Source of the DNA: Chitinophagales bacterium
GTDB lineage: Bacteria > Bacteroidota > Bacteroidia > Chitinophagales > UBA2359
Direction of reading: 5' to 3'
Assembly: GCA_020636475.1 (NCBI GenBank)
Contig: JACJXU010000010.1
Span: 1-64,000, forward strand
Length of the DNA: 64,000 bases
The position numbers were made by a program, and so were the translations under genes. The stretch's first letter is position 1; every line of letters starts with the position of its first letter. The notes under the pieces were generated by a model. That model did no database searches. It was not told the origin of the DNA and saw only the letters and a list, made by a program, of their open reading frames with translations. This document shows, piece after piece, positions 1 to 64,000 of this stretch.

Positions 1-6
1 GTGCGG

Positions 7-186
7 TTAAGTCTTTTTCTTTTCTTTTTTCTCCCCTCTTTTTACTACTACTTTAAAAACATCTATTTCGCCAATTTTAAATGGGAATGTTTTAGCCTTG
101 TAAGTATGGTAGCTTACTTTCAAATCATTGCATAAGGTCTTTAAGTTGCCGTATGCTTCGGGTGGGTATGTATTGTATATTATCAT
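7..186 (-). CDS. Small hypothetical protein, third gene of a reverse-strand trio
   Basis: This is a 59-residue reading frame that begins MIIYNTYPPEAYGN and ends in a very basic lysine-rich tail. Its ATG overlaps the TGA stop of the upstream 57-residue gene (ATGA), so the two are probably translationally coupled. I recognise no domain. Tight overlap of three tiny frames on the reverse strand is typical of phage or plasmid accessory genes, but that is inference. The orientation is opposite to almost every other gene in the array. Confidence 0.5.
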   Translation of the reverse strand: MIIYNTYPPEAYGNLKTLCNDLKVSYHTYKAKTFPFKIGEIDVFKVVVKRGEKKEKKKT

Positions 187-356
187 TTTATTTGCTTTAC
201 TGTTTCTGGTTTACACTCAATCCATCGTCCCATTGCTTTTTTATCTCGCTCTTTTTTTAGAAATATCCTAATACCTCCTGGCTTTTTACCTTGCAAAATT
301 GAATTACTCTCTAGTATTTCACCAGAGAGCGTTTCACCTTTAAATATTACATCCAT
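183..356 (-). CDS. Small hypothetical protein, second gene of the trio
   Basis: This 57-residue frame starts MDVIFKGETLSGEIL and ends ETVKQIK. Its ATG overlaps the TAA stop of the upstream 76-residue gene (TAATG) and its own stop overlaps the next start, so the three genes form one overlapping mini-operon. The residues are rich in lysine and charged, with no signal peptide or membrane segment. I do not recognise the family. Confidence 0.5.
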   Translation of the reverse strand: MDVIFKGETLSGEILESNSILQGKKPGGIRIFLKKERDKKAMGRWIECKPETVKQIK

Positions 357-586
357 TATGCTAATTTTAACCAGTTAATGTATTCTTGCTCTGTTAAACC
401 TTCTAAAAAGCTTTTTTGGTTTTCTAAAGCTTGTTTTCCGTCCCAATTTGTTTTTAAATTAGATGCTAAATCAAAAGCTCTTCTTACTCTTGTAGGTAGT
501 ACAGTTAATCTTCTAAATCCTAATGAGTAGTTGCTTGGTTGCTCTGCTACTTTTTTTAATGTTTTTGTTATTGTCGCTGCGTTCAT
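356..586 (-). CDS. Hypothetical protein, first gene of the trio
   Basis: The 76-residue product starts MNAATITKTLKKVAEQ and ends in a helical segment with acidic and aromatic residues (EQEYINWLKLA). No known domain is evident. It leads a three-gene overlapping reverse-strand unit that lies before the first attC-like site. It could be a small DNA-associated or antitoxin-type protein, but nothing in the sequence proves it. Confidence 0.55.
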   Translation of the reverse strand: MNAATITKTLKKVAEQPSNYSLGFRRLTVLPTRVRRAFDLASNLKTNWDGKQALENQKSFLEGLTEQEYINWLKLA

Positions 587-609
587 ATCTCTTAGTTTTA
601 ATTACAATG

Positions 610-641
610 TAAATATACGGCATATAATTATATCTACCAAA
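610..641 (-). promoter_or_regulatory. Candidate promoter for the reverse-strand trio
   Basis: Read on the minus strand there is a TTTG followed by 20 bases and TATATTTA, close to the Bacteroidota -33/-7 arrangement (TTTG, about 19-20 bases, TAnnTTTG). It sits 24 bases before the 76-residue gene. The -7 box lacks the final G, so this is only a candidate. Confidence 0.35.
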
Positions 642-762
642 TATTTTAGTAATTATTTTTAATATATTTCTGTTTTTATTCAAAAACAGGTTGTCCAACG
701 CACAAAAAGAAAAGAAAAAGGTTCGGTGCTTCGTTCGGGCTTTAGTGGGTTAAATAAGCACC

Positions 763-861
763 AGTTTATAACACGGTGTCATAAAACATGGCGGTTGAAA
801 GGTCGGTGCATTGTTCGGGCGTTCTACTCCGCCACGTTTCATACACCAGGCTCGTTATGCC
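763..861 (+). other. attC-like recombination site 1
   Basis: The left part TATAACACGGTGT and the right part ACACCAGGCTCGTTATG enclose a further pair CATGGCGG / CCGCCACG, giving a folded site with AAC (770-772) and GTT (854-856) cores. It closes the cassette with the reverse-strand trio and opens the metal-efflux cassette, whose first bases TTATGCCC match the complement of the box at 9804-9811. Confidence 0.7.
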
Positions 862-1066
862 CAATGCCAAGAGACACCCTACCAACTTTGACAGTCTGAC
901 TGTAAATGACAGAAAAGCCAACGCTTCGTAAAATTAAAAGAGGTGCAAGCCAACACACAAAGCCTAGGCTTTTACACCACATTTAATTTTACCCAATGCG
1001 CCCAAGCCCACCCACCGCCCAAATTTAAAACGATATTTTTTCAACAGATTTCTTATCTTTGCCCCA
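862..1066. other. Non-coding 5' flank of the metal-efflux cassette
   Basis: I see no gene here. The stretch holds phrases such as AAGCCAACACACAAAG that recur beside other large cassettes (9715-9760, 40960-40975, 56665-56680). It may be a fossil junction between the cassette backbone and a large inserted operon. Confidence 0.35.
1054..1061 (+). promoter_or_regulatory. Candidate -7 box of the metal operon
   Basis: TATCTTTG fits the Bacteroidota -7 consensus TAnnTTTG. It lies only five bases before the ATG at 1067, so a transcript from it would be almost leaderless unless translation starts at the ATG at 1088. No clear -33 TTG is seen at the usual distance. Confidence 0.3.
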
Positions 1067-1399
1067 ATGAAACTTTTTGCATTCTTTATGGCTATCTACA
1101 TTTTGGTACTCAGTGCAGTACCTTGTAGCGATGTGCATAATGATTGCAATGATAATAACACAAAAACAGAACTTACCCAAAACCACGACCACCAGCAAGA
1201 CCAAGACGACAATTGCACCCCTTTTTGCACCTGTGCTTGTTGTAGTGCTTCGGTTATTGCAGTAGATTTTGCACCTTTTAAGTTAAAAAACCCTACGGTT
1301 TTTCATATCTCTGAGAAAGTAAGTCTTCGTAACTTTACTTTCATATCCAATTTCTTTGGCTCTATTTGGCAACCCCCAAAAATATCGTTTAATTGTTAG
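1067..1399 (+). CDS. Small exported Cys/His-rich protein, DUF6660-like
   Basis: The 110-residue product has an N-terminal hydrophobic signal (LFAFFMAIYILVLSAVP) followed by a mature part rich in Cys, His and Asp, including the cluster CTPFCTCACC near residues 50-60. This layout matches short periplasmic proteins that stand before CzcA-type operons in Bacteroidota (DUF6660). A role in binding or sensing periplasmic metal is inferred from those residues and from the RND pump, fusion protein and P-type ATPase downstream. The family assignment is from memory. Confidence 0.65.
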   Translation: MKLFAFFMAIYILVLSAVPCSDVHNDCNDNNTKTELTQNHDHQQDQDDNCTPFCTCACCSASVIAVDFAPFKLKNPTVFHISEKVSLRNFTFISNFFGSIWQPPKISFNC

Positions 1400-1553
1400 T
1401 GATTAACGATTAAGACATTCCATTAATCTTCACATTTTTTTGCTCATTTGCATTTAGCAAATGGTATCGTTAATCATTATTGTTTACTCATTATGGTATA
1501 ATGGCATTTGGGTCATTAATCATTCACAATTAATCATTAATAATTAAATAAAA
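1400..1553. repeat. TTAATCATT-rich spacer before czcA
   Basis: The 154-base gap carries several near copies of TTAATCATT or GATTAACGATTAA within about 110 bases. They could be a regulatory repeat array or simple A/T-rich drift. No gene is seen. It directly precedes the GTG start of the pump gene. Confidence 0.35.
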
Positions 1554-4500
1554 GTGTTAGATAAAATAATAAAATTCAGTATAAAAAACAAAATTGTCAT
1601 TGGTATAATGACTTTTTTACTCATTCTTTGGGGTGTTTGGAGTGCTACAAAACTACCCATAGATGCCGTACCCGATATTACCAATAATCAGGTACAAATA
1701 TTTACCACTTGTCCCACTTTAGCAGGGCAAGAAGTAGAGCAGTTGGTTACTTTCCCTATTGAGCAGAGTATAGCCAACATTCCCAACATTGAAGAAGTGC
1801 GTAGTATTTCTCGTTTTGGCTTATCGGTCATTACCGTAGTATTTAAGGACGAAGTAGATATATACTTTGCAAGACAACTCATAAACGAAAAAATAAAAGA
1901 AGCCGAAGAAAAAATCCCTAAAGGAATAGGTACACCAGAGCTTGCACCAGTAAGTACAGGACTTGGCGAAGTGTATCAATACATTATACACCCCAAAAAA
2001 GGCAGTGAGCATAAATACAATGCCAAAGATTTGCGTACTATGCAAGATTGGATCGTAGCAAGACAACTCAATGGCACACCCGGCATTGCCGAGGTCAATA
2101 GTTTTGGTGGCGAACTTAAACAATACGAAGTATCAGTAAATCCCAATCGCCTTAAAGCAATGGGTGTAAGTATTCCAGATATTTTTAACGCCTTAGAAAA
2201 AAACAATCAAAACACAGGCGGTGCATACATAGACAAAAAGCCAAATGCCTATTTTATTCGAGGCATTGGTTTGGTTACTTCAATAGAAGATGTACAAAAC
2301 ATTGCTGTTAAAAATACAGGTGCAGTACCCATATTTATTAAAGATATTGCCGAAGTTCGTTTTGGAAACGCTGTACGCTATGGAGCATTAACCTTTAATG
2401 GCGAAGTAGATGCAGTAGGTGGCGTAGTAATGATGCTAAAAGGCGAAAACAGTAATGAAGTTGTAAATAGAATAAAAGAGAAATTACCTACTATTCAAAA
2501 ATCACTACCTGACGATATTGTAATAGAACCTTATTTAGATAGAACAGATTTAGTAAAAAGAGCCATAAGCACAGTAGAAAAAAATTTAATTGAAGGTGCT
2601 TTAATCGTCATATTTGTTTTAGTCCTTTTCTTAGGCAATTTCAGAGCAGGGCTTATTGTTGCTTCAGCCATTCCTTTGTCTATGCTTTTTGCATTGGGCT
2701 TAATGAATGTATTTGGTGTAAGTGCTAACCTAATGAGTTTGGGTGCTATTGATTTTGGTTTAATAGTAGATGGAGCAGTTATTATTGTAGAAGCCACACT
2801 ACACCATTTAGGTTTGAGAAAATCAATAAACAAACTAACTCAGACTGAAATGGACGAAGAAGTATTTGTATCAGCTTCCAAAATTCGTAGCAGTGCAGCC
2901 TTTGGCGAAATCATTATTTTAATAGTTTATATACCCATATTGTCTTTAATAGGCATTGAAGGTAAGATGTTTCGCCCTATGGCTCAAACTGTTGGCTTTG
3001 CCATTTTGGGAGCATTAATATTATCTCTTACTTATATTCCTATGATGTGTGCCTTATTCTTACCAAAATTAATAAGCCATAAAAAGAACTTTAGTGATAA
3101 AATGATGGATTTCTTTCAAAGAATTTACCAACCATTATTACAAAAAGCCATACAAATAAAATATTGGTTAGTAGGTTGTACAGTTGCATTATTCGTAGTA
3201 TCATTAATTGTGTTCAGCCGAATGGGGGGTGAATTTATTCCTACACTTGCCGAAGGCGATTTTGCTTTTCATTGCATATTACCACAAGGTAGTTCGTTGA
3301 GCCAAAGTATAGAAACTTCAATGCAGGCTTCACGAATTATAAAACAGTTTGATGAAGTAAAAATGGTAGTGGGCAAAACAGGTAGTGCCGAAGTACCTAC
3401 CGACCCTATGCCACCAGAAGCAACCGATATGATGATAATTCTAAAACCACAAAACGAATGGAAAAATGATAAATCGTATAATGAGTTGGCAGATGAAATT
3501 ATGGAAAAATTAGAAGCCATACCAGGAATATTTTTTGAAAAAAATCAACCCATTCAAATGCGTTTTAATGAACTAATGACAGGCATTCGCCAAGATGTAG
3601 CCGTAAAAATATTTGGAGAAAATATGGACACCCTATCAAGCTATGCCAATAAGGTAAACAATGTTATTCAATCGGTACAAGGAGCTACAGCACCACAAGT
3701 AGAAAGAGTAAGTGGTTTACCACAGATCAATATTGAATACGACAGATTGCGATTAGCCAACTACGGCTTAACAGTAGAAGATATAAACGATATTGTTAGT
3801 ACGGCCTTTGCAGGTAAAAGCACAGGTGTTGTTTTTGAAAACGAAAGGAAATTTGATTTAGTAGTACGCTTAGATAGTACCTACAGAAGCAGTATTGAAG
3901 ATGTAAATAATCTGATGATACCAACCAATACAGGCAATCAAATACCACTTTCACAAGTAGCCAATATCAATTTCAAAGTAGGGCCAGCACAAATAAGCCG
4001 AGAAGCAGGTAAGCGTAGAATTGTAGTAGGCTTTAATGTAAAAGACAGAGATGTACAAAGTGTTGTTACTGAAATACAACAAAAATTAAGCACACAAATA
4101 CAACTACCTTCAGGTTATTATTTTACTTATGGGGGCACTTTTGAAAACCTACAAAAAGCCAGTAAACGATTAATGATAGCCGTTCCTATTTCACTATTAT
4201 TAATTTTTATGTTGCTCTATTTTACTTTCCGTAGTTTCAAACAAGCCAGTTTAATTTTCACAGCTATACCAATGAGTGCCATAGGTGGTGTATTTGCCTT
4301 ATTACTTCGTGGTATGCCGTTTAGCATAAGTGCAGGTATTGGTTTTATAGCTTTATTTGGTGTAGCAGTGTTAAATGGAATAGTATTAGTAGGCACTTTT
4401 AATCAATTAGAAAAAGAAGGATGGACAGATATAATAAAGAGAGTGATAGAAGGCACAAAAATTAGGTTGCGACCCGTTTTGATGACAGCTACAGTAGCCA

Positions 4501-5918
4501 GTTTAGGTTTCCTTCCAATGGCATTAAGTAGTAGTGCAGGTGCAGAAGTACAAAAGCCGTTAGCCACAGTAGTAATTGGTGGACTTATAACGGCTACTTT
4601 TCTTACATTATTTGTTTTACCATTGTTATATATCATATTCAACACCAAAATTTCACTAAAGAGAAAACCAAAAATGAATAATATAACAACAGCTACTACA
4701 GTATTATTATTGATGTTTGCATTAAATACAAATGCACAAACAGTTAAGCAACTTACAATAGACGAAGCAATCAATTTAGCCATACAAAATAATCAATCTG
4801 TAAAAGCAAGTGGTATAGATATTCAAGCCACTGAGAGTTTGAAGAAAACAGCCAATGAATTACCTAAATTAGATTTTAATACACAGCTTGGGCAATACAA
4901 TAGTATTAAGTTTGACAATGCTTTTCAGCTTTCGCAAACCATTCCTTTCCCTACCTTATTTGGTGCAAAAAAAGAACTGATAAATGCTGAAGTAAAAGCA
5001 AAACAAATACAACAGCAACTGTCTATTTACGAAATCAAAAACCAGGTTCGTACTTTGTATTATCAAATAGAATATCTGCAATACAACAAACTAAAACTGC
5101 AAGGCTTAGATAGTTTATACAATGAGTTTATACGAGTTGCTAATTTGCGATACAAAACAGGTGATACCAAGAAAATTGAAATTAGCACAGCAGAAACCAA
5201 AAAAGGCGAAATCAATTTATTGGCAGAACAAAACCAAGTGTATTTGCATAATGCGTATAAAAGTTTACAAACCATATTAGGTATAAAAGATAGTATTTTA
5301 ATTCCCTCAAATAATACATATACACCTTTACAAGTAAATAGTTTAATAGATACCAATGCCATTGTAAACCACCCAATGCTACAAGCTATATATCAAAATA
5401 TGCAAATAGCAGAGCAAACCAAAAAGGTTGAAAAAGCACAGGGTTTACCAGATTTCAAAATTGGATATTCCAATCAATCTTTAATCGGTTTTCAAACGAT
5501 AAATAACGTAGATAAATACTTTGGTGCAGGTAATAGATTTAATGTAGTAAATATTGGAATTGCAATACCACTAACTTTTGGAGCTACCAAAGCCCGAATT
5601 AAGAGTTTGGAATATCAAAAACAAAGTTTACAAACACAAGCAGAGTATCAAAGTAAATTGCTCAATACACAACTTCAAAATGCCTTAGCACAATATCAGC
5701 AAGATGTACAGCAATACAATTATTACAAAACCCAAGCATTACCCAATGCAGATGATATTGTAAAAGCAGCACAATTGGGCTATCGTACAGGCGATATAAG
5801 TTATGTAGAGTATTTGTATGCTTTACAAACAGCTACCGATATTCAATTAAAATATTTGCAATCTATTCAGCAAATCAATCAAACAGTAGTAAACATAAAT
5901 TCAATAATCAATAAATAA
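1554..5918 (+). CDS. czcA: CzcA/CusA heavy-metal RND pump fused to TolC-like outer-membrane factor
   Basis: This 1454-residue protein exports heavy-metal cations from cytoplasm or periplasm using proton flow. Residues 1-1040 form an HME-RND inner-membrane pump. The proton-relay residues are visible in the fourth membrane segment as D400, D406 and E413 (DFGLIVDGAVIIVEA). At about residue 1041 a new Met, a hydrophobic signal-like stretch (VLLLMFALNTNAQ) and a TolC-like domain (LTIDEAINLAIQNN onward) begin. A pump-channel fusion of this length is common in Bacteroidota and is not an assembly fault. The start is GTG. The membrane-fusion partner follows 8 bases later. A divalent Co/Zn/Cd or Cu/Ag substrate cannot be decided from the sequence. 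Confidence 0.92.
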   Translation: MLDKIIKFSIKNKIVIGIMTFLLILWGVWSATKLPIDAVPDITNNQVQIFTTCPTLAGQEVEQLVTFPIEQSIANIPNIEEVRSISRFGLSVITVVFKDEVDIYFARQLINEKIKEAEEKIPKGIGTPELAPVSTGLGEVYQYIIHPKKGSEHKYNAKDLRTMQDWIVARQLNGTPGIAEVNSFGGELKQYEVSVNPNRLKAMGVSIPDIFNALEKNNQNTGGAYIDKKPNAYFIRGIGLVTSIEDVQNIAVKNTGAVPIFIKDIAEVRFGNAVRYGALTFNGEVDAVGGVVMMLKGENSNEVVNRIKEKLPTIQKSLPDDIVIEPYLDRTDLVKRAISTVEKNLIEGALIVIFVLVLFLGNFRAGLIVASAIPLSMLFALGLMNVFGVSANLMSLGAIDFGLIVDGAVIIVEATLHHLGLRKSINKLTQTEMDEEVFVSASKIRSSAAFGEIIILIVYIPILSLIGIEGKMFRPMAQTVGFAILGALILSLTYIPMMCALFLPKLISHKKNFSDKMMDFFQRIYQPLLQKAIQIKYWLVGCTVALFVVSLIVFSRMGGEFIPTLAEGDFAFHCILPQGSSLSQSIETSMQASRIIKQFDEVKMVVGKTGSAEVPTDPMPPEATDMMIILKPQNEWKNDKSYNELADEIMEKLEAIPGIFFEKNQPIQMRFNELMTGIRQDVAVKIFGENMDTLSSYANKVNNVIQSVQGATAPQVERVSGLPQINIEYDRLRLANYGLTVEDINDIVSTAFAGKSTGVVFENERKFDLVVRLDSTYRSSIEDVNNLMIPTNTGNQIPLSQVANINFKVGPAQISREAGKRRIVVGFNVKDRDVQSVVTEIQQKLSTQIQLPSGYYFTYGGTFENLQKASKRLMIAVPISLLLIFMLLYFTFRSFKQASLIFTAIPMSAIGGVFALLLRGMPFSISAGIGFIALFGVAVLNGIVLVGTFNQLEKEGWTDIIKRVIEGTKIRLRPVLMTATVASLGFLPMALSSSAGAEVQKPLATVVIGGLITATFLTLFVLPLLYIIFNTKISLKRKPKMNNITTATTVLLLMFALNTNAQTVKQLTIDEAINLAIQNNQSVKASGIDIQATESLKKTANELPKLDFNTQLGQYNSIKFDNAFQLSQTIPFPTLFGAKKELINAEVKAKQIQQQLSIYEIKNQVRTLYYQIEYLQYNKLKLQGLDSLYNEFIRVANLRYKTGDTKKIEISTAETKKGEINLLAEQNQVYLHNAYKSLQTILGIKDSILIPSNNTYTPLQVNSLIDTNAIVNHPMLQAIYQNMQIAEQTKKVEKAQGLPDFKIGYSNQSLIGFQTINNVDKYFGAGNRFNVVNIGIAIPLTFGATKARIKSLEYQKQSLQTQAEYQSKLLNTQLQNALAQYQQDVQQYNYYKTQALPNADDIVKAAQLGYRTGDISYVEYLYALQTATDIQLKYLQSIQQINQTVVNINSIINK

Positions 5919-5926
5919 TTCAAAAT

Positions 5927-7216
5927 ATGTCATTCAATATAAATATAAAAATAAGTGCTGTAATCATACTGTTTATGATACTCACAGCTTGCCACAACCA
6001 CAAAGAAGGCGATGGACATAACCACGGCACAACTGAAACAAAAACCGAAGCCAAAGCAGAAGAACACCACGAAGAAGTACCAGCTACAATAGCTTCTTTA
6101 ACAGATGAGCAAATAAAAACCGTAGGCATTACTTATGGCATTGTTGAAATGAAAGAACTAACAGCTACCATAAAAGCCAATGGTAACTTAAAAGTACCTA
6201 ACAATAATAAAGGCAATGTAACTTCATTGTACGGTGGTGTAGTCAAATCCTTAAATGTACAAATAGGTTCTTTTGTTCGTAAAGGTCAAGTAATAGCGAC
6301 TATTGCTAACCCTCAGTTTATACAATTGCAAGAAGAATATTTAACCATTGCCAGTAAAATTACTTTTGCAGAACAAGAATTAGCAAGACAAAAAGAACTC
6401 AACGAAGGCAATGCAGGAGCAAAGAAAAACTTACAAAGTGCCGATGCAGAACTCAAAACTCTAAGAACTCGTAGAGCTTCTTTACAACAACAAATTCAGT
6501 TAATGGGTATTAATCCTAATAATGTTTCTAATACTAATTTACAATCTGCTTTAGTGGTTACAAGTCCTATTGGCGGCACTGTAAGCAATGTATTTGCTAA
6601 AATAGGAAGCTATGTAGATGTTTCTTCGCCAGTTGCCGAAATAGTAGATAATGGATCATTGCATTTAGATTTGAATATATTTGAAAAAGATTTACCAATG
6701 CTAAGAGTTGGGCAAACCATTCATTTTACTTTAACCAACAATCCTGCTACTGAATACGATGCAGTTGTATATAGCATAGGTACAGCCTTTGAAAGCGACA
6801 GCAAAACCATACCAGTACATTGCAATGTAAAAGGGAATAAAACAGGATTGATAGATGGAATGAACATTACGGCTATAGTTAGCTTAAATAATGTAACCAC
6901 ACCAGCAGTGCCTACAGATGCTATTGTTGAAGCCGATGGTAAATTCTATATTTTTATAGTTACCAATAAAGCACCCGAAGAGCACCACAAAGAAGGCGAA
7001 GAAGGACACGACCATAGCGAAGCAGAAAAAGAAAAAGAAGCAGACCAAAAAAAACATACCAATTTTGAAAAAATAGAAGTGGTAAAAGGAGTATCTAATA
7101 TGGGCTATACTTCTGTTACATTCGTTAATGAAATACCGAAAGATGCTAAAATAGTAACCAAAGGTGCATTCTTTATCAATGCCAAATTATCTAACACAGG
7201 TGGTCACGAACATTAA
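5927..7216 (+). CDS. czcB: CzcB/CusB-type periplasmic membrane-fusion lipoprotein
   Basis: The 429-residue protein bridges the RND pump and the outer-membrane channel. It has a lipoprotein signal with the lipid-carrying Cys at residue 22 (ILTAC), a His-rich metal-binding stretch just after it, a barrel-sandwich domain with a coiled-coil hairpin (about residues 90-220), and a second His/Glu-rich loop (EEHHKEGEEGHDHSEAEKE) near residues 345-370. Such loops fit zinc, cobalt or cadmium chemistry. It lies 8 bases after the pump gene in one operon. Confidence 0.9.
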   Translation: MSFNINIKISAVIILFMILTACHNHKEGDGHNHGTTETKTEAKAEEHHEEVPATIASLTDEQIKTVGITYGIVEMKELTATIKANGNLKVPNNNKGNVTSLYGGVVKSLNVQIGSFVRKGQVIATIANPQFIQLQEEYLTIASKITFAEQELARQKELNEGNAGAKKNLQSADAELKTLRTRRASLQQQIQLMGINPNNVSNTNLQSALVVTSPIGGTVSNVFAKIGSYVDVSSPVAEIVDNGSLHLDLNIFEKDLPMLRVGQTIHFTLTNNPATEYDAVVYSIGTAFESDSKTIPVHCNVKGNKTGLIDGMNITAIVSLNNVTTPAVPTDAIVEADGKFYIFIVTNKAPEEHHKEGEEGHDHSEAEKEKEADQKKHTNFEKIEVVKGVSNMGYTSVTFVNEIPKDAKIVTKGAFFINAKLSNTGGHEH

Positions 7217-7241
7217 TTTTAACACTAAAAAAGTTTAGACA

Positions 7242-7607
7242 ATGAAATTGTATTTTAATATCCCAGAATCACTTTACCCTTTCTATAACTTAGAATTGGA
7301 AAAGGCAACAGAATTATTGAAAGAAAATAAGTTGCAAGAATGTTGGCGACATTATGAAAGAGCTCATATACTTGGGCAACGCTATCCATTGCAACACTCT
7401 TATGTCCATTGGCAGATGCTAAAGTTTGGAATAAAAATTAAAAGTACCAAAGAAGTATTTGGACAAATTACAAGATTAGTTTTTGGTGGAGTAAAATCTT
7501 TTGTAGGCACAGTTCCAATAGGCAATACAGGCGGTGCAAATGTACCACCATTAAAAACAATGGAAATACCAGACGATTTACAAGATATTATAAATAAAAA
7601 CTCATAA
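7242..7607 (+). CDS. DUF3703 family protein
   Basis: The 121-residue protein matches the small DUF3703 family that often accompanies heavy-metal efflux genes. It contains the phrase ECWRHYERAHILGQRYPLQH, with several His residues, and a later VHWQMLKFG. There is no signal peptide, so it is likely cytoplasmic. Its biochemical role is not known. The location between the fusion protein and the P-type ATPase supports a part in metal handling. Confidence 0.75.
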   Translation: MKLYFNIPESLYPFYNLELEKATELLKENKLQECWRHYERAHILGQRYPLQHSYVHWQMLKFGIKIKSTKEVFGQITRLVFGGVKSFVGTVPIGNTGGANVPPLKTMEIPDDLQDIINKNS

Positions 7608-7609
7608 TT

Positions 7610-9658
7610 ATGCAACACATTCATATATACGATGCACAAGGCAAACAACTTTGTTGCACACAAGAGGAAAAAATTAATCATATTGCTAATAAGCAATTAA
7701 AAAAAGAACATAAAGAAGTTGGTTGTTGTGCCACAGACGATCCCAAACACAGCGTACATTCAGACAATGATGGACACAACCATTCAAGTGGTAGTGATAG
7801 CACTTTCAAAATGTTTTTACCAGCTATTATAAGTTTAGTTTTATTACTTATAGCCATTGCTTTTGATAATTGGTTTCCTCAAACTTGGTTCACAGGTTGG
7901 GTTCGTATTATTTGGTATGTAGTAGCGTATGCACCAGTTGGCTTACCGGTATTGAAAGAAGCAATTCAAAACATAGGCAAAGGAGAAATATTTTCAGAAT
8001 TTTTATTAATGAGCATTGCTACTATTGGAGCATTTGCCATAGGCGAATACCCAGAAGCAGTTGCTGTGATGTTGTTCTATGCAGTAGGCGAAGTATTTCA
8101 AACCTTAGCAGTAAAAAGAGCCAAAGCCAATATCAAAACTTTGCTTGACCAAAGACCTGATGAAGTAACCATTTTAGAAAACAATCAACCAACAATAGTA
8201 AAAGCTGAAGCCGTACAAATAGGTAATATTATTCAACTAAAAGCAGGAGAAAAATTAGGTTTGGATGGAGAGCTTTTAAGTGATACTGCTTCATTCAACA
8301 CTTCGGCTCTAACAGGCGAAAGCAAACCCGATACTAAAGCAAAAGGCGAAACGGTATTAGCAGGAATGATAAACCTAAACACAGTAGCACAAGTAAAAGT
8401 TACTACTGCTTACACCGATAGTAAACTATCTAAAATTTTAGAATTAGTGCAAAATGCCACAGCACAAAAAGCACCAACCGAATTATTTATTAGAAAATTT
8501 GCAAAAATATATACGCCAATAGTTGTACTTCTTGCTGTGCTAATTACAACACTTCCTTACTTCTTTGTAGAAAATTATGTATTCAGTCAATGGTTGTATA
8601 GAGCTTTGGTTTTTTTGGTTATTTCTTGCCCTTGTGCATTAGTAATTAGTATTCCTTTAGGTTATTTTGGTGGCATTGGTGCAGCTTCTAAAAACGGAAT
8701 TTTGTTTAAAGGCAGTAACTTTTTAGACATTATTGCAAACATTAAAAATGTAGTAATGGACAAAACAGGGACAATGACAGAAGGTGTTTTCAAGGTTCAA
8801 GAAGTAATATTAAAACCAGAATTTAATAAAGATGAAATACTGCAAATGGTAAATGCTTTAGAAAGCCAAAGTACACACCCAGTTGCTACTGCTATTCATA
8901 ACTATGTAGGCAATGTAGATAGCACTATCAAATTAGAAAATGTAGAAGAAATATCAGGACACGGATTAAAAGCAAATGTAAACGAGAAACAATTATTAGT
9001 AGGCAATTTCAAGCTAATGGATAAATTCAATATTGCTTATGATATTGATCCAACAACCATAGTTTACACATTAATTGCCATTGCTTACGATGAAAAATTT
9101 ATAGGCTATCTTACCATTGCTGATAGTATCAAAGAAGATGCACAGCTTACCATAGATAAACTCAAAGCATTGAATGTAAAAACAACAATGCTTAGTGGCG
9201 ACAAATCTACAGTTGTAAAATTTGTAGCTGATAAATTGGGTATTATAAATTCCTTTGGTGATTTATTGCCAGAAGATAAAGTCAATAAAGTCAAAGAAAT
9301 TAAGGCCAAAAACGAAACAGTTTGTTTTGTAGGAGATGGTGTAAACGATGCCCCTGTAGTAGCATTAAGTGATGTAGGTATAGCAATGGGTGGTTTAGGT
9401 AGCGATGCAACCATAGAAACAGCCGATGTAGTCATACAAGACGATATGCCAAGTAAAATACCAATGGCAATAAACATAGGCAAACAAACTAAAAAAATTG
9501 TATGGCAAAATATCATTTTAGCATTTACGGTAAAAGCAGTTGTTCTAATACTTGGAGCAGGTGGTTTAGCTACGATGTGGGAAGCAGTATTTGCAGATGT
9601 AGGTGTTGCATTATTAGCAATCTTAAATGCAGTGAGAATACAAAGAATGAAATTTTAA
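7610..9658 (+). CDS. zntA: Heavy-metal P-type ATPase (Zn/Cd/Co type)
   Basis: The 682-residue ATPase moves soft or transition metal ions across the inner membrane using ATP. The N-terminus is short with CC pairs and a His-rich segment (DGHNHSSGSD) in place of a normal HMA domain. The transport motif is CPC at 340-342, the phosphorylated Asp is in DKTGT at 384, an STHPVATAI HP motif follows, and GDGVND is at 575-580. Membrane helices surround these as in the P1B class. The start is 2 bases after the DUF3703 stop, so it is the last gene of the operon. The gene symbol reflects class only; CadA would be as good. Confidence 0.88.
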   Translation: MQHIHIYDAQGKQLCCTQEEKINHIANKQLKKEHKEVGCCATDDPKHSVHSDNDGHNHSSGSDSTFKMFLPAIISLVLLLIAIAFDNWFPQTWFTGWVRIIWYVVAYAPVGLPVLKEAIQNIGKGEIFSEFLLMSIATIGAFAIGEYPEAVAVMLFYAVGEVFQTLAVKRAKANIKTLLDQRPDEVTILENNQPTIVKAEAVQIGNIIQLKAGEKLGLDGELLSDTASFNTSALTGESKPDTKAKGETVLAGMINLNTVAQVKVTTAYTDSKLSKILELVQNATAQKAPTELFIRKFAKIYTPIVVLLAVLITTLPYFFVENYVFSQWLYRALVFLVISCPCALVISIPLGYFGGIGAASKNGILFKGSNFLDIIANIKNVVMDKTGTMTEGVFKVQEVILKPEFNKDEILQMVNALESQSTHPVATAIHNYVGNVDSTIKLENVEEISGHGLKANVNEKQLLVGNFKLMDKFNIAYDIDPTTIVYTLIAIAYDEKFIGYLTIADSIKEDAQLTIDKLKALNVKTTMLSGDKSTVVKFVADKLGIINSFGDLLPEDKVNKVKEIKAKNETVCFVGDGVNDAPVVALSDVGIAMGGLGSDATIETADVVIQDDMPSKIPMAINIGKQTKKIVWQNIILAFTVKAVVLILGAGGLATMWEAVFADVGVALLAILNAVRIQRMKF

Positions 9659-9801
9659 TCCCCCCAAGCCAACACATTTACAAGCACATTTGCATTTTTT
9701 ACCACCGCCCCAAGCCAACACAAAAACTGCAAAAGAGCTTGTAAGCCAACGCACAAAGACACTACAAAAAACTAACGAAATGAACAGACGAGAAAAGGCA
9801 C
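9659..9801. other. Non-coding 3' flank of the metal-efflux cassette
   Basis: This stretch has no convincing gene. It contains AGAGCTTGTAAGCCAACG, which resembles AGAGCTTGCAAAGCC at 20174 and 40960 in the tails of the other two multi-kilobase cassettes. The shared flank suggests a common route by which large operons entered cassettes. Confidence 0.45.
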
Positions 9802-9940
9802 TAGGGCATAACAAGGGTTTGAACGCAATGGGGGCAGATGTACTAAATTCAACATTCGTACTTCTATTTGGCATTTGTGCTAAACTCAACATTTGTGGAT
9901 ATAATCCCCCACTGCGTCAAGCCCCAAACCGATGTTCGGA
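9802..9940 (+). other. attC-like recombination site 2
   Basis: The box GGGCATAAC (9804-9812) is the complement of the cassette start GTTATGCCC at 854-862, 8.95 kb upstream. The arms GGTTTGAACGCAATGGGGG and CCCCCACTGCGTCAAGCCCC pair. The right core reads GATGTT and not GTT, which belongs to the short AT-core cassette that follows. Confidence 0.75.
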
Positions 9941-10061
9941 AATCCCTACGGGCTTCCCGAACATCGCACCGGAGGCTTTCCGCCTGCACGAAGCCCTTCG
10001 GGACTTCGTACATCTGAAGGTTTTGCGCAAGCGCAAAAGCCTGCGCAAAGCCTCCGGTGCG
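9932..10061 (+). mobile_element. Geneless AT-core mini-cassette, type 2
   Basis: The unit starts ATGTTCGG and its body ends CCGAACATC, so the ends pair, but the crossover would be G^AT and not G^TT. The internal site has arms GCACCGGAGGCTTT (9966-9979) and AAAGCCTCCGGTGC (10047-10060), a perfect 14-bp pair. It has no gene. It is similar in plan to the unit at 14267. Confidence 0.6.
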
Positions 10062-10536
10062 TTGCACGCAACACCGCCAAAAATCCCGCTCAAAATTACT
10101 ATCCAAATTTTTGAATCTTGAAGAAACTGAATCCAGACCAAAAAACTTTGAAAACAAGGTCTGAATTCATTTTCTATAAAACGGACTGAATAAAATCTCG
10201 ACGCTAAATCTGAATGAATTTCTGACAGTGTCGCATTCAACGATGACAAAATAACGTTCCTAACTTTGTGAAAAAACAAAATCTCGACAAAAAATTGCGC
10301 CGACAAAAAAATGTGCCGAAAAATTAACGCTGACGAAATTCGTTGCGCTGAATTTGACAAACATTAACTCTGACTTTGACAAAAATTAAGTTGAATTTAA
10401 AAAATTGACGAAAAATAACGCTGACAAAATCTGCGGACAAAATTTTAAAAATTTTTGGAAATTTTAGCAATTATCGGTTTGACAATGGGAAGTTTAACTG
10501 AAATTTGACTAAAACTCTAAAATGGTGCTTCGTGCA
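10062..10536 (+). other. Geneless cassette A (about 475 bp)
   Basis: Ends are TTGCACG at the start and CGTGCAA at 10531-10537. No credible reading frame is present. The sequence is rich in TTGACAAA-like phrases and carries the shared hairpin motif at 10109-10189. Its attC-like site is nearly identical to that of cassette B. Confidence 0.7.
10109..10189 (+). ncRNA. Shared hairpin motif, copy 1
   Basis: The copy starts TTTGAATCTTGAAGAAAC. TGAATCCAGACC (10128-10139) pairs with GGTCTGAATTCA (10158-10169) with one mismatch and an 18-base loop, followed by TTTTCTAT and GGACTGA. It lies about 50 bases inside the cassette. Two further copies keep the stem, one with a compensatory change. Whether it acts as RNA or as single-stranded DNA is unknown. 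Confidence 0.5.
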
Positions 10537-10664
10537 ACATCGGTTTTGCAATATGGCGCGGAAAGTTTTTAATAGAACTTGTCGGATTTTTTTGTAACTT
10601 TGGTAAAAATAGAAAGCGGGGAACTTCTTTGGCGCCACATCGCAAAGCCGGAACTCGTTGTGCG
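10530..10664 (+). other. attC-like recombination site 3
   Basis: Cores are AAC 10536-10538 and GTT 10657-10659. Arms CGGTTTTGCAATATGGCGC and GCGCCACATCGCAAAGCCG pair apart from three transitions. Two of these put A on the left opposite C on the right; the third is T opposite G. The loop contains a TAACTTTG box. Confidence 0.75.
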
Positions 10665-10707
10665 ATATCCCACCAAAAATTGCGCTGACAAACAGATTCC
10701 CGAATTT

Positions 10708-10788
10708 TTTGAATCTTTAAAGAAACTGAATCCAGACCAAAATTCTTTGCGCAAAAGGTCTGAATTCATTTTCTATGGAGTGGACTGA
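10708..10788 (+). ncRNA. Shared hairpin motif, copy 2
   Basis: TGAATCCAGACC (10727-10738) pairs with GGTCTGAATTCA (10757-10768) over an 18-base loop. The flanking blocks TTTTTGAATCTTTAAAG and TTTTCTATGGAGTGGACTGA match copy 1. The position, about 50 bases after the cassette core, is the same as in the other two copies. Confidence 0.5.
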
Positions 10789-10904
10789 AAACAAAAAGCC
10801 AGATTCTGAATATCAACAAAAATTTTTGGCGGAATATCTTCAACGGAAAACCAAAACTGCGCTCCAAACTCTATGAATATTTAAAACTTGGCGGACAAAA
10901 GTTT

Positions 10905-11055
10905 GCGCTGATTTTTTCACAAAACTTGCGCCGAATCTAACAATTGGACAAAATATTGCGCTGACAAAAACTTGGCAGACAAAAGTTTGCGCCGAATTTT
11001 ACAAACTTGCACCGAATCTAACAATTGGACAAAAAATTGCGCTGACAAAAAAAAT
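10905..11055 (+). repeat. Short degenerate direct repeats in cassette B
   Basis: The phrase TTGCGCTGA or TTGCGCCGAATC recurs at least four times, alternating with ACAATTGGACAAAAxATTGCGC and ACTTGGCxGACAAAAGTTTGCGC. The repeats are imperfect and have no open frame of note. Similar GACAAAA-rich text is found in cassettes A and C. Confidence 0.5.
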
Positions 11056-11168
11056 TGCGCAAAAACCGTATTTAAAAAATTTTTGGATTTTAACGAAAAA
11101 AAATTAACAAACAGTAAGAAATTAAGAGGAAAATTGGGATGGACAAACTAAAATCTTGGAAAAAGGCA

Positions 11169-11303
11169 CATCGCACAACATCGGTTTTGCAATATGGCGC
11201 GGAAAGTTTTTGGTTGAACTTGTCGGATTTTTTGTAACTTTGGTAAAAATAGAAAACGGGGAACTTCTTTGGCGCCACATCGCAAAGCCGGAACTCGTTG
11301 GTC
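11169..11303 (+). other. attC-like recombination site 4
   Basis: Cores are AAC 11177-11179 and GTT 11297-11299. It is nearly identical to site 3 (same arms and the same TAACTTTGG in the loop), so cassettes A and B share a site but differ in body. Confidence 0.78.
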
Positions 11304-11465
11304 AAAATAGTCGCTCCGCTCCCATTTTGACCAACGCGGGGCGGATTGCATCCGCTGTCGGACTGCGCCGTCGCTGCGCGACTACTTCGTCCAACAGCAC
11401 ATTTGCTAAATTACTTCGCTTGCAAACTTCGTTGCCGCTTCGTAACTTCGCAAATCCGCCCCGCG
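11298..11465 (+). mobile_element. 168-bp geneless cassette, copy 1
   Basis: The unit from G^TT to G^TT is exactly 168 bp. Its body is only a hairpin (TTGGTCAAAAT pairing with ATTTTGACCAA), followed by its own site with perfect 15-bp arms AACGCGGGGCGGATT and AATCCGCCCCGCGTT. Open frames of 60-70 codons across it end or start in flanks and are not genes. Confidence 0.88.
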
Positions 11466-11502
11466 TTATGGGCAAGTGTAACTGACGACACAGAACAAAA
11501 TA

Positions 11503-12315
11503 ATGAAACAACTAATAACATATTTCGGACTTGCATATTTACTCAGTTGGACAATTTGGCTTCCATTGTATGGACATATTTTCTGCTTAACAAATTTTCC
11601 GACTTTGCCGTATCACCACGGACTTGGAGGACTTGGACCATTATTCGCTTCATTTCTGACGACTTGGATATTTCAAAGAAGCGAAGGTGTAAAACATTTA
11701 ATTAAAAAATGCTTACAGGTTAGACCGCTAATTTATTTGACAATTGCACTTTTAAGTCCATTTATACTCGTTTTCATTGCGACAGTCCTAAACTACTTCG
11801 TTGACAACTCGCCTATCAATATTTCAGGACTTTTAACTTCAAAAGAGTTTCCGCAGTTTAACTTGTTGACATTTTTCATTTACAACTTAATCTTCTTTGG
11901 ATTTGGAGAAGAAGTTGGTTGGCGAGGTTTTGCATTGCCAAGGTTTCAAGACAAGTTTAATGCTTTGACATCAAGTATTATTTTGACAATATTTTGGGCT
12001 GTTTGGCATTGGCCTCTTTTCTTTTATAGACCTGGTTACACTTCAATGGACTTTGCAGGCATATTCGGTTGGACATTTAGCCTATTGACAGGAAGCATTT
12101 TATTGACTTGGCTTTTCAACTCATCCAGAGCAAGTGTTTTAATTTGTGCTGTTTTTCACTCAACAATAGACATTGCATTTACAGCAGACCTTGCCGACAA
12201 AAATATCGTGAACTATATGGGATTTTTAATAACAGTTTGGGGCATTTTGACAATCATTATTTTTAAGCCAAAAAATTTAGCGACAAATGAACGAGAGAAG
12301 AACACCAGCCCATAA
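11503..12315 (+). CDS. CPBP family intramembrane metalloprotease
   Basis: This 270-residue membrane protein has the CPBP/CAAX protease motifs: EEVGWRG beginning at E136, a second motif FWAVWHWP with H169, and a third His in CAVFHSTIDIA at H219. These would bind the zinc and activate water. Seven or eight hydrophobic segments span the chain. In bacteria such proteins often give bacteriocin self-immunity or process membrane peptides, and which applies here is not known. It is the sole gene of its cassette, and its TAA stop (12313-12315) lies inside the attC box GCCCATAAC. Confidence 0.85.
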   Translation: MKQLITYFGLAYLLSWTIWLPLYGHIFCLTNFPTLPYHHGLGGLGPLFASFLTTWIFQRSEGVKHLIKKCLQVRPLIYLTIALLSPFILVFIATVLNYFVDNSPINISGLLTSKEFPQFNLLTFFIYNLIFFGFGEEVGWRGFALPRFQDKFNALTSSIILTIFWAVWHWPLFFYRPGYTSMDFAGIFGWTFSLLTGSILLTWLFNSSRASVLICAVFHSTIDIAFTADLADKNIVNYMGFLITVWGILTIIIFKPKNLATNEREKNTSP

Positions 12316-12443
12316 CAGCCGTTTGCCGCAATGGGGGCTGACGTGGTTAAATCAAGTGCAGTGCTTCTATCAACATTTGTGCTTGGTTGACAGTGAAGTG
12401 CTCCGAAATCCCCCACTGCGGCAAGCGGCAAACCGTTAGGTGC
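12308..12443 (+). other. attC-like recombination site 5
   Basis: GCCCATAAC (12308-12316) is the complement of the cassette start GTTATGGGC at 11465. Arms GTTTGCCGCAATGGGGG and CCCCCACTGCGGCAAGC pair. The right core is GTT 12435-12437. Confidence 0.82.
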
Positions 12444-12475
12444 AACCCTGTGACGACCAAACAAACAGTGAAACA

Positions 12476-13156
12476 ATGAACAGAATAGACAGACTTATTG
12501 CAACGTTGACCACCTTACAATCAAAAAAGTTTGTAACGGCAGACTTCATTGCTGACAAGTATGAGATAAGTATCAGGACAGTTTATAGGGACTTAAAAGC
12601 ATTGGGAGAAATTGGTGTTCCAATAGCATTTGAAGACGGTCGTGGGTATTCAATTTTGCAAGGGTTCTTTTTGCCACCAGTTTTATTGACAAGTGAAGAA
12701 GCAAATGCTCTAATTTTAATTTCTTCTCTTTCCGAAAAATTCGCAGACAAGACTACAAAAAAGCATATTGCAAATGCTTTAAGTAAAATTAAAGCTGTGC
12801 TACGCACAGTCGACAAGGGCAAGGCAGACAATTTGCAATCTCAAATAAAAATTTACAATCCACCAACTACAGAAGAACCAACAGATTTTTTGACTGAAAT
12901 TCAAAATGCAATTACGAATAAGACCGAATTGGAAATTGAATATGTCAATAATAGTTCTGAACACAGTAAAAGAAAAATTGAACCCATTGGCTTGACTTTT
13001 TACTCTAATCAATGGCATTTAATTGCGTGGTGTTGGACACGAAGTGCCTATCGGGATTTTAAAGTAAACCGAATAAGTAAGCTAACGAATAGGCAAGAAC
13101 CATTCAAAAAACAAAATCATTATGACATCAACGACTATATTAAATCCCTTGTTTAA
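12476..13156 (+). CDS. WYL-domain helix-turn-helix transcriptional regulator
   Basis: The 226-residue protein has an N-terminal HTH_11 winged helix (about residues 1-60, with RTVYRDLKALGEIGVPI) and a C-terminal WYL domain from about residue 140 (LEIEYVNNSSEHSKRKIEPIGLTFYSNQWHLIAW). WYL proteins bind a ligand, often a nucleotide or single-stranded nucleic acid, and control DNA binding. An in-frame GTG at 12440 lies inside the attC right box, so I prefer the ATG at 12476. It leads a three-gene cassette with a zinc-ribbon and a HEAT protein. Confidence 0.85.
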   Translation: MNRIDRLIATLTTLQSKKFVTADFIADKYEISIRTVYRDLKALGEIGVPIAFEDGRGYSILQGFFLPPVLLTSEEANALILISSLSEKFADKTTKKHIANALSKIKAVLRTVDKGKADNLQSQIKIYNPPTTEEPTDFLTEIQNAITNKTELEIEYVNNSSEHSKRKIEPIGLTFYSNQWHLIAWCWTRSAYRDFKVNRISKLTNRQEPFKKQNHYDINDYIKSLV

Positions 13157-13228
13157 AAGATTTTCAAAATCGCTGACATAGGGTTGTCAGTGAGTGAAAT
13201 TATCTTTGTAAAAATAATTTTAGAAAAA

Positions 13229-13495
13229 ATGGAACAGACACACAAAAATTGTCAGAGTTGCGGAATGCCTCTGAAAAAATCACCAAACGGGGGTGGAACA
13301 AATTCAGATAAAAGTATCAGTAAAATGTATTGTGCTTATTGCTACGAAAACGGGCAGTTTAAACAACCGGACTGGACAGCATCACAAATGCAAGACTTTG
13401 TAAAGGGAAAGATGAAAGAAATGAGTTTTCCAATGTCGCTATTTGCAAATATGTTCGCAAAAAAAATTCCAACACTTAAACGCTGGGCAAAATGA
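13229..13495 (+). CDS. Putative zinc-ribbon domain protein
   Basis: The 88-residue protein carries CQSCGMPL near the start and CAYCYENGQF about 27 residues later, a four-Cys zinc ribbon seen in small PF12674-type proteins. The C-terminal half has a basic helical segment (DFVKGKMKEMSFPMSLFANMF). Zinc binding is inferred from the Cys pairs and the function is unknown. I chose the ATG at 13229. Its stop overlaps the next gene start. Confidence 0.7.
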   Translation: MEQTHKNCQSCGMPLKKSPNGGGTNSDKSISKMYCAYCYENGQFKQPDWTASQMQDFVKGKMKEMSFPMSLFANMFAKKIPTLKRWAK

Positions 13496-14121
13496 GTGTA
13501 ATACCAAAATTAGCATCTTCCCTTGACCGCAGAGACGAAGTGCCCAATCAAGAATTGGCAAAACAAATTGCGACCAAAAAGGATAAAAAAGCAGTTCAAG
13601 AACTTATTGAAAATCTAAATAATAAAAGTAAGGACATTCAAAACGATTGCATAAAAGTTCTGTATGAAATAGGTGAAATAAGCCCTTCCTTGATTTCGGA
13701 TTATGCAAAAGAGTTTATTGCCTTACTTGACCATAAAAACAATCGTTTACAATGGGGTGCTATGACAGCAATTAATTCAATTACTCTTGAAAATCCTAAA
13801 TTAGTTTATGCTTCTATTTCAAAGATTGTTGCTGCCTCTGACAAAGGTTCTGTAATTACGAAAGACTACGCTGTGAACATTTTGATTAAATTATGTTCAA
13901 TAAAACAATATTCAGACAACGCCTTTGCTTTGCTTAACGAGCAACTTTTACAAAGCCCTACAAACCAACTGCCAATGTATGCAGAAAAAGCAATACCAAT
14001 AATCAACGAAAGTAATAAAAGAGTTTTCATTAAAACATTAACTTCACGACTTGACGATATTGAAAAAGATACCAAACGAAAACGAGTGGAAAAAGTGATT
14101 AAGAAATTCAGTAACAAATGA
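13492..14121 (+). CDS. HEAT-repeat-like helical protein
   Basis: This 209-residue all-helical protein contains at least two HEAT/ARM-like units (AVQELIENLNNKSKDIQNDCIKVLYEIGE and ALLDHKNNRLQWGAMTAINSI are split parts). It has no signal peptide or membrane segment, so it is probably a cytoplasmic scaffold. The start codon overlaps the upstream stop by 4 bases (ATGA), so it is coupled to the zinc-ribbon gene. Its partner is unknown. Confidence 0.65.
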   Translation: MSVIPKLASSLDRRDEVPNQELAKQIATKKDKKAVQELIENLNNKSKDIQNDCIKVLYEIGEISPSLISDYAKEFIALLDHKNNRLQWGAMTAINSITLENPKLVYASISKIVAASDKGSVITKDYAVNILIKLCSIKQYSDNAFALLNEQLLQSPTNQLPMYAEKAIPIINESNKRVFIKTLTSRLDDIEKDTKRKRVEKVIKKFSNK

Positions 14122-14136
14122 CGACAAAAAAAGGCA

Positions 14137-14272
14137 GCACCTAACATCGTATTGGCAATAGTGGGGCCGAAAGTTGTAAACTCAACATTTGTAATACTAT
14201 TGGGCATTTGTGCAAATGTTGGGCTGACGTTTTTCAAATTCCCCACCATCGCCAATACGTAAACCGATGTGG
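14137..14272 (+). other. attC-like recombination site 6
   Basis: GCACCTAAC (14137-14145) is the complement of the cassette start GTTAGGTGC at 12435. Arms ATTGGCAATAGTGGGG and CCCCACCATCGCCAAT differ from perfect pairing only at two positions, both A on the left and C on the right. Confidence 0.82.
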
Positions 14273-14403
14273 CGAAATCCCTTCGGGCTCTCGCCACATC
14301 GGGAGGCGACTTCACATCGTCGCTGCGCGAAGCCCAAAAGGACTTCGCACATCAACAATTTCACGAAATTCCCCAAAGGGGAACTTCGTGAAGTCGCCTC
14401 CCG
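14267..14403 (+). mobile_element. Geneless AT-core mini-cassette, type 3
   Basis: ATGTGGCG at the start pairs with CGCCACAT before the internal site, so as in type 2 the core would be G^AT. The site arms GGAGGCGACTTCAC (14299-14312) and GTGAAGTCGCCTCC pair perfectly. The inner body AAATCCCTTCGGGCTC is almost the same as in type 2. Confidence 0.6.
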
Positions 14404-14835
14404 TTATATGCTATGTTGTGCGACAGAGTCCAAAAGTTCAGCATTTTCAAAGATATTACCTACCACCTCAACCGCTATTCTATTACAAGACCAATGAAGT
14501 ATGCCAACTTTATCTGTTCCATAATTTTCAAGCCAACCTAACTCGTGTATTGACCATTCATTGTACATATCGCACCATTGCTTATACCAAAATGAACTTT
14601 GGCTATAAAATACAAGTGCTAATTTAATCTGCCCATTAGGAGATGTTATCAAATCACCTTCGAAAATATCTTTATCATTTTTATCTTTATATCCAGTCCA
14701 TAACATAAGTAAACTATCAGAAAAATGGTGCATAAACGACTGTGTAGTCATTAAATCTGCCGTGCCTTCATAAGCCATATACTTCTGTTTATCGCACCAA
14801 GCACGAAACTTATGCTTAAATATTTTTTCTTTCAT
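14404..14835 (-). CDS. YopX family protein, reversed in its cassette
   Basis: The 143-residue product resembles the phage YopX family. It begins with KHKFRAWCDKQKYMAY, continues with the conserved core TGYKDKNDKDIFEGDLI (about residues 65-82), and ends VVGNIFENAELLDS. It is the only array gene after the first trio that runs against the others. Its TAA stop is supplied by the complement of the GTT core of the preceding site. I use the ATG at 14835; an upstream TTG is possible. Its function is unknown and an origin from a prophage is likely. Confidence 0.8.
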   Translation of the reverse strand: MKEKIFKHKFRAWCDKQKYMAYEGTADLMTTQSFMHHFSDSLLMLWTGYKDKNDKDIFEGDLITSPNGQIKLALVFYSQSSFWYKQWCDMYNEWSIHELGWLENYGTDKVGILHWSCNRIAVEVVGNIFENAELLDSVAQHSI

Positions 14836-14869
14836 TTTGAACAAATTTTACACCCCTAAAAAAAGCACA

Positions 14870-15003
14870 GCATATAACAGGGGTTTTGCTATATGGTGGC
14901 TGACGTACAAAATCCAAGCTGTGTACATCTAATCAGCTTCGGTGGTTATTGAACTGACGAGCCTTTAATGCCACCACATCGCAAAGCCCTGTTCGTTGGT
15001 CAA
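14870..15003 (+). other. attC-like recombination site 7
   Basis: GCATATAAC (14870-14878) is the complement of the cassette start GTTATATGC at 14403. Arms GGGTTTTGCTATATGGTGGC and GCCACCACATCGCAAAGCCC pair with three non-Watson-Crick positions. Confidence 0.8.
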
Positions 15004-15163
15004 AATAGTCGCTCCGCTCCCATTTTGACCAACGCGGGGCGGATTGCATCCGCTGTCGGACTGCGCCGTCGCTGCGCGACTACTTCGTCCAACAGCACAT
15101 TTGCTAAATTACTTCGCTTGCAAACTTCGTTGCCGCTTCGTAACTTCGCAAATCCGCCCCGCG
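14996..15163 (+). mobile_element. 168-bp geneless cassette, copy 2
   Basis: Same length and plan as copy 1, with identical end hairpin and 15-bp arms. The spacer between the arms has the AGCACATTTGC variant. Confidence 0.88.
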
Positions 15164-15330
15164 TTATAGGCAAGCGTAACAGACGACACAACAACCATTA
15201 AACTGACAGAAAATTATCGAAACGACAGGACAACATATAAACTTAACAGCGGACTTTTTTCCGACACGACAGCCCAACGCTTCGTGTTTTATTTTTTTTT
15301 GCCGCCCCGCATTTTTTAAAAACAATTTTA

Positions 15331-15416
15331 GCCAGCCGCACAAATGGCACATTTGGTTTTGCCCGACACACAAGCCGACCCTTTGCAAAACCAAAAGAGC
15401 CATTTTTTGCCAACGC
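15331..15416. repeat. Hairpin flank element, copy 1
   Basis: AATGGC...TTTGGTTTTGC (15343-15362) pairs with GCAAAACCAAA...GCCATT (15385-15404). A second copy at 33512-33597 has AACGGC / GCCGTT and TTGGG / CCCAA, so both partners changed together. It lies about 45 bases before the kinase-helicase gene. The rest of 15164-15459 has no gene. Confidence 0.6.
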
Positions 15417-15459
15417 TTTTAACGACACTTTCATTAACATTATACATTTGACGGACTAA

Positions 15460-18400
15460 ATGCTTTTTAATAAATATCAATATAACCAATTTGGCATTAA
15501 CAAAAGAGGCTATTCGCAAAGCTCACTTGCCTTTAATGAAGAAGGTAAAGAGTTTTGGGTTAAGTGGATTTTAGGAATTGAAAAGAACGACACAAAAGCA
15601 AAAATTTTAGCGGATAAACTTCGTCATTTGCAAAAAGCCAGACATTCTGCATTACCCGAAATTATTGAATATGGCTATGATGAAGAACAAAATGCTTTTG
15701 CCATAGTCTATGAACTTTTAGAAGAAGTAGAAACTTTTGAAACGAAAGTTTTTGAACTTAAAACACAAGGTGCAATTAGCGGACTTCTTGACCTTGCAGA
15801 TTGCTTGAAAGAATTGCATTTGAAATTCAAAATCAATCACGGAGACATCCACCCTGCAAATATTCTAATCGACAAAAACGGGCAATTCTACCTTGTAGAT
15901 TTTGGACTTGCAGACATCACAAAAACTTTAAGCCAAACAAAAGAACTTGAAATTTTTGCAAGAGGTTTTGCAGCACCAGAAAAACTGAATAAACTTGTAA
16001 AGGGTTTTCCGTTTCAGGCTGACATTTTTTCAATCGGTAAAGTTGTTGAATGGTTTTTTGACGAAAGGCAAATGGAACTTGCGGAGGAATATGCTTTTCA
16101 GCTTCAAAGGTTACTTGCAGAAAACCCTGTTGACAGACCGAATTGGCAACAAGTTATTGATACATTAAAAAACTTTGCCGTTGCTTCGGAAACGGAAGCT
16201 GTTCAAGTTGGTTTTCGTTCTTCCAATGGATACGAAATATTAGACCTATTAAATTCATCGAATCCAATTTTTGATATTTCACCAAAGGAAGGAGCAAACT
16301 ATTTGCTTGACGTTATTATTGGTAATTGGCTTTGTGAAGGTGTTATTTGGGTAAAATCAGAAGATAAGTTGCTATTCAATAGCATAAAACCACTTAATTC
16401 ACTTGATAGTAAAATTGTAGAAAGAAAAATTAAAGACGGTAAAAAATTACCTTTCAAATTCGTTTACACCGTTGACTATACACATAATAAGGCAGACCTC
16501 ACGCCCCATTTCCAAAAATGGTTTGAGCAAAAGAAAAAGCAGGTTTCACTTCGTGAAAACCGCAAAGCCGTAAGAGAAGAACTAAATTTTTATCGTGAAC
16601 TACTTGAAAAGGAAAAAGAAGTTATTGCCAAAAATTCTTTGCGACTTCAATACTCAAACTATGAAATAAAAGGTGATGAAATAATTTTTACAATTAAACA
16701 AAACGACAAAAGTAGTAGCGTTGGTTTTGTCTTAAAACATATTGAGGACGGAAATGACGTAAATTCAGAAGGCTTTGAATATGTTGTTTCCGCTAATGCT
16801 GACAGAAAGCAAAACAAAGAAACAGTTGAGTTAGCAGGGAAGCCCTACGAATTTCATACAAAAGATATGCTTCTTAAAATCAAAGATTGCGAACGCTTGA
16901 AAAAAGACAGCATTCCGCAATCGGGATTTTTGTTTGAAAACACGAACAAAAAAGAAGAAGAAAAAAACAGGCAACTTGATGCCATTAGAAAAGTTGATAA
17001 AAACGAAGTTCAAAACCCTGACTTAATTTATTTTCTTTTCAAACCAGATGAATTACCACCTATTTACAATAATCATTCGGACGATTTGCTTGTATTTCAG
17101 AAAGACACAAGCGGTAAACCGCTTGTTTATTCATACAATCAAAAACGTGCTATTGAAAATGCTTTGCATCGCAGTCCGCTTTCAGTGATTCAAGGTCCGC
17201 CCGGAACGGGAAAAACAACCGTAATTACAGAAATCGTTTTTCAAATTCTTGCACAAAAACCCGAAGCAAAAATCCTTATCACCTCGCAAACCAACAATGC
17301 GGTTGACCAAGTTTTGGAAAATCTTTTGAAAAACGAAATTCCGATTTTGCGTTTAAGTGGAATTACAAAACCAAGAATACAAAGTATTCGCAAGCATACG
17401 TTAGACCGAAAATTGGAAGGTTGGAAACAACAAGTTCGTGAATCAGCCGAAAAGAATTTCAAAAAAGAAGAAACAAAGTTTTTAGAAAGTTTAAAGGGAA
17501 AAAATCCGTTTGCTGTTTCAATAACTGAAATCATTTTTAAACAAAGCGATTGGAAAAAGGCAAAGCAAAACATTGAAAACATTGTTGGAAGAGTTCAAAA
17601 CTTAAATCAATTACACAATTTGCCAACCGAAAGAGAAAGTGCAATTGAAAAGATTGAACAAGTTTTGCAGATTGATTTGACAAGTTTTTTGAAGTTGCAC
17701 GACTTACACAGAGATTGGATTGTTACAATAAATTCTTTGGACGAAAAAAGTGCAATCAATCAGAAACTCATAGACAGTATTCGTGTAATTGGTGCTACTT
17801 GTAACCATATCGCAGCTAAGAAATACGCCAAATACAATTTTGAATTTGATTATGTAATAATGGACGAATCAGGTAAAGCAACAACTGCCGAAGCTCTTGT
17901 TCCTATTATTACAGGCAAAAATCTAATTTACGTTGGAGACCACAGACAATTGCGGCCAATGCTAACCAGCACAAGAGAAGTTGAAAGTTGGCTTCGTGGA
18001 AAATTCAAGAAAGAAGCAGGGGAATTAGAAAATTGGGAAGATTATTTCAATCGTCCGAGTTTGTTTGAGCAAGTCATTACAAATATTGATTACGACTACA
18101 AAGCACAATTAACAGAGTGTAGGCGTTCATCAGCCGAACAGGTAAAACTTACTTCAAAGTGCTTTTACGAACCCGAAGGCGATGAACCGATTGAACCTGT
18201 TAGCAGAGAAATTTCAGCAGAACACAATTTGCCTTTAGCAATTGATAGTTCTTTATTTTTTATTGACATTGGAAGTCATTACAAAAATGAAAAAGACAAC
18301 AATTCATCGTCTTTGAATAAAGAAAGTGCGACAATCATTCCAGAAATTTTGGAGTTGTTGAACAAATACGAAAAGGTAAAAGATTATTCTATTGGCGTAA

Positions 18401-18801
18401 TCACAGGCTACACAGCACAATTCCGTGAACTGAAAAAGAACATTGATAAAAAGCGTTTTCAAGGTAAAATCAATTCGATTTGTAAATGGAACAAAACTGA
18501 AGATAAACTCACAGTTTCGGTCGTTGACCGTTTTCAAGGTTTAGAACGTGACATAGTAATTGTGGATTTAGTAAAAAGCGGTGCGGGGCTTGATTTAGGT
18601 TTTTTGGAAGTTCCAAATCGTATCAATGTTGCGTTATCACGCCAAAAGAAACTTCTCATAATAGTTGGTGATTACCACGGTATTATCAATGCAAAGACAA
18701 GACGTTTAAAGGGCGAAAAAGCCGCTTTGCAAAATTATTTGGAACTACTGAAAAAAGATTGGATTGTTAAATCGGAACAACTAAACGGACTTTTTAAATG
18801 A
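15460..18801 (+). CDS. Protein-kinase-like / SF1 (Upf1-type) helicase fusion, putative defence protein
   Basis: The 1113-residue protein joins an N-terminal kinase-like fold to an SF1 helicase. The kinase part (about residues 1-240) has the catalytic-loop motif HGDIHPANIL with H127-D129 and DFG at 147-149. The helicase has Walker A GPPGTGKTT at 579-587, Walker B DESG at 802-805, motif III GDHRQLRP, and late motifs VDRFQGLERD and NVALSRQKK. It is cytoplasmic, with no signal or membrane segment. The next gene overlaps by 4 bases and has an HKD phospholipase-D motif. Kinase, helicase and PLD nuclease combinations in mobile cargo suggest anti-phage defence, but I know no exact named system and this is inference. 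Confidence 0.8.
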   Translation: MLFNKYQYNQFGINKRGYSQSSLAFNEEGKEFWVKWILGIEKNDTKAKILADKLRHLQKARHSALPEIIEYGYDEEQNAFAIVYELLEEVETFETKVFELKTQGAISGLLDLADCLKELHLKFKINHGDIHPANILIDKNGQFYLVDFGLADITKTLSQTKELEIFARGFAAPEKLNKLVKGFPFQADIFSIGKVVEWFFDERQMELAEEYAFQLQRLLAENPVDRPNWQQVIDTLKNFAVASETEAVQVGFRSSNGYEILDLLNSSNPIFDISPKEGANYLLDVIIGNWLCEGVIWVKSEDKLLFNSIKPLNSLDSKIVERKIKDGKKLPFKFVYTVDYTHNKADLTPHFQKWFEQKKKQVSLRENRKAVREELNFYRELLEKEKEVIAKNSLRLQYSNYEIKGDEIIFTIKQNDKSSSVGFVLKHIEDGNDVNSEGFEYVVSANADRKQNKETVELAGKPYEFHTKDMLLKIKDCERLKKDSIPQSGFLFENTNKKEEEKNRQLDAIRKVDKNEVQNPDLIYFLFKPDELPPIYNNHSDDLLVFQKDTSGKPLVYSYNQKRAIENALHRSPLSVIQGPPGTGKTTVITEIVFQILAQKPEAKILITSQTNNAVDQVLENLLKNEIPILRLSGITKPRIQSIRKHTLDRKLEGWKQQVRESAEKNFKKEETKFLESLKGKNPFAVSITEIIFKQSDWKKAKQNIENIVGRVQNLNQLHNLPTERESAIEKIEQVLQIDLTSFLKLHDLHRDWIVTINSLDEKSAINQKLIDSIRVIGATCNHIAAKKYAKYNFEFDYVIMDESGKATTAEALVPIITGKNLIYVGDHRQLRPMLTSTREVESWLRGKFKKEAGELENWEDYFNRPSLFEQVITNIDYDYKAQLTECRRSSAEQVKLTSKCFYEPEGDEPIEPVSREISAEHNLPLAIDSSLFFIDIGSHYKNEKDNNSSSLNKESATIIPEILELLNKYEKVKDYSIGVITGYTAQFRELKKNIDKKRFQGKINSICKWNKTEDKLTVSVVDRFQGLERDIVIVDLVKSGAGLDLGFLEVPNRINVALSRQKKLLIIVGDYHGIINAKTRRLKGEKAALQNYLELLKKDWIVKSEQLNGLFK

Positions 18802-20108
18802 CAGAGGAAGAAGCATATAAACAACTAAAAGATAAAGCCCCGACAGGTTACAGACTGAACGAATTAATTCAGTTTAGCTACCCTGTTCGGAAAATTAGAT
18901 TACACGTGCTTGTAAACAAGCAGCCAGACGGATCTTTGGTAAAAGTTTACAATGTGCTTTTGCGTGCAATTCAAGCAGGTTTTTCATCACAAGACAAATT
19001 ATTTACGTTTTTAGGTTTGGGACAAACAGACGAATTTGTTTTGCGTGAATTGTTTACGTTACGTGAAAAAGGTCTTGTTGATTTGGTTTCTGAAAAGTGG
19101 ATTGTAACAGAAGAAGGCGAAAAATTTATTCAAGACGAAAAAATACTTCGTATTGAAGAAAAAGAAGAATTTGAATTTTTGATTGACGGAATTTCGGGTG
19201 AAATAATGTCGGCACGACAAAACAGAACTGAAAAGAAACTACTGAAAAGTTTAGCCCCAGAAGTTAAACTGTCAAACCGAAACCCCGAACTTATTGAAGG
19301 CAAATTTCAGCAGTTGGCAGACACTTATAAACAAGACAATGAAAACAAGGCGTATTTGATAAGCTACACTTCTGACGACATAAAATACGACTCTAACGAT
19401 TGGTGTAATTTTTGGCTCATAGAATACATTCCTGACAGAAAAAGCAATGAAGAACCAAAATTAGAAGTTAGGAATTTTGAAACGCTAAAAGAAATCAAAA
19501 GTTTGACTTCCAAATTCAATTCTGAATATCGTCATTACATTTATTCGCTTAGTAGTTCTGAAAGGACAGAATTTGAAGAAATTACCATAATTCACGAAGA
19601 ACCAAAAGTTCAATCACAAACAGACGATTTAAGCACTTTGACAATTTGGGAAACTAAACAGAAATTTATTGAGGCGTTGAATAACGTAAAAGAAAAAATT
19701 CTGATTGAAAGCCCTTGGATAAAAAGAGCAACACAAGAATACATTCCGCTTTTTGAAAAGCTTTTGAAAGACAAAAAACAACTAACAATACTTTACGGAA
19801 TTAGTGAAAAAGACGAACACGACATTTATACATTGAGAAAAGTTGAAGAATTACAAAAGCAACACAAGGACAAGTTTAAACTTATTCACTTGCCGACACA
19901 CTTTGCAGAAATTCACTCAAGGCTGACAGGAACGCACAGAAAACTTGTTATCAAAGACAACGAGTATTACATACACGGAAGTTTTAACTTTTTGTCATTT
20001 GGTAAAAACGAAAGACAACAAGTTGCTAATGAAGAATCTCTTTTAATTTCAAAAGACGTATCTAAGAAATGGGAACAAGTAGCAAAAGAATATTCACTAA
20101 AACTATGA
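18798..20108 (+). CDS. Phospholipase-D-family protein, partner of the kinase-helicase
   Basis: The 436-residue protein has a C-terminal PLD-like domain with one clear HKD-type motif HRKLVIKD (H380, K382, D387) followed by YYIHGSFNFLS. The N-terminal part (about 1-120) looks like a winged-helix region with ELFTLREKGLVDLV. PLD-family proteins can cut nucleic acid with such a site when they dimerise. The start overlaps the helicase stop (ATGA), so the two are a coupled pair. Nuclease activity is inferred. Confidence 0.75.
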   Translation: MTEEEAYKQLKDKAPTGYRLNELIQFSYPVRKIRLHVLVNKQPDGSLVKVYNVLLRAIQAGFSSQDKLFTFLGLGQTDEFVLRELFTLREKGLVDLVSEKWIVTEEGEKFIQDEKILRIEEKEEFEFLIDGISGEIMSARQNRTEKKLLKSLAPEVKLSNRNPELIEGKFQQLADTYKQDNENKAYLISYTSDDIKYDSNDWCNFWLIEYIPDRKSNEEPKLEVRNFETLKEIKSLTSKFNSEYRHYIYSLSSSERTEFEEITIIHEEPKVQSQTDDLSTLTIWETKQKFIEALNNVKEKILIESPWIKRATQEYIPLFEKLLKDKKQLTILYGISEKDEHDIYTLRKVEELQKQHKDKFKLIHLPTHFAEIHSRLTGTHRKLVIKDNEYYIHGSFNFLSFGKNERQQVANEESLLISKDVSKKWEQVAKEYSLKL

Positions 20109-20212
20109 ACCAACTTAATTTGCGAGCACTATTAAAAACCGCTCAACCTGACACTCGACCCAAGTTTTTAATAGAGCTTGCAAAGCCGACACAAAAGAAA
20201 AACTGTTTTTAA
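20105..20212 (+). CDS. Possible 35-residue tail ORF
   Basis: The ATG overlaps the PLD gene stop (ATGA). The frame ends ELAKPTQKKNCF. A 39-residue frame at 40875-40994, placed in the same way after the last gene of the type I restriction cassette, ends ELAKPTQEKKKF. The likeness could mean a small real gene, or a shared non-coding flank that happens to stay open. Confidence 0.3.
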   Translation: MNQLNLRALLKTAQPDTRPKFLIELAKPTQKKNCF

Positions 20213-20336
20213 AAAATTCCCAACGCTTCAAAAAAAATAAAACCCCCGACACACAAGCCAGACAAAAAAGCACTTAACAAATGACACAAACGGACGACAT
20301 AAAAATGGTTGTAACCCACGACAGACAAGAACGCCA
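20213..20336. other. Non-coding tail of the helicase cassette
   Basis: This stretch holds A-runs and the phrase CCCGACACACAAGCC, also found in the hairpin flank elements at 15362 and 33543. No gene is seen. Confidence 0.4.
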
Positions 20337-20472
20337 GCCTATAACAGCACCTACCCAAAAGGCGGGGTTTCGTGTTCCAAAGACAGTTTTGTGGTTAATC
20401 AAACATTAGTTTTTCAAATCAAGTTTTGTGGTAAAAGTCCCGCCCTTCGGGTAGCTGCAAAACGTTGTGTGC
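20337..20472 (+). other. attC-like recombination site 8
   Basis: GCCTATAAC (20337-20345) is the complement of the cassette start GTTATAGGC at 15163, 5.2 kb upstream. Arms CTACCCAAAAGGCGGG and CCCGCCCTTCGGGTAG pair with two A/C positions. Confidence 0.85.
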
Positions 20473-20555
20473 AAGTTGAGAAAATTGGAATAGAGTAAAG
20501 AAATTTGAAATAGAAACAACACATAAAACCAACCCAACTCAAAAAAAACATTTGT

Positions 20556-21044
20556 ATGACACAAGACTGGACTTCATTTACAACAAACATAGCCGTTAAA
20601 TCAACTTTGAATACGATTTATGACGCTTGGACAAAATCGTCTGAAATTGAAAAATGGTTTTTAGAAACCTGTAAATATAAAGACTTGAAAAACAACACTT
20701 TAGACAGCAACAAAAATGTAACGTCTGACTATAACTATGAATGGACGTGGTTTTTATATGAAATTTTGGAAAAAGGAAAAATTACTCAATCAAATGGGAA
20801 AGATTTTCTTCAATTTACTTTCGCAGGAGATTGCTTAGTAGATGTTCAACTTAAAAAAATTGGAGAAAATATTCTTGTAACCCTAAAACAACATAATATC
20901 CCAACAGACGAAAAATCAAAATTTAATATCCGAATTGGATGTTTACAGGGGTGGACTTTCTACCTACTCAACTTAAAATCATTTTATGAAACAGGATACG
21001 ATTTACGTAATAAAGACCCAGAATTAAAAGGAGTCAATAACTAA
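20556..21044 (+). CDS. SRPBCC/AHA1-like domain protein
   Basis: The 162-residue protein fits the SRPBCC (START-like) fold of Aha1-type proteins: an opening strand TNIAVKSTLNTIYDAWTKS, the EIEKWF helix after it, a TFAGDCLVDVQLKKI strand, and a closing helix GWTFYLLNLKSFYE. Such proteins bind hydrophobic ligands or act as Hsp90 ATPase co-factors, and the ligand here is not known. It is the only gene in its cassette. Confidence 0.75.
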   Translation: MTQDWTSFTTNIAVKSTLNTIYDAWTKSSEIEKWFLETCKYKDLKNNTLDSNKNVTSDYNYEWTWFLYEILEKGKITQSNGKDFLQFTFAGDCLVDVQLKKIGENILVTLKQHNIPTDEKSKFNIRIGCLQGWTFYLLNLKSFYETGYDLRNKDPELKGVNN

Positions 21045-21063
21045 ATAAATGACCAAAAAACCT

Positions 21064-21196
21064 GCACACAACATTGTGTATAAGCAATAGCGGGTTTCAG
21101 GTATTTTATGAAAGTTAGTGCTAAACCAAAAATTTAGTATTTTTAACAAGCATAGTGCTGAAAATCCACTACTGCTCATACACTCAACGTTATCGG
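21064..21196 (+). other. attC-like recombination site 9
   Basis: GCACACAAC (21064-21072) is the complement of GTTGTGTGC at 20464. Arms TGTATAAGCAATAG and CTACTGCTCATACA pair with two A/C positions. The same arm family appears at the site near 58250. Confidence 0.8.
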
Positions 21197-21220
21197 TCAG
21201 CTTAAAAAACGACACCAACA

Positions 21221-21892
21221 ATGAAATTGACAGTAATAATCATATTAACTTTTGGACTTCTTTCGTGTAATAACCCGACAGACAAAAACTCTGTTGACAA
21301 TAAAACTGCAAAAGACAGTTTGGTTCACATTGACAGTTTTTACATAGACGAAAATGAAATTAAAGGTGGTTCTGAATACAAAGAATTTTATGATTGCGAC
21401 TTTGACAAATTTGTAAATGATGCGAAGACACCAAAACTTGCAAAAGACATTTATCTCGACAAAGAATGGAACTTAAATAATGACAATGAAGCATTGGCGT
21501 TGCTTGACAGTTTAACAGCAAAAGACAAAAATTCAAGACCATTTTATTTTAAAGTTGTTACGAAATCAGAAAAGAAATCAGACGGCTATTATTCTGAAGG
21601 ACTTGGATACGCAGGTTACAATTACGTTTTGAACAACACTCAAGAATTTGCTTCATACTTTGACAATAAACAATGTCACACAGACAATGATTTGGCGACT
21701 TGGGCAGACATTGTAATTATGGAATTTAGCATAAGCGGAGAAGGCAGCTATGACAAACCAATAGTTGACGACTACATAAAGAAATTAAAATCAAATTGTA
21801 AGAACTGTTCAACAACTCAAAATGAAACAATTAATAAATTTGGCTTGACTTTAAAAGAAAAATGGGACGAATTTTTGAAACAAACAGAATAA
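21221..21892 (+). CDS. Putative lipoprotein of unknown function
   Basis: The 223-residue product begins with a lipoprotein signal, MKLTVIIILTFGLLSC, with the lipid Cys at residue 16. The mature part is rich in Asp and Lys and contains paired Cys residues (CKNCS near the end). No domain is recognised. It is the single gene of its cassette, one of three lone-lipoprotein cassettes in the array. Confidence 0.7.
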   Translation: MKLTVIIILTFGLLSCNNPTDKNSVDNKTAKDSLVHIDSFYIDENEIKGGSEYKEFYDCDFDKFVNDAKTPKLAKDIYLDKEWNLNNDNEALALLDSLTAKDKNSRPFYFKVVTKSEKKSDGYYSEGLGYAGYNYVLNNTQEFASYFDNKQCHTDNDLATWADIVIMEFSISGEGSYDKPIVDDYIKKLKSNCKNCSTTQNETINKFGLTLKEKWDEFLKQTE

Positions 21893-21915
21893 CGGATGGA
21901 CGAAAAGAAAGCCGA

Positions 21916-22050
21916 ACCGATAACAGCACCTACCCAAAAGGCGGGGTTTCGTGCTCCAAAGACAGCTTTGTCTTTAATCAAACATTAGTTTTTCAAATCA
22001 AGTTTTGTGGTAAAAATCCCGCCCTTCGGGTAGCTGCAAACCGTTGTACC
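21916..22050 (+). other. attC-like recombination site 10
   Basis: ACCGATAAC (21916-21924) is the complement of GTTATCGGT at 21189. Arms match those of site 8 (CTACCCAAAAGGCGGG type), although the cargo differs. Confidence 0.83.
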
Positions 22051-22070
22051 CAATTAAAACGAAACGCAGA

Positions 22071-22700
22071 ATGAACTACATAGAACCACAACCATTTTTA
22101 AGGTCATTTACTTGCCCTCATTGCGGAACCTTATCTAAACAGGAATGGAGACGACTTGATTGGGAACATCAAAGAGGATATCAATACGAGGAGGAATATC
22201 CTATAAGAATTGGAACTTGCGACCATTGTAATGACAGTACTTTATGGGTTTTTGACAAATTATTATTTCCTGACAATGGAAACGCACCTTTTCCAAATCC
22301 AGAAATGCCTGAAGACGTTTTGAAATTATATAGAGAAGCAGCATCAATCCACTCTAAATCACCACGAGGTGCAGCAGCACTTTTGAGACTTGCGATTCAA
22401 GTATTGACTAAAGAATTAGGAGAAGAAGGAAAAAACATTAATACAGACATTGGAAATTTAGTTAGTAAAGGACTTCCAACTATTGTTCAACAATCACTGG
22501 ATATTGTTAGAGTTACGGGAAATGATGCTGTTCATCCTGGACAAATTGATACAGATAATCCGGAAACTGTTGGACAGCTTTTTAAGTTGGTAAATGTCAT
22601 CGTTGAATATATGATTGATTTGCCAAAAAGAGTTGGTGGAATTTATGACAGTTTACCCAATGGAAAGAAAAACGGAATTGAACAAAGAGATAAAAAATAA
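22071..22700 (+). CDS. DUF4145 domain protein with zinc-ribbon N-terminus
   Basis: The 209-residue protein has an N-terminal Cys4 ribbon (CPHC near residue 14 and CDHC near 46) and a helical DUF4145 domain (about 80-190) with the typical RGAAALLRLAIQVL and GNDAVHPGQ. DUF4145 is often found in restriction or defence neighbourhoods as part of HEPN-like folds, and the catalytic role is not established. I use the ATG at 22071, because an upstream in-frame start at 22044 lies in the attC core. Confidence 0.8.
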   Translation: MNYIEPQPFLRSFTCPHCGTLSKQEWRRLDWEHQRGYQYEEEYPIRIGTCDHCNDSTLWVFDKLLFPDNGNAPFPNPEMPEDVLKLYREAASIHSKSPRGAAALLRLAIQVLTKELGEEGKNINTDIGNLVSKGLPTIVQQSLDIVRVTGNDAVHPGQIDTDNPETVGQLFKLVNVIVEYMIDLPKRVGGIYDSLPNGKKNGIEQRDKK

Positions 22701-22702
22701 CT

Positions 22703-22836
22703 GGGTACAACAATGGCTATAAGTAATTGCTTGTTCTCGCCTACTTCTGAAAATCCTCGCAGATTTTCAGTTTGGTGTGTACTTGCAAAGTTAAGTGCTA
22801 ACCCACGCAACTACTCATAGCCGAGACCGTTGGTCA
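22703..22836 (+). other. attC-like recombination site 11
   Basis: GGGTACAAC (22703-22711) is the complement of GTTGTACCC at 22043. Arms GGCTATAAGTAATTGC and GCAACTACTCATAGCC pair with two A/C positions. Confidence 0.82.
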
Positions 22837-22997
22837 AAATAGTCGCTCCGCTCCCATTTTGACCAACGCGGGGCGGATTGCATCCGCTGTCGGACTGCGC
22901 CGTCGCTGCGCGACTACTTCGTCCAACAGCACATTTGCTAAATTACTTCGCTTGCAAACTTCGTTTCCGCTTCGTAACTTCGCAAATCCGCCCCGCG
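22830..22997 (+). mobile_element. 168-bp geneless cassette, copy 3
   Basis: Same as copy 1 with the TTTCCGCTTCG variant in the spacer. Confidence 0.88.
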
Positions 22998-23210
22998 TTA
23001 TGTGCCATTTTACAGATACCATCTGAAATTAATGAAACACACACTTAACCATATTCGCCTGTCTTGTGGCTGATAAAACACGGCAAATAAACTCCTATCT
23101 CTATTCATATTATCGAAGGTAAGTATAGCAAATCCTATACTCATAAACCTATTCAGCCACAAGTCAAAGAAGTGTACCTGAAAATCAAAACGGCACATAA
23201 CAAGGTATTG
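22998..23210 (+). ncRNA. Geneless cassette with nested hairpins
   Basis: Ends TTATGTGCC and GGCACATAA pair over 9 bases. The 213-bp body has no convincing frame. CTTGTGGCTGA (23063-23073) pairs perfectly with TCAGCCACAAG (23153-23163), and inside this AGTATAG (23122-23128) pairs with CTATACT (23135-23141). The nested fold suggests a structured RNA or a structured recombination body. Only one copy is seen. Confidence 0.45.
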
Positions 23211-23325
23211 CCAAAAGCGTGGCATCCGTTTTTTAATCAACTTTTTTACTTTATTCATCATTTTTATTTTAATTTAAGTCTTGTACTAATAATCCACGCC
23301 TTCGGCAATACCCGAAACGTTGGTC
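23203..23325 (+). other. attC-like recombination site 12
   Basis: GCACATAAC (23203-23211) is the complement of GTTATGTGC at 22997. Arms GGTATTGCCAAAAGCGTGG and CCACGCCTTCGGCAATACC pair with two A/C positions. Confidence 0.82.
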
Positions 23326-23487
23326 AAAATAGTCGCTCCGCTCCCATTTTGACCAACGCGGGGCGGATTGCATCCGCTGTCGGACTGCGCCGTCGCTGCG
23401 CGACTACTTCGTCCAACAGCACATTTGCTAAATTACTTCGCTTGCAAACTTCGTTTCCGCTTCGTAACTTCGCAAATCCGCCCCGCG
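23320..23487 (+). mobile_element. 168-bp geneless cassette, copy 4
   Basis: Exact 168-bp unit, TTTCC spacer variant, between the nested-hairpin cassette and a lipoprotein cassette. Confidence 0.88.
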
Positions 23488-23504
23488 TTATGCCTTATTA
23501 TAAA

Positions 23505-24236
23505 ATGACACGACAACTAATAGTTTACCTGACAATTTTCATTACTGCTTGCGGACAAAATTCACAATCGGCTGACAATATTTTAACAGACAGTAAAGAA
23601 GTCACTATTGACAGTGTACAGACTTTTTCAATAACCAACGCAACCGCTGACGACTTCAAAACTGCCAAGTCCAAATCACGGGACAAAATTCTTTACGATA
23701 CGACAACATTTAAAAAGGTAAATGGAGAAATTAAATTACCAGTTGACAGAAAATGGAAGCCATTTGTAACATTCACTGACACATTATTAAACACTGACGA
23801 AACAGATATTAGAGAATATCAATACTTGGGACAGTTTGACAAAATTGGCTTTTACATTATAGGTGGCAGTTTTTGGGAGCATTATGAGTGCTACTTAATT
23901 GACAAACGTACAGGAAGACAAACAACAATTTGGAACACTCCTCTGATTTCACCTACTGACAAATTCATAGCAAATTTATCTATGACATACGGACTTGATG
24001 GAGTTCCAAACGGTCTTCAGATATGGCGTATAAATAGACAAGAAAATAACCAAGTAGAGCCAATTTCCTTAGTAAAACATTTAGAACTTGACCAACAAAT
24101 TTGGGCACCAGACGACTTTGTTTGGGAAACGGATAATTCATTGATTTTAAAAGTTGTTGCGGTTGATAAGTTTATGAATGAAAATGGACAGCCAAATGAA
24201 AATGACTTTTACTATTTAAGACTACGAATTAAGTGA
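23505..24236 (+). CDS. Putative lipoprotein of unknown function
   Basis: The 243-residue product begins MTRQLIVYLTIFITAC, a lipoprotein signal with Cys at 16. The mature protein has beta-rich segments (YLGQFDKIGFYIIGGSFW, ECYLIDKRTGRQTTIW) like small outer-membrane or periplasmic sensor lipoproteins. No family is recognised. A longer open frame upstream runs back through the 168-bp unit, so I start at the ATG at 23505, where the signal peptide begins. Confidence 0.75.
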   Translation: MTRQLIVYLTIFITACGQNSQSADNILTDSKEVTIDSVQTFSITNATADDFKTAKSKSRDKILYDTTTFKKVNGEIKLPVDRKWKPFVTFTDTLLNTDETDIREYQYLGQFDKIGFYIIGGSFWEHYECYLIDKRTGRQTTIWNTPLISPTDKFIANLSMTYGLDGVPNGLQIWRINRQENNQVEPISLVKHLELDQQIWAPDDFVWETDNSLILKVVAVDKFMNENGQPNENDFYYLRLRIK

Positions 24237-24253
24237 TGACAGAAATAATAACA

Positions 24254-24388
24254 AGGCATAACAGCACCTACCCAAAAGTGGCGGTTCAGTGGTTAAATCA
24301 AGCTTTGTGCATCTATCAAAGTTTGTGCTTGGCTGACAGTGAAGTGCTTCGAAATCGCCACCTTCGGGTAGCTGCAAACCGTTGGTCA
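24254..24388 (+). other. attC-like recombination site 13
   Basis: AGGCATAAC (24254-24262) is the complement of GTTATGCCT at 23487. Arms CTACCCAAAAGTGGCGG and its partner CGCCACCTTCGGGTAG pair. The same arm family recurs at 48353. Confidence 0.82.
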
Positions 24389-24549
24389 AAATAGTCGCTC
24401 CGCTCCCATTTTGACCAACGCGGGGCGGATTGCATCCGCTGTCGGACTGCGCCGTCGCTGCGCGACTACTTCGTCCAACAGCACATTTGCTAAATTACTT
24501 CGCTTGCAAACTTCGTTTCCGCTTCGTAACTTCGCAAATCCGCCCCGCG
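24382..24549 (+). mobile_element. 168-bp geneless cassette, copy 5
   Basis: Exact 168-bp unit with the TTTCC spacer variant. Confidence 0.88.
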
Positions 24550-25108
24550 TTGGCTGTCATACCATCGAACCTCGGTGTAAAAATCACGGTTCTGACTTTG
24601 ACAAATCTTTGAATCATATAAGAAACTGAATTTAGACTTAACAAAATGACGTTGAATGGTCTAAATTCATTTTCTATTTGGACTGACAAAAAAAATATTG
24701 AAGAAAAAAATCAAATCGCTGACTTAACAAAGTTTCAATTGTTTGACAACCAACGATTTTGAAAAAATACAGCATTGACAAATAAAAATAAATGATATTT
24801 TGATCTGACAAACCAATTTTCAGAAATATAGACAGTTTTACATTCTAAAAATTTGAAAATTAACACTTTAAAAAATTAACACATTGACATTAACAATATT
24901 ATTAACCAAATAAATACAGATTTGACAAAGATATACATATTTGATTTTAAAATATAGAAAACTAACAAGTTAATATCATAAATAAAGTCTTAGAATTGAA
25001 AATTTAATCAAAAAATTAAAAATTTTGAGATTTTTCATAGCAGATTGACAAAAAGTTACTAATTTTACCAAAGTGAAAAAAAGGAATGGACAAAGGTACG
25101 CCAGCCAA
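24550..25108 (+). other. Geneless cassette C (about 560 bp)
   Basis: TTGGCTG at the start and CAGCCAA before the core pair. The body has no gene. It is strongly A/T-rich with TTGACAAA phrases like cassettes A and B, and carries the third copy of the shared hairpin. Confidence 0.7.
24608..24686 (+). ncRNA. Shared hairpin motif, copy 3
   Basis: TGAATTTAGAC (24627-24637) pairs perfectly with GTCTAAATTCA (24659-24669). Relative to copies 1 and 2 at least one stem position changed on both sides (C/G to T/A), which preserves pairing. Flanks AAGAAAC, TTTTCTAT and GGACTGA are kept. It lies about 60 bases inside the cassette. Confidence 0.55.
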
Positions 25109-25233
25109 CATAGTATTTGCAAAAAAGCGTGATAAGTGCTTAACCAAAGTTCAGTAATTTTTTGTAACTTTGGTGCTTAATCGAAAGATAGTGCATTTTA
25201 AACCGCTTCTTCGCAAATACTTGACCGTTGGTC
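25102..25233 (+). other. attC-like recombination site 14
   Basis: CAGCCAAC ends at 25109. Arms AGTATTTGCAAAAAAGCG and CGCTTCTTCGCAAATACT pair with two A/C positions. The loop again holds TAACTTTGG, like sites 3 and 4. Confidence 0.78.
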
Positions 25234-25395
25234 AAAATAGTCGCTCCGCTCCCATTTTGACCAACGCGGGGCGGATTGCATCCGCTGTCGGACTGCGCCG
25301 TCGCTGCGCGACTACTTCGTCCAACAGCACATTTGCTAAATTACTTCGCTTGCAAACTTCGTTTCCGCTTCGTAACTTCGCAAATCCGCCCCGCG
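25228..25395 (+). mobile_element. 168-bp geneless cassette, copy 6
   Basis: Exact 168-bp unit with the TTTCC spacer variant. Confidence 0.88.
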
Positions 25396-25410
25396 TTGTG
25401 CACAAGCTGA

Positions 25411-26292
25411 ATGAAACCGAAAGACTATCCTGAAATATTATACAAATATCGTTCTTGGAGTAACGAATATCACCGAAAAATAATTACGGAAAACCAATTA
25501 TATCTTGCTTCACCCAAGGATTTTAATGACCCAATTGACTGTAGAATTGGAAACAATTACAGTTTACTTGACACTGACGAGAAGATAAAAGAGTATGCGG
25601 AAATAATAACCACAAGACATTGGGACAAAGTAATTGAAATGGGGCTTGACCCAAACCAAGAAAAAGAACGAATTATTAATGAATTGAAAACGGATTTAAA
25701 ATCTGTTCAAAAAGGAGATGACGAAAACACATTTAAAATGCAGGATAAGCATTTTGGCGTTTTATCAATGAGTGCGAGATTTGACAGTATTTTAATGTGG
25801 TCACACTATGCTGATTTTCATAAAGGCTTCTGTGTCGGATTTGATGAAACTAAAATGAGGGAATCAAACTTATTTGGAAAAGGCGGACCTGTAACATACG
25901 ACAATGAATTCCCAAAAATTGACCCGAGAAATAATAGGACACCTGAAAAATCTTTTTTACAGACACATTACAAAGCAAAAGATTGGAATTACGAAGAGGA
26001 ATATCGGTTGACAAAGTTGTTTTTCCCTGAAGAACCAACTCAAGCGGACAGAATTGTATCTGTTCCAAACGACTTTATAACTGAAGTTGTTATTGGACTT
26101 AAAACGTCTAATAAACATAAAAATGAAATAATGGAAGTTTGTAACAGTAAACAAATTCCTGTGTATCAAATCGAACAGATACCTTTTGAATTTAAACTGA
26201 TTAAAAAGCCAGTGCACAATTGTCGTATAACCGCAATTACGGCGGATTCGACTACGTCCGAATCCACTCGGAATTGCTTACGTCAGTGCTAA
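25411..26292 (+). CDS. DUF2971 family protein
   Basis: The protein of up to 293 residues fits DUF2971: it opens with LYKYRSWSNEYHRKII, then NQLYLASPKDFNDPIDC (about residues 28-45), SARFDSILMWSHYADFHKGFCVGFD (split here; residues about 117-142) and WNYEEEYRL. The family's biochemical role is not settled. The last 25 or so residues (from about 268) are encoded by the attC-like site itself, so the native end may have been replaced by read-through. It is the single gene of its cassette. Confidence 0.8.
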   Translation: MKPKDYPEILYKYRSWSNEYHRKIITENQLYLASPKDFNDPIDCRIGNNYSLLDTDEKIKEYAEIITTRHWDKVIEMGLDPNQEKERIINELKTDLKSVQKGDDENTFKMQDKHFGVLSMSARFDSILMWSHYADFHKGFCVGFDETKMRESNLFGKGGPVTYDNEFPKIDPRNNRTPEKSFLQTHYKAKDWNYEEEYRLTKLFFPEEPTQADRIVSVPNDFITEVVIGLKTSNKHKNEIMEVCNSKQIPVYQIEQIPFEFKLIKKPVHNCRITAITADSTTSESTRNCLRQC

Positions 26293-26347
26293 ACCGAAAA
26301 TAATTAACTTTAATCCCGTAACTGACGGTTATACGAGACCGTTGGTC
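26212..26347 (+). other. attC-like recombination site 15 with AAT core
   Basis: GTGCACAAT (26212-26220) matches the complement of the cassette start TTGTGCAC, but the core is AAT and not AAC. Arms CGTATAACCGCAATTACGG and CCGTAACTGACGGTTATACG pair. The right core is GTT 26341-26343. Confidence 0.72.
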
Positions 26348-26509
26348 AAAATAGTCGCTCCGCTCCCATTTTGACCAACGCGGGGCGGATTGCATCCGCT
26401 GTCGGACTGCGCCGTCGCTACGCGACTACTTCGTCCAACAACTGATTTGCTAAATTACTTCGCTTGCTAACTTCGTTGCCGCTTCGTAACTTCGCAAATC
26501 CGCCCCGCG
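26342..26509 (+). mobile_element. 168-bp geneless cassette, copy 7
   Basis: Exact 168 bp. This copy belongs to a second spacer class, with CTACGCG and AACTGATTTGC in place of CTGCGCG and AGCACATTTGC. Confidence 0.86.
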
Positions 26510-26547
26510 TTAGGCTCAATTAAAAAGCAAAGAATGGCAAAAGAGAA

Positions 26548-26947
26548 ATGATAAAAAAAGAAAGAAATCAAAGATTAATAACTGCAATGCTTTTGCTGTT
26601 GACCCATTTTTTTGTTCATTATCTGCGAACAATTGTTGTGGAAAACAATTGGAGCTCGACCTTCAAGTTTATATTGGGAATTATCCCTAGTTACTATTCC
26701 GTAATTGGTGGTGTCATTTTGTTTAATCTTTTTGAAAAGAAAAAGCGAGAACTTAGAACGCCGTTGTATGTAGGAGTTAATTACCTTTTATATGGAAATT
26801 AACAGGTGATTTCGGTAGAAAACTGGATTGGGTAGTACAGTAGACATTTGGGATGTTTGTGCAATTTTACTTGGAATTTTATCCGCCTACCTCATTGAAA
26901 AATTTTATTTTCTTAGAAATAGAAAAACTGAGCCTAACACTGCATAA
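26548..26947 (+). pseudogene. Frameshifted small membrane protein
   Basis: The first part (26548 to about 26795) encodes two hydrophobic segments (LLTHFFVHYLRTIVV and SVIGGVILFNLF). The reading then shifts and resumes in another frame at about 26840 with DIWDVCAILLGILSAYLIEKF, ending RKTEPNTA at 26947. The two parts together look like one integral membrane protein. The break may be a real mutation or a sequencing error, because the following 1.5 kb also shows many indels. Confidence 0.6.
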
Positions 26948-26991
26948 AACGACAATAGGCTCGATTCCTCGCCGCGTTAGTATCCGTTGTC
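26928..26991 (+). other. Shortened attC-like site 16
   Basis: TGAGCCTAAC (ending 26938) is the exact complement of the cassette start GTTAGGCTCA, so the boundary is clear. The right part with GTT 26986-26988 is short and its arms no longer pair well, in line with the indel-rich patch. Confidence 0.55.
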
Positions 26992-27102
26992 AAAAATAAT
27001 GCCCGCTCCCATTTTGACCAACGCGGGCGGATTGTGAGTCCAGTTGTCGGATCGCGCCGCGTTGCGCGACTATTTCTGTCCAACAGCACATTTGCTAAAT
27101 TA

Positions 27103-28302
27103 GGTTTTATAAAAAATAATCTAAAAAAGGTAAGCAAGAATTTAAAATTAGAGTGAGAAAAAATACCAAATTCAAAACTTACCTTATGAACAAAAGTACA
27201 ACATTTTAGAGTTTCCCACAAAGTTAGCATTAGATTTATATAATAAACAGAGGAAACATCATGATTTATGCTTAATCTTAGAGTTTATAGGCAATTGGCT
27301 GTGTAATCGTAGATGGGGAAATCTATTTCACATGCCGTCACATGAGCGCACACCATTCGAGTCTTGTAAAGGAATTAAGTATGGGAAAGTTGCGCAAAAA
27401 AACGGTATCAAGATCTCATTTACCCATAATTATTGAGCAAAGTAATGGAGCATCTTTGGCTAAATTGCTTTATGAGTACTATGGTGTTTCGCTATCTGAA
27501 AAGAGAAGAAATGGTTTGCACTTCGATTGCAAAGAACTGAAAGGCAGCATTTTAGCAGGGAGACAATAGAGGGTGCCTTAGCTGCTACTATAGAAGACAG
27601 GTCAGTTTGTAGAATGTCCTTTCAATGGCACCAAAGAGAGCGAAGTAGAGGAGTAATGAACAATGCTTAAATCCCTAATAGTGAGTCAAAAATAACGATG
27701 GACGACAGGCCGAAAAGCCAAACTCCTTGATACCCATAGCTGAAGCAGGCGGTATTTTTTGGCTGGTTTAAAGACAATCAAGCAGAGTTATTAGCTGAAA
27801 TGCGATTTTAGAAGGAGCAGGACTAGGGATTTATGCCTATGATTCAGGTGCAAAAAAGGACACGGTAGAGAGGAGCGGTGAAGTTATTGTTCTTATAACA
27901 TAGAGAAAGCCGGATAAACGCTGGAAAAGAGCAAATTTTAACTACCTTATTAAGGTACAACGAGAACGAACTATTTGCAATAGCCATACCCATTAGTAAA
28001 ATTGCCTACTTTAACCAATAAAAGGTGCAAAATCAGGCAGATGCAATGGAATTGCATACTGTTATTCGTCGTCATTGGTAAGTGGAAAATAAAATAATAA
28101 CACTACAGAGATTGTATTTAAGAGAAGATAATTGAGATGCACTATCACGCACACTAATCAGACAATAGCACTTGTAGAACTATGGTTATCAGCATTTTAA
28201 ATAAATCCGACATTAAAATCGCTCTGAAGTAATGGATTATTTTGCAGACCATTTCTTCAAGTGCATTGCTTTTTGAAGAAGATCTGTTTTTATAAGAAAC
28301 CC
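27103..28302 (+). mobile_element. Insertion sequence, ISAs1-like, about 1.2 kb
   Basis: The left end GGTTTTATAAAAAATAATC and the reverse of the right end GGGTTTCTTATAAAAACAG form an imperfect terminal inverted repeat. ATTTGCTAAATTA on the left and ATTTACAAATTA on the right look like a target duplication blurred by errors. Inside are fragments of an ISAs1-type DDE transposase in several frames. Confidence 0.65.
27500..28270 (+). pseudogene. Fragmented ISAs1-family transposase
   Basis: Pieces in different frames read like one transposase: FDCKELKGSILAG (expected DGKELRGS), then IPIAEAGGIF and DNQAELLAEM, then KGHGRVE-like, then AMELHTVIRRHW followed by an EN and KEDN-like segment. The order and spacing match ISAs1 transposases. 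At least six frameshifts or stops break it. Because the neighbouring cassette copy has the same kind of indels, sequencing error is as likely as true decay. Confidence 0.55.
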
Positions 28303-28412
28303 TATTTACAAATTACGCTTGCAAACTTCGTTTCCGCTTGCATCTCGCAAATCCGCCCGCGTTAGTGGCTATTGTTGACGAGACAGTGCTGAACGAAAAT
28401 AAGTGCAAGAAA

Positions 28413-29177
28413 ATGACAAAACATTACGACATAAAATGGTTAACAGACAGCTTTGAAAGTGGCGACTCTTTGAAGTTCATATACTTCTGGGGACACACCA
28501 ACAAATTCAACGAAGAAGTCGGCAAGTTTTGTTTTAGTCAATGGTTTGAAAGTCCTTTCACGGTTGAGAACAAGACATATAAAACTTCTGAGCATTGGAT
28601 GATGTCGCAAAAAGCACTTCTCTTTGACGACAAAACAACCTTTGAAAAAATTTTAGCGGCTGACAAACCTGGAGAAGCAAAAGAACTCGGCAGGCAAGTT
28701 TTAGGTTTTGACGACCAAACTTGGAACGACAAACGATTTGATATTGTAAAGGTTGGGAACATTCACAAGTTCAATCAAAATCCTGCATTTGCTGACTTTC
28801 TAATAAAAACAGGCGACAGAGTTTTAGTTGAAGCAAGTCCAGTTGACATTGTTTGGGGCATTGGACTTTCGCAAGACAGCAACGACATTGACAATATTTA
28901 TGCTTGGCGTGGACTTAATTTATTAGGTTTCGTTCTAATGGAGGTTAGAGATTTCTTCAAGGAGTTTGGACACTTCAAACCACTTGACAATGCACTACAA
29001 ACACCTTGGACTATATTTCCAAACATTGACAAACACGATATGTTTTGGAGAATGGGAAAGGGCGAAGATTATTTAATGCAGTTCTATAAATATTATGGTG
29101 GACTTACCAACAGAGAAAAGACAATTTTTAACTTAACAAATCCTGCACCATATGACTGGACAGACATTTACGCATAG
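28413..29177 (+). CDS. NADAR domain protein (ADP-ribose-related glycosidase family)
   Basis: The 254-residue protein has the NADAR (YbiA-like) signature: FYFWGHTN-like opening (IYFWGHTNKFNE), CFSQWFESPF, the conserved YKTSEHWMMSQKALLFDD, and the VDIVWGIGLSQD core (about residues 150-162) before WRGLNLLGFVLMEVR. NADAR proteins remove ADP-ribose from nucleobases or cleave N-glycosidic bonds of riboflavin precursors, and some serve as antitoxins to DarT. No DarT gene is adjacent here. The start at 28413 follows from the domain. It is alone in its cassette. Confidence 0.85.
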   Translation: MTKHYDIKWLTDSFESGDSLKFIYFWGHTNKFNEEVGKFCFSQWFESPFTVENKTYKTSEHWMMSQKALLFDDKTTFEKILAADKPGEAKELGRQVLGFDDQTWNDKRFDIVKVGNIHKFNQNPAFADFLIKTGDRVLVEASPVDIVWGIGLSQDSNDIDNIYAWRGLNLLGFVLMEVRDFFKEFGHFKPLDNALQTPWTIFPNIDKHDMFWRMGKGEDYLMQFYKYYGGLTNREKTIFNLTNPAPYDWTDIYA

Positions 29178-29187
29178 AAATACAACA

Positions 29188-29322
29188 GCCACTAACACGG
29201 GTTTTGCGTCAGGCGGGGTGATGTGCAAACTTGGAGCTTTGTGCAAGTAATGAACTTTAGTAATAAATTGAAACTTTGTGCTCCGAAACCCGCCCGAACG
29301 CAAAGCCCGAAACCGTTGGTCA
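29188..29322 (+). other. attC-like recombination site 17
   Basis: GCCACTAAC (29188-29196) is the complement of GTTAGTGGC at 28361. Arms CGGGTTTTGCGTCAGGCGGG and CCCGCCCGAACGCAAAGCCCG pair with a few wobble positions. Confidence 0.82.
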
Positions 29323-29483
29323 AAATAGTCGCTCCGCTCCCATTTTGACCAACGCGGGGCGGATTGCATCCGCTGTCGGACTGCGCCGTCGCTACGCGAC
29401 TACTTCGTCCAACAACTGATTTGCTAAATTACTTCGCTTGAAAACTTCGTTGCCGCTTCGTAACTTCGCAAATCCGCCCCGCG
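29316..29483 (+). mobile_element. 168-bp geneless cassette, copy 9
   Basis: Exact 168 bp; second spacer class (CTACGCG, AACTGATTTGC). Confidence 0.87.
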
Positions 29484-29516
29484 TTAGCGGTAATTTAAAC
29501 AAACACCCTACAAACA

Positions 29517-30392
29517 ATGAACATATTCAATAAAACATATCATACAGACCAAACGGACAAAAAACTCATCCAACAAATTTTGGATGGTAAGAAAACCGCT
29601 TTGACCCAACTCATTGAGCGACACCAACCATTTATTTATAACCTTGCTTGGAAACTGACAGGAAATATTTCAGATGCAGAAGACTTGACACAAGAAACAT
29701 TGATAAAAATCATTTCAAATTTAAGCACCTTTAAGCAAGAAAGTTCATTTACGACTTGGGCTTATAGAATTGCAAAAAATCATTTTCTCAATAGCCAGTC
29801 ACAGCCCTCGCATATTTTTGCCTCCAATTTTGAAGAATTGGGGATGCGTTTGGATAGTGCACCCAATATTGATTTGACAGATGATGAAATTTTAGAAAAG
29901 GCTGAAACGGTTCGTGAAGTAAGACTACAATGTTTATCAGGAATGTTACTTTGCCTAACAAAAGAGCAAAGAATGATTTATATAATCGGAGAAATTTTTG
30001 CAGCAGACCACAATATTGGTTCTGAAATTATGGAAATTACAAAGGACAACTACCGAATGAAATTGAGCAAAGCCCGCAAAGACTTGTATAATTTTATGCA
30101 AAACAAATGCGGTTTGGTCAATAAAGCCAATCCTTGTAGATGCCATAAGAAAGTAACCTTTGCCACTGAAAACGGAATGGTAGATGCCAAAAACCTGCTT
30201 TTCAACCGAACAGAATATTCAACCTTTAAAGAGCAATTAGAACCTGATGCTGATTTTTTGGTGGACGATTCCGAATTGAAAATTGCAGAACTGCACCAAG
30301 ACCATAGTTTTAAAACCACTTTTGACAAGAAAAACTTCCTCGTAAAAATTTTGGAAGATGCCAATTGGCAAAGCCGCTTGAACTTGAACTAA
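29517..30392 (+). CDS. ECF-type RNA polymerase sigma factor
   Basis: The 291-residue protein has sigma region 2 (about residues 25-95: LIERHQPFIYNLAWKLTG, DAEDLTQETLIKI, TWAYRIAKNHFLN) and a region 4 around 140-190 (LTKEQRMIYIIGEIF through YRMKLSKARKDLYNFM). A Cys/His patch (CGLVNKANPCRCHKK) follows, and a C-terminal extension of about 90 residues makes it longer than usual ECF factors. It should direct RNA polymerase to a specific promoter set, perhaps its own cassette genes. It is the first gene of a six-gene cassette. Confidence 0.82.
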   Translation: MNIFNKTYHTDQTDKKLIQQILDGKKTALTQLIERHQPFIYNLAWKLTGNISDAEDLTQETLIKIISNLSTFKQESSFTTWAYRIAKNHFLNSQSQPSHIFASNFEELGMRLDSAPNIDLTDDEILEKAETVREVRLQCLSGMLLCLTKEQRMIYIIGEIFAADHNIGSEIMEITKDNYRMKLSKARKDLYNFMQNKCGLVNKANPCRCHKKVTFATENGMVDAKNLLFNRTEYSTFKEQLEPDADFLVDDSELKIAELHQDHSFKTTFDKKNFLVKILEDANWQSRLNLN

Positions 30393-30458
30393 AAATAATT
30401 TTCTCAAAGTCTTTACACATTCCAACATCTCTTGTCTAAATAAGAAAAGAGACAAGAA

Positions 30459-30896
30459 ATGGCGTTAAAATTATTAGACAAAAGTCAGCCTCGACATATA
30501 AAATCGGGCATTTGGGCAAGTATTGTATCGGCTGTAATGCTGATTGGCATTGGCATTTTTTGGGTAGCTCATCCTGCTGCTGCCGAAGGTTCTTTTTCCA
30601 TAGTTCCCGATTCGGATGCTGCGATACGCTTTGCAAAAATCACCGCCATTTTCAAAGCAATTGGCGATTTTCTACCTCCTATTTTCGTTTTACTAGCCAT
30701 CTCTTTTCGGCAGTATAAGTTGGCAGGATACTTCCACTTGGTTACTCTTTTGTTGGTGATTGTAGTGGATATGTTTGTTTGGGGCAGCTTTGTTCCCAAC
30801 GCAGGTGCAACGGATATTTTACAACATATTCCATTTGCCATTCCCATCATCATAGCGGCTTATTGCTTTCTAAAACCAACCTCTAAAAATTCATAA
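30459..30896 (+). CDS. Small membrane protein
   Basis: The 145-residue protein has four hydrophobic segments (SAVMLIGIGIFWVAH, FLPPIFVLLAISF, VTLLLVIVVDMFVW, IPFAIPIIIAAYCFL). No catalytic motif is clear and I do not recognise the family. It stands between the sigma factor and a DUF4345 protein, so it may be a target or a regulator of that sigma factor. The start ATG at 30459 is the first Met in frame. Confidence 0.65.
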   Translation: MALKLLDKSQPRHIKSGIWASIVSAVMLIGIGIFWVAHPAAAEGSFSIVPDSDAAIRFAKITAIFKAIGDFLPPIFVLLAISFRQYKLAGYFHLVTLLLVIVVDMFVWGSFVPNAGATDILQHIPFAIPIIIAAYCFLKPTSKNS

Positions 30897-30898
30897 TT

Positions 30899-31267
30899 AT
30901 GCTACTATTCATCCGTATTTTCTTGGTGCTTTATGGACTTATTGCTGCTGCCACAGGCTTTATGGGGACAACAGCCAAATTCAACGCTTCTCTTACAGAT
31001 GCAATGACCGACAATAATCATCGCTATGTTGCTGCTATTTGGATGGCTACATCCTTGGCGTTTTTCTATGTGGCTTGGAATCCGTCAGAAACGGCTTTGT
31101 TCCGATTTTTGATGATTGCTCTTATCATTGGTGGCATAGTCAGAGCTGCTGCATTGGTCAATTATCCGGCAACGCCTTTTCTCATTTTCCTGATTGCAAT
31201 TGAATTGATTCCAACCGCTTTAATGCTTTGGTTTCACACCAGACTATTAAATGCAGGTTCACTTTAA
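30899..31267 (+). CDS. DUF4345 family membrane protein
   Basis: This 122-residue integral membrane protein fits DUF4345: an opening helix IFLVLYGLIAAATGFMG, then NHRYVAAIWMATSLAFFYVAW, FLMIALIIGGIVRAAAL and FLIFLIAIELIPTALM. The function of the family is unknown. It begins 2 bases after the preceding stop. Confidence 0.78.
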   Translation: MLLFIRIFLVLYGLIAAATGFMGTTAKFNASLTDAMTDNNHRYVAAIWMATSLAFFYVAWNPSETALFRFLMIALIIGGIVRAAALVNYPATPFLIFLIAIELIPTALMLWFHTRLLNAGSL

Positions 31268-31281
31268 AACCATTATTCATA

Positions 31282-32049
31282 ATGAAGCAATCCAACCTAA
31301 AAGTATTGATAACAGGCGGAAGTTCGGGCATTGGTCTTGCACTTGCCAAAAAGTTTATTGACAACAAGAACACCGTTATAATTACAGGTAGAGATTTAGC
31401 CAAACTTGAAAAAGTAAAATCTGATAACCCAAAAATTATTTTTTTTCAAAGTGATGTTACTTCTGAAGCAGAAGTCAAAAAATTGGCAGACGATATTGAC
31501 CAACAATTTGGTGGAATTGATGTACTGATAAATAATGCAGGCATAATGTGTTTGCTTGACACAGGTAACGAAGCCAACGACTTAACAAGACAGTATGCTG
31601 AAATTGATATAAATTTCAATTCGCCCGTTCGTTTGGTGCATTACTTTTTATCACAATTAAAGAAAAGTAAAGAAGCCGCTATCATCAATGTTTCTTCGGG
31701 TTTGGCTTATGTTCCATTTGCACAAGCACCCGTTTATTCAGCCACAAAATCTGCTTTGCATTTTTGGACAAGAAGCATCCGCCTTCACTTAAAGCCTCAC
31801 AATATTAAAGTATTGGAGCTATTGCCACCAGTTGTAGATACGCCATTAGCACACGCTGCGGATATTGCCGAAGACGACAATCTAAAACCAATGCCATCAG
31901 AAAAATTAGCCGAAGCATTTTGGAAAGGTTACTTAAACAACAAAGAAGAAATTACACCAGGGATTTCCACACAGCTCAAATTGATGAGCAGACTTGCACC
32001 AAATTTTATATTCAAGCAACTGAATAAACAGCCTATTCCAAAAAAGTAA
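31282..32049 (+). CDS. Short-chain dehydrogenase/reductase (DltE-like)
   Basis: The 255-residue enzyme has the NAD(P)-binding TGGSSGIGLALA at about residues 9-20, the NNAG motif (LINNAGIM), and the catalytic Ser with YSATK (Tyr and Lys) about 13 residues later. It would oxidise or reduce a small carbonyl or hydroxyl substrate. The likeness to DltE-type SDRs is from the overall layout. I start at the ATG at 31282, as an in-frame Met further upstream lies inside the DUF4345 gene. Part of the sigma-factor cassette. Confidence 0.85.
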   Translation: MKQSNLKVLITGGSSGIGLALAKKFIDNKNTVIITGRDLAKLEKVKSDNPKIIFFQSDVTSEAEVKKLADDIDQQFGGIDVLINNAGIMCLLDTGNEANDLTRQYAEIDINFNSPVRLVHYFLSQLKKSKEAAIINVSSGLAYVPFAQAPVYSATKSALHFWTRSIRLHLKPHNIKVLELLPPVVDTPLAHAADIAEDDNLKPMPSEKLAEAFWKGYLNNKEEITPGISTQLKLMSRLAPNFIFKQLNKQPIPKK

Positions 32050-32053
32050 GACG

Positions 32054-32512
32054 ATGAAAAATACAATCTCAATCATTGCCATCATTGGCATTGGTGCATT
32101 TGCAGGTAATATGCTCAATATCGGTTTAAGTCACGCCACTTATTGGCAATCGCTTGACCCAATAGAATTTATGAAATTCTTTGCTATAGATTTTCCATTG
32201 CTTTTAGTTCCAACGGCCTTAACACTATTACCAGCTTGGTTAGGTAGTCTTTTTGTGTTTGTGAAAAGCGACAAAAATTCTGAAAGCCGAAAATATTGGC
32301 GAATCGCCTTTTTGGGGTTAACCCTTACTATTCTTCAAACTTCGGTTTATCACTTGCCTATGAATTTGGATTTTATGGCTTTAAAATATGATGTAGTAAC
32401 AGCAACAAGCAAATTGAACGGGTGGGTTTTTTCACATTGGATAAGAACTGGAATAGCCATTATTTCAGGTATTTATGCCATCAAAGGTTTTCAAAAATCA
32501 ATAAAAAAGTAA
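32054..32512 (+). CDS. DUF1772-like membrane protein
   Basis: The 152-residue protein has about four membrane segments and the polar pairs HATYWQ, YHLPMN and WVFSHWIRTG seen in the anthrone-oxygenase-like DUF1772 family. The match is by motif memory. It lies 4 bases after the SDR gene. A role together with the SDR in small-molecule metabolism is possible but not shown. Confidence 0.6.
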   Translation: MKNTISIIAIIGIGAFAGNMLNIGLSHATYWQSLDPIEFMKFFAIDFPLLLVPTALTLLPAWLGSLFVFVKSDKNSESRKYWRIAFLGLTLTILQTSVYHLPMNLDFMALKYDVVTATSKLNGWVFSHWIRTGIAIISGIYAIKGFQKSIKK

Positions 32513-32514
32513 TT

Positions 32515-33003
32515 ATGGACAATTTTACAATCATCAATTTACAAGCAATCACAGGTTCGATAGCTATATACTTGGGGTTCAGGTATTGGATTCAACCCAA
32601 AATTTCCAAACTTTCTATTCACGAAGCACTTTTACCATTTGTGTTCTTAAACACATTTCGGTATTTGGGTTTGTCATTTATGGCAAAAGAGCAGTTCTAT
32701 GATGGCTTTCCAACCGACTTTTTAACCACAGTAGGACTATGGGATTTAAGCACCGCAATTTTAGCTATTATCACAAGCGTTGCATTAAAGACAAAATGGA
32801 AATTTGCTATTCCTTTGGTTTGGATTTTCAACATAGTTGGATTTGCAGATTTGGTAACCGCATTTCCTCAATTTTTCGGTTTAAAACTTTATAATCAAAA
32901 CCTTGGCTTCATTTGGTTAATGTTTGTAACCTATGGTTTGACAACTTTTATGAGCCACATCTACATTTTTTACAGACTTTTTAGACCTAATCCAAAGGAC
33001 TAA
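32515..33003 (+). CDS. Membrane protein of unknown function
   Basis: The 162-residue protein has four to five hydrophobic segments (ITGSIAIYLGFRYWI, LLPFVFLNTFRYLGLSF, LSTAILAIITSVAL, IPLVWIFNIVGFADLV, FIWLMFVTYGLTTFM). No family is recognised. I use the ATG at 32515, 2 bases after the upstream stop, since the longer frame overlaps the DUF1772-like gene. It is the last gene of the sigma-factor cassette. Confidence 0.65.
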   Translation: MDNFTIINLQAITGSIAIYLGFRYWIQPKISKLSIHEALLPFVFLNTFRYLGLSFMAKEQFYDGFPTDFLTTVGLWDLSTAILAIITSVALKTKWKFAIPLVWIFNIVGFADLVTAFPQFFGLKLYNQNLGFIWLMFVTYGLTTFMSHIYIFYRLFRPNPKD

Positions 33004-33037
33004 AATACTTGCTTGTACAGACGAGAGAAGAAAAACT

Positions 33038-33172
33038 ACCGCTAACAGCGGTTTTGCGTAATGGGGGCTGACGTGCTTAAATGAAAATTAGTCCTTTTTA
33101 TTTACATTTGTGTAAGGTTGAAAGTTAGTGCTTCCAAATCCCCCACTACGCAAAGCCGCAAAACGTTGGTCA
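33038..33172 (+). other. attC-like recombination site 18
   Basis: ACCGCTAAC (33038-33046) is the complement of GTTAGCGGT at 29483. Arms GCGGTTTTGCGTAATGGGGG and CCCCCACTACGCAAAGCCGC pair with two non-Watson-Crick positions. Confidence 0.83.
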
Positions 33173-33333
33173 AAATAGTCGCTCCGCTCCCATTTTGACC
33201 AACGCGGGGCGGATTGCATCCGCTGTCGGACTGCGCCGTCGCTGCGCGACTACTTCGTCCAACAGCACATTTGCTAAATTACTTCGCTTGCAAACTTCGT
33301 TGCCGCTTCGTAACTTCGCAAATCCGCCCCGCG
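33166..33333 (+). mobile_element. 168-bp geneless cassette, copy 10
   Basis: Exact 168 bp; first spacer class (AGCACATTTGC). Confidence 0.88.
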
Positions 33334-33511
33334 TTACCACCAATGCTAAAAAGACAGACGACACAGCAAGACAATGACTAAAAATGGACTCGACATACAG
33401 ACCATATCGACCAAGCGGACAGAATTTCAAGCTGACCGTGTTTTGCTATTAGGACAGGTGACAGAAAAGAAAGAGAAAGCCCACCCTTCGCATTTTTTAA
33501 AGTTTCTTTTT

Positions 33512-33597
33512 GCCAGCCGCACAAACGGCACATTGGGTTTTGCCCGACACACAAGCCAACCCTTCGCAAAACCCAAAGAGCCGTTTTTTGCCAACGC
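33512..33597. repeat. Hairpin flank element, copy 2
   Basis: AACGGC...TTGGGTTTTGC (33524-33543) pairs with GCAAAACCCAA...GCCGTT (33566-33585). Compared with copy 1 both partners changed at two sites. It lies about 45 bases before the restriction gene. A frame of 83 codons through it (33374-33625) is probably not a gene. Confidence 0.6.
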
Positions 33598-33642
33598 ACC
33601 GACAATAATTCGTATTTTGCAATAATGTATTTGAATGAATAA

Positions 33643-36054
33643 ATGATAGATAAAAAAACACTTTCTGAACGTGATATATGTACCAAGTTTATTACTCCTG
33701 CGGTTGAAAAATCGGGTTGGAATAAACTCACACAGCTATTGGAAGAAGTTTCGTTCACGGACGGAAAAATCTATGTTAGAGGTAAACTGACAGCAAGAGG
33801 AAATCAAAAACGGGCAGACTACATTCTGTATTACAAGCCAAATATTCCAATTGCAATTATTGAAGCCAAAGACAACAAACATTCAGTTAGAGCAGGAATT
33901 CAACAGGCTTTGGACTATGCACAAATACTTGACATTCCTTGTGTGTTCAGTAGTAACGGTGACGGCTTTTTATTTCACGACCGCACAGCAACAGACGGAA
34001 ATATTGAAACTGAAATTGGTATTGACGACTTCCCTTCTCCGCAACAACTTTGGGAGAAATACAAAAAGTATAAAGGCATCACGACAGAAACGGCTGAAAA
34101 GATTGCTTCGCAAGACTATTATTTTGACGGCACAAACCGCAAACCAAGATACTACCAACAAATTGCAGTAAACAGAACAGTTGAAGCTATTGCCAACGGA
34201 CAAGACAGAATTTTGCTTGTAATGGCAACTGGAACTGGAAAGACATACACAGCTTTTCAAATCATTCACCGACTTTGGAAAAGCGGAGCAAAAAAACGTA
34301 TTCTGTTTTTAGCCGACCGAAACGCCTTAATTGACCAAACTCGCAGAGGCGACTTCAAGCACTTTAAAGATAAAATGACGGTGGTAAAACACCGACAAAT
34401 TGATAAGAGCTATGAAATCTATTTGGCTTTGTATCAAGGTTTATCAGGTTCAGACGAAGATGCGAATGTGTACAAACAGTTTTCTCCTGACTTTTTTGAC
34501 TTGATTGTAATTGATGAGTGCCACAGAGGAAGTGCAAAAGAAGACAGCAGTTGGAGAGAGATTTTATCCTATTTCAAAAATGCTACACATATTGGTTTAA
34601 CCGCCACACCAAAAGAAACCAAAGAAACAAGCAACACCGAATATTTTGGAGACCCTGTTTATACCTATTCATTGAAACAAGGTATTGACGATGGTTTCCT
34701 TGCTCCTTACCGTGTGGTTAGAATTGGTTTGAATGTAGATGCCGAAGGTTGGCGACCAGACCAAGGCAAAACGGACAAAGACGGAAATATTGTTGAAGAT
34801 AGAATTTATAACCGTAAGGATTTTGACCGCAATTTGGTTATTGAAGAAAGAACAGAACTTGTTGCAAAAAAGCTAACTGAGTTTTTGAAAGGTTACGACC
34901 GCTTTGCTAAAACCATTGTGTTTTGTGTGGACATTGACCACGCTGAACGTATGCGAACCGCTTTAGCCAAACAAAATGCTGATTTGGTAACAGAGAATTA
35001 CAAATACGTAATGCAAATAACGGGCGACAATGACGAAGGCAAACGGGAGTTGGACAACTTCATCAACCCCGAAGAAAAATATCCTGTTATTGCCACTACT
35101 TCTGAATTGATGACTACTGGCGTAGATGCACAAACTTGTAAAGTAATTGTATTGGATGCCAACATCAATTCAATGACCAAGTTCAAACAAATTATTGGAC
35201 GTGGAACCAGAATCAATGAGGAATACGGCAAAATGTATTTCACCATTCTTGATTTTAGAAATGCAACCGATTTGTTTGCCGACAAAGATTTTGACGGAGA
35301 CCCAATTCGTGTAAAACCAGTTTCACAAGACGAAGATTTATCATTGGTAGTTATTGAGGAAGAAGAAAACACTGTAACCGTTTTAGACGAAGCAACAGGC
35401 GAAGAAATCAAATTTGAAAAGGCTACAATTCGCTATCCTGATGGTTCAAAATTAGGTGGCAATTGGGTAGCCAAAGAGCCAAACCAACAAAGAGAAAAGG
35501 TGTATGTAAACGGTGTAGATGTTTCAGTTTTGGTGAGCCGTGAAATGTATTTTGACCAACACGGGAAACCCATCACCACCAGTTTAAAAGACCACACCAA
35601 AGAAATCATCAAAGAAAAATTTGCTTCGTTGGACGACTTTTTAAATAAATGGAATACCACCGACCGCAAAGAAGCCATCATTGCCGAATTGCAAGAACAG
35701 GGCGTTATGGTTGAAGCTTTGTATGATGCCGTGAACAAAGAAGTGGATTTGTTCGACTTGATTTGTCACGTTGCATTTGACCAACCACCATTAACCCGAA
35801 AAGAAAGAGCTAACAACGTAAAGAAACGAAACTACTTTACCAAGTATGGCGACCAAGCCAAAAAAGTGTTGGAAGCCTTGTTAGACAAATATGCTGATGA
35901 AGGCATTACCAATATTGAAAGCATAGAAGTATTGAGAGTAAATCCGTTTGATGAATTTGGTTCACCGCTTGAAATCATCAACGAGTTTGGCAGCAAAGAA
36001 AAATATTTGCAAGCCGTAAAAGAATTAGAAATTGAATTGTATAAAACAGCATAA
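33643..36054 (+). CDS. hsdR: Type I restriction enzyme, R subunit
   Basis: The 803-residue subunit moves and cuts DNA in a type I system. The nuclease-like N-terminus has RADYILYY and IAIIEAKDN (about residues 50-85). The translocase has ATGTGKT at 195-201, DECH at 291-294, LTATPKET soon after, and IGRGTRINEEYG in motif VI. The C-terminal part has an EcoEI-like extension (about 600-800). Its length fits the EcoEI class. HsdM begins 6 bases later. It is the first gene of the 7.8-kb cassette. Confidence 0.92.
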   Translation: MIDKKTLSERDICTKFITPAVEKSGWNKLTQLLEEVSFTDGKIYVRGKLTARGNQKRADYILYYKPNIPIAIIEAKDNKHSVRAGIQQALDYAQILDIPCVFSSNGDGFLFHDRTATDGNIETEIGIDDFPSPQQLWEKYKKYKGITTETAEKIASQDYYFDGTNRKPRYYQQIAVNRTVEAIANGQDRILLVMATGTGKTYTAFQIIHRLWKSGAKKRILFLADRNALIDQTRRGDFKHFKDKMTVVKHRQIDKSYEIYLALYQGLSGSDEDANVYKQFSPDFFDLIVIDECHRGSAKEDSSWREILSYFKNATHIGLTATPKETKETSNTEYFGDPVYTYSLKQGIDDGFLAPYRVVRIGLNVDAEGWRPDQGKTDKDGNIVEDRIYNRKDFDRNLVIEERTELVAKKLTEFLKGYDRFAKTIVFCVDIDHAERMRTALAKQNADLVTENYKYVMQITGDNDEGKRELDNFINPEEKYPVIATTSELMTTGVDAQTCKVIVLDANINSMTKFKQIIGRGTRINEEYGKMYFTILDFRNATDLFADKDFDGDPIRVKPVSQDEDLSLVVIEEEENTVTVLDEATGEEIKFEKATIRYPDGSKLGGNWVAKEPNQQREKVYVNGVDVSVLVSREMYFDQHGKPITTSLKDHTKEIIKEKFASLDDFLNKWNTTDRKEAIIAELQEQGVMVEALYDAVNKEVDLFDLICHVAFDQPPLTRKERANNVKKRNYFTKYGDQAKKVLEALLDKYADEGITNIESIEVLRVNPFDEFGSPLEIINEFGSKEKYLQAVKELEIELYKTA

Positions 36055-36060
36055 GAAAGA

Positions 36061-37497
36061 ATGAGCAATATAGGAGGCATAGTAAAAAGTATTCAGAACA
36101 TAATGTGGCAAGACACAGGCCTAAATGGTGATGCACAACGCATTGAACAATTGGGCTGGATGCTTTTTCTAAAAATATTTTCAGATAAAGACAAAGAATT
36201 AGAGTTACTGGACGAGAACTACAAATCTCCCATTCCCGACAAATTTCATTGGGTAAAAGAAAAAGGCAATTGGGCAGGTGATGATGAAGGAATGACTGGT
36301 GATGAATTGCTGAATTTTGTTGACCGTGAATTATTCCCTGCACTTCGCAATTTAGATTTAAGCACAGGCAACCAACGGGCAGTTATTGTTCGTGAAGTTT
36401 TTGAAGGCAATAACAACTATATGAAAAGCGGTATCAACATTCGTAAGGTGTTGAACAAGCTGAACGAAATTGATTTTAACATTGCCAAAGACCGTCACGC
36501 TTTTGGCGAATTGTACGAAACCATTTTAAAGGAATTGCAAAGTGCAGGCAAAAGCGGTGAGTTTTATACACCCAGAGCCATTACGCAATTCATTACGGAA
36601 ATAATAAATCCGCAATTGGGCGAAAAAGTGCTTGACCCTGCTTGTGGAACTGGTGGTTACTTGACTTGTGCCGTTGAGCATTTGAAGAAACAAGCCAAGA
36701 ATGTAAAAGACAGAAAAAGCATTGAAGAAAACATTGCAGGTTGGGAATACAAACCTTTACCTTACTTATTAGCAACCACCAATTTGATTTTACATGACAT
36801 TGAAATTCCGAATATCAAATTTGGTGATGCTTTAGACCAACCGTTAAGCAACTATACAGAAAAGCACCGAGTAAATGTGATATTGGCAAATCCGCCTTTT
36901 GGAGGCATTGTAGCCAACAACAACGAAACCAATTTTCCACAAACTTACCGCACCAAAGAAAGTGCCGATTTGTTTTTAATCCTGATGATTCATTTGCTAA
37001 AGCAAGACGGACGAGCAGGAATTGTATTGCCCGATGGCAGTTTAACGGGCGATGGTGTAAAACAACGCATACGACAAAAACTATTGGAAGATTGCAATCT
37101 GCATACCATTATTCGTTTGCCAAATTCCGTTTTTCAGCCCTATGCAACGGTGGCTACCAACCTATTGTTTTTTGACAAAGGAAAGCCCACCAAAGACATT
37201 TGGTATTACGAACACCGAATGCCCGAAGATTACAAAGCATACAGCAAAACAAGACCAATTCAGTTAAAGGAGTTTGAGCCGATTAAAAAATGGTGGAACA
37301 AACGAAAAGAAAGTGAAGTAGCGTGGAAAGTAAACATTAAAACCATTATTGAACGTGGCTATGATTTGGACGTTAAGAATCCAACTAAAAAAGAAGAAGA
37401 ACAAGAACACAGCAGTGCAGAATTGATTGAAATGCTCAAAGGCAGCTTTAAGAAAAGTAATCATTTGCTTGAACAACTAATTAAGGAAATCAAATGA
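36061..37497 (+). CDS. hsdM: Type I restriction-modification, N6-adenine methyltransferase
   Basis: The 478-residue subunit methylates adenine. The HsdM N-terminal helix bundle (about 1-130) is followed by the SAM site FYTPRAITQFI and DPACGTGGYL (about residues 190-200) and the catalytic NPPF at 277-280. A short C-terminal helical tail is present. It overlaps hsdS by 4 bases (ATGA). Confidence 0.93.
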   Translation: MSNIGGIVKSIQNIMWQDTGLNGDAQRIEQLGWMLFLKIFSDKDKELELLDENYKSPIPDKFHWVKEKGNWAGDDEGMTGDELLNFVDRELFPALRNLDLSTGNQRAVIVREVFEGNNNYMKSGINIRKVLNKLNEIDFNIAKDRHAFGELYETILKELQSAGKSGEFYTPRAITQFITEIINPQLGEKVLDPACGTGGYLTCAVEHLKKQAKNVKDRKSIEENIAGWEYKPLPYLLATTNLILHDIEIPNIKFGDALDQPLSNYTEKHRVNVILANPPFGGIVANNNETNFPQTYRTKESADLFLILMIHLLKQDGRAGIVLPDGSLTGDGVKQRIRQKLLEDCNLHTIIRLPNSVFQPYATVATNLLFFDKGKPTKDIWYYEHRMPEDYKAYSKTRPIQLKEFEPIKKWWNKRKESEVAWKVNIKTIIERGYDLDVKNPTKKEEEQEHSSAELIEMLKGSFKKSNHLLEQLIKEIK

Positions 37498-38792
37498 GCC
37501 TATTGAGAATTGATGAAATATTTAACTTTGAAAAAGGTGTTTTGCAAAGTTCAAAGTGTGTTCCAGGTGAGTATGATTTTATCACGGCTTCATCTGACTG
37601 GAAAACGCACAATGAATATACTCACGACTGCGAAGCATTGATATTTGCTGCTGCTGCATCAGGTTCGTTGGGCAGAACACATTATGTAAACGGCAAATTC
37701 ATTTCAAGCGACTTGTGTTTTATCATCACTCCAAAAGACCAAGAGAACTTACCTGTTGATTTAAAGTTTTATCACATTCTTTTCAATGAATTAAAAGATG
37801 AAATTGTACGAAATACAAAAGCAGGTACATCAAAAGAAGCGATTGGCTTAGGTAGTTTCGGGAAATATCAGTTGCCATACTTTGACATTGACACACAAAT
37901 TGAAATCAAGAATCGGTTTGTCAAATCGGAAGACTTAAAATCAGACCTTTCAAACGAATTAAACTATCAAGTTGAATTAGTAAAAAAACTCCGTCAGCAA
38001 TTATTGCAAGATGCGGTGCAAGGCAAATTGGTAGAGCAAAACCCCAAAGACGAACCAGCCAGTGAATTGCTCAAAAAGATAAAAGCAGAAAAGGAAAAAC
38101 TGATTGCTGAGAAAGTAATTAAGCAAGGAAAAATACAAGAGGCAGAAAAACAAGAAGAACTATTATTTGAAATTCCTGACAATTGGGTTTGGTGTAATCT
38201 TGATGAAATATCAAAAAATATAACCGATGGAACGCACCAAACACCAACTTATACAAAAGAAGGTAGAATTTTCCTTTCTGCTCAAAACATTAAGCCTTTC
38301 AAATTTATGCCTGAGGAACACAAATTTGTTTCCGAAGAAACTTACCAAGAAATAATCAAAAACAGAAAGCCTGAAAAAGGCGATATTCTCATTGCTCGTG
38401 TTGGAGCAGGTATAGGCGAAGCAGCGGTAATAAACCAAGAAATAGAATTTTGCTTTTATGTTAGTTTAGGACTTGTTCAGCCATTCAAAGAATATTTAAA
38501 TACTGAATACTTAGCATTGGTAATTAATTCACCTTACGGTGTGAAATATGCTAAAGGAAATATTTCAAGCAAAGGAGGTTCGGCAGGTAATTTTAATCTA
38601 GGTCGAATTCGTTCTTTCCTAATACCACTTCCACCACTAGCAGAACAAAATCACATCGTTCAAAAATTAGATGAACTAATGCATTATTGCAATGAGTTGG
38701 AAGCAAGCATCAAACAAAGTGAATCACAAAATGAGAAACTACTGAAACAGGTTTTGAGAGAAGCGTTGAGGAAAGAACCGGTTGAAGTTTAA
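37494..38792 (+). CDS. hsdS: Type I restriction specificity subunit
   Basis: The 432-residue subunit picks the DNA target by two recognition domains. The first half (about 1-170) has a half-domain ending in the coiled LVKKLRQQLLQDAVQGKL, and the second (about 220-400) starts IPDNWVWCNLDEI, followed by an LPPLAEQ linker and a final coil. Spacer helices match HsdS layout. Both halves are intact. It is the third gene of the operon. Confidence 0.9.
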   Translation: MSLLRIDEIFNFEKGVLQSSKCVPGEYDFITASSDWKTHNEYTHDCEALIFAAAASGSLGRTHYVNGKFISSDLCFIITPKDQENLPVDLKFYHILFNELKDEIVRNTKAGTSKEAIGLGSFGKYQLPYFDIDTQIEIKNRFVKSEDLKSDLSNELNYQVELVKKLRQQLLQDAVQGKLVEQNPKDEPASELLKKIKAEKEKLIAEKVIKQGKIQEAEKQEELLFEIPDNWVWCNLDEISKNITDGTHQTPTYTKEGRIFLSAQNIKPFKFMPEEHKFVSEETYQEIIKNRKPEKGDILIARVGAGIGEAAVINQEIEFCFYVSLGLVQPFKEYLNTEYLALVINSPYGVKYAKGNISSKGGSAGNFNLGRIRSFLIPLPPLAEQNHIVQKLDELMHYCNELEASIKQSESQNEKLLKQVLREALRKEPVEV

Positions 38793-38803
38793 AATAAAAA
38801 AGA

Positions 38804-40888
38804 ATGTCTGTAGAATCTAAAAATCAATTATTCCGTTTAGCAGCAGTTCTTTATGCTGACAACACGTATGAGGTTGCACCAAAAACCATCATCAGAAAAG
38901 TCATTGAATCTGCCCTTTTAATCAATGGTAACAATGCAATCAATATTCATCAACTTATTGATTTAATTCACGATTCCTACAATCTGCATTTAATTGAAGA
39001 AGAAGTAAAAAGCATCGTTACCAGTGAAAAGGAGGATGGTTTTTTAGTAAATGAAAAAAATGGTGATACAATAGTTTGCTTACACGAAAAACGTAAGCAA
39101 GTGATTGAATCGAAAATCACCAATAAAACAATTGACTATTTTATTAACGAATTTGAAAAAGAGAGGGAAACGCTTGTTACAGGTAGCAACACCAAGGAAA
39201 TAATTTACCGCTTCCTTTACGAGTTACTAAGTACAAATATTGAAAGTTTTAAAAAATTGCTTGACAGCAAAAAGAAAATTGAAGACCTTATAAACGTTGA
39301 ATCCCATACCTATACAGCAATAGAGAGAGAAATAATAAATGAGTTCTTGACTTGGGATAACAACGAAAAGAACAAAGCAATTTTTGACATTGCCAGCTAT
39401 GCTTTGGAATATTGTATGATTTCAAATAATAGCGGAGCAACTCATATTCAATTAAACAATCTAAAAAACAAAACATTTTACCTTGATACGAATGTAATTT
39501 TCAGAGCCTTAGGAATAAATGGCCTGAACAGACAAAACCGAACCAATACATTTTTAAGAAAATTCCTTGAAGCAAACACTCAACTTGTTATTTCAAAATT
39601 CAGTGAAACTGAATTTAAAGACACAATAGCCTTTTATCTTGACAAACTCAAAAGAACACCACTCAACAGAAAAATTAATCCTGAAATCTTTCAAGAAAAG
39701 TATTTCAAAAGTCTAAGTGATGTTTACGATTTCTACTACAAATGGCGAGCAGGAAGAGCCAATGACAGTTTAGAATTATTCGAGGGTTACATTATGAGCC
39801 TTTACGAAAAATTCAAAGTTGATTTTAAAGTAACCACTGACTACAAAATACCATTTGACGAGAAAGACGAAAAGACTGAAAAAACCATCAATGAATTATC
39901 TGCAAGCATATGTTCTTATAAAAACACCGATGGTGCAAGACACGGTGTTAATGGAGATAACATTGATGCTTTAAACATCCTGCTTGTTGAAACTAAGCGT
40001 GATGGCAAAAACTCCAATATTTTTGAAACCAAACAATTTATTGTTTCTACCGACCAGTCATTAAGACGTTGGGACTATTATCGCAATACAGTTACTCCAA
40101 TCGTAATTCTGCCAAGTCAATGGCTAAGTATTTTGTTGCGTTACATTAATAGGTCAAATGACGACTTTAAGAGTTTTGTTAGCTTTCTAAACTTACCAAG
40201 CAGCGAATCTCAAATTGACAGCGAAAAAATCCATATCATTTTGGCGGGTATCAGTGAAATGACTGAAAACTTTGACCAACAAAGGTTTATTGTTCAAGCA
40301 CTAGTACAAAAGAAATTTGACGGCATTTTAGAAAAAGGTATAAAAGACGATGAAATACTTGAACGAACGAAAACCTTTGCTAAAACTGAACTTGAAAAGA
40401 AAGTTGAAGAAATTGGAAGTAAGCACGATAATCTAAAAACTGAACTCGACTCACATAAACAAACAACAAGCAATAAAATTGGAGAACTTGAACAAAAGAC
40501 AAGTGAACAAACAAGAGAGTTATCTAAGAAAGAGCAAGAGAATAAGGCATTAAAAGAAGCGTTGCAAGAAAAACATATTGCAGAGAAAATTGCCGACTGG
40601 AAAAGACCTGCATATTGGCTATTGCCATTGATTGGTTTGATTATATTATTCTACTTCTTCCAATTATGCTGTTCCGATTGGCAGTATAATTACGTTCAAC
40701 AACTGGTAAACTTCATCGACAACAATCCAAGTGAAACCAAGCGAGACTTAATGAAAGGAATAAATGGAGCATTGGCATTGGCAATTGCATCTTTGATTTA
40801 CTTCTGTTGGTGCAGACTTATTTCAAAAAGTAAAAAGGAAGAAAAAATACATAGTATAATCGATAAAATTCCGAATGAATACAAATAG
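38804..40888 (+). CDS. PIN-like nuclease domain protein with C-terminal membrane anchor
   Basis: The 694-residue protein has a helical N-terminus, a PIN-like core starting FYLDTNVIFRALG with D228, acidic residues later (KFSETEF; STDQSLRRWD), a long coiled coil (about 530-600, HKQTTSNKIGELEQKTSEQ), and two membrane helices (YWLLPLIGLIILFYFF; ALALAIASLIYFCW). It follows hsdS by 11 bases in the same cassette, so it may add an abortive RNA-cleaving arm to the type I system. That role is inference. Confidence 0.7.
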   Translation: MSVESKNQLFRLAAVLYADNTYEVAPKTIIRKVIESALLINGNNAINIHQLIDLIHDSYNLHLIEEEVKSIVTSEKEDGFLVNEKNGDTIVCLHEKRKQVIESKITNKTIDYFINEFEKERETLVTGSNTKEIIYRFLYELLSTNIESFKKLLDSKKKIEDLINVESHTYTAIEREIINEFLTWDNNEKNKAIFDIASYALEYCMISNNSGATHIQLNNLKNKTFYLDTNVIFRALGINGLNRQNRTNTFLRKFLEANTQLVISKFSETEFKDTIAFYLDKLKRTPLNRKINPEIFQEKYFKSLSDVYDFYYKWRAGRANDSLELFEGYIMSLYEKFKVDFKVTTDYKIPFDEKDEKTEKTINELSASICSYKNTDGARHGVNGDNIDALNILLVETKRDGKNSNIFETKQFIVSTDQSLRRWDYYRNTVTPIVILPSQWLSILLRYINRSNDDFKSFVSFLNLPSSESQIDSEKIHIILAGISEMTENFDQQRFIVQALVQKKFDGILEKGIKDDEILERTKTFAKTELEKKVEEIGSKHDNLKTELDSHKQTTSNKIGELEQKTSEQTRELSKKEQENKALKEALQEKHIAEKIADWKRPAYWLLPLIGLIILFYFFQLCCSDWQYNYVQQLVNFIDNNPSETKRDLMKGINGALALAIASLIYFCWCRLISKSKKEEKIHSIIDKIPNEYK

Positions 40889-40994
40889 CCCACGCATTTT
40901 GCAAGCACATTGCCAAAGCCCCACAAGCCCAAGCACAGACCAAAGCTTTGTCAAAGAGCTTGCAAAGCCAACCCAAGAAAAAAAGAAATTTTAA
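40875..40994 (+). CDS. Possible 39-residue tail ORF
   Basis: The ATG lies inside the end of the PIN-domain gene in another frame. The product ends ELAKPTQEKKKF, like the 35-residue frame after the PLD gene (ELAKPTQKKNCF). It could be real or a chance open frame in a shared flank. Confidence 0.3.
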   Translation: MNTNSPRILQAHCQSPTSPSTDQSFVKELAKPTQEKKKF

Positions 40995-41086
40995 AAAATG
41001 CCCCACCGCACGACAAAAGAAAATAAAAATGACAGCAACATTTAGACTGACAAACCACGGCAGACAAGGAAGCACTGGTGGTAACA
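40995..41086. other. Non-coding 3' flank of the type I cassette
   Basis: Only A-rich text is present, with a GACAAACCACGGCAGACAAGG stretch shortly before the site (split across 41048-41068). No gene is seen. Confidence 0.35.
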
Positions 41087-41213
41087 TGCGTTTGGCGTCA
41101 TGCGGGGTGACGTGCTTAAATTCAAGTTCAGTTTTCCAATTGGGCTTTAGTGCTAGGTTGACAGTTTTGAGCCCTGAAATCCCGCACGAACGCCAAGCGC
41201 AAAAACGTTGGTC
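41087..41213 (+). other. attC-like recombination site 19
   Basis: GGTGGTAAC (41087-41095) is the complement of GTTACCACC at 33333, 7.76 kb upstream. Arms GCGTTTGGCGTCATGCGGG and CCCGCACGAACGCCAAGCGC pair. The right core is GTT 41207-41209. Confidence 0.85.
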
Positions 41214-41375
41214 AAAATAGTCGCTCCGCTCCCATTTTGACCAACGCGGGGCGGATTGCATCCGCTGTCGGACTGCGCCGTCGCTGCGCGACTACTTCGT
41301 CCAACAACTGATTTGCTAAATTACTTCGCTTGAAAACTTCGTTTCCGCTTCGTAACTTCGCAAATCCGCCCCGCG
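41208..41375 (+). mobile_element. 168-bp geneless cassette, copy 11
   Basis: Exact 168 bp; AACTGATTTGC spacer with CTTGAAAACTTCG. Confidence 0.87.
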
Positions 41376-41400
41376 TTACCAGCAATTTTAAGACGACACA

Positions 41401-42108
41401 ATGCAAGAAATGAATGCCTTCACCATTATAGCAACCTTAATACTTTATGGACTGACATTTCTATGCTTTTTCATTCCGTTCAAAAAAGGACAACGTCAGA
41501 CTGGATATATCGTAGGAGTAACTTTAGCGGTAATAATAACTCTGACACTAATCGGACATTTAGACTTTCTAGTAATTTTTATTTGGCCTGTGATTATTAT
41601 GTTCCAAATAATTTTCATTTCCTACTGGGCTTTTATCGCTTTTAATAGAAAGAAAACAGGACTGGTAATTGCGACAATCTTGACCATTGGATTTCTTTTA
41701 CTAATAATGCAACCTTGGATTTCTGACTGGACATTCAGTAAAAAAGATGCGACCAAAATTCTCCGCTTCCACAATATTGAATTGAAAGACGATTTCAAAA
41801 TCTTAAAAAACGAAGCAAGAGGTTTTAGAGACTACTACGAGACCTTTACTCTTAAATTATCGGACAATGATTTTAACCGTATTTCCCAGACAATAAAGAA
41901 CTCTAAAAACTACAAAGGACATTTTACAAATTATTCTAACCTTCCGACAGCAGACTACAAAACTGCCGACACTATAGACTTTGAAACAGACAATCATTTT
42001 GAGAGAGAATATTGGACAAACTCAAAAACGGAAAACGGTACTTTTCATTTTCGTTTTCAGTTAGACAAACAAAACAAAGAATTAAGCTACATTGGAAGCG
42101 ATGAATAA
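41401..42108 (+). CDS. Membrane-anchored protein of unknown function
   Basis: The 235-residue protein has four hydrophobic segments in its first 110 residues (IIATLILYGLTFLCFFI, YIVGVTLAVIITLTLIG, VIFIWPVIIMFQIIFIS, LVIATILTIGFLLLI) and a soluble C-terminal half of about 120 residues. No domain is recognised. An alternative start is the ATG at 41410. It is the only gene of its cassette. Confidence 0.65.
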   Translation: MQEMNAFTIIATLILYGLTFLCFFIPFKKGQRQTGYIVGVTLAVIITLTLIGHLDFLVIFIWPVIIMFQIIFISYWAFIAFNRKKTGLVIATILTIGFLLLIMQPWISDWTFSKKDATKILRFHNIELKDDFKILKNEARGFRDYYETFTLKLSDNDFNRISQTIKNSKNYKGHFTNYSNLPTADYKTADTIDFETDNHFEREYWTNSKTENGTFHFRFQLDKQNKELSYIGSDE

Positions 42109-42115
42109 AAAAACT

Positions 42116-42249
42116 GCTGGTAACACGGGTTTGGCAAAAGTGGCGGTTCAGTGCTCCGCAGACACATTTGTGGTTAATCAAAGTTTGGTTCTCCGCATCA
42201 ACATTTGTGGTGAAAATCGCCACCTTCGCCAAGCCCGAAAACGTTGGTC
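42116..42249 (+). other. attC-like recombination site 20
   Basis: GCTGGTAAC (42116-42124) is the complement of GTTACCAGC at 41375. Arms CGGGTTTGGCAAAAGTGGCG and CGCCACCTTCGCCAAGCCCG pair with two A/C positions and one T/G. Confidence 0.83.
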
Positions 42250-42411
42250 AAAATAGTCGCTCCGCTCCCATTTTGACCAACGCGGGGCGGATTGCATCCG
42301 CTGTCGGACTGCGCCGTCGCTGCGCGACTACTTCGTCCAACAACTGATTTGCTAAATTACTTCGCTTGAAAACTTCGTTGCCGCTTCGTAACTTCGCAAA
42401 TCCGCCCCGCG
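42244..42411 (+). mobile_element. 168-bp geneless cassette, copy 12
   Basis: Exact 168 bp; AACTGATTTGC spacer class with CTTGAAAACTTCG. Confidence 0.87.
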
Positions 42412-42483
42412 TTATAGGCTATGTTAGGACAATTACTTAAACGACAAAACCGAGACAAAACAAAAAATAAATTTAATTGCGAT

Positions 42484-42930
42484 ATGACCAAACAAATCAT
42501 TAAAGACACATTAAATGTATTTGCTTACATAGTAATTATGTCAGCAATCATTAGTTGTAACTCTAACAGCAAAACAGATAGGAAAAATAATCCAACTGAA
42601 ATTTCTGAAAATGAAATTATTCCTGACACCGTTGTTCAGTTTTTATTAAATTCAGCTTCCAATGATTTTCGTAATCATCAACCACCGACACATATTGATT
42701 TTCGTAATGTAAAAATTGGCTATACAAAATCAACTAACAACGAAAAAACTTTTATTTTATGTGGTGAATTTCTATCAAGAGAGAATAAAGAGTGGATAGA
42801 GTTTGCAACAATAAAGACATCAGGATACGAACAATATATTGGAAAAACGCAATATTGCCAAGACGCAACAATGGTTTTGACAGGCGAAAATCTATCAATT
42901 GAATTAAAGAATAAATTGACTGAAAAATGA
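42484..42930 (+). CDS. Putative lipoprotein of unknown function
   Basis: The 148-residue product starts MTKQIIKDTLNVFAYI and has a lipoprotein signal ending IMSAIISC, with the lipid Cys near residue 25. The mature part has a beta-rich segment (NEKTFILCGEFLSREN). No domain is recognised. A longer in-frame start at 42421 would place 21 extra polar residues before the signal, so I prefer 42484. Confidence 0.65.
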   Translation: MTKQIIKDTLNVFAYIVIMSAIISCNSNSKTDRKNNPTEISENEIIPDTVVQFLLNSASNDFRNHQPPTHIDFRNVKIGYTKSTNNEKTFILCGEFLSRENKEWIEFATIKTSGYEQYIGKTQYCQDATMVLTGENLSIELKNKLTEK

Positions 42931-43031
42931 AAAATTTGGCAAGCAAAGGCTTACGAAATAGTGTTATCGAAACTCGTTAACACTAACGACAACTAGTAAA
43001 TGAATTGTAACAAGCGACAAAAAGAAACACA

Positions 43032-43167
43032 GCCTACAACATCGTATTGGCAATAGTGGGGCTGACAGTTGTAAACTCAACATTTGTAATTCTATTGGGC
43101 ATTTGTGCAAATGTTGGGCTGACGTTTTCCAAATGCCCCACCATCGCCAAGCTGCAAAACGTTGGTC
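43032..43167 (+). other. attC-like recombination site 21
   Basis: GCCTACAAC (43032-43040) matches the complement of the cassette start GTTATAGGC at 42411 except for one A/C position. Arms TTGGCAATAGTGGGG and CCCCACCATCGCCAA pair with two more A/C positions. Confidence 0.8.
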
Positions 43168-43329
43168 AAAATAGTCGCTCCGCTCCCATTTTGACCAACG
43201 CGGGGCGGATTGCATCCGCTGTCGGACTGCGCCGTCGCTGCGCGACTACTTCGTCCAACAACTGATTTGCTAAATTACTTCGCTTGAAAACTTCGTTGCC
43301 GCTTCGTAACTTCGCAAAGCCGCCCCGCG
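43162..43329 (+). mobile_element. 168-bp geneless cassette, copy 13 (12th intact copy)
   Basis: Exact 168 bp; AACTGATTTGC class with a base change in the right arm (AAGCCGCC for AATCCGCC). Confidence 0.86.
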
Positions 43330-43379
43330 TTGGCGGTCATTGTAACGAACGACACTACAAAAAAACAAGCGGATAACAA

Positions 43380-43769
43380 ATGACAAGACTTGACCCGATA
43401 ATTGCCGTAAAAAAAGTTGAAGAAAGTGCCAAATGGTACTGTAAAATCTTTGGATTTAATAGAGCTCACGGTGGTGACCATTTTGCTGTTTTGACAACCA
43501 AGGACAACGAAATTGTACTTTGTCTGCACGCTTGGGAAACAGACAATCACCCATCAATGACCAACCCGAATATAACGCCAGGAAACGGACTGTTGCTTTA
43601 TTTTAGGACAGCTGATTGGAAAGAAATAAAACAAAATCTTGACAAAATCGGGTGGACAATTGAAAAAGACATTCAACAAAATGTAAACTCTCTTAAACAA
43701 GAGTTTTCGTTCAGAGACCCTGACGGATATTTTATAACGGCAACTGAATTTCATACTTATGAGGGCTAA
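43380..43769 (+). CDS. VOC-superfamily (glyoxalase-like) protein
   Basis: The 129-residue protein has the VOC beta-alpha-beta-beta-beta pattern: PIIAVKKVEESAKWYCKIFGF, HGGDHFAVLTTKDNEIVLCLH, and FSFRDPDGYFITATE near the end. His and Glu residues could hold a metal. Family members include glyoxalases and antibiotic-binding proteins, and the substrate is unknown. The next gene in the cassette is a second VOC protein. Confidence 0.82.
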   Translation: MTRLDPIIAVKKVEESAKWYCKIFGFNRAHGGDHFAVLTTKDNEIVLCLHAWETDNHPSMTNPNITPGNGLLLYFRTADWKEIKQNLDKIGWTIEKDIQQNVNSLKQEFSFRDPDGYFITATEFHTYEG

Positions 43770-43782
43770 ATTTTTTTTACAA

Positions 43783-44199
43783 ATGGACAACATATTCAAA
43801 ACTTACAAACCTGACAATTTTCATACAGTAACACCGTATCTTTTTGTTGACAATCCACAACTTTTGATTGACTTTTTAAAGAACGCCTTTCTTGCAAAAG
43901 AAATCAACCGTTCCATCAATCCGACAAATGGAGATATTGCTAACTGTATTTTGCAAATTGGCGACACTTGCTTTATGATTAGTCAAGCCCGTGAACAGTT
44001 TGAAGGAATGAAAACGGCACTTTATCTTTTTGTTGACGATGTTGATGCTATCCATAAGAGAGCGGTTGACAACGGTGCAAAAATTGAGTTTGAACCCGGA
44101 AATATGCCATACGAAGACAGACAATCAGGAATAATTGACCCTTGTGGAAACTATTGGTGGATTTCAAAACGACAAGTAGAAAAAGGTTACCACGAATGA
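43783..44199 (+). CDS. VOC-superfamily, PhnB-like protein
   Basis: The 138-residue protein resembles PhnB/YdhR-like VOC proteins: TVTPYLFVDNPQLLIDFLKNAF, ILQIGDTCFMISQA, and YEDRQSGIIDPCGNYWWISKR near the end. I start at the ATG at 43783; an upstream ATG at 43759 overlaps the preceding gene. The two VOC genes may form a pair with related ligands. Confidence 0.82.
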   Translation: MDNIFKTYKPDNFHTVTPYLFVDNPQLLIDFLKNAFLAKEINRSINPTNGDIANCILQIGDTCFMISQAREQFEGMKTALYLFVDDVDAIHKRAVDNGAKIEFEPGNMPYEDRQSGIIDPCGNYWWISKRQVEKGYHE

Positions 44200-44228
44200 T
44201 AAAAATTGTGAAAGAAAGAAAACAACGA

Positions 44229-44362
44229 ACCGCCAACATCGTATTGGCAATAGGCGGGCTGAACAGCTTCGATTGGGCAGATGTGCAAAATTCATCTTCA
44301 GTTCTTCAATTGAGCTTTAGTGCAAATAATCCCGCCCATCGCAAATCCGCCCCGCGTTAGCG
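44229..44362 (+). other. Hybrid attC-like site 22
   Basis: ACCGCCAAC (44229-44237) matches the complement of GTTGGCGGT at 43329. The left arm is of the ATCGTATTGGCAATAG family, but the right end (GCAAATCCGCCCCGCGTT, 44341-44358) is the right end of the 168-bp cassette. The two arms no longer fully pair, so this is a recombined junction. Confidence 0.7.
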
Positions 44363-44407
44363 GCAAGCATAAAACGACACACCCTAAAACTTGAAACGAT
44401 TAAAAAA

Positions 44408-44920
44408 GTGACTTACAATATTCGCAGACAATTAACACTATTCGTAGACGTAAAAGACGCTGAACATATTGAACAAATTAGACAGGAATTTAACCCAAGA
44501 CAATTTCACTTAATAAAGGCTCACGTTACTTTGTGCAGAGAAGATGAAATAAAAAACCTTGAACAAGTAATATCAAACTTGTTTTTGCTGACACAGACTG
44601 AATTAAATATCAAGTTTGGAAAAGTTGAAAGGTTTGACAACGGGAAAGGACTTTTACTTCCAGCAACTAACAGTAATGAAGAGTTTGACAATTTACGCAG
44701 ACAAGTTTTAAGTGGACTTATTGACAATCCAAGAAAACAAGAAGTACATATAACTTTAATGCACCCAAGAAACTCAACCTGTACAGACAATATTTTTAAA
44801 CAAGTAGAAACAATAAATTTGCCGACAATACTGAATTTCAAAAAAATCAGCCTTATTGAACAAAAAGACGGCGGACAATGGAAAATTTTGCAGGAGTTTA
44901 GTTTGGCAAACAAAATGTAG
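44408..44920 (+). CDS. 2'-5' RNA ligase / LigT-like phosphoesterase family protein
   Basis: The 170-residue protein has the two HxT-type motifs of the 2H phosphoesterase fold: HVTLCRED near residue 38 and HITLMHPRN near residue 117. Such enzymes open or close 2',3'-cyclic phosphates in RNA or small nucleotides. The start is GTG at 44408. It is the only gene of its cassette. The natural substrate is unknown; tRNA repair or cyclic-nucleotide signalling are possibilities. Confidence 0.78.
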   Translation: MTYNIRRQLTLFVDVKDAEHIEQIRQEFNPRQFHLIKAHVTLCREDEIKNLEQVISNLFLLTQTELNIKFGKVERFDNGKGLLLPATNSNEEFDNLRRQVLSGLIDNPRKQEVHITLMHPRNSTCTDNIFKQVETINLPTILNFKKISLIEQKDGGQWKILQEFSLANKM

Positions 44921-44936
44921 AACTGAAAGAACGCCA

Positions 44937-45072
44937 GCCCCCAACATCGTATTGGCGATGGTGGGGGTGAAGTACAAAACTCAACATTTGTAATTCTATT
45001 GGGCATTTATGCAAATGTTGGGCTGACGTTTTTCAAATGCCCCACCATCGCAAATCCGCCCCACGTTGGGTG
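44937..45072 (+). other. Hybrid attC-like site 23
   Basis: GCCCCCAAC (44937-44945) pairs only 6 of 8 with the cassette start GTTAGCGGC. The right end AAATCCGCCCCACGTT resembles the 168-bp unit arm. Left arm ATTGGCGATGGTGGGG belongs to the site 6 family. This is probably another recombined site. Confidence 0.65.
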
Positions 45073-45235
45073 CAAGCGTAAAAGACGACCGTGCCAATGA
45101 AAACAAGCTATATATAATCAAACAATCCAATCCGACAACTTGAAGCAATAAAAAAAATATTTTTGAAATCTGTGATTTTTTGAAAGGACTTGCGAATAAT
45201 TGATTAAACAAGTTTCACTTAAAAAAAATCGCAAA

Positions 45236-46291
45236 ATGAAGAATTTAAAAATTTATGCTTTTCTAACCTTCCTTTTTTTAGGGAGTACTTCTGTTTCCGC
45301 TCAAAGTTTATTGGATTTGTATTTCGGTGGCAACAAAGACAGCTTGACAATTGAAGCTACTAAACTTATACATACACCTGAGCCGACATTTAACCCGCCA
45401 ATCCAAGTAACCGACCCAGAACCAGGATTAATTGCAGAAATGGGATTTGAACAGGTTTATAAATCAGAAAACCGATTTTTTACTGTACGTGACAATAAAA
45501 AAATCTTTGCCTATAGGTTTGCCAAACAATCTAACAATACAATCATACTTATTCACGGAGTAGCGAGTAGCGCATACTTATACAACAAAACGGCAGGATT
45601 ACTACAAGAAGCGACCCAAGCGGAAGTTTACGCTATTGATCTAAGGGGACACGGACAATCTGAAGGAAACAGAGGTGATGTTGATTACATTAATCAATAT
45701 GTTGATGATTTAGCTGATATTCTAAGAACAATCCGCAAAGAGAAACCCAATGGGAAAATAATCATTGCCGGTCATTCAATGGGTGGCGGAGTAGCATTGC
45801 GATACGCAATGGCAAAGCAATATGAACAACCTGATGGCTTTTTACTTTTCGCACCGCTAATCGGACATAACTCACCTGCCTTTCCTCAAGCACAAGCCAA
45901 CGAAAATATGGATGAAGAACCATTTATGAAAATTCACATTGAACGGATAATTGGTTTGACTATGCTCAATGAAATTGGAAATCACGATTATGACAGTTTG
46001 CCCGTATTATTTTTCAACTTACCTGAAGCCGTTCCCTTAACAAAATATAGCCATCGTGCCAATAAAAGTATGGCTCCAGATGATTATGTGGCAGGGCTGA
46101 AGGCAGTTGATAAACCGTTACTTGTATTAATGGGAAGCGAAGACGAAGCTTTTTCGCCGGAAGCGACCAAAGAAGCCATTTTAAAAAATAGCAATGGAGC
46201 GTTTCAAATAATAGGCAAAGCTTCGCATAATGGAGTAAGATATAACTCACAATCTTTTACTTTTATCAAAGACTGGTTTTCGAAATTATAA
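45236..46291 (+). CDS. Exported alpha/beta hydrolase (lysophospholipase-like)
   Basis: The 351-residue protein has a signal peptide (MKNLKIYAFLTFLFLGSTSVSAQ), then an alpha/beta hydrolase fold with IILIHGVASSAYLY (oxyanion region), AIDLRGHGQSEGNRGD, the nucleophile Ser in GHSMGGG (S181), and later Asp and His (SHNG). It would hydrolyse an ester or amide outside the cytoplasm. An in-frame start at 45200 adds a basic lead, and I prefer the ATG at 45236. Its TAA overlaps the next ATG (TAATG). Confidence 0.82.
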   Translation: MKNLKIYAFLTFLFLGSTSVSAQSLLDLYFGGNKDSLTIEATKLIHTPEPTFNPPIQVTDPEPGLIAEMGFEQVYKSENRFFTVRDNKKIFAYRFAKQSNNTIILIHGVASSAYLYNKTAGLLQEATQAEVYAIDLRGHGQSEGNRGDVDYINQYVDDLADILRTIRKEKPNGKIIIAGHSMGGGVALRYAMAKQYEQPDGFLLFAPLIGHNSPAFPQAQANENMDEEPFMKIHIERIIGLTMLNEIGNHDYDSLPVLFFNLPEAVPLTKYSHRANKSMAPDDYVAGLKAVDKPLLVLMGSEDEAFSPEATKEAILKNSNGAFQIIGKASHNGVRYNSQSFTFIKDWFSKL

Positions 46292-46791
46292 TGCACAGAA
46301 AAAAACAACAGCAATTTTTTCAAGAAATCATTGAACAACATAAAGGTATTTTGTTCAAGGTTGCCCGCACGTACTGCCCTGATGAAGAAGAACGACAAGA
46401 CCTCATACAGGAAATGATGATTCAGATTTGGCAGTCTGTTCACAAATACAATGACCAGTATAAAATTACAACTTGGTTGTATCGTATTTCACTAAATGTT
46501 GCTATCTCATTTTATCGTAAAAGTTCAACAAGAGCAAAGAAACATACGGTGCTAAATGAACAAATGGCAGAAATGCCAACCGAAGAAAAATCCGAAAATG
46601 AACAGCATCTAAATTTGTTGAACCAATTTATTGGCGAACTAAAAGAGATAGACAAAGCATTGATGATTTTGTATTTGGAAGACAAAAGTCATATTGAAAT
46701 TGCTGAAATATTGGGAATATCTGTAAGCAATGTGGGGACTAAAATGGGACGTATAAAAAACAAATTAAAAACACGATTTTCACAATTATAA
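46291..46791 (+). CDS. ECF-type RNA polymerase sigma factor
   Basis: The 166-residue protein has region 2 (GILFKVARTYCPDEEERQDL then QEMMIQIWQSVHKY) and TWLYRISLNVAISFYRK, and a region 4 HTH (SHIEIAEILGISVSNVGTKMGRIKNKLKTRF). Length is normal for ECF factors. It is coupled to the hydrolase gene by a TAATG overlap and followed by a membrane protein that may hold it inactive. Confidence 0.85.
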   Translation: MHRKKQQQFFQEIIEQHKGILFKVARTYCPDEEERQDLIQEMMIQIWQSVHKYNDQYKITTWLYRISLNVAISFYRKSSTRAKKHTVLNEQMAEMPTEEKSENEQHLNLLNQFIGELKEIDKALMILYLEDKSHIEIAEILGISVSNVGTKMGRIKNKLKTRFSQL

Positions 46792-46801
46792 ACATAAAAA
46801 A

Positions 46802-47473
46802 ATGAAAGAATTAGAATTAAAAAAACTTTGGCAAGATACCAATGAAAAATTGGAAGAAAACTTTGTCATAAACAAAAAAAATATAGATGAAGTAACCCGA
46901 GTAAAGGTTCATAGCATTTTAGGTTCAATGAAGCCTATTAAAATATTTGCGCTATTGGTCGGTATTTTATGGGTGGGTATAGGAATGATTGCTTTGAGTT
47001 CAATTTATTTAAACTCATTTAATGAAGCGAATAAGTTCTTTCTGTTTTCGGCTTCTATACAAGTAGGGCTGACCGCCATTTCATTATATATTTACCTTTA
47101 TCAGCTTATCACTATCTACCAAATAGATATAACAGAACCGATTATTAGGACACAAGAGAAATTGTCAAGCCTAAAAATATCAACGCTTTGGGTAACTCGT
47201 CTTCTCTTTCTTCAACTTCCTGTTTGGACAACTTTCTGGTGGAACGAAACTATGTTAACAGATTGGGGTATTTTGCAATGGGTAGTAACATTGTTTTTTA
47301 CAATTTCATTTACTGTTATTGCTATTTGGTTATTCTTCAGCATTAAATTTGAAAACAGAAATAAGAAATGGTTTCAACTCATTTTTAGTGGAAAAGAATG
47401 GACACCACTAGTGAAGTCTATGGAACTTTTAGAACAAGTGGAAGACTATAAAGGACAGAACGCCAGCACCTAA
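46802..47473 (+). CDS. Membrane protein, possible anti-sigma partner
   Basis: The 223-residue protein starts MKELELKKLWQDTNEKLE, a soluble lead of about 50 residues, followed by about four membrane helices (IFALLVGILWVGIGMIALSSIY and three more). A cytoplasmic lead plus membrane part fits an anti-sigma factor, and it is the next gene after an ECF sigma. No known anti-sigma motif is seen. Its TAA stop lies inside the attC box GCACCTAAC. Confidence 0.6.
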   Translation: MKELELKKLWQDTNEKLEENFVINKKNIDEVTRVKVHSILGSMKPIKIFALLVGILWVGIGMIALSSIYLNSFNEANKFFLFSASIQVGLTAISLYIYLYQLITIYQIDITEPIIRTQEKLSSLKISTLWVTRLLFLQLPVWTTFWWNETMLTDWGILQWVVTLFFTISFTVIAIWLFFSIKFENRNKKWFQLIFSGKEWTPLVKSMELLEQVEDYKGQNAST

Positions 47474-47599
47474 CAATGTATATAAAAAATTGCTATTAAG
47501 TGCTTAATTTAAAGGTCTTTTTGTATTTTTAAAATCATTGCTAAACCGAATATTTAGTACTTATTTACACGCAAATTTTCATATACTGAACCGTTGCGC
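47466..47599 (+). other. attC-like recombination site 24
   Basis: GCACCTAAC (47466-47474) pairs with the cassette start GTTGGGTGC at 45065 except for one position. Arms GTATATAAAAAATTGC and GCAAATTTTCATATAC pair apart from two positions. The right core is GTT 47593-47595. Confidence 0.78.
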
Positions 47600-47659
47600 T
47601 GAAATTACTTCGCTTGCAAACTTCGTTTTCGCTTCGTAACTTCGCCAATCCGCCCCGCG
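47594..47659 (+). mobile_element. Truncated 168-bp cassette (66 bp)
   Basis: Only GTTGCGCTG and then the right 55 bases of the unit remain (AAATTACTTCGCTTGC to CGCGTT). The left hairpin and left arm are missing. Confidence 0.75.
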
Positions 47660-47686
47660 TTATAGGGCATTTTAAAAGACGACACA

Positions 47687-48361
47687 GTGCAAACAAGAAA
47701 ACATACAGCCTGGAAGAAAAACCGAAAATTTGGTGACGTAATGGGTGGACGAAAAAGACCCAAACTTGCGGACAATATTTTCAATAGACAACACAACTTG
47801 ACAGCCCCTAACGAAGGACAAGAAATCCCAATTTTCATTGTTGACAATCCCTCACGTGACTTTTATTTCCCTGTGACAGTTGACGAAGTAAAAGAAATAC
47901 TTGGACGATTACCAAAAGACCATACAGACCATTTAACTCACATTTGGTTTCAAAAAATTAAAAAGACTGACTATTTGGACGGAAAAACATTTCAAGGTTC
48001 TTTTGTTTGTGGAAGTGGTGTGTACTTAATCATTCTCAATCCATTTCCGACTGACAACAAAATGAGATTTGGAAAGAAAAAGCCATTAACGAAAATCTTA
48101 AACTATTATAAAGACTTTACGACAGACTTAAAAGAAGACGAAGACGGGTGGTATTTAAAGTGGACTGAAGAAAAGATTAAAAAATATTACTTGGAAAATC
48201 TACTGTTACACGAAATCGGACACTCAATAGACAGTTTTTATAAAAGATATTGGAGCAAAGCGACTGAGCAAAAAAGAGAAAATTGGGCTGACAATTATGT
48301 CGCAGTTTGGGCAGACCAAATAAGAGAAAACTATGAACCGAATGAGAAAAACGCCCTATAA
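47687..48361 (+). CDS. Putative zinc metalloprotease (HEIGH)
   Basis: The 224-residue protein has a zinc-protease motif HEIGHSIDSFY with H175-E176-H179, preceded by LENLLL. The N-terminal part has strands IPIFIVDNPSRDFYFPVTV. The third zinc ligand could be the Glu in RENWAD about 25 residues on. The substrate is unknown. The start is GTG at 47687; an ATG at 47741 is possible. Its TAA stop is inside the attC box. Confidence 0.7.
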   Translation: MQTRKHTAWKKNRKFGDVMGGRKRPKLADNIFNRQHNLTAPNEGQEIPIFIVDNPSRDFYFPVTVDEVKEILGRLPKDHTDHLTHIWFQKIKKTDYLDGKTFQGSFVCGSGVYLIILNPFPTDNKMRFGKKKPLTKILNYYKDFTTDLKEDEDGWYLKWTEEKIKKYYLENLLLHEIGHSIDSFYKRYWSKATEQKRENWADNYVAVWADQIRENYEPNEKNAL

Positions 48362-48487
48362 CAGCACCTACCCAAAAGTGGCGGTTCAGTGGTTAAATCA
48401 AGCTTTGTGCTCATATCAAAGTTTCTGCTTGGTTGACAGTGAATCGCTTCGAAATCGCCACCTTCGGGTAGCTGCAAACCGTTGGTC
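48353..48487 (+). other. attC-like recombination site 25
   Basis: GCCCTATAAC (48353-48362) is the complement of GTTATAGGGC at 47659. Arms CTACCCAAAAGTGGCGG and CGCCACCTTCGGGTAG pair, the same family as site 13. Confidence 0.83.
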
Positions 48488-48522
48488 AAAATAGTCGCTC
48501 CGCTCCTATTTCGACCAACGCG
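48482..48522 (+). mobile_element. Truncated 168-bp cassette, left end only
   Basis: TTGGTCAAAATAGTCGCTCC and then ATTTCGACCAACGCGG are present with two changes, and the unit breaks off after CGCGG. What follows is unrelated. This marks the end of the tidy part of the array. Confidence 0.72.
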
Positions 48523-48572
48523 GCAACCTAAGTTAAAGACATTATATTTACAAACAATAAAATCGAAATAAA

Positions 48573-50081
48573 ATGATAAGTAAAAATTCAATCGCAGTAA
48601 CAGGAAGTAAATCTTCCTATTTTTCAAAACCAAACAGCTTAAATGCCTTGTTAGTTTTAGTTTCAGGAGTATGTATGATGTTCTTGTTTTCATCAAACAT
48701 TTCCAATGTCTCAAATAATGTCCTTGCTTCGATGGGTGAGTTAATAAACCCTCAACCAAAGCAAAATGCTTCGAATTTTATTATGACCGAGAATGATGAA
48801 ACAGAGGAAGCTTTATCAACCGACATACCCACAATTGTATCAGACGCTCAAGCATTCTACAATTCGCTTAGTAGCACACAACAAGCTCAATGTATGCAAA
48901 CATACACTAACACATTGGCTCGAAAATGGAGCAATCTACCTTGTGGTTCTGGGTGTAGAAATGGAGTGCAGTTGGGCGATTTAAACGCTACACAACTTGC
49001 CCTTGCATTAAAAGTGATGGAAGACGCATTGGGTTCTACGACAAACAATGGATATGACGAGCTTCTTTCCATCAATGTAGCAGAAGATGCTTTAGTCAAC
49101 GCAGGTGCTAATAGTAGTCAATATAATTCAGGTTTGCGGTGGATAGCCTTTTTAAACGCTCCGAGTGCAACAGGTGCTTGGATGCTACAATATGGAGGAC
49201 ACCACTATGCTGCCAATATTTCATTTAACAATGGACATTTCATTGGGGCAACCCCATTTTTTGTAGCCTTAGAACCTGCTACATTTACTTACAATGGAAC
49301 ATATTATGCACCTATGGAAGATGAACGAGATGCTTTTAGAGCGATGTTGGCTTCATTAAGCACAACTGAATTTAATACTGCAAAACTGAGCACTACATTC
49401 AGTGACTGTTTGATGAGTCCAGGTGAAAGCAACGGAAATTCCAATACTTTTCCAACAACCAAACAAGGGCTCGCTGTTAGTGGGCTAACAACAACACAGA
49501 AAAATCTTGTGTTGGCAGCTATTGAAAATTATACAGACGATGTTGATTCTACCTTAGCAGAATCCTTAATGGCATTATATACCAATGAAATTGACCAAAC
49601 TTATATTGCTTTTACAGGAAGTGCGACCGTTGGAAGTGCTACATCCTTTTTAAATGCAAATAGTAATTATGTTAGAATAGATGGACCAACTGTTTGGATT
49701 GAATTTGCTTGTCAAAATGGAGTTGTTATCCAAAATCAAATTCATTATCATTCTGTTTGGAGAGACCATAATAGTGACTATGGCGTAGATTTAACAGGAA
49801 GTGCGATTGATGAATTTACCGTAGGATTAAACGAAATTGAAAATGTTAAACCACTTAAAGTATATCCAAATCCATCTTCACAAATGATTAAAATGGATTT
49901 TCCACGTCAAACTTTAAATGCAACTGTAAATGTGATTGATATTACGGGTAAAATAGTGTCTTCCTCAAAGGTTAGCGGTAGTAATTTAGATTTAAATATT
50001 GAGAGACTTACGTCTGGCACTTATTTCATTACGGTAACAGACAAATCAGGAGTATTCAGAGGAAAATTTCTTAAGAAATAA
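48573..50081 (+). CDS. DUF3500 protein with type IX secretion sorting domain
   Basis: The 502-residue protein has an N-terminal membrane signal (LLVLVSGVCMMFLF), a DUF3500 body (about residues 85-410) with QYGGHHYAANISF and a late HYHSVWRDHNSDYG, and a C-terminal sorting domain beginning VKPLKVYPNPSSQMIKMDF and ending GTYFITVTDKSGVFRGKFLKK (split). It is therefore exported by the type IX system and cut off or held at the surface. DUF3500 function is unknown. The next gene's ATG overlaps its TAA. Confidence 0.85.
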   Translation: MISKNSIAVTGSKSSYFSKPNSLNALLVLVSGVCMMFLFSSNISNVSNNVLASMGELINPQPKQNASNFIMTENDETEEALSTDIPTIVSDAQAFYNSLSSTQQAQCMQTYTNTLARKWSNLPCGSGCRNGVQLGDLNATQLALALKVMEDALGSTTNNGYDELLSINVAEDALVNAGANSSQYNSGLRWIAFLNAPSATGAWMLQYGGHHYAANISFNNGHFIGATPFFVALEPATFTYNGTYYAPMEDERDAFRAMLASLSTTEFNTAKLSTTFSDCLMSPGESNGNSNTFPTTKQGLAVSGLTTTQKNLVLAAIENYTDDVDSTLAESLMALYTNEIDQTYIAFTGSATVGSATSFLNANSNYVRIDGPTVWIEFACQNGVVIQNQIHYHSVWRDHNSDYGVDLTGSAIDEFTVGLNEIENVKPLKVYPNPSSQMIKMDFPRQTLNATVNVIDITGKIVSSSKVSGSNLDLNIERLTSGTYFITVTDKSGVFRGKFLKK

Positions 50082-52123
50082 TGAGAAAATTTGTCTTATC
50101 GTACTTTCTTACGATAATTACTCAATTAGTAATGGGGCATCCAATGCCCCATTCTATTATATCGCTGGATGTGAGCAGCAAAGAAGTGAAAGCAGAACTA
50201 AAACTCCCCCTTAATGAGCTTCAATTAGCCGTTCCTTTCGATGTTACGACCAATGCGAATTCACTGTTGGAACGAAGTGAAAATGAGCTTAAAGAATATA
50301 TTTTATCACACATTCAACTAAAAGATGAGTTTGGTAAATTATGGAATATTCAAGTCAAAGATTTTAAATTATCAGAAGACAAGCAAACAGCTACTGGAAA
50401 ATATCAGGAACTCACGGCCTATTTACTACTGACACCGCCAGCTGGCAGCGATTTGCGAAAATTTGTATTGGAGTATGATGCAATCATACATCAGGTAGTT
50501 ACACATAAAATATTCGTAACACTAAAAAAAGACTGGAAATCCGGGAAAATAGAAAATGACGAAACTCCTATAGGAATTATTGAATTAGATATTGCCAATA
50601 ATCGTGTTAATCCGATAAATATTCAATTAGAAAATGGGAGTACTTGGAAAGGTTTTAAATCAATGGTATCATTAGGAATGCACCATATTTCTGAAGGAAC
50701 AGACCACTTAATGTTTCTATTAGTTTTGCTATTACCTGCAACTTTATTGATTGATAATAAGCGTTGGTCAACCTCTAAAGGCACGAGAAAAAGCATCATA
50801 CAATTATTAAAAATAATTACTGCTTTTACTATTGGGCACAGTTTAACACTCATTCTCGGGAGTTTGCAACTTGTTAATTTCCCAAGTCAACCCATAGAAA
50901 TATTGATTGCCTTGACAATAGTTATTACCGCTATTCACGCCTTGCGTCCGATTTTCCCTAGTAAAGAAATACTGATTGCCAGCTCTTTTGGACTTATTCA
51001 CGGCTTAGCTTTTTCTTCCATATTATCAGAAATGAATTTGGGAAGAACTGAAATGGTTTATAGTATTTTAGGCTTTAATATAGGAATTGAAATTATGCAG
51101 CTGTTTGTTGTTCTGCTTGTAATTCCTTGGTTAATAATTCTAAGTAAATACAAAATCTATAAATGGGTAAGAATAGCAGGGGCAATAGTTTGTGTAATTG
51201 CGGCTTTAGGTTGGTTGATAGAACGAATAACTTATCAACCGAATTTCATATCCACAACAGTTGAAGATTTAGCTCACTATGGAAAGTATCTTGTTTTATT
51301 TCTAGCAACATTGGCTTTATTGACAAGTATTTTGATGAAAAAGAAAGAAAAGGCAGCCCATAACAATTTGATAATCTTTATTTTGATTGTTTTTATCTCT
51401 TGTAATAATAAGGAAAAAACGAATGAATTAAAAGAGAAAGAATTAAATCTACGAAAAAGAGAACTAAATTTAAAAGAACAAGAGTTACAACTAAAAAATG
51501 ACACTTTAATTAATGAATTTTCTAAAAATAATGATGTTGAAAAAATTAGTGAACAAAAGAAACCAATACCGACTCCTGAATTGCTATTTGAAGAATGGGA
51601 AATTAATTTGAAAAAGAAAGGCATATTTGATTATGTTACGAAAAAAGATTGTGAAAATCTTGACAGGATGATGAATTTGTATGACAAAGGAAAGTATCCA
51701 ATGCATACTGAATCAAAATCAATAATACCTTTTGATTTTAATAATGATAAAGTAAAAGATTATCTCATAAATTATTCGCTTCAAAATTGTGTTCAAGGAA
51801 ACGGTTGGGGAACAGATTTTATATTTTTTACTTCACAAAATGGTAGTTTATCAGTTAATGAGTTACTAACAAATAAATTAAAAACCAAAATTAAAAATTA
51901 TGTCACTAAAAATTATGGTTCAGATGTTTATGTGAGAGTTGAAAATAATTACACTATAGTACAATCATTTAAAATTAATCAAATAAGTAATAACATTTGT
52001 TATGGTGATTTTGATTTAATGCAGGATGGTGCTTCTTGCTGTCCTGAAATTAGTGGTAATTTTGAATATAACATTAATGAAAATAGCTTTTCCGTTTTTA
52101 ACCTAAAGAATAATAAATATTAA
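50081..52123 (+). CDS. HupE/UreJ-type membrane protein fused to a lipoprotein-like domain
   Basis: Residues 1-425 fit the Bacteroidota HupE/UreJ_2 family: a signal, an extracellular beta domain, then helices with GMHHISEGTDHLMFLL, AFTIGHSLTLIL and GLIHGLAFSSIL, His-rich segments likely to bind a metal such as nickel, cobalt or copper. At about residue 425 (51356-51364) the DNA reads GCCCATAAC, an attC-like box, after which the frame goes on as FILIVFISCNNKEK, a lipoprotein-type signal, and a charged domain of about 240 residues. The fusion looks like two genes joined at a former cassette boundary. Confidence 0.75.
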   Translation: MRKFVLSYFLTIITQLVMGHPMPHSIISLDVSSKEVKAELKLPLNELQLAVPFDVTTNANSLLERSENELKEYILSHIQLKDEFGKLWNIQVKDFKLSEDKQTATGKYQELTAYLLLTPPAGSDLRKFVLEYDAIIHQVVTHKIFVTLKKDWKSGKIENDETPIGIIELDIANNRVNPINIQLENGSTWKGFKSMVSLGMHHISEGTDHLMFLLVLLLPATLLIDNKRWSTSKGTRKSIIQLLKIITAFTIGHSLTLILGSLQLVNFPSQPIEILIALTIVITAIHALRPIFPSKEILIASSFGLIHGLAFSSILSEMNLGRTEMVYSILGFNIGIEIMQLFVVLLVIPWLIILSKYKIYKWVRIAGAIVCVIAALGWLIERITYQPNFISTTVEDLAHYGKYLVLFLATLALLTSILMKKKEKAAHNNLIIFILIVFISCNNKEKTNELKEKELNLRKRELNLKEQELQLKNDTLINEFSKNNDVEKISEQKKPIPTPELLFEEWEINLKKKGIFDYVTKKDCENLDRMMNLYDKGKYPMHTESKSIIPFDFNNDKVKDYLINYSLQNCVQGNGWGTDFIFFTSQNGSLSVNELLTNKLKTKIKNYVTKNYGSDVYVRVENNYTIVQSFKINQISNNICYGDFDLMQDGASCCPEISGNFEYNINENSFSVFNLKNNKY

Positions 52124-52130
52124 AAAAAAC

Positions 52131-52192
52131 GTCGCACAACATCGTGTTTGCAAAAGAGTGGGTTAAGTGCAAAATAGTCGCTCCGCTCCCAC
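52131..52192 (+). other. Broken attC-like left half with 168-bp unit fragment
   Basis: GTCGCACAACATCGTG then TTTGCAAAAGAGTGGG look like the left half of a site. It then runs into CAAAATAGTCGCTCCGCTCCC, part of the 168-bp unit, and stops. No right half is seen before the hsdM remnant. Confidence 0.55.
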
Positions 52193-52294
52193 GCAGCAGC
52201 CGACTTTTAGGTAATGGACAATTTGAAGGGAACTTTTGACGGGTACTGAATTTTAAAAACCAACTTTACGACCTAAAAATTAAAGACAAACTCA

Positions 52295-52743
52295 ATGAGT
52301 GAAGAATATAAAAGAATACTTGAAGCCCAACTTTGGAATATTGCCATTACGGAACGAGTATTCCGACTTGTATTTTGGTTTTCAAAAAATGCAGAGAAAA
52401 TCCTGATGATATTTTATTTATAGATGCCAGCCAGCATTTTGAAAAAGTAAAAACCCAAAATGTATTGCGTAAGCAAGATGTTGATTTGATTGTAGAAACC
52501 TACCGCAACAGAACCGAAACACCCAAGTACAGCCGTAGAGTCGCCCTAAGTGGCGACAATAGCATTGCTAAAAACGATTACAACCTGAACATGCAACGCT
52601 ATGTAGATACGCTTGAAGCAGAAGAAAATATTGATATTGAAGCCATAGCCAAAGAAATAAAAGCATTGGATGAAACCATTGCAAGCACAGACAAAACCAT
52701 TGCACAGTTTTGTAAAGAGTTGGGAATTCCAACACCTTTTTAA
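52295..52743 (+). pseudogene. hsdM: hsdM remnant with internal deletion
   Basis: The first 17 codons (MSEEYKRILEAQLWNIA) look like an HsdM start. Then most of the gene is absent and, in another frame from about 52340, the C-terminal end is present (ILFIDASQHFEKVKTQNVL, DLIVETYRNR, NDYNLNMQRYVDT). The SAM site and NPPF are missing, so no methyltransferase can be made. It belongs to the second, damaged type I locus. Confidence 0.75.
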
Positions 52744-52777
52744 ACCATGATTTTTAGGATTAAATGATTACTTGATT

Positions 52778-53152
52778 ATGAAATATGAGGATTTAACAAG
52801 AAAAATAATTGGTTGCGCTATGGAAGTGCATAAACAACTAGGTAATGGCTTTCAAGAAGTAATATACCAAAGGGCTCTTTCTATTGAATTGCAATTACAA
52901 GGTTTGGATTATAGTAGAGAACACGAAATGAAAATACAATACAAAGGACATGAAATTGGCACTAGACGTGTTGATTTTTTTGTAGAAAATGTAATAATGG
53001 TAGAATTGAAAGCAATAATTAATTTGGAAGATGTTCACTTGGCACAAGCCATGAATTATGTAGAAGCATACGATTTGGAAATCGGACTGCTACTCAATTT
53101 TGGTGCAAAAAGCCTACAATTCAAAAGGGTTCATAACAATAAAAAGTCTTGA
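52778..53152 (+). CDS. GxxExxY family protein
   Basis: The 124-residue protein has the family hallmark GNGFQEVIYQRAL (GxxExxY), an IQYKGHEIGTRRVDFFVEN strand pair, and VELKAI, a PD-(D/E)xK-like catalytic layout. It is probably a small nuclease-fold protein. It lies between hsdM and hsdS remnants, where such genes are often seen. I use the ATG at 52778; a TTG at 52772 is possible. Confidence 0.82.
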   Translation: MKYEDLTRKIIGCAMEVHKQLGNGFQEVIYQRALSIELQLQGLDYSREHEMKIQYKGHEIGTRRVDFFVENVIMVELKAIINLEDVHLAQAMNYVEAYDLEIGLLLNFGAKSLQFKRVHNNKKS

Positions 53153-53200
53153 ACCATGATTTTTTAGGATTAAAAGATTACATGATTAAGAAATATAAAC

Positions 53201-54496
53201 ATGAAAATGAAAAATCAAGCCAATCAAAATAATCAAGGTTCAAACAACATTCCACAATTGCGTTTTCCTGAATTTACAGGAGAATGGGAAAAGAAGAAGT
53301 TGGGGGAAGTAGCAGAAATATCTTCTGGAGGAACACCAAGTAGAACAAATCGAACATATTGGAATGGTGAAATACCTTGGGTTTCCACGACATTAATTGA
53401 TTTTAACTTTATTGATAAAACTGAAGAATATATAACAGAAGAAAGACTTAAAAATTCATCAGCAAAATTACTTCCCAAAGGAACTTTGTTGATGGCAATG
53501 TATGGACAAGGAAAAACAAGGGGTAAAATCTCAATTTTAAATATTGAAGCTTCAACTAATCAAGCTTGTGGCGCAATCATTACAAATAATGAAGTTCTTA
53601 ATTCGTTATTTGCCTTTCAAAACTTGGCAAAGCGATATGATGAAATAAGAGACTTAAGCAATCAAGGTGGAGAAGAAAATTTTAGTGGATCTATTATAAA
53701 AGGAATAGAAATCTCATTTCCCACTCTCACCGAGCAAACCAAAATCGCCACCTTCCTCACGGCAGTTGACGAAAAAATCCAAGCACTCAAAAAGAAATAC
53801 AGCCTTTTAGAGGTATACAAAAAAGGCGTGATGCAAAGGCTATTTTGTCTGCATCATGATTCACCTGATTTACATGATGAATATGATTTGAGAGACGGGA
53901 AACAAGAAAAAAATCAGGGCAATCAAGAAAATCATAAAAAATCAAGGTTCAGACAATTACGCTTCAAAGATGAAAACGGAAATGATTTTCCGGATTGGGA
54001 AGTGAAGAAGTTGGGGGAGGTTTGTGAGAAGCAATCGTCAAATATTTCTGCAAACAAAATTGAAGAAAACTTTGGTAATTATATTATTTATGGTGCAGCA
54101 GGAGTATTGAAAAAAGTTGATTTTTATGAGGTTGAAGAAGATTACATAAGTATTGTAAAAAATGGTGCAGGTGTGGGACGTTTATTATTTTGCAAAGGCA
54201 AATCTTCTGTTTTAGGTACATTAGATATTATAAAACCAATAGGTAAAATCAACACTTACTTTCTTTACTGTTTATTATCAAACATAGATTTTTCTAAATA
54301 CACAACTGGAAGCACTATTCCGCATATTTATTTCAAAGATTACAAAAATGAAGATATAATATTACCCTGCCTCGAAGAACAAACCCTCATTGCCAATTTC
54401 CTATCTGACCTCGATGAAAAAATAAACGTACAGACGCGATTAATCGCGTCTCTGGAACAATGGAAAAAAGGATTGTTGCAAAAAATGTTTGTGTAA
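53201..54496 (+). CDS. hsdS: Type I restriction specificity subunit, second locus
   Basis: The 431-residue subunit has two recognition halves: IPQLRFPEFTGEWEKKKLGEV at the start of the first, TLTEQTKIATFL and a coil, then LRFKDENGNDFPDWEVKKLGEV for the second. A palindrome (54432-54451) lies near the end in frame, coding TRLIASLEQW. It is intact as a frame, but the partner hsdM is deleted. The TAA overlaps the transposase ATG. Confidence 0.87.
   Translation: MKMKNQANQNNQGSNNIPQLRFPEFTGEWEKKKLGEVAEISSGGTPSRTNRTYWNGEIPWVSTTLIDFNFIDKTEEYITEERLKNSSAKLLPKGTLLMAMYGQGKTRGKISILNIEASTNQACGAIITNNEVLNSLFAFQNLAKRYDEIRDLSNQGGEENFSGSIIKGIEISFPTLTEQTKIATFLTAVDEKIQALKKKYSLLEVYKKGVMQRLFCLHHDSPDLHDEYDLRDGKQEKNQGNQENHKKSRFRQLRFKDENGNDFPDWEVKKLGEVCEKQSSNISANKIEENFGNYIIYGAAGVLKKVDFYEVEEDYISIVKNGAGVGRLLFCKGKSSVLGTLDIIKPIGKINTYFLYCLLSNIDFSKYTTGSTIPHIYFKDYKNEDIILPCLEEQTLIANFLSDLDEKINVQTRLIASLEQWKKGLLQKMFV
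54432..54451. repeat. REP-like palindrome 1, in hsdS
   Basis: AGACGCGATTAATCGCGTCT is a perfect 20-base palindrome inside the specificity gene. The same core occurs in the next gene, a REP-associated transposase. Confidence 0.75.
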
Positions 54497-55086
54497 TGGA
54501 TAAATACCAAAACAAATACCGCATACCCTCTGCCCGATTGCAAAATTGGGATTATGGCAGCAATGGTGCGTATTTTATAACCATTTGCACCCAAAATAGG
54601 GAACATTTTTTTGGGGATGTTGTAAACGGTCAAATGCAATTAAACGAATTAGGCCAATTGGCAGAAAAATATTGGTTAGAAATACCACAACATTTTTCAT
54701 TTATTGAATTGGGTAATTTTGTGGTAATGCCCAACCATACACACGGCATATTGATTATTGACAAACCCGCAAATGTTACGGAAACGCCAAACGTAGAGAC
54801 GCGATTAATCGCGTCTCTACCATCCCCAACGGAAATACCAATCACCACCGAAATAAACGGTGGATTTTCAGGTACAAAAAATCCAATGTTTCACAATAAT
54901 ATATCTCGAATAATCAGATGGTACAAAGGGCGTTGTTCATTTGAAATGCGTAAAATCCACGCAGATTTCGCCTGGCAATCCCGTTTTCACGACCATATCA
55001 TTCGCAATGCACAATCCTTTGAAAACATTCAAAATTATGTTCAAAACAATCCATTAAAATGGGCAGAAGATAAATTTTATGTCTAA
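54496..55086 (+). CDS. REP-associated tyrosine transposase (Y1 family)
   Basis: The 196-residue protein matches RAYT/TnpA_REP: NGAYFITICTQNREHFF, the HUH-type VMPNHTHGI, and SRFHDHIIRN near residue 165. The catalytic Tyr could be in IIRWYKGR. Such enzymes nick single-stranded REP palindromes. A 28-base palindrome (54793-54820) lies in the gene itself. It sits between hsdS and hsdR with overlaps on both sides, which is unusual for a transposase. Confidence 0.85.
   Translation: MDKYQNKYRIPSARLQNWDYGSNGAYFITICTQNREHFFGDVVNGQMQLNELGQLAEKYWLEIPQHFSFIELGNFVVMPNHTHGILIIDKPANVTETPNVETRLIASLPSPTEIPITTEINGGFSGTKNPMFHNNISRIIRWYKGRCSFEMRKIHADFAWQSRFHDHIIRNAQSFENIQNYVQNNPLKWAEDKFYV
54793..54820. repeat. 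REP-like palindrome 2, in the transposase gene
   Basis: The 28-base perfect palindrome begins GTAGAGACGCGATT and shares the core of palindrome 1. It codes VETRLIAS in frame. Confidence 0.75.
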
Positions 55087-55859
55087 ACAATCTGAACAAA
55101 TATTAGAAGAACAATTAATTGCCCAATTGCAAAAATTGGGTTACAGCTATATTGTAATCAACAGCGAAAAAGATTTATTGCTCAACCTCAAAGGACAATT
55201 AGAAAAACACAATCAATCGGCACTTGCCAAAACAGGGAGCGAACAACTGACCAAAACAGAATTTGAGAAGATTTTAAACTTGTTGAGCAAAGGTTCGGTT
55301 TTTGAAAAATCAAAAATGCTTCGCCAAAAGCAGCACATTGTTCGAGATAATGGCGACAATCTTTATTTTGAATTTCTGAATGTAGAACATTGGTGTCAAA
55401 ACCAATATCAAGTAACCAACCAAGTAAGCCAAGAAGGGAAATTTAAAAACCGCTATGATGTAACCATTCTCATAAACGGTTTGCCTTTGGTGCAAATAGA
55501 GCTCAAACGCAGAGGATTGGAATTAAAAGAAGCTTTCAACCAAATCAACCGCTATCAACGGCATTCGTTTGGTGCAAACTCGGCTTTGTTTCAGTATGTG
55601 CAAATATTCGTTATCAGCAACGGAGTCAATACCAAGTATTACGCCAACAACCGAAACCAAAGCTTCAAACAAACATTCTATTGGACAGATGTAAACAACA
55701 AGCGTCTTTCCAATATCTTAAATGGCTTTACGGATACCTTTTTAGAGCCTTGCCATTTGAGTAAAATAATATGCAAATACATTGTGCTGAATGAAGCCTA
55801 TAAAATTCCTATGGTACTTCGTCCGTATCAATTTTATGCAGTAGAAGCCTTAATTAAAC

Positions 55860-55897
55860 GGGTTGTAGAGTCGCCATTAATGGCAACTCTACAACCC
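55860..55897. repeat. Palindrome 3, in hsdR
   Basis: Arms GGGTTGTAGAGT and ACTCTACAACCC flank GCCATTAATGGC, 38 bases in all. It codes VVESPLMATLQP in frame. The centre ATTAAT is the same as in palindromes 1, 2 and 4. Confidence 0.72.
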
Positions 55898-56505
55898 AAA
55901 AACGGCTATATATGGCACACCACAGGTTCGGGCAAAACCTTAACCAGTTTTAAAGCCAGCCAGATTTTAATGAATTTGCCACAAGTGCACAAAGTGGTTT
56001 TTGTGGTAGATAGAAAAGATTTGGATTACCAAACCACCAAAGAATTTAACAGCTTTCAAGAAGGTTGTATTGACGGAACAGACAACACTCAAAACTTAGT
56101 AAAGCAGTTTACAGGAACATACGTTGACAAAAAAGGAGAAGCCAAAAACTCCAAACTCATTGTTACAACCATTCAAAAACTCAATACCGCAATTAGCAAA
56201 TTGAAGTATGAGGCAAAAATGGCAGAACTCAAAGACAAACGCATTATTTTCATTTTTGACGAATGCCATAGAAGCCAGTTTGGGGATACACACAAACGCA
56301 TAAAAGCATTTTTCAATAATGCTCAACTATTTGGTTTTACAGGCACACCCATTTTTGCAGACAATGCAGCTAAAAACGAACACGGCAAACGAACTACTGC
56401 CGATTTATTTGAAGACTGCTTGCACAAATATGTAATAACAGATGCTATCAAAGACGAAAATGTATTGAAATTCTCTGTTGAATATGTAGGCAGATATTAT
56501 CGTAA

Positions 56506-56525
56506 AGATGCCATTAATGGCATCT
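56506..56525. repeat. Palindrome 4, in hsdR
   Basis: AGATGCCATTAATGGCATCT is a perfect 20-base palindrome in frame (KDAINGIS), centred on ATTAAT. Confidence 0.7.
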
Positions 56526-56726
56526 CCACAGAAACCAATATTGATATTGAAGTAGAAGATATTGACACCAAAGAGTTGATGGAAGATGAAACCCGTTTAG
56601 AAAAAATAACGGATTACATTATTGCACACCACGCTAAAGCCAATTTTTGCAAAAGAGCCACCAAGCCAACGCACCAAGACAGACACAAAATGACAACGAA
56701 CAAACACGACAGAAAAGAGGGGCGAA

Positions 56727-56841
56727 GCGCTAACAGCGGTTTTGCAAAATGGCGAGTTACGTACTTCTATTCAAGTTCAGTACTGGTTGACAGTTTAGTG
56801 CTCCGAAAACCCGCCCATCGCAAATCTGCAAAACGTTATAG
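56727..56841 (+). other. attC-like recombination site 26
   Basis: GCGCTAAC ends at 56734 and GTT is at 56835-56837. Arms GCGGTTTTGCAAAATGGCG and CGCCCATCGCAAATCTGC pair imperfectly. No matching cassette start is found upstream, so the original unit is lost. Confidence 0.65.
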
Positions 56842-56846
56842 TTAAT

Positions 56847-57728
56847 ATGAAAAAGGATATTCCAAAAGTTAATTATAAACCTCAATCGACTGAGGACTTT
56901 GGACTTGATATCGTTTCTATTGATAATATCAAACAAAGACAGGACAATAAAACACATCATTCAGAACAACCCCATCAACTTAAATTCTATACCCTTATCT
57001 ATTTTACCCAAGGAAGTGGGAGACATTATGTAGATTTCGAATGGTATCCTGTGCAAAAAAACACGGTAGTTTTTCTTACAAAGGAGCAAGTTCACGCCTT
57101 TGATTTTTCAACAGATTTGGATGGGTATTGTCTGGTTTTCAATGAAGGTTATTTTGTGAAATATACCACACAGTTCTCCGATAATTTTATTTTTCGATTT
57201 CTTAACGATCAGCTTTCTTCACCCACCGTACTTTTACCAGAGGATGCGGATTTTTTTACCTATTTCACGTTGTTACTCAGTGAATTTAATACGCCAAATA
57301 CTTTCAATCATCAACTGATAATTAATTCTCTTTTTACCATAGTGGTATCAAAAGTGGAGCAAATAAGACAACTGTATTATAAAGGTATTACCGATAAATC
57401 TAAAATCTCACTTTTTCAAATATTTACGCAGCTTATAGAGAAACATTATACAGAAAATAGAAACGCCCTCTTTTATGCCAATACTATGGCCGTTACATAC
57501 AAACACTTAAATCTGGTTTGTAAAACTGTAATAAACAAAACTGCCAAAAACGTGATTGATGATTTTGTAGTGCTTCAAGCCAAACGGAAAATTATTAATA
57601 CCGATATGAAAAGTACTGAAATAGCCTATTCATTGGGTTTTGAAGACCCTACTAATTTTACAAAGTACTTTAAAAAGCATACAGGAATAACACCAAAACT
57701 GTTCATTCAATCTATAAATAAACATTAG
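56847..57728 (+). CDS. AraC-family transcriptional regulator
   Basis: The 293-residue protein has a cupin-like N-terminal domain (about 20-110; LIYFTQGSGRHYVDFEWYPV) and a C-terminal AraC double HTH (ALFYANTMAVTYKHLNLVCK, then STEIAYSLGFEDPTNFTKYFKKHTGITPK in two parts). It should sense a small molecule and activate nearby genes, perhaps the ester-cyclase-like gene 86 bases on. The start is just 10 bases after the attC core. Confidence 0.88.
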   Translation: MKKDIPKVNYKPQSTEDFGLDIVSIDNIKQRQDNKTHHSEQPHQLKFYTLIYFTQGSGRHYVDFEWYPVQKNTVVFLTKEQVHAFDFSTDLDGYCLVFNEGYFVKYTTQFSDNFIFRFLNDQLSSPTVLLPEDADFFTYFTLLLSEFNTPNTFNHQLIINSLFTIVVSKVEQIRQLYYKGITDKSKISLFQIFTQLIEKHYTENRNALFYANTMAVTYKHLNLVCKTVINKTAKNVIDDFVVLQAKRKIINTDMKSTEIAYSLGFEDPTNFTKYFKKHTGITPKLFIQSINKH

Positions 57729-57788
57729 TGGTACGACATTTACCATTTTTAAGCTTGGATACACCTTTTCTTATTGACTGAAACTTTT

Positions 57789-57796
57789 TACCTTTG
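57789..57796 (+). promoter_or_regulatory. Candidate -7 box before the ester-cyclase-like gene
   Basis: TACCTTTG fits TAnnTTTG and lies 18 bases before the ATG at 57815. A TTG at about 57774 is the best -33 candidate, a little close at 13-14 bases. Confidence 0.45.
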
Positions 57797-57814
57797 CATC
57801 TAAAATAAAATCAA

Positions 57815-58243
57815 ATGAAAAGTCCAAAAGAAATTGTAAGTCAGTTTTACCAAAACGGTCTTTCTTCAAATCCTGAAAGCAATCCCTCTGTGGTATTGCC
57901 TCAAATTTTATCCGATAATTTTATCTCATACGGAACTACACCTGAAAAGAATAAGACAAGAGAGCAGCTTATTCAGCAAATTTTGGGTATGAAAGGAATG
58001 ATAAAAGATTTCAATTTTGAACCGATGGAAATTATCGAAGCAGGTAATAAAGTAATTGTAAGAAGTAAAATTGTAGGCACTCCCAACTCCCCCGAAGGGC
58101 ATTTTATGGGTATTCCAACCGATGGTTCTAAGACATTCGAAACAATCGCTATTGACATTCACACCGTTGAAAATGGAAAAATAGCTTATGTTCATCATAT
58201 TGAAGACTGGATGACAGCAATTATGCAATTAAAGAATATTTAG
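57815..58243 (+). CDS. SnoaL-like / ester-cyclase family protein
   Basis: The 142-residue protein fits the SnoaL-like NTF2 fold: an N-terminal helix EIVSQFYQNGLSS, FISYGTTPEKNKTREQLIQQI, then strands KVIVRSKIVGTPN and GHFMGIPTDGSKTFETIAIDI, and the family tail VHHIEDWMTAIMQL. It may be an isomerase or a ligand-binding protein and the substrate is unknown. It lies next to an AraC regulator. Confidence 0.78.
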   Translation: MKSPKEIVSQFYQNGLSSNPESNPSVVLPQILSDNFISYGTTPEKNKTREQLIQQILGMKGMIKDFNFEPMEIIEAGNKVIVRSKIVGTPNSPEGHFMGIPTDGSKTFETIAIDIHTVENGKIAYVHHIEDWMTAIMQLKNI

Positions 58244-58249
58244 AATACT

Positions 58250-58484
58250 ACCTACAACATTGTGTATAAGCAATAGCGGTTCTTGTGCAAACTTGAACCG
58301 CTATTGCGTTTAATTAAGTAGTTAAGCAAAAGAAATCAAGTATTTGGTTCCGTATTCACTAAGAATACTAATAAGTTGCTCCTATAATAATACCCGAAAA
58401 CTTTTGATTAACTACTTAAGTATTTTGCTTTCCGAAAAGTAGTAGCTATAAATCCGCTACTGCTCATACACTAGCCCGTTGTAG
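58250..58484 (+). other. attC-like recombination site 27, last in the window
   Basis: CTACAAC (core 58256-58258) and GTT (58478-58480) are far apart with a loop of about 160 bases. Arms TGTGTATAAGCAATAGCGG and CCGCTACTGCTCATACAC pair, the same family as site 9. AACCGCTATTGCG at 58293 gives an extra internal pairing with the left arm. Confidence 0.68.
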
Positions 58485-58530
58485 CCAATTTTAGGACGAC
58501 AATACCGAACAGAAAAACTTGACAAAAAAA

Positions 58531-58565
58531 AAATCACAAGAACCGAAACCCTTGTGATTTTTTTA
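58531..58565. terminator. Bidirectional terminator hairpin
   Basis: AAATCACAAG and CTTGTGATTT form a perfect 10-base stem with a 10-base loop, with an A-run before and T-run after. It serves at least the reverse-strand operon ending at 58586. Confidence 0.8.
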
Positions 58566-58585
58566 TTTGAAACCCTCTTTGAATT

Positions 58586-59455
58586 TTAACCAGAAACACC
58601 ACCTAAAACACTTTCAAGTTGCATTTCTTTCAAAATTCTGTCTTGAATAGGTTGAGTTAGGTTGTTGATTTCGTCAGTACCCCAAGTGATACCGACAACT
58701 GTTCTAGTAGGACGGCTTCCAAATGGTTGTTCTGCCAATTTCAAATACGCATCTACTACCCATTGTGGGTCGGGTGCGTTTTCGCTTTGTAGCATTTGAG
58801 CAAAATTTTCACCCATTGCAGTTGGAACACCTGCCAATTCGCCATAAGTTGCTAAAACTTCATTATGTGCAGGAGCTTGACCTGATGCCAACAATCCTGT
58901 ACCAAATGGACCAGGTTCAACCAAGACTATGTCAACGCCAAAAGGTGAAACTTCGTAACGCAATGCTTGTGAATATCCTTCCAAAGCGTGCTTAGTTGCA
59001 GTGTAAGTACCAAAAAATGGTGGTGACATACGACCAACCAACGAAGAAGTATTGATAATTAAACCTGAACCAGCTTTACGCATAGAAGGCAAAACTGCTT
59101 GCATCACTCTAATAGCCCCAAAATAATTCGTTTCCATTTGAAATTTTGCCTGTTCAACGCTGAATGCTTCGGTAATTCCCAAATACATAATACCTGCATT
59201 GTTGATGAGTACATCAATATTTCCTGCTTGAGCAAGAATATTTGACATCGCTTCTTTTACCGAAGCATCGTTGGTAACATCCATATCTACTACTTTTATA
59301 TTGGTAGAATGGCTTTCCAAATCCAATTTTGCATTGGCATTTTTACCATTTGGATTACGCATTGTCGCAAAAACTTGATAGCCCTTGTCAGCAAAATCTT
59401 TTGCAGCTTTCAGACCAAAACCGTTGCTGCTTCCTGTGATGATTATATTTTTCAT
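58586..59455 (-). CDS. Short-chain dehydrogenase/reductase
   Basis: The 289-residue enzyme has TGSSNGFGLKAAKDF near the start for NAD(P) binding, NNAG (VLINNAGIMYLG), the catalytic Ser in NTSSLVG, and Tyr/Lys in YTATKHALEGYS. It would act on a small alcohol or carbonyl. I use the ATG at 59455; an upstream in-frame Met overlaps the next gene. It is the last gene of a reverse-strand operon with SnoaL-like and small lipoprotein genes. Confidence 0.88.
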   Translation of the reverse strand: MKNIIITGSSNGFGLKAAKDFADKGYQVFATMRNPNGKNANAKLDLESHSTNIKVVDMDVTNDASVKEAMSNILAQAGNIDVLINNAGIMYLGITEAFSVEQAKFQMETNYFGAIRVMQAVLPSMRKAGSGLIINTSSLVGRMSPPFFGTYTATKHALEGYSQALRYEVSPFGVDIVLVEPGPFGTGLLASGQAPAHNEVLATYGELAGVPTAMGENFAQMLQSENAPDPQWVVDAYLKLAEQPFGSRPTRTVVGITWGTDEINNLTQPIQDRILKEMQLESVLGGVSG

Positions 59456-59474
59456 TTTGACTAATTTTAATTTT

Positions 59475-60254
59475 TTAGAATCCAAACATTCCGTTATTGT
59501 GTGCCAAACCTTCGGTAGGTATTTCTTGAATTACGTCCCAATGTTCTACCGCTTTTCCATCTTTGAATCGGAGTAAATCATAAAATACATTGTTGGTATT
59601 ATTCCACTTTCCTTCGCTAATTACTAAAACAAAGTTGCCTTCGCCCAACACTTTATGAATTTTGGTGTATTGAAACATATTGTTCTGCGAAGTGAGATAC
59701 TGTACGGCTTCCATTATACCACTTAATCCGTCTTTGATTTGTGGATTATGCTGGTGGTACTCTTCGGAACTGATGTATTTCGTAATATTACTTGGATTTT
59801 TACCCATCAAAACATCTTCCACTAAATCCTTGGCAAGTGCTTTATTGGTTTCAGTTTTGTCTAAATCTTCAACAGTTGTTGGTCCATCGGTTTGTGTTCT
59901 GCCACTTGCAGTTTCTTTTACTAAAACGGTCATAGCGTCCCAATGCTCGGCTACTTTTCCGTTTTTATCTACACGAATAATGTCAAATGCCACCATTTCA
60001 TCTGCCCCAAAAGGTTTGGCGTTTTTCCAAATGTTGTGCATAAATACAAAATCGCCATCTTGAAACATTCTCACGTTTTCGGCATAGGTTCCGTGTTCTT
60101 TCAAAACGGGTAATAAACCAATAAAAGGTTCTAAACCGGTTGGCACAAAGGGATTATGCTGAATGTAATCAGCGTTAGCTACCTGTCGCATAGTTGCGGT
60201 GTCTTGTTTCATTGCAGCACCTAAGAAAGTACCTACGATTTCCTTGTTTTTCAT
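59475..60254 (-). CDS. Tandem SnoaL-like (NTF2-fold) protein
   Basis: The 259-residue protein has two SnoaL-like halves. The first has YIQHNPFVPTGLEPFIGLLP and AEHWDAMTVL, the second YHQHNPQIKDGLSGIMEAV and VEHWDVIQEI. The repeated HNP and EHWD motifs show an internal duplication. It is probably a polyketide-cyclase-like or small-ligand enzyme and the substrate is unknown. It is 19 bases from the SDR start. Confidence 0.83.
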   Translation of the reverse strand: MKNKEIVGTFLGAAMKQDTATMRQVANADYIQHNPFVPTGLEPFIGLLPVLKEHGTYAENVRMFQDGDFVFMHNIWKNAKPFGADEMVAFDIIRVDKNGKVAEHWDAMTVLVKETASGRTQTDGPTTVEDLDKTETNKALAKDLVEDVLMGKNPSNITKYISSEEYHQHNPQIKDGLSGIMEAVQYLTSQNNMFQYTKIHKVLGEGNFVLVISEGKWNNTNNVFYDLLRFKDGKAVEHWDVIQEIPTEGLAHNNGMFGF

Positions 60255-60358
60255 TTTAAAATTTTTGATTGATTTAGCTCGCTAATTGATTTCGTTTGAT
60301 TAACACCACAGGAAGCGAGAATACCTGATAGAGCTAATACCGCTAATACTTTTCTCAT
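60251..60358 (-). CDS. 35-residue lipoprotein
   Basis: The frame starts MRKVLAVLALSGILASC, a clear lipoprotein signal with Cys at 17, and ends SELNQSKILK. The stop overlaps the ATG of the SnoaL-like gene (ATGA). So short a mature part suggests either a tiny membrane peptide or a lost signal of the next protein. It is the first gene of the reverse-strand operon. Confidence 0.55.
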   Translation of the reverse strand: MRKVLAVLALSGILASCGVNQTKSISELNQSKILK

Positions 60359-60410
60359 TTATTTAATTTTACTGAATAATTATTGCTTGCATATCGCCAG
60401 CAAAATTACA

Positions 60411-60437
60411 AAATTACTTTTATTTCGCAAGTAATTT
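60411..60437. promoter_or_regulatory. Candidate HxlR operator
   Basis: AAATTACTT (60411-60419) and AAGTAATTT (60429-60437) form an inverted repeat between the divergent genes, with a further half-site GCAAGTAAT at 60457. A similar TTACTT/AAGTAA repeat stands before the second HxlR gene. Confidence 0.5.
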
Positions 60438-60454
60438 TAAAAATAAATTTCATA

Positions 60455-60485
60455 TTGCAAGTAATAATTATTTTTTCTACATTTG
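60455..60485 (+). promoter_or_regulatory. Promoter of the HxlR gene
   Basis: TTG (60455-60457), 20 bases, then TACATTTG (60478-60485) fit the Bacteroidota -33/-7 pattern. The ATG is 22 bases downstream. Confidence 0.6.
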
Positions 60486-60507
60486 TGGTTAGAATAAAAT
60501 AGATGAA

Positions 60508-60939
60508 ATGGATGTAAAATTTAAATGTAATTGCCCCTTTACTTCGGCATTGGATGTTGTAGGCGACAAGTGGCTGTTGGTTATCGTAAAGCAAATGCTC
60601 ATAGAAGGAAAAGAAACTTTTAAAGACTTTACCGAAGCTGATGAAGCCATTGCTACCAATATTTTGACTGCCAAACTTAAATTTTTGGAGGAAATGGGCA
60701 TTGTTATTAAAACCCAAAGACCAGATAATAAAAAGACAAACCTCTATCTTTTAACGGAAAAAGGCTTGGCATTGACTTCTGTTTTAGTAGAATTGGCATT
60801 TTGGAGCGACAAACATCTTAGAGACATTCATCCGACCATTGTGAATGGTGAAGAAATGGAATTATTAAGAAATGACAAAACTACCTTTGCGCGTGTAATA
60901 GAAAACAGATACAGAGAAAAACTGACCTCTTTATTCTAA
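60508..60939 (+). CDS. HxlR-family transcriptional regulator
   Basis: The 143-residue winged-helix protein has the HxlR start CNCPFTSALDVVGDKWLLVIVKQML (in parts), FKDFTEADEAIATNILTAKLKFLEEMGI for the recognition helix, and YLLTEKGLALTSVLVEL at the end. Cys residues near the start may sense redox or electrophiles. It is divergent from the SnoaL/SDR operon and most likely controls it. Confidence 0.88.
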   Translation: MDVKFKCNCPFTSALDVVGDKWLLVIVKQMLIEGKETFKDFTEADEAIATNILTAKLKFLEEMGIVIKTQRPDNKKTNLYLLTEKGLALTSVLVELAFWSDKHLRDIHPTIVNGEEMELLRNDKTTFARVIENRYREKLTSLF

Positions 60940-61135
60940 GTAAACCAATAATTCAAACCATCGTCCAAATCTTCCAAGTTTACCTAACCGCAACTTAATA
61001 CCCTTTTGGATTTAAGACTTTATAAAGCCAATGGTTAACAAATAAAAATGAAGCATTTCCTAATTTATGCTAGACTTTCAGCGATTTGTGTTAATGAAGT
61101 TGAGCACATAAGACGTAAATTTGTAAAAAAATAAA
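60940..61135. other. Intergenic region with candidate -7 box
   Basis: No gene is seen. TAAATTTG at 61116-61123 fits TAnnTTTG and is 12 bases before the GTG of the AraC gene. A well-spaced -33 is not clear. Confidence 0.4.
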
Positions 61136-62044
61136 GTGACGAATCCGATTATTCATTCAAAATCCATCACAGAAATACGGGCAGTGTTTGGCTTGGACAA
61201 ACCAACGCATCCTTTAATTACGATTCTCGATACCCAAAAACTCGCTTACGGCGAAGACACTGTAGGACAAAGATTTACATCTGATTTATACTGCATTGCT
61301 TTAAAAGATTCAAGTTGTGGCATTGATTATGGTCGAAATACCTATGATTTTGACGATGGTGTTTTGATTTTTACCGCACCTAAACAAATTATTACGGTCA
61401 AAAAACCTCAAGAACTCAATCAGGTTAAAGGTTGGATGCTCTATTTTCATCCAGACCTTATCAGAAATACGACGCTTGGCTCAAAAATAGATTCGTACAA
61501 CTTCTTCAATTATGAAGTGCACGAAGCATTGCATTTATCTCAAAATGAGCAAAATACAATGAATCAGATTGTTCAGCTCATTCAAGACGAAATTAAAGAA
61601 CGCATCGACAATCATAGCCAGCAAGTTTTGGTTTCTAATATCGAATTATTGCTCAATTACAGCAAAAGATTTTACGAGAGACAATTTAATACGCGTTCAG
61701 CAAGCAACAGCGATGTGGTTTCTAAGGTTGAAATACTGCTCAAAAATTATTATTCCGAAAATCAAATTATCGAAAAAGGGCAACCAACAATTCAATATTT
61801 GGCAGAGCATTGCCATTTATCACCCAATTATTTGAGTGACCTATTGGCAAAAGAAACAGGGCGTTCAGCCAAAGACCACATCAACGATTTCCTAATCCAC
61901 AAAGCCCAAGATTTGTTGCTTGGCTCAACGGATTCTGTATGTGAAATTGCCTATACTTTAGGTTTTAATTATCCGCATTATTTCGGAAGACTTTTCAAAC
62001 AAAAAACTGGAAAAACACCACAAGAATACAGGCAGTTGAATTGA
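61136..62044 (+). CDS. AraC-family transcriptional regulator
   Basis: The 302-residue protein has an N-terminal sensor part (HPLITILDTQKLAYGED to about 170) and a C-terminal double HTH (YLAEHCHLSPNYLSDLLAKE, then SVCEIAYTLGFNYPHYFGRLFKQ). The start is GTG at 61136. It is next to two HxlR regulators, so the locus is rich in control genes. Likely targets are the lipoproteins downstream or the SDR operon. Confidence 0.87.
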   Translation: MTNPIIHSKSITEIRAVFGLDKPTHPLITILDTQKLAYGEDTVGQRFTSDLYCIALKDSSCGIDYGRNTYDFDDGVLIFTAPKQIITVKKPQELNQVKGWMLYFHPDLIRNTTLGSKIDSYNFFNYEVHEALHLSQNEQNTMNQIVQLIQDEIKERIDNHSQQVLVSNIELLLNYSKRFYERQFNTRSASNSDVVSKVEILLKNYYSENQIIEKGQPTIQYLAEHCHLSPNYLSDLLAKETGRSAKDHINDFLIHKAQDLLLGSTDSVCEIAYTLGFNYPHYFGRLFKQKTGKTPQEYRQLN

Positions 62045-62046
62045 TG

Positions 62047-62418
62047 CTATACCTTCTTTTTCAGAATGTTGTCAATTCCCCATTGGCTTAGCATACTAAA
62101 TAGAGGCCTTAAACTTTCTCCCTTTTCTGTCAAAGTATATATTACTTTAGGGGGAACTTCTGCAAAAACTTCACGGTGAACTAACCCATCATTTTCTAAT
62201 TCTCTCAATTGTACCGTCATCATTCGTTTGCTACAATCGGGCATCATTCGTTGTAACTGCCCAAAACGATTGACGTCAACAGAAATGAAGTACAAAATCA
62301 ATGGTTTCCATTTACCACCGATGAGTTTTAGCGTTGCACTTACTGGACAACCGCCATATTTTTTGATATTTTCTACCATAGTGGTAAATCGTTCTGAATT
62401 TTTTTCTTCTATTTTCAT
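62047..62418 (-). CDS. HxlR-family transcriptional regulator
   Basis: The 123-residue winged-helix protein has CPVSATLKLIGGKWKPLILYF, RFGQLQRMMPDCSKRMMTVQLRELENDGLV (in parts) and IYTLTEKGESLRPLF. It stands divergent from the lipoprotein pair, and a strong palindrome lies between them. It probably represses its own gene and the lipoproteins. Its end is 2 bases from the end of the AraC gene. Confidence 0.88.
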   Translation of the reverse strand: MKIEEKNSERFTTMVENIKKYGGCPVSATLKLIGGKWKPLILYFISVDVNRFGQLQRMMPDCSKRMMTVQLRELENDGLVHREVFAEVPPKVIYTLTEKGESLRPLFSMLSQWGIDNILKKKV

Positions 62419-62445
62419 TTTTTAAAGTATTGAATATCAATAATG

Positions 62446-62480
62446 GTTACTTTTTTTATACTATAAAATAAAAAAGTAAC
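62446..62480. promoter_or_regulatory. Candidate HxlR operator palindrome
   Basis: GTTACTTTTTT and AAAAAAGTAAC form an 11-base inverted repeat with a 13-base A/T spacer (62446-62480). It lies 28 bases before the HxlR gene on one side and 60 before the lipoprotein on the other. Confidence 0.6.
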
Positions 62481-62539
62481 TACTTGTTTTAAAAGCTATT
62501 AGTATGCAAATTTGCAAAATAATTTTTAAATAACAAAAA

Positions 62540-63322
62540 ATGATAACAAAAATGATTTCCTTAAAAACAGTTCGCCAAATATTTGTGGGTTCTATGATGA
62601 TTTTCTCTCTTTTCGCATTTCAAAGTTGTGATAAAGATGATGATGTAACCGAAGATAAAAACGATGATGTTTTTGAATTAGCCGTTAGAAGAATTAATTC
62701 AGGTGTCACAATCAGTGATTTTACAGCAGCGAGAGATGCTTTTGTAGCTAAGTTAATGCAACAAGAAGGAACATCTAATGATAGGGAAGTACAACCTTTC
62801 TTTGATTTTTCTCAAAGCTTGCCACTTGACAGCGTTTATATTGGAATGACGCAGTACGAGGATTTGGAAACCTATACTTCATTGGCAACAGAAGCTTCAA
62901 ATTGGTCAGAAGCATTACCATTTATTAGCAAGTTCACACCGTTAGCTTTTGAGGCATTACAACCATTAGACGAATACAAACCTGTTGATTTAAGCACGTT
63001 GGCAGCAAAGAATAGCGGTCAAGTGTTGGAAATAGCAGTAAGAGATTTGTCATTGTATAACAATTTCAACCAAGCGGATTATGAAGCCAAAAGAGATGCG
63101 TTTTTAAATGCCTTGAAACAGCAAAGCGGATTTGTGCAAGAAGTGCAATGGAAGTCTGTAACGAATCCCAATGTAGTTGTAGGTATGACAGTTTATGCAA
63201 GTCAATCGGCAGCCGTTGGTATATTGTCAGATACCAATTTTACGAACAGTTCTGCGGTAATGAACTTCTTAGGAACTTATCCACCTAACAAGGTAGCAAC
63301 TATTAATTCTGTATTAAAATAA
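62540..63322 (+). CDS. Lipoprotein with duplicated ABM-like domain
   Basis: The 260-residue product has a lipoprotein signal ending SLFAFQSC (Cys near residue 30) and an Asp-rich lead. Two halves share EIAVR or ELAVRRI openings, FxxxRDAFVAKLMQQEG-like and RDAFLNALKQQSGFVQEVQW blocks, and GMTQYED or GMTVYASQ. This resembles the dimeric alpha-beta barrel (ABM-like) fold. Substrate unknown. The next gene is a paralogue. Confidence 0.75.
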   Translation: MITKMISLKTVRQIFVGSMMIFSLFAFQSCDKDDDVTEDKNDDVFELAVRRINSGVTISDFTAARDAFVAKLMQQEGTSNDREVQPFFDFSQSLPLDSVYIGMTQYEDLETYTSLATEASNWSEALPFISKFTPLAFEALQPLDEYKPVDLSTLAAKNSGQVLEIAVRDLSLYNNFNQADYEAKRDAFLNALKQQSGFVQEVQWKSVTNPNVVVGMTVYASQSAAVGILSDTNFTNSSAVMNFLGTYPPNKVATINSVLK

Positions 63323-63332
63323 ATATAATAAA

Positions 63333-64000
63333 ATGAAAAATGTAATAATAACAGCCATTTCAGTAATGGTATTATTCAGTTGTTCAACTTCAAAAATTAG
63401 TAATCAATCAAAAAATCAAAAAAATATGACACCGATGTATGAAATCGCCATAAATCAGGCAAAAAACGGAAATATTCAAAACTTTTTGGATACAAGAGCA
63501 AAATTTGTAGAAGTGCTTGGGAAAGAAGAAAACACCTTAAACGAAGGCAAATGGAAACCTTTTTTCACGGTTGACCCAAGTTTGAAATTAGACGAAATCC
63601 TCATTGGAATGACGCATTGGAACTCGATGCAAGGTTTTGGAGAAACAGCAATGAAGCTAATGCCTCAAGAAGTTACGAAAAACTATTTTGCAAGTTTCAA
63701 TCCATTGGCTTATGGCTTATTGGAAACCGTTGACGGAAAACCATTTGATATGGAAACTATTAAAAAACAAGGCAATGTTATCGAGTTTGCCATAAGAAAA
63801 GGAAAAACGGATGATGCTTTTGGTCAGAAAAGGGAAGCGTTTTTCAAATCTCTTGAAAACTATGAAGGTTACAAATTTGCCCGTGAATTTAAGTTTTATG
63901 AGTTAGATGCACAAGGAATGCCAAAGTTGGCAGAAAATACACAAGCTGTAATTATAGTTTGGGATAATCCTGAAAAATTTCAAGCCGCAGCCACTCCAAT
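63333..64000 (+). CDS. Paralogous lipoprotein, cut by the window end
   Basis: The frame starts MKNVIITAISVMVLFSC with a lipoprotein Cys at 17 and stays open to the window end (222 complete codons). It has MYEIAINQAKNGNIQNFLDTRAKF and later FAIRKGKTDDAFGQKREAFF, with GMTHWNS, matching the repeat blocks of the gene before. It probably works with it in the same operon. Confidence 0.72.
   Translation, partial: MKNVIITAISVMVLFSCSTSKISNQSKNQKNMTPMYEIAINQAKNGNIQNFLDTRAKFVEVLGKEENTLNEGKWKPFFTVDPSLKLDEILIGMTHWNSMQGFGETAMKLMPQEVTKNYFASFNPLAYGLLETVDGKPFDMETIKKQGNVIEFAIRKGKTDDAFGQKREAFFKSLENYEGYKFAREFKFYELDAQGMPKLAENTQAVIIVWDNPEKFQAAATP

Follow-up and report, generated by a model that had tools for sequence, protein, structure and literature searches.

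A gene-cassette array in a Bacteroidota genome, likely built by an integron of unrecognised type with a short XerA-like recombinase

The window analysed here, a stretch of 64,000 nt from a Chitinophagales bacterium, carries at positions 770-48,483 a chain of gene units, each terminated by a foldable DNA hairpin. The units, cores and coordinates agreed with the sequence as the first-pass annotation had given them. The features are listed below with their strand; R1 denotes a covariance model of the attC-like site, and 6/6 ends denote a match of all six bases past the core.

770..856, +, first attC-like site, 87 nt; hand-located, no R1 match
854..9812, +, 8.95-kb cassette: RND efflux (ACR_tran+OEP), HlyD adaptor, P-type ATPase; ends GTTATGCCC/GGGCATAAC; Pfam
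9810..9933, +, attC-like site, next core GAT; R1 85 bits, outside training set
10536..10659, +, attC-like site; R1 94.7 bits, training member
11177..11299, +, attC-like site; R1 93.8 bits, training member
11297..11467, +, mini-cassette copy 1: 39-nt hairpin body and own 135-nt site, 12-nt perfect stem beside cores
11465..12316, +, cassette: Rce1-like protease; 6/6 ends; Pfam
12314..12437, +, attC-like site; R1 116.1 bits, training member
12435..14145, +, cassette: WYL regulator, weakly HEAT-like protein; 6/6 ends; Pfam
14143..14268, +, attC-like site; R1 89.5 bits, outside training set
14995..15165, +, mini-cassette copy 2
15163..20345, +, 5.2-kb cassette: Mokosh-like defence pair MkoA/MkoB; 6/6 ends; PADLOC 2e-133, 4e-30
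20343..20466, +, attC-like site; R1 107.2 bits, training member
20464..21072, +, cassette: AHSA1-domain protein; 6/6 ends; Pfam
22043..22711, +, cassette: DUF4145 protein, PD-T7-4 defence homologue; 6/6 ends; PADLOC 1e-81
22829..22999, +, mini-cassette copy 3
23319..23489, +, mini-cassette copy 4
24381..24551, +, mini-cassette copy 5
25227..25397, +, mini-cassette copy 6
25395..26221, +, cassette: DUF2971 protein (PDC-S31-like), site core AAT; strict end rule failed; Pfam, PADLOC
26341..26511, +, mini-cassette copy 7
28361..29196, +, cassette: NADAR-domain protein; 10-nt end complement; Pfam
29315..29485, +, mini-cassette copy 8
29483..33046, +, 3.6-kb cassette: sigma-70-type factor, short-chain dehydrogenase, more small ORFs; 6/6 ends; Pfam
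33044..33167, +, attC-like site, top R1 score; R1 121.6 bits, training member
33165..33335, +, mini-cassette copy 9
33333..41085, +, 7.75-kb cassette: type I restriction-modification (R, M, S and another ORF); 6/6 ends; Pfam, PADLOC
41207..41377, +, mini-cassette copy 10
42243..42413, +, mini-cassette copy 11
43161..43331, +, mini-cassette copy 12
43329..44237, +, cassette: two glyoxalase-fold proteins; 6/6 ends; Pfam
44235..44358, +, hybrid site: regular-site left half, mini-cassette-site right end; R1 68.4 bits, outside training set; from sequence
47659..48362, +, final cassette of array; 10-nt end complement
48360..48483, +, final array site, truncated mini-cassette behind; R1 111.2 bits, training member
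56732..56837, +, lone attC-like site outside the array; R1 73.8 bits, training member

Judged by homology, the array stores accessory genes, and several of these are putative anti-phage defence homologues. The ORF-bearing cassettes lay sense to the site in 19 of 21 cases. The cassette of the first site begins left of the window, and no GTTATAAAC start occurred in 1-770. A mini-cassette without genes, its body 39 nt long, was interleaved with the gene units in 12 intact copies, and remnants of it were found near 27009, 44344, 47607, 48493 and 52176. Neither tRNAs nor Rfam families at the gathering threshold were found in the window. The best plasmid match of one window protein was in Flavobacterium (60%), and this, like the best plasmid matches of the sites, fits an origin in Bacteroidota; a second protein matched best in Hymenobacter and Spirosoma (47-48%).

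The bases following a GTT core were reported in the first-pass annotation to be complementary to those preceding the next AAC core, and this end rule was then quantified. Among 35 consecutive pairs, formed by R1 sites together with the first site and the mini-cassette sites, which were located by hand, 29 matched at 5-6 of the 6 bases past the core and 26 matched at all six; in 2000 rounds of end shuffling, the mean was 5.5 matching pairs and the highest count 13. When the 12 mini-cassette pairs were removed, 17 of 23 still followed the rule. The six failures comprised two pairs with a GAT core (9931, 14266), one in which the AAC of the site reads AAT in the sequence (25395/26221), one with only 4 of 6 bases (44356/44945), and two where a mini-cassette remnant fuses units that, taken separately, match over 10 nt (26509/26938, 28361/29196, 47659/48362). 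The 7.8-kb example singled out earlier (33333-41085) was correct, and an even longer single unit of 8.95 kb spans 854-9812.

The R1 model detected 23 sites within the array and one outside it. All 24 scored E below 0.001, and 20 of them made up its training set, so that only the sites at 9810, 14143, 26219 and 44235 are independent finds. Two further matches at 52138 and 58256, outside the range first given for the array, were weak and not significant (20.5 and 18.7 bits). The sites proved foldable as first described; array sites measure 87-135 nt, the regular ones mostly 122-127 nt, and are more uniform than the 55-140 nt first proposed. Compensatory changes were observed in 16 of 17 stem pairs over 20 sites. 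A canonical attC has a two-sided unpaired central spacer; in contrast, the eight reconstructed sites that were folded showed no such symmetric spacer, and instead carried a one-sided bulge of 4 nt in seven and 5 nt in the eighth.

A family of 265-aa XerA-like tyrosine recombinases was found to head such arrays in relatives. In 80 viral-contig loci, the best 80 of 148 relatives and drawn from related phage contigs of which some are near-identical, all 229 sites lay on the strand opposite the recombinase, and 226 lay upstream of it. Counting 218 of the 229 sites, 42 of 55 loci had their first cassette beginning 42-62 nt away from the start of the recombinase, mostly preceded by a TATATAATA-like stretch, and a site was present upstream in 52 of the 56 loci having at least 1500 nt there; 11 of the 71 loci with at least 600 nt upstream had none. 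The end rule recurred in 62 of 77 viral pairs at 5-6 of 6 (shuffled maximum 15), in a list that omits some weak R1 matches. A Flagellimonas plasmid displayed the same layout as the viral loci, where erm(F) took the first place at a distance of 90 nt from the recombinase; a scan for close relatives with the Flagellimonas enzyme returned one fragment. Of 96 ORF-bearing cassettes in phage arrays linked to a recombinase, 90 were antisense to the site, in a count that omits near-identical loci and some weak sites and in which the spans in two AMR plasmids include non-cassette stretches. As this is opposite to the 19 of 21 sense cassettes of the window, the two array types may differ.

The first-pass annotation had proposed, as a check, an IntI gene with the additional alpha helix, and the recombinases beside this site type turned out to be devoid of that insertion. 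Relative to IntI1, about 47 residues are missing from the 265-aa family where IntI1 has its extra (I2) helix region. The distance from patch II to box III was 53 residues in 106 of 108 measured members (of 120) and 58-59 residues in other array-side recombinases, compared with 100 in IntI1; an array-side recombinase showed a gap against 2a3v at the insertion, and the match of TIGR02249 to these proteins was split into two stretches and fell below the cut-off. A tree of 26 recombinases did not resolve their position relative to IntI1, as long branches meet. When five array-side recombinases, IntI1 and an IS91-linked recombinase were searched against the window by tblastn, the best E was 0.16 (0.52 for IntI1), and the window contains no integrase; one to its left is plausible.

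These data bear on the possibility that the array belongs to a canonical integron, with an ordinary, helix-bearing IntI beyond the window and with sites that are normal, if long, attC. The likeness is considerable: as in class 1 and sedentary chromosomal integrons (IntI, attI, attC), cassettes are bounded at G^TT, complement their own site and end in an attC-like fold, and in the relatives the integrase is divergent from the array with a fixed first insertion point. Also, one attC of a Polaribacter phage was recombined by IntI1, according to the available part of the report on phage CALINs and integrons, which include those of Polaribacter phage P12002L (PMC9892861); R1 matched that phage weakly (36, 25 and 24.5 bits), perhaps at the tested site, perhaps elsewhere. 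These phages share attC clusters with the arrays described here, whereas the account, as far as available, names neither a XerA-like integrase nor its attI. However, the missing IntI region, the one-sided bulge and cassettes of up to 8.95 kb set the present system apart, R1 gave no match in four class 1 integron loci (89 kb), and Salinibacter ruber is the one Bacteroidetes species for which IntegronFinder 2 detected a complete integron, as stated in the accessible portion of PMC9024848. A canonical integron is therefore considered unlikely.

Sites of the R1 type also flank the resistance genes tet(X2), lnu(H), erm(F), ere(D) and catB in Empedobacter and Riemerella plasmids. In plasmids, 16 of 24 pairs followed the end rule at 5-6 of 6 (shuffled maximum 9), and an unbroken end match of at least 6 nt was obtained for 8 of 12 resistance-gene units tested, namely those of tet(X2), lnu(H), catB, erm(F), ere(D) and estT and the MarR/arr unit in two records; two blaOXA units failed, and two blaMYO-1 units reached 5/6 only, with the first base wrong. 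The erm(F) unit is common to Myroides albus and Flagellimonas exactly from GTT to GTT (1293 nt, 97%). For the arr/MarR and catB units of Empedobacter and Riemerella, the shared stretch ends one base past GTT, and at least one copy of each has a shared stretch starting at or beside GTT; some other segments common to plasmids break away from the cores. Together with the end rule and the stem covariation, these shared units support the earlier reading of integron-type cassettes with GTT boundaries, in which the leading bases of each unit are complementary to its own site. The Acinetobacter tet(X3) gene lies behind xerD and opens with GTTATGTGCC as the tet(X2) cassette does, but the truncated site behind it does not complement that start.

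No PF00589 protein was found in two AMR plasmids with at least five and at least seven sites, nor in 44 of 53 further records picked by site (R1 confirmed the site in 51); among the nine with a match, all four plasmid records carry it in IS91-linked elements. So many site-bearing records are devoid of a recombinase that the enzyme must frequently work in trans or have been lost. The viral records could be fragmentary. The absence of an own recombinase from some site-bearing plasmids would also suit movement of the units by host XerC/XerD, as proposed for the pdif modules of Acinetobacter plasmids, and Xer proteins are, to our knowledge, near-universal. A pdif module consists of pairs of XerC/XerD dif-like sites, while the units described here terminate in a single long asymmetric palindrome with a GTT core, and 52 of 56 loci have a dedicated recombinase heading the array, which makes the Xer explanation very improbable.

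IS91/HUH elements could alternatively have spread the genes, with the palindromes as their ends. Pairs of an IS91 transposase and a tyrosine recombinase, the latter a distant relative (~30% identity) of the array-side enzyme, do lie at the sites of Myroides plasmids and are also present in plasmids of Emticicia and Chryseobacterium. However, all four IS91 copies of p63039 are joined to the site exactly at AAC, so the sites look like an insertion target of IS91; moreover, an IS91 homologue was present in only five of 78 sequences and not in the window, and such spread leaves the end rule unexplained. We rate this explanation as very improbable. The IS91-linked recombinase was also considered as the array head and was dropped on the same p63039 junctions.

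The mini-cassette likely spreads via the same cores as the gene cassettes. It could also be a non-autonomous hairpin transposon that targets the GTT core and is no cassette at all, which we regard as possible but the less favoured view. Consistent with a transposon, its site has a perfect 12-nt stem right at the cores, has no bulge and is unmatched by R1, and a Chryseobacterium plasmid array carries four copies of another sequence built like it. Against this, the mini-cassette follows the GTT/AAC cassette rule with 12 complementary nt, and at one recombinase-linked locus (L078) it occupies the first place after the recombinase. A reading of the mini-cassette as a promoter carrier, judged by eye, was set aside. 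A 19-mer of its site occurred in the genome contigs at two loci, both devoid of R1 sites, about as expected by chance.

Based on the cassette ends, the conserved site structure, whole cassettes common to plasmids, and a recombinase beside a fixed insertion point and array in phages and plasmids, the array was likely built by an integron of unrecognised type, whose predicted integrase is a short XerA-like tyrosine recombinase devoid of the IntI-specific helix. As read from these sequences, the system would work like an integron with a different integrase and site: the recombinase would cut the folded single-stranded site at G^TT, cassettes may circulate as circles, and a XerA-like enzyme would serve the array from outside the window. 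No published report of a XerA-like integrase with attC arrays was found in a search that left preprints and most subscription papers outside. The same genes are known from the tetX-catB11-IS91-XerD clusters of Chryseobacterium and the xerD-tet(X3)-ISCR2 clusters of Acinetobacter plasmids, which include a relative of the recombinase (49% identity over 207 aa), but are described as gene neighbourhoods and not as integron cassettes in the available part of PMC11194056.

We lean, by a modest degree, towards a second integron engine, in which I2-less XerA-type recombinases act on folded attC-like DNA, drive complete integrons, each with enzyme, attI and attC array, both in Bacteroidota and in their phages, and have made tet(X), erm(F), lnu(H), ere(D) and catB movable, with mini-cassettes parasitising the same cores. 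According to PMC7790495, as far as accessible, integron integrases owe their switch to single-stranded sites to the I2 helix, and a widespread integron-like system whose integrase lacks this region would directly test that view. In support of the integron reading, the available part of PMC13148043 describes homology-free entry of aph(3')-IVb into the chromosome of R. anatipestifer, in every case together with 27 bp of 5' flank and 140 bp of 3' flank, the latter with an attC-like fold, by a mechanism "not fully elucidated"; this resembles, by description only, a gene with an attC-like 3' end of ~140 nt, although no enzyme or cassette family is named there. The system proposed here would offer a mechanism for such homology-free entry of resistance genes into Riemerella, and would make cassettes of tet(X2) and further resistance genes on Flavobacteriia plasmids. 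R1 provides a model for arrays possibly missed by current tools, and as the same arrays occur in phages, phage and host may trade genes via one system.

Each unit of the cassette array (window 770-48,483) opens with GTT and 6-10 further bases, whose complement, followed by AAC, closes the unit, and a palindrome (~124 nt) after each unit's AAC terminates in the next GTT; the first array unit is predicted to begin with GTTATAAAC..., left of the window. This end rule held (5 or 6 of 6 bases beyond the core) in 29 of 35 consecutive site pairs, compared with a mean of 5.5 and a maximum of 13 when the ends were shuffled, and in 17/23 when pairs involving gene-less mini-cassettes were set aside. An alignment of 20 window sites backed a 17-pair stem, with compensatory changes in 16 of the 17 pairs. 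The covariance model R1, trained on the same 20 aligned sites and giving only rough E-values, recognised 24 window sites at E <0.001. A single one of these lay beyond the array, and four were absent from the training set.

The mini-cassettes consist of a 39-nt hairpin body and their own 135-nt site, and carry no gene. Twelve intact copies were found in the window, never adjacent to each other and with a different preceding site each time, and they showed 0-5 differences from the first copy over 171 nt; remnants lie near 27009, 44344, 47607, 48493 and 52176. Their site forms a 12-nt perfect stem at the cores, with the bulge absent. A unit of the same build but other sequence occurs four times in a Chryseobacterium array, one copy being first after the recombinase. 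We read the mini-cassette as a putative gene-less passenger using the same cores; that it is a hairpin transposon with GTT as its target is conceivable, though somewhat improbable. Other hairpin units and repeats in the window were as follows, the two units with GAT/ATC cores reading GATGTTCGG.. and GATGTGGCG..:

9931-10063, gene-less hairpin unit, core GAT/ATC not GTT/AAC
14266-14405, gene-less hairpin unit, core GAT/ATC not GTT/AAC
15308-15416, hairpin-like repeat at a unit border
33489-33597, hairpin-like repeat at a unit border, 89% like 15308-15416
near 9690 and near 40900, hairpin-like repeats at unit borders

Canonical attC sites carry an unpaired two-sided spacer. When eight cassettes were folded on the bottom strand, with each cassette's own start joined to its own site, an R stem of ~10-12 pairs led into a one-sided bulge, beyond which came a short stem and, past one unpaired base, a long stem. 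This bulge, of 4 nt in seven of the eight and 5 nt in the remaining one, occupies the position of the canonical spacer, so that the window-type site differs from the attC definition in being unpaired on one side only. R1 had no matches in 89 kb surrounding four class 1 integrons.

The window cargo comprises a metal-efflux-like operon, a Mokosh-like pair, a PD-T7-4 homologue, a PDC-S31-like protein, a NADAR protein, a full type I restriction-modification operon, glyoxalases and regulators, and several cassette ORFs had no match in a Pfam search. Units of 8.95, 7.75, 5.2 and 3.6 kb are long by cassette standards. ORFs were sense to the site in 19/21 ORF-bearing window spans and in 8/10 spans of two AMR plasmids; they were antisense in 90 of the 96 ORF-bearing cassettes of recombinase-linked phage arrays (L090-L169, viral-contig loci), 30 additional cassettes without an ORF of 50 aa lying outside the 96. 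With the antisense order, cassette genes and recombinase in the phage arrays are read in one direction. Separately, window 53201-56845 is an apparently broken restriction operon, in which a specificity subunit of type I is accompanied by an ORF for the R subunit that has only the first half of the profile (residues 1-522 align to 1-500 of 976 positions) and ends at the lone site 56732; on visual inspection, the intervening ORF (54460-55086) resembles a REP-associated transposase.

Sites of this type were also present on plasmids and in viral contigs. A 345-nt stretch and a single site, used as separate blastn queries, returned eight plasmid records apiece, all from Bacteroidota genera, and the 345-nt stretch had no match in phages. 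R1 found five sites in the examined stretch of an Empedobacter plasmid and seven in that of a Riemerella plasmid, with further sites on Myroides, Emticicia, Haliscomenobacter, Chryseobacterium, Flagellimonas and Persicobacter plasmids and in many IMG/VR contigs. The end rule held in 16/24 plasmid and 62/77 viral pairs. Eight of 12 tested resistance-gene units had an unbroken end match of >=6 nt, namely tet(X2), lnu(H), catB, a MarR/arr unit (two records), erm(F), ere(D) and estT; blaMYO-1 (two records) matched at 5/6 with the first base mismatched, and the ends of the blaOXA units (two records) did not match. Core-to-core sharing between plasmids was frequent, most clearly for erm(F), shared from GTT to GTT (1293 nt, 97%) by Myroides albus and Flagellimonas, while segments breaking away from cores in the same comparison were IS copies, plasmid backbones and some partial cassettes.

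Among the published accounts, aph(3')-IVb enters R. anatipestifer without homology and with fixed flanks of 27 bp and 140 bp, the latter attC-like, the mechanism being left open (PMC13148043); within Bacteroidetes a complete integron is given for Salinibacter alone, only In0 having been listed before (PMC9024848); tetX-catB11-IS91-XerD gene clusters are reported (PMC11194056); and phages are described as carrying CALINs, with IntI1 recombining one site of a Polaribacter phage (PMC9892861). R1 matches in that phage were weak.

On plasmid p63039, an element combining an IS91 transposase and a tyrosine recombinase occurs in four copies, and each of the four abuts a site precisely at its AAC core:

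~16957-19295, IS91 transposase plus tyrosine recombinase
~23016-25354, the same
~26371-28696, the same
~29807-32132, the same

Judging from these junctions, the elements seem to be an IS91 group that uses the sites as targets. In Acinetobacter (two loci), the xerD beside tet(X3) shares 49% identity with the array recombinase across 207 aa, and tet(X3) has a start like that of the tet(X2) cassette, 172 nt past xerD, followed by a truncated site, which suggests that xerD-tet(X3) may be an integron fragment taken along by ISCR2.

A tblastn search of the window for an integrase with array-side recombinases and IntI1 gave nothing better than E = 0.16. A PF00589 protein was absent from the two AMR plasmids carrying sites, and was present in 9 of 53 further records chosen for sites (R1-confirmed in 51). 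In four plasmid records among those nine the recombinase lay within IS91-plus-recombinase elements; in two phage contig types it headed the array, with no IS91, and the last of the five viral records had a recombinase of ~412 aa. One of the array-heading recombinases, of 265 aa, belongs to a large family (7658 proteins at E <1e-20 among 8000 scored), the best 120 of which are nearly all 265 aa and 75-100% identical. An alignment of this family recovered viral-contig loci, and in the best 80 of 148, which are related to each other, R1 found 229 sites. Every one of these is on the opposite strand to the recombinase; 226 lie upstream of it and 3 downstream, the 3 in one locus. An upstream site was present in 60/71 loci having >=600 nt upstream and in 52/56 having >=1500 nt. 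For the 218 of 229 sites taken into density and distance counts, there were 215 per 232 kb upstream vs. 3 per 294 kb downstream. The start of the first cassette was locatable in 55 loci; in 42 of these, 42-62 nt separate it from the start of the recombinase, with most distances at 52-53 or 61-62, and a TATATAATA-like stretch mostly precedes it. This is the intI-attI-cassettes layout of the canonical integron, in which the 52-62 nt ahead of the recombinase would be the attI. The same layout is found on the Flagellimonas plasmid, whose array opens with erm(F), 90 nt away from where a gene annotated xerA begins; in one Chryseobacterium and one Persicobacter plasmid the recombinase is reversed and faces the array. 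A terminase above the Pfam cut-off was present in at least 13/50 recombinase-bearing contigs, so at least those look like real phages. An annotated group II intron reverse transcriptase lies between two sites of the Chryseobacterium plasmid array (L078, 18540-19856); attC-targeting introns occur in canonical integrons.

By its sequence, the array-side recombinase is not a canonical IntI. It aligned to 2a3v, an integron integrase of known structure, in two stretches (9-175 and 208-256 to 11-179 and 260-308), thus having 32 residues where IntI has 80, while IntI1 was alignable to 2a3v over almost its full length. The TIGR02249 match was likewise split into two stretches and under the cut-off. 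The spacing from patch II to box III was as follows:

Residues between patch II and box III
265-aa family: 53, in 106 of 108 measured (of 120)
L043 (a further locus with recombinase), Flagellimonas, Persicobacter: 58
Chryseobacterium: 59
IS91-linked: 62-64
two Xer-like proteins: 61 and 72
IntI1: 100

The nearest PDB entries to the predicted structure (pLDDT 84.5, pTM 0.64) were XerA and 2a3v, and the recombinase tree did not settle its placement relative to IntI1. Single-strand recombination by integron integrases was reportedly gained with the I2 helix (PMC7790495). If the recombinase acts on the folded site, the I2-helix view of single-strand recombination needs revising; if it acts on duplex DNA, the strong conservation of pairing calls for a different reason.
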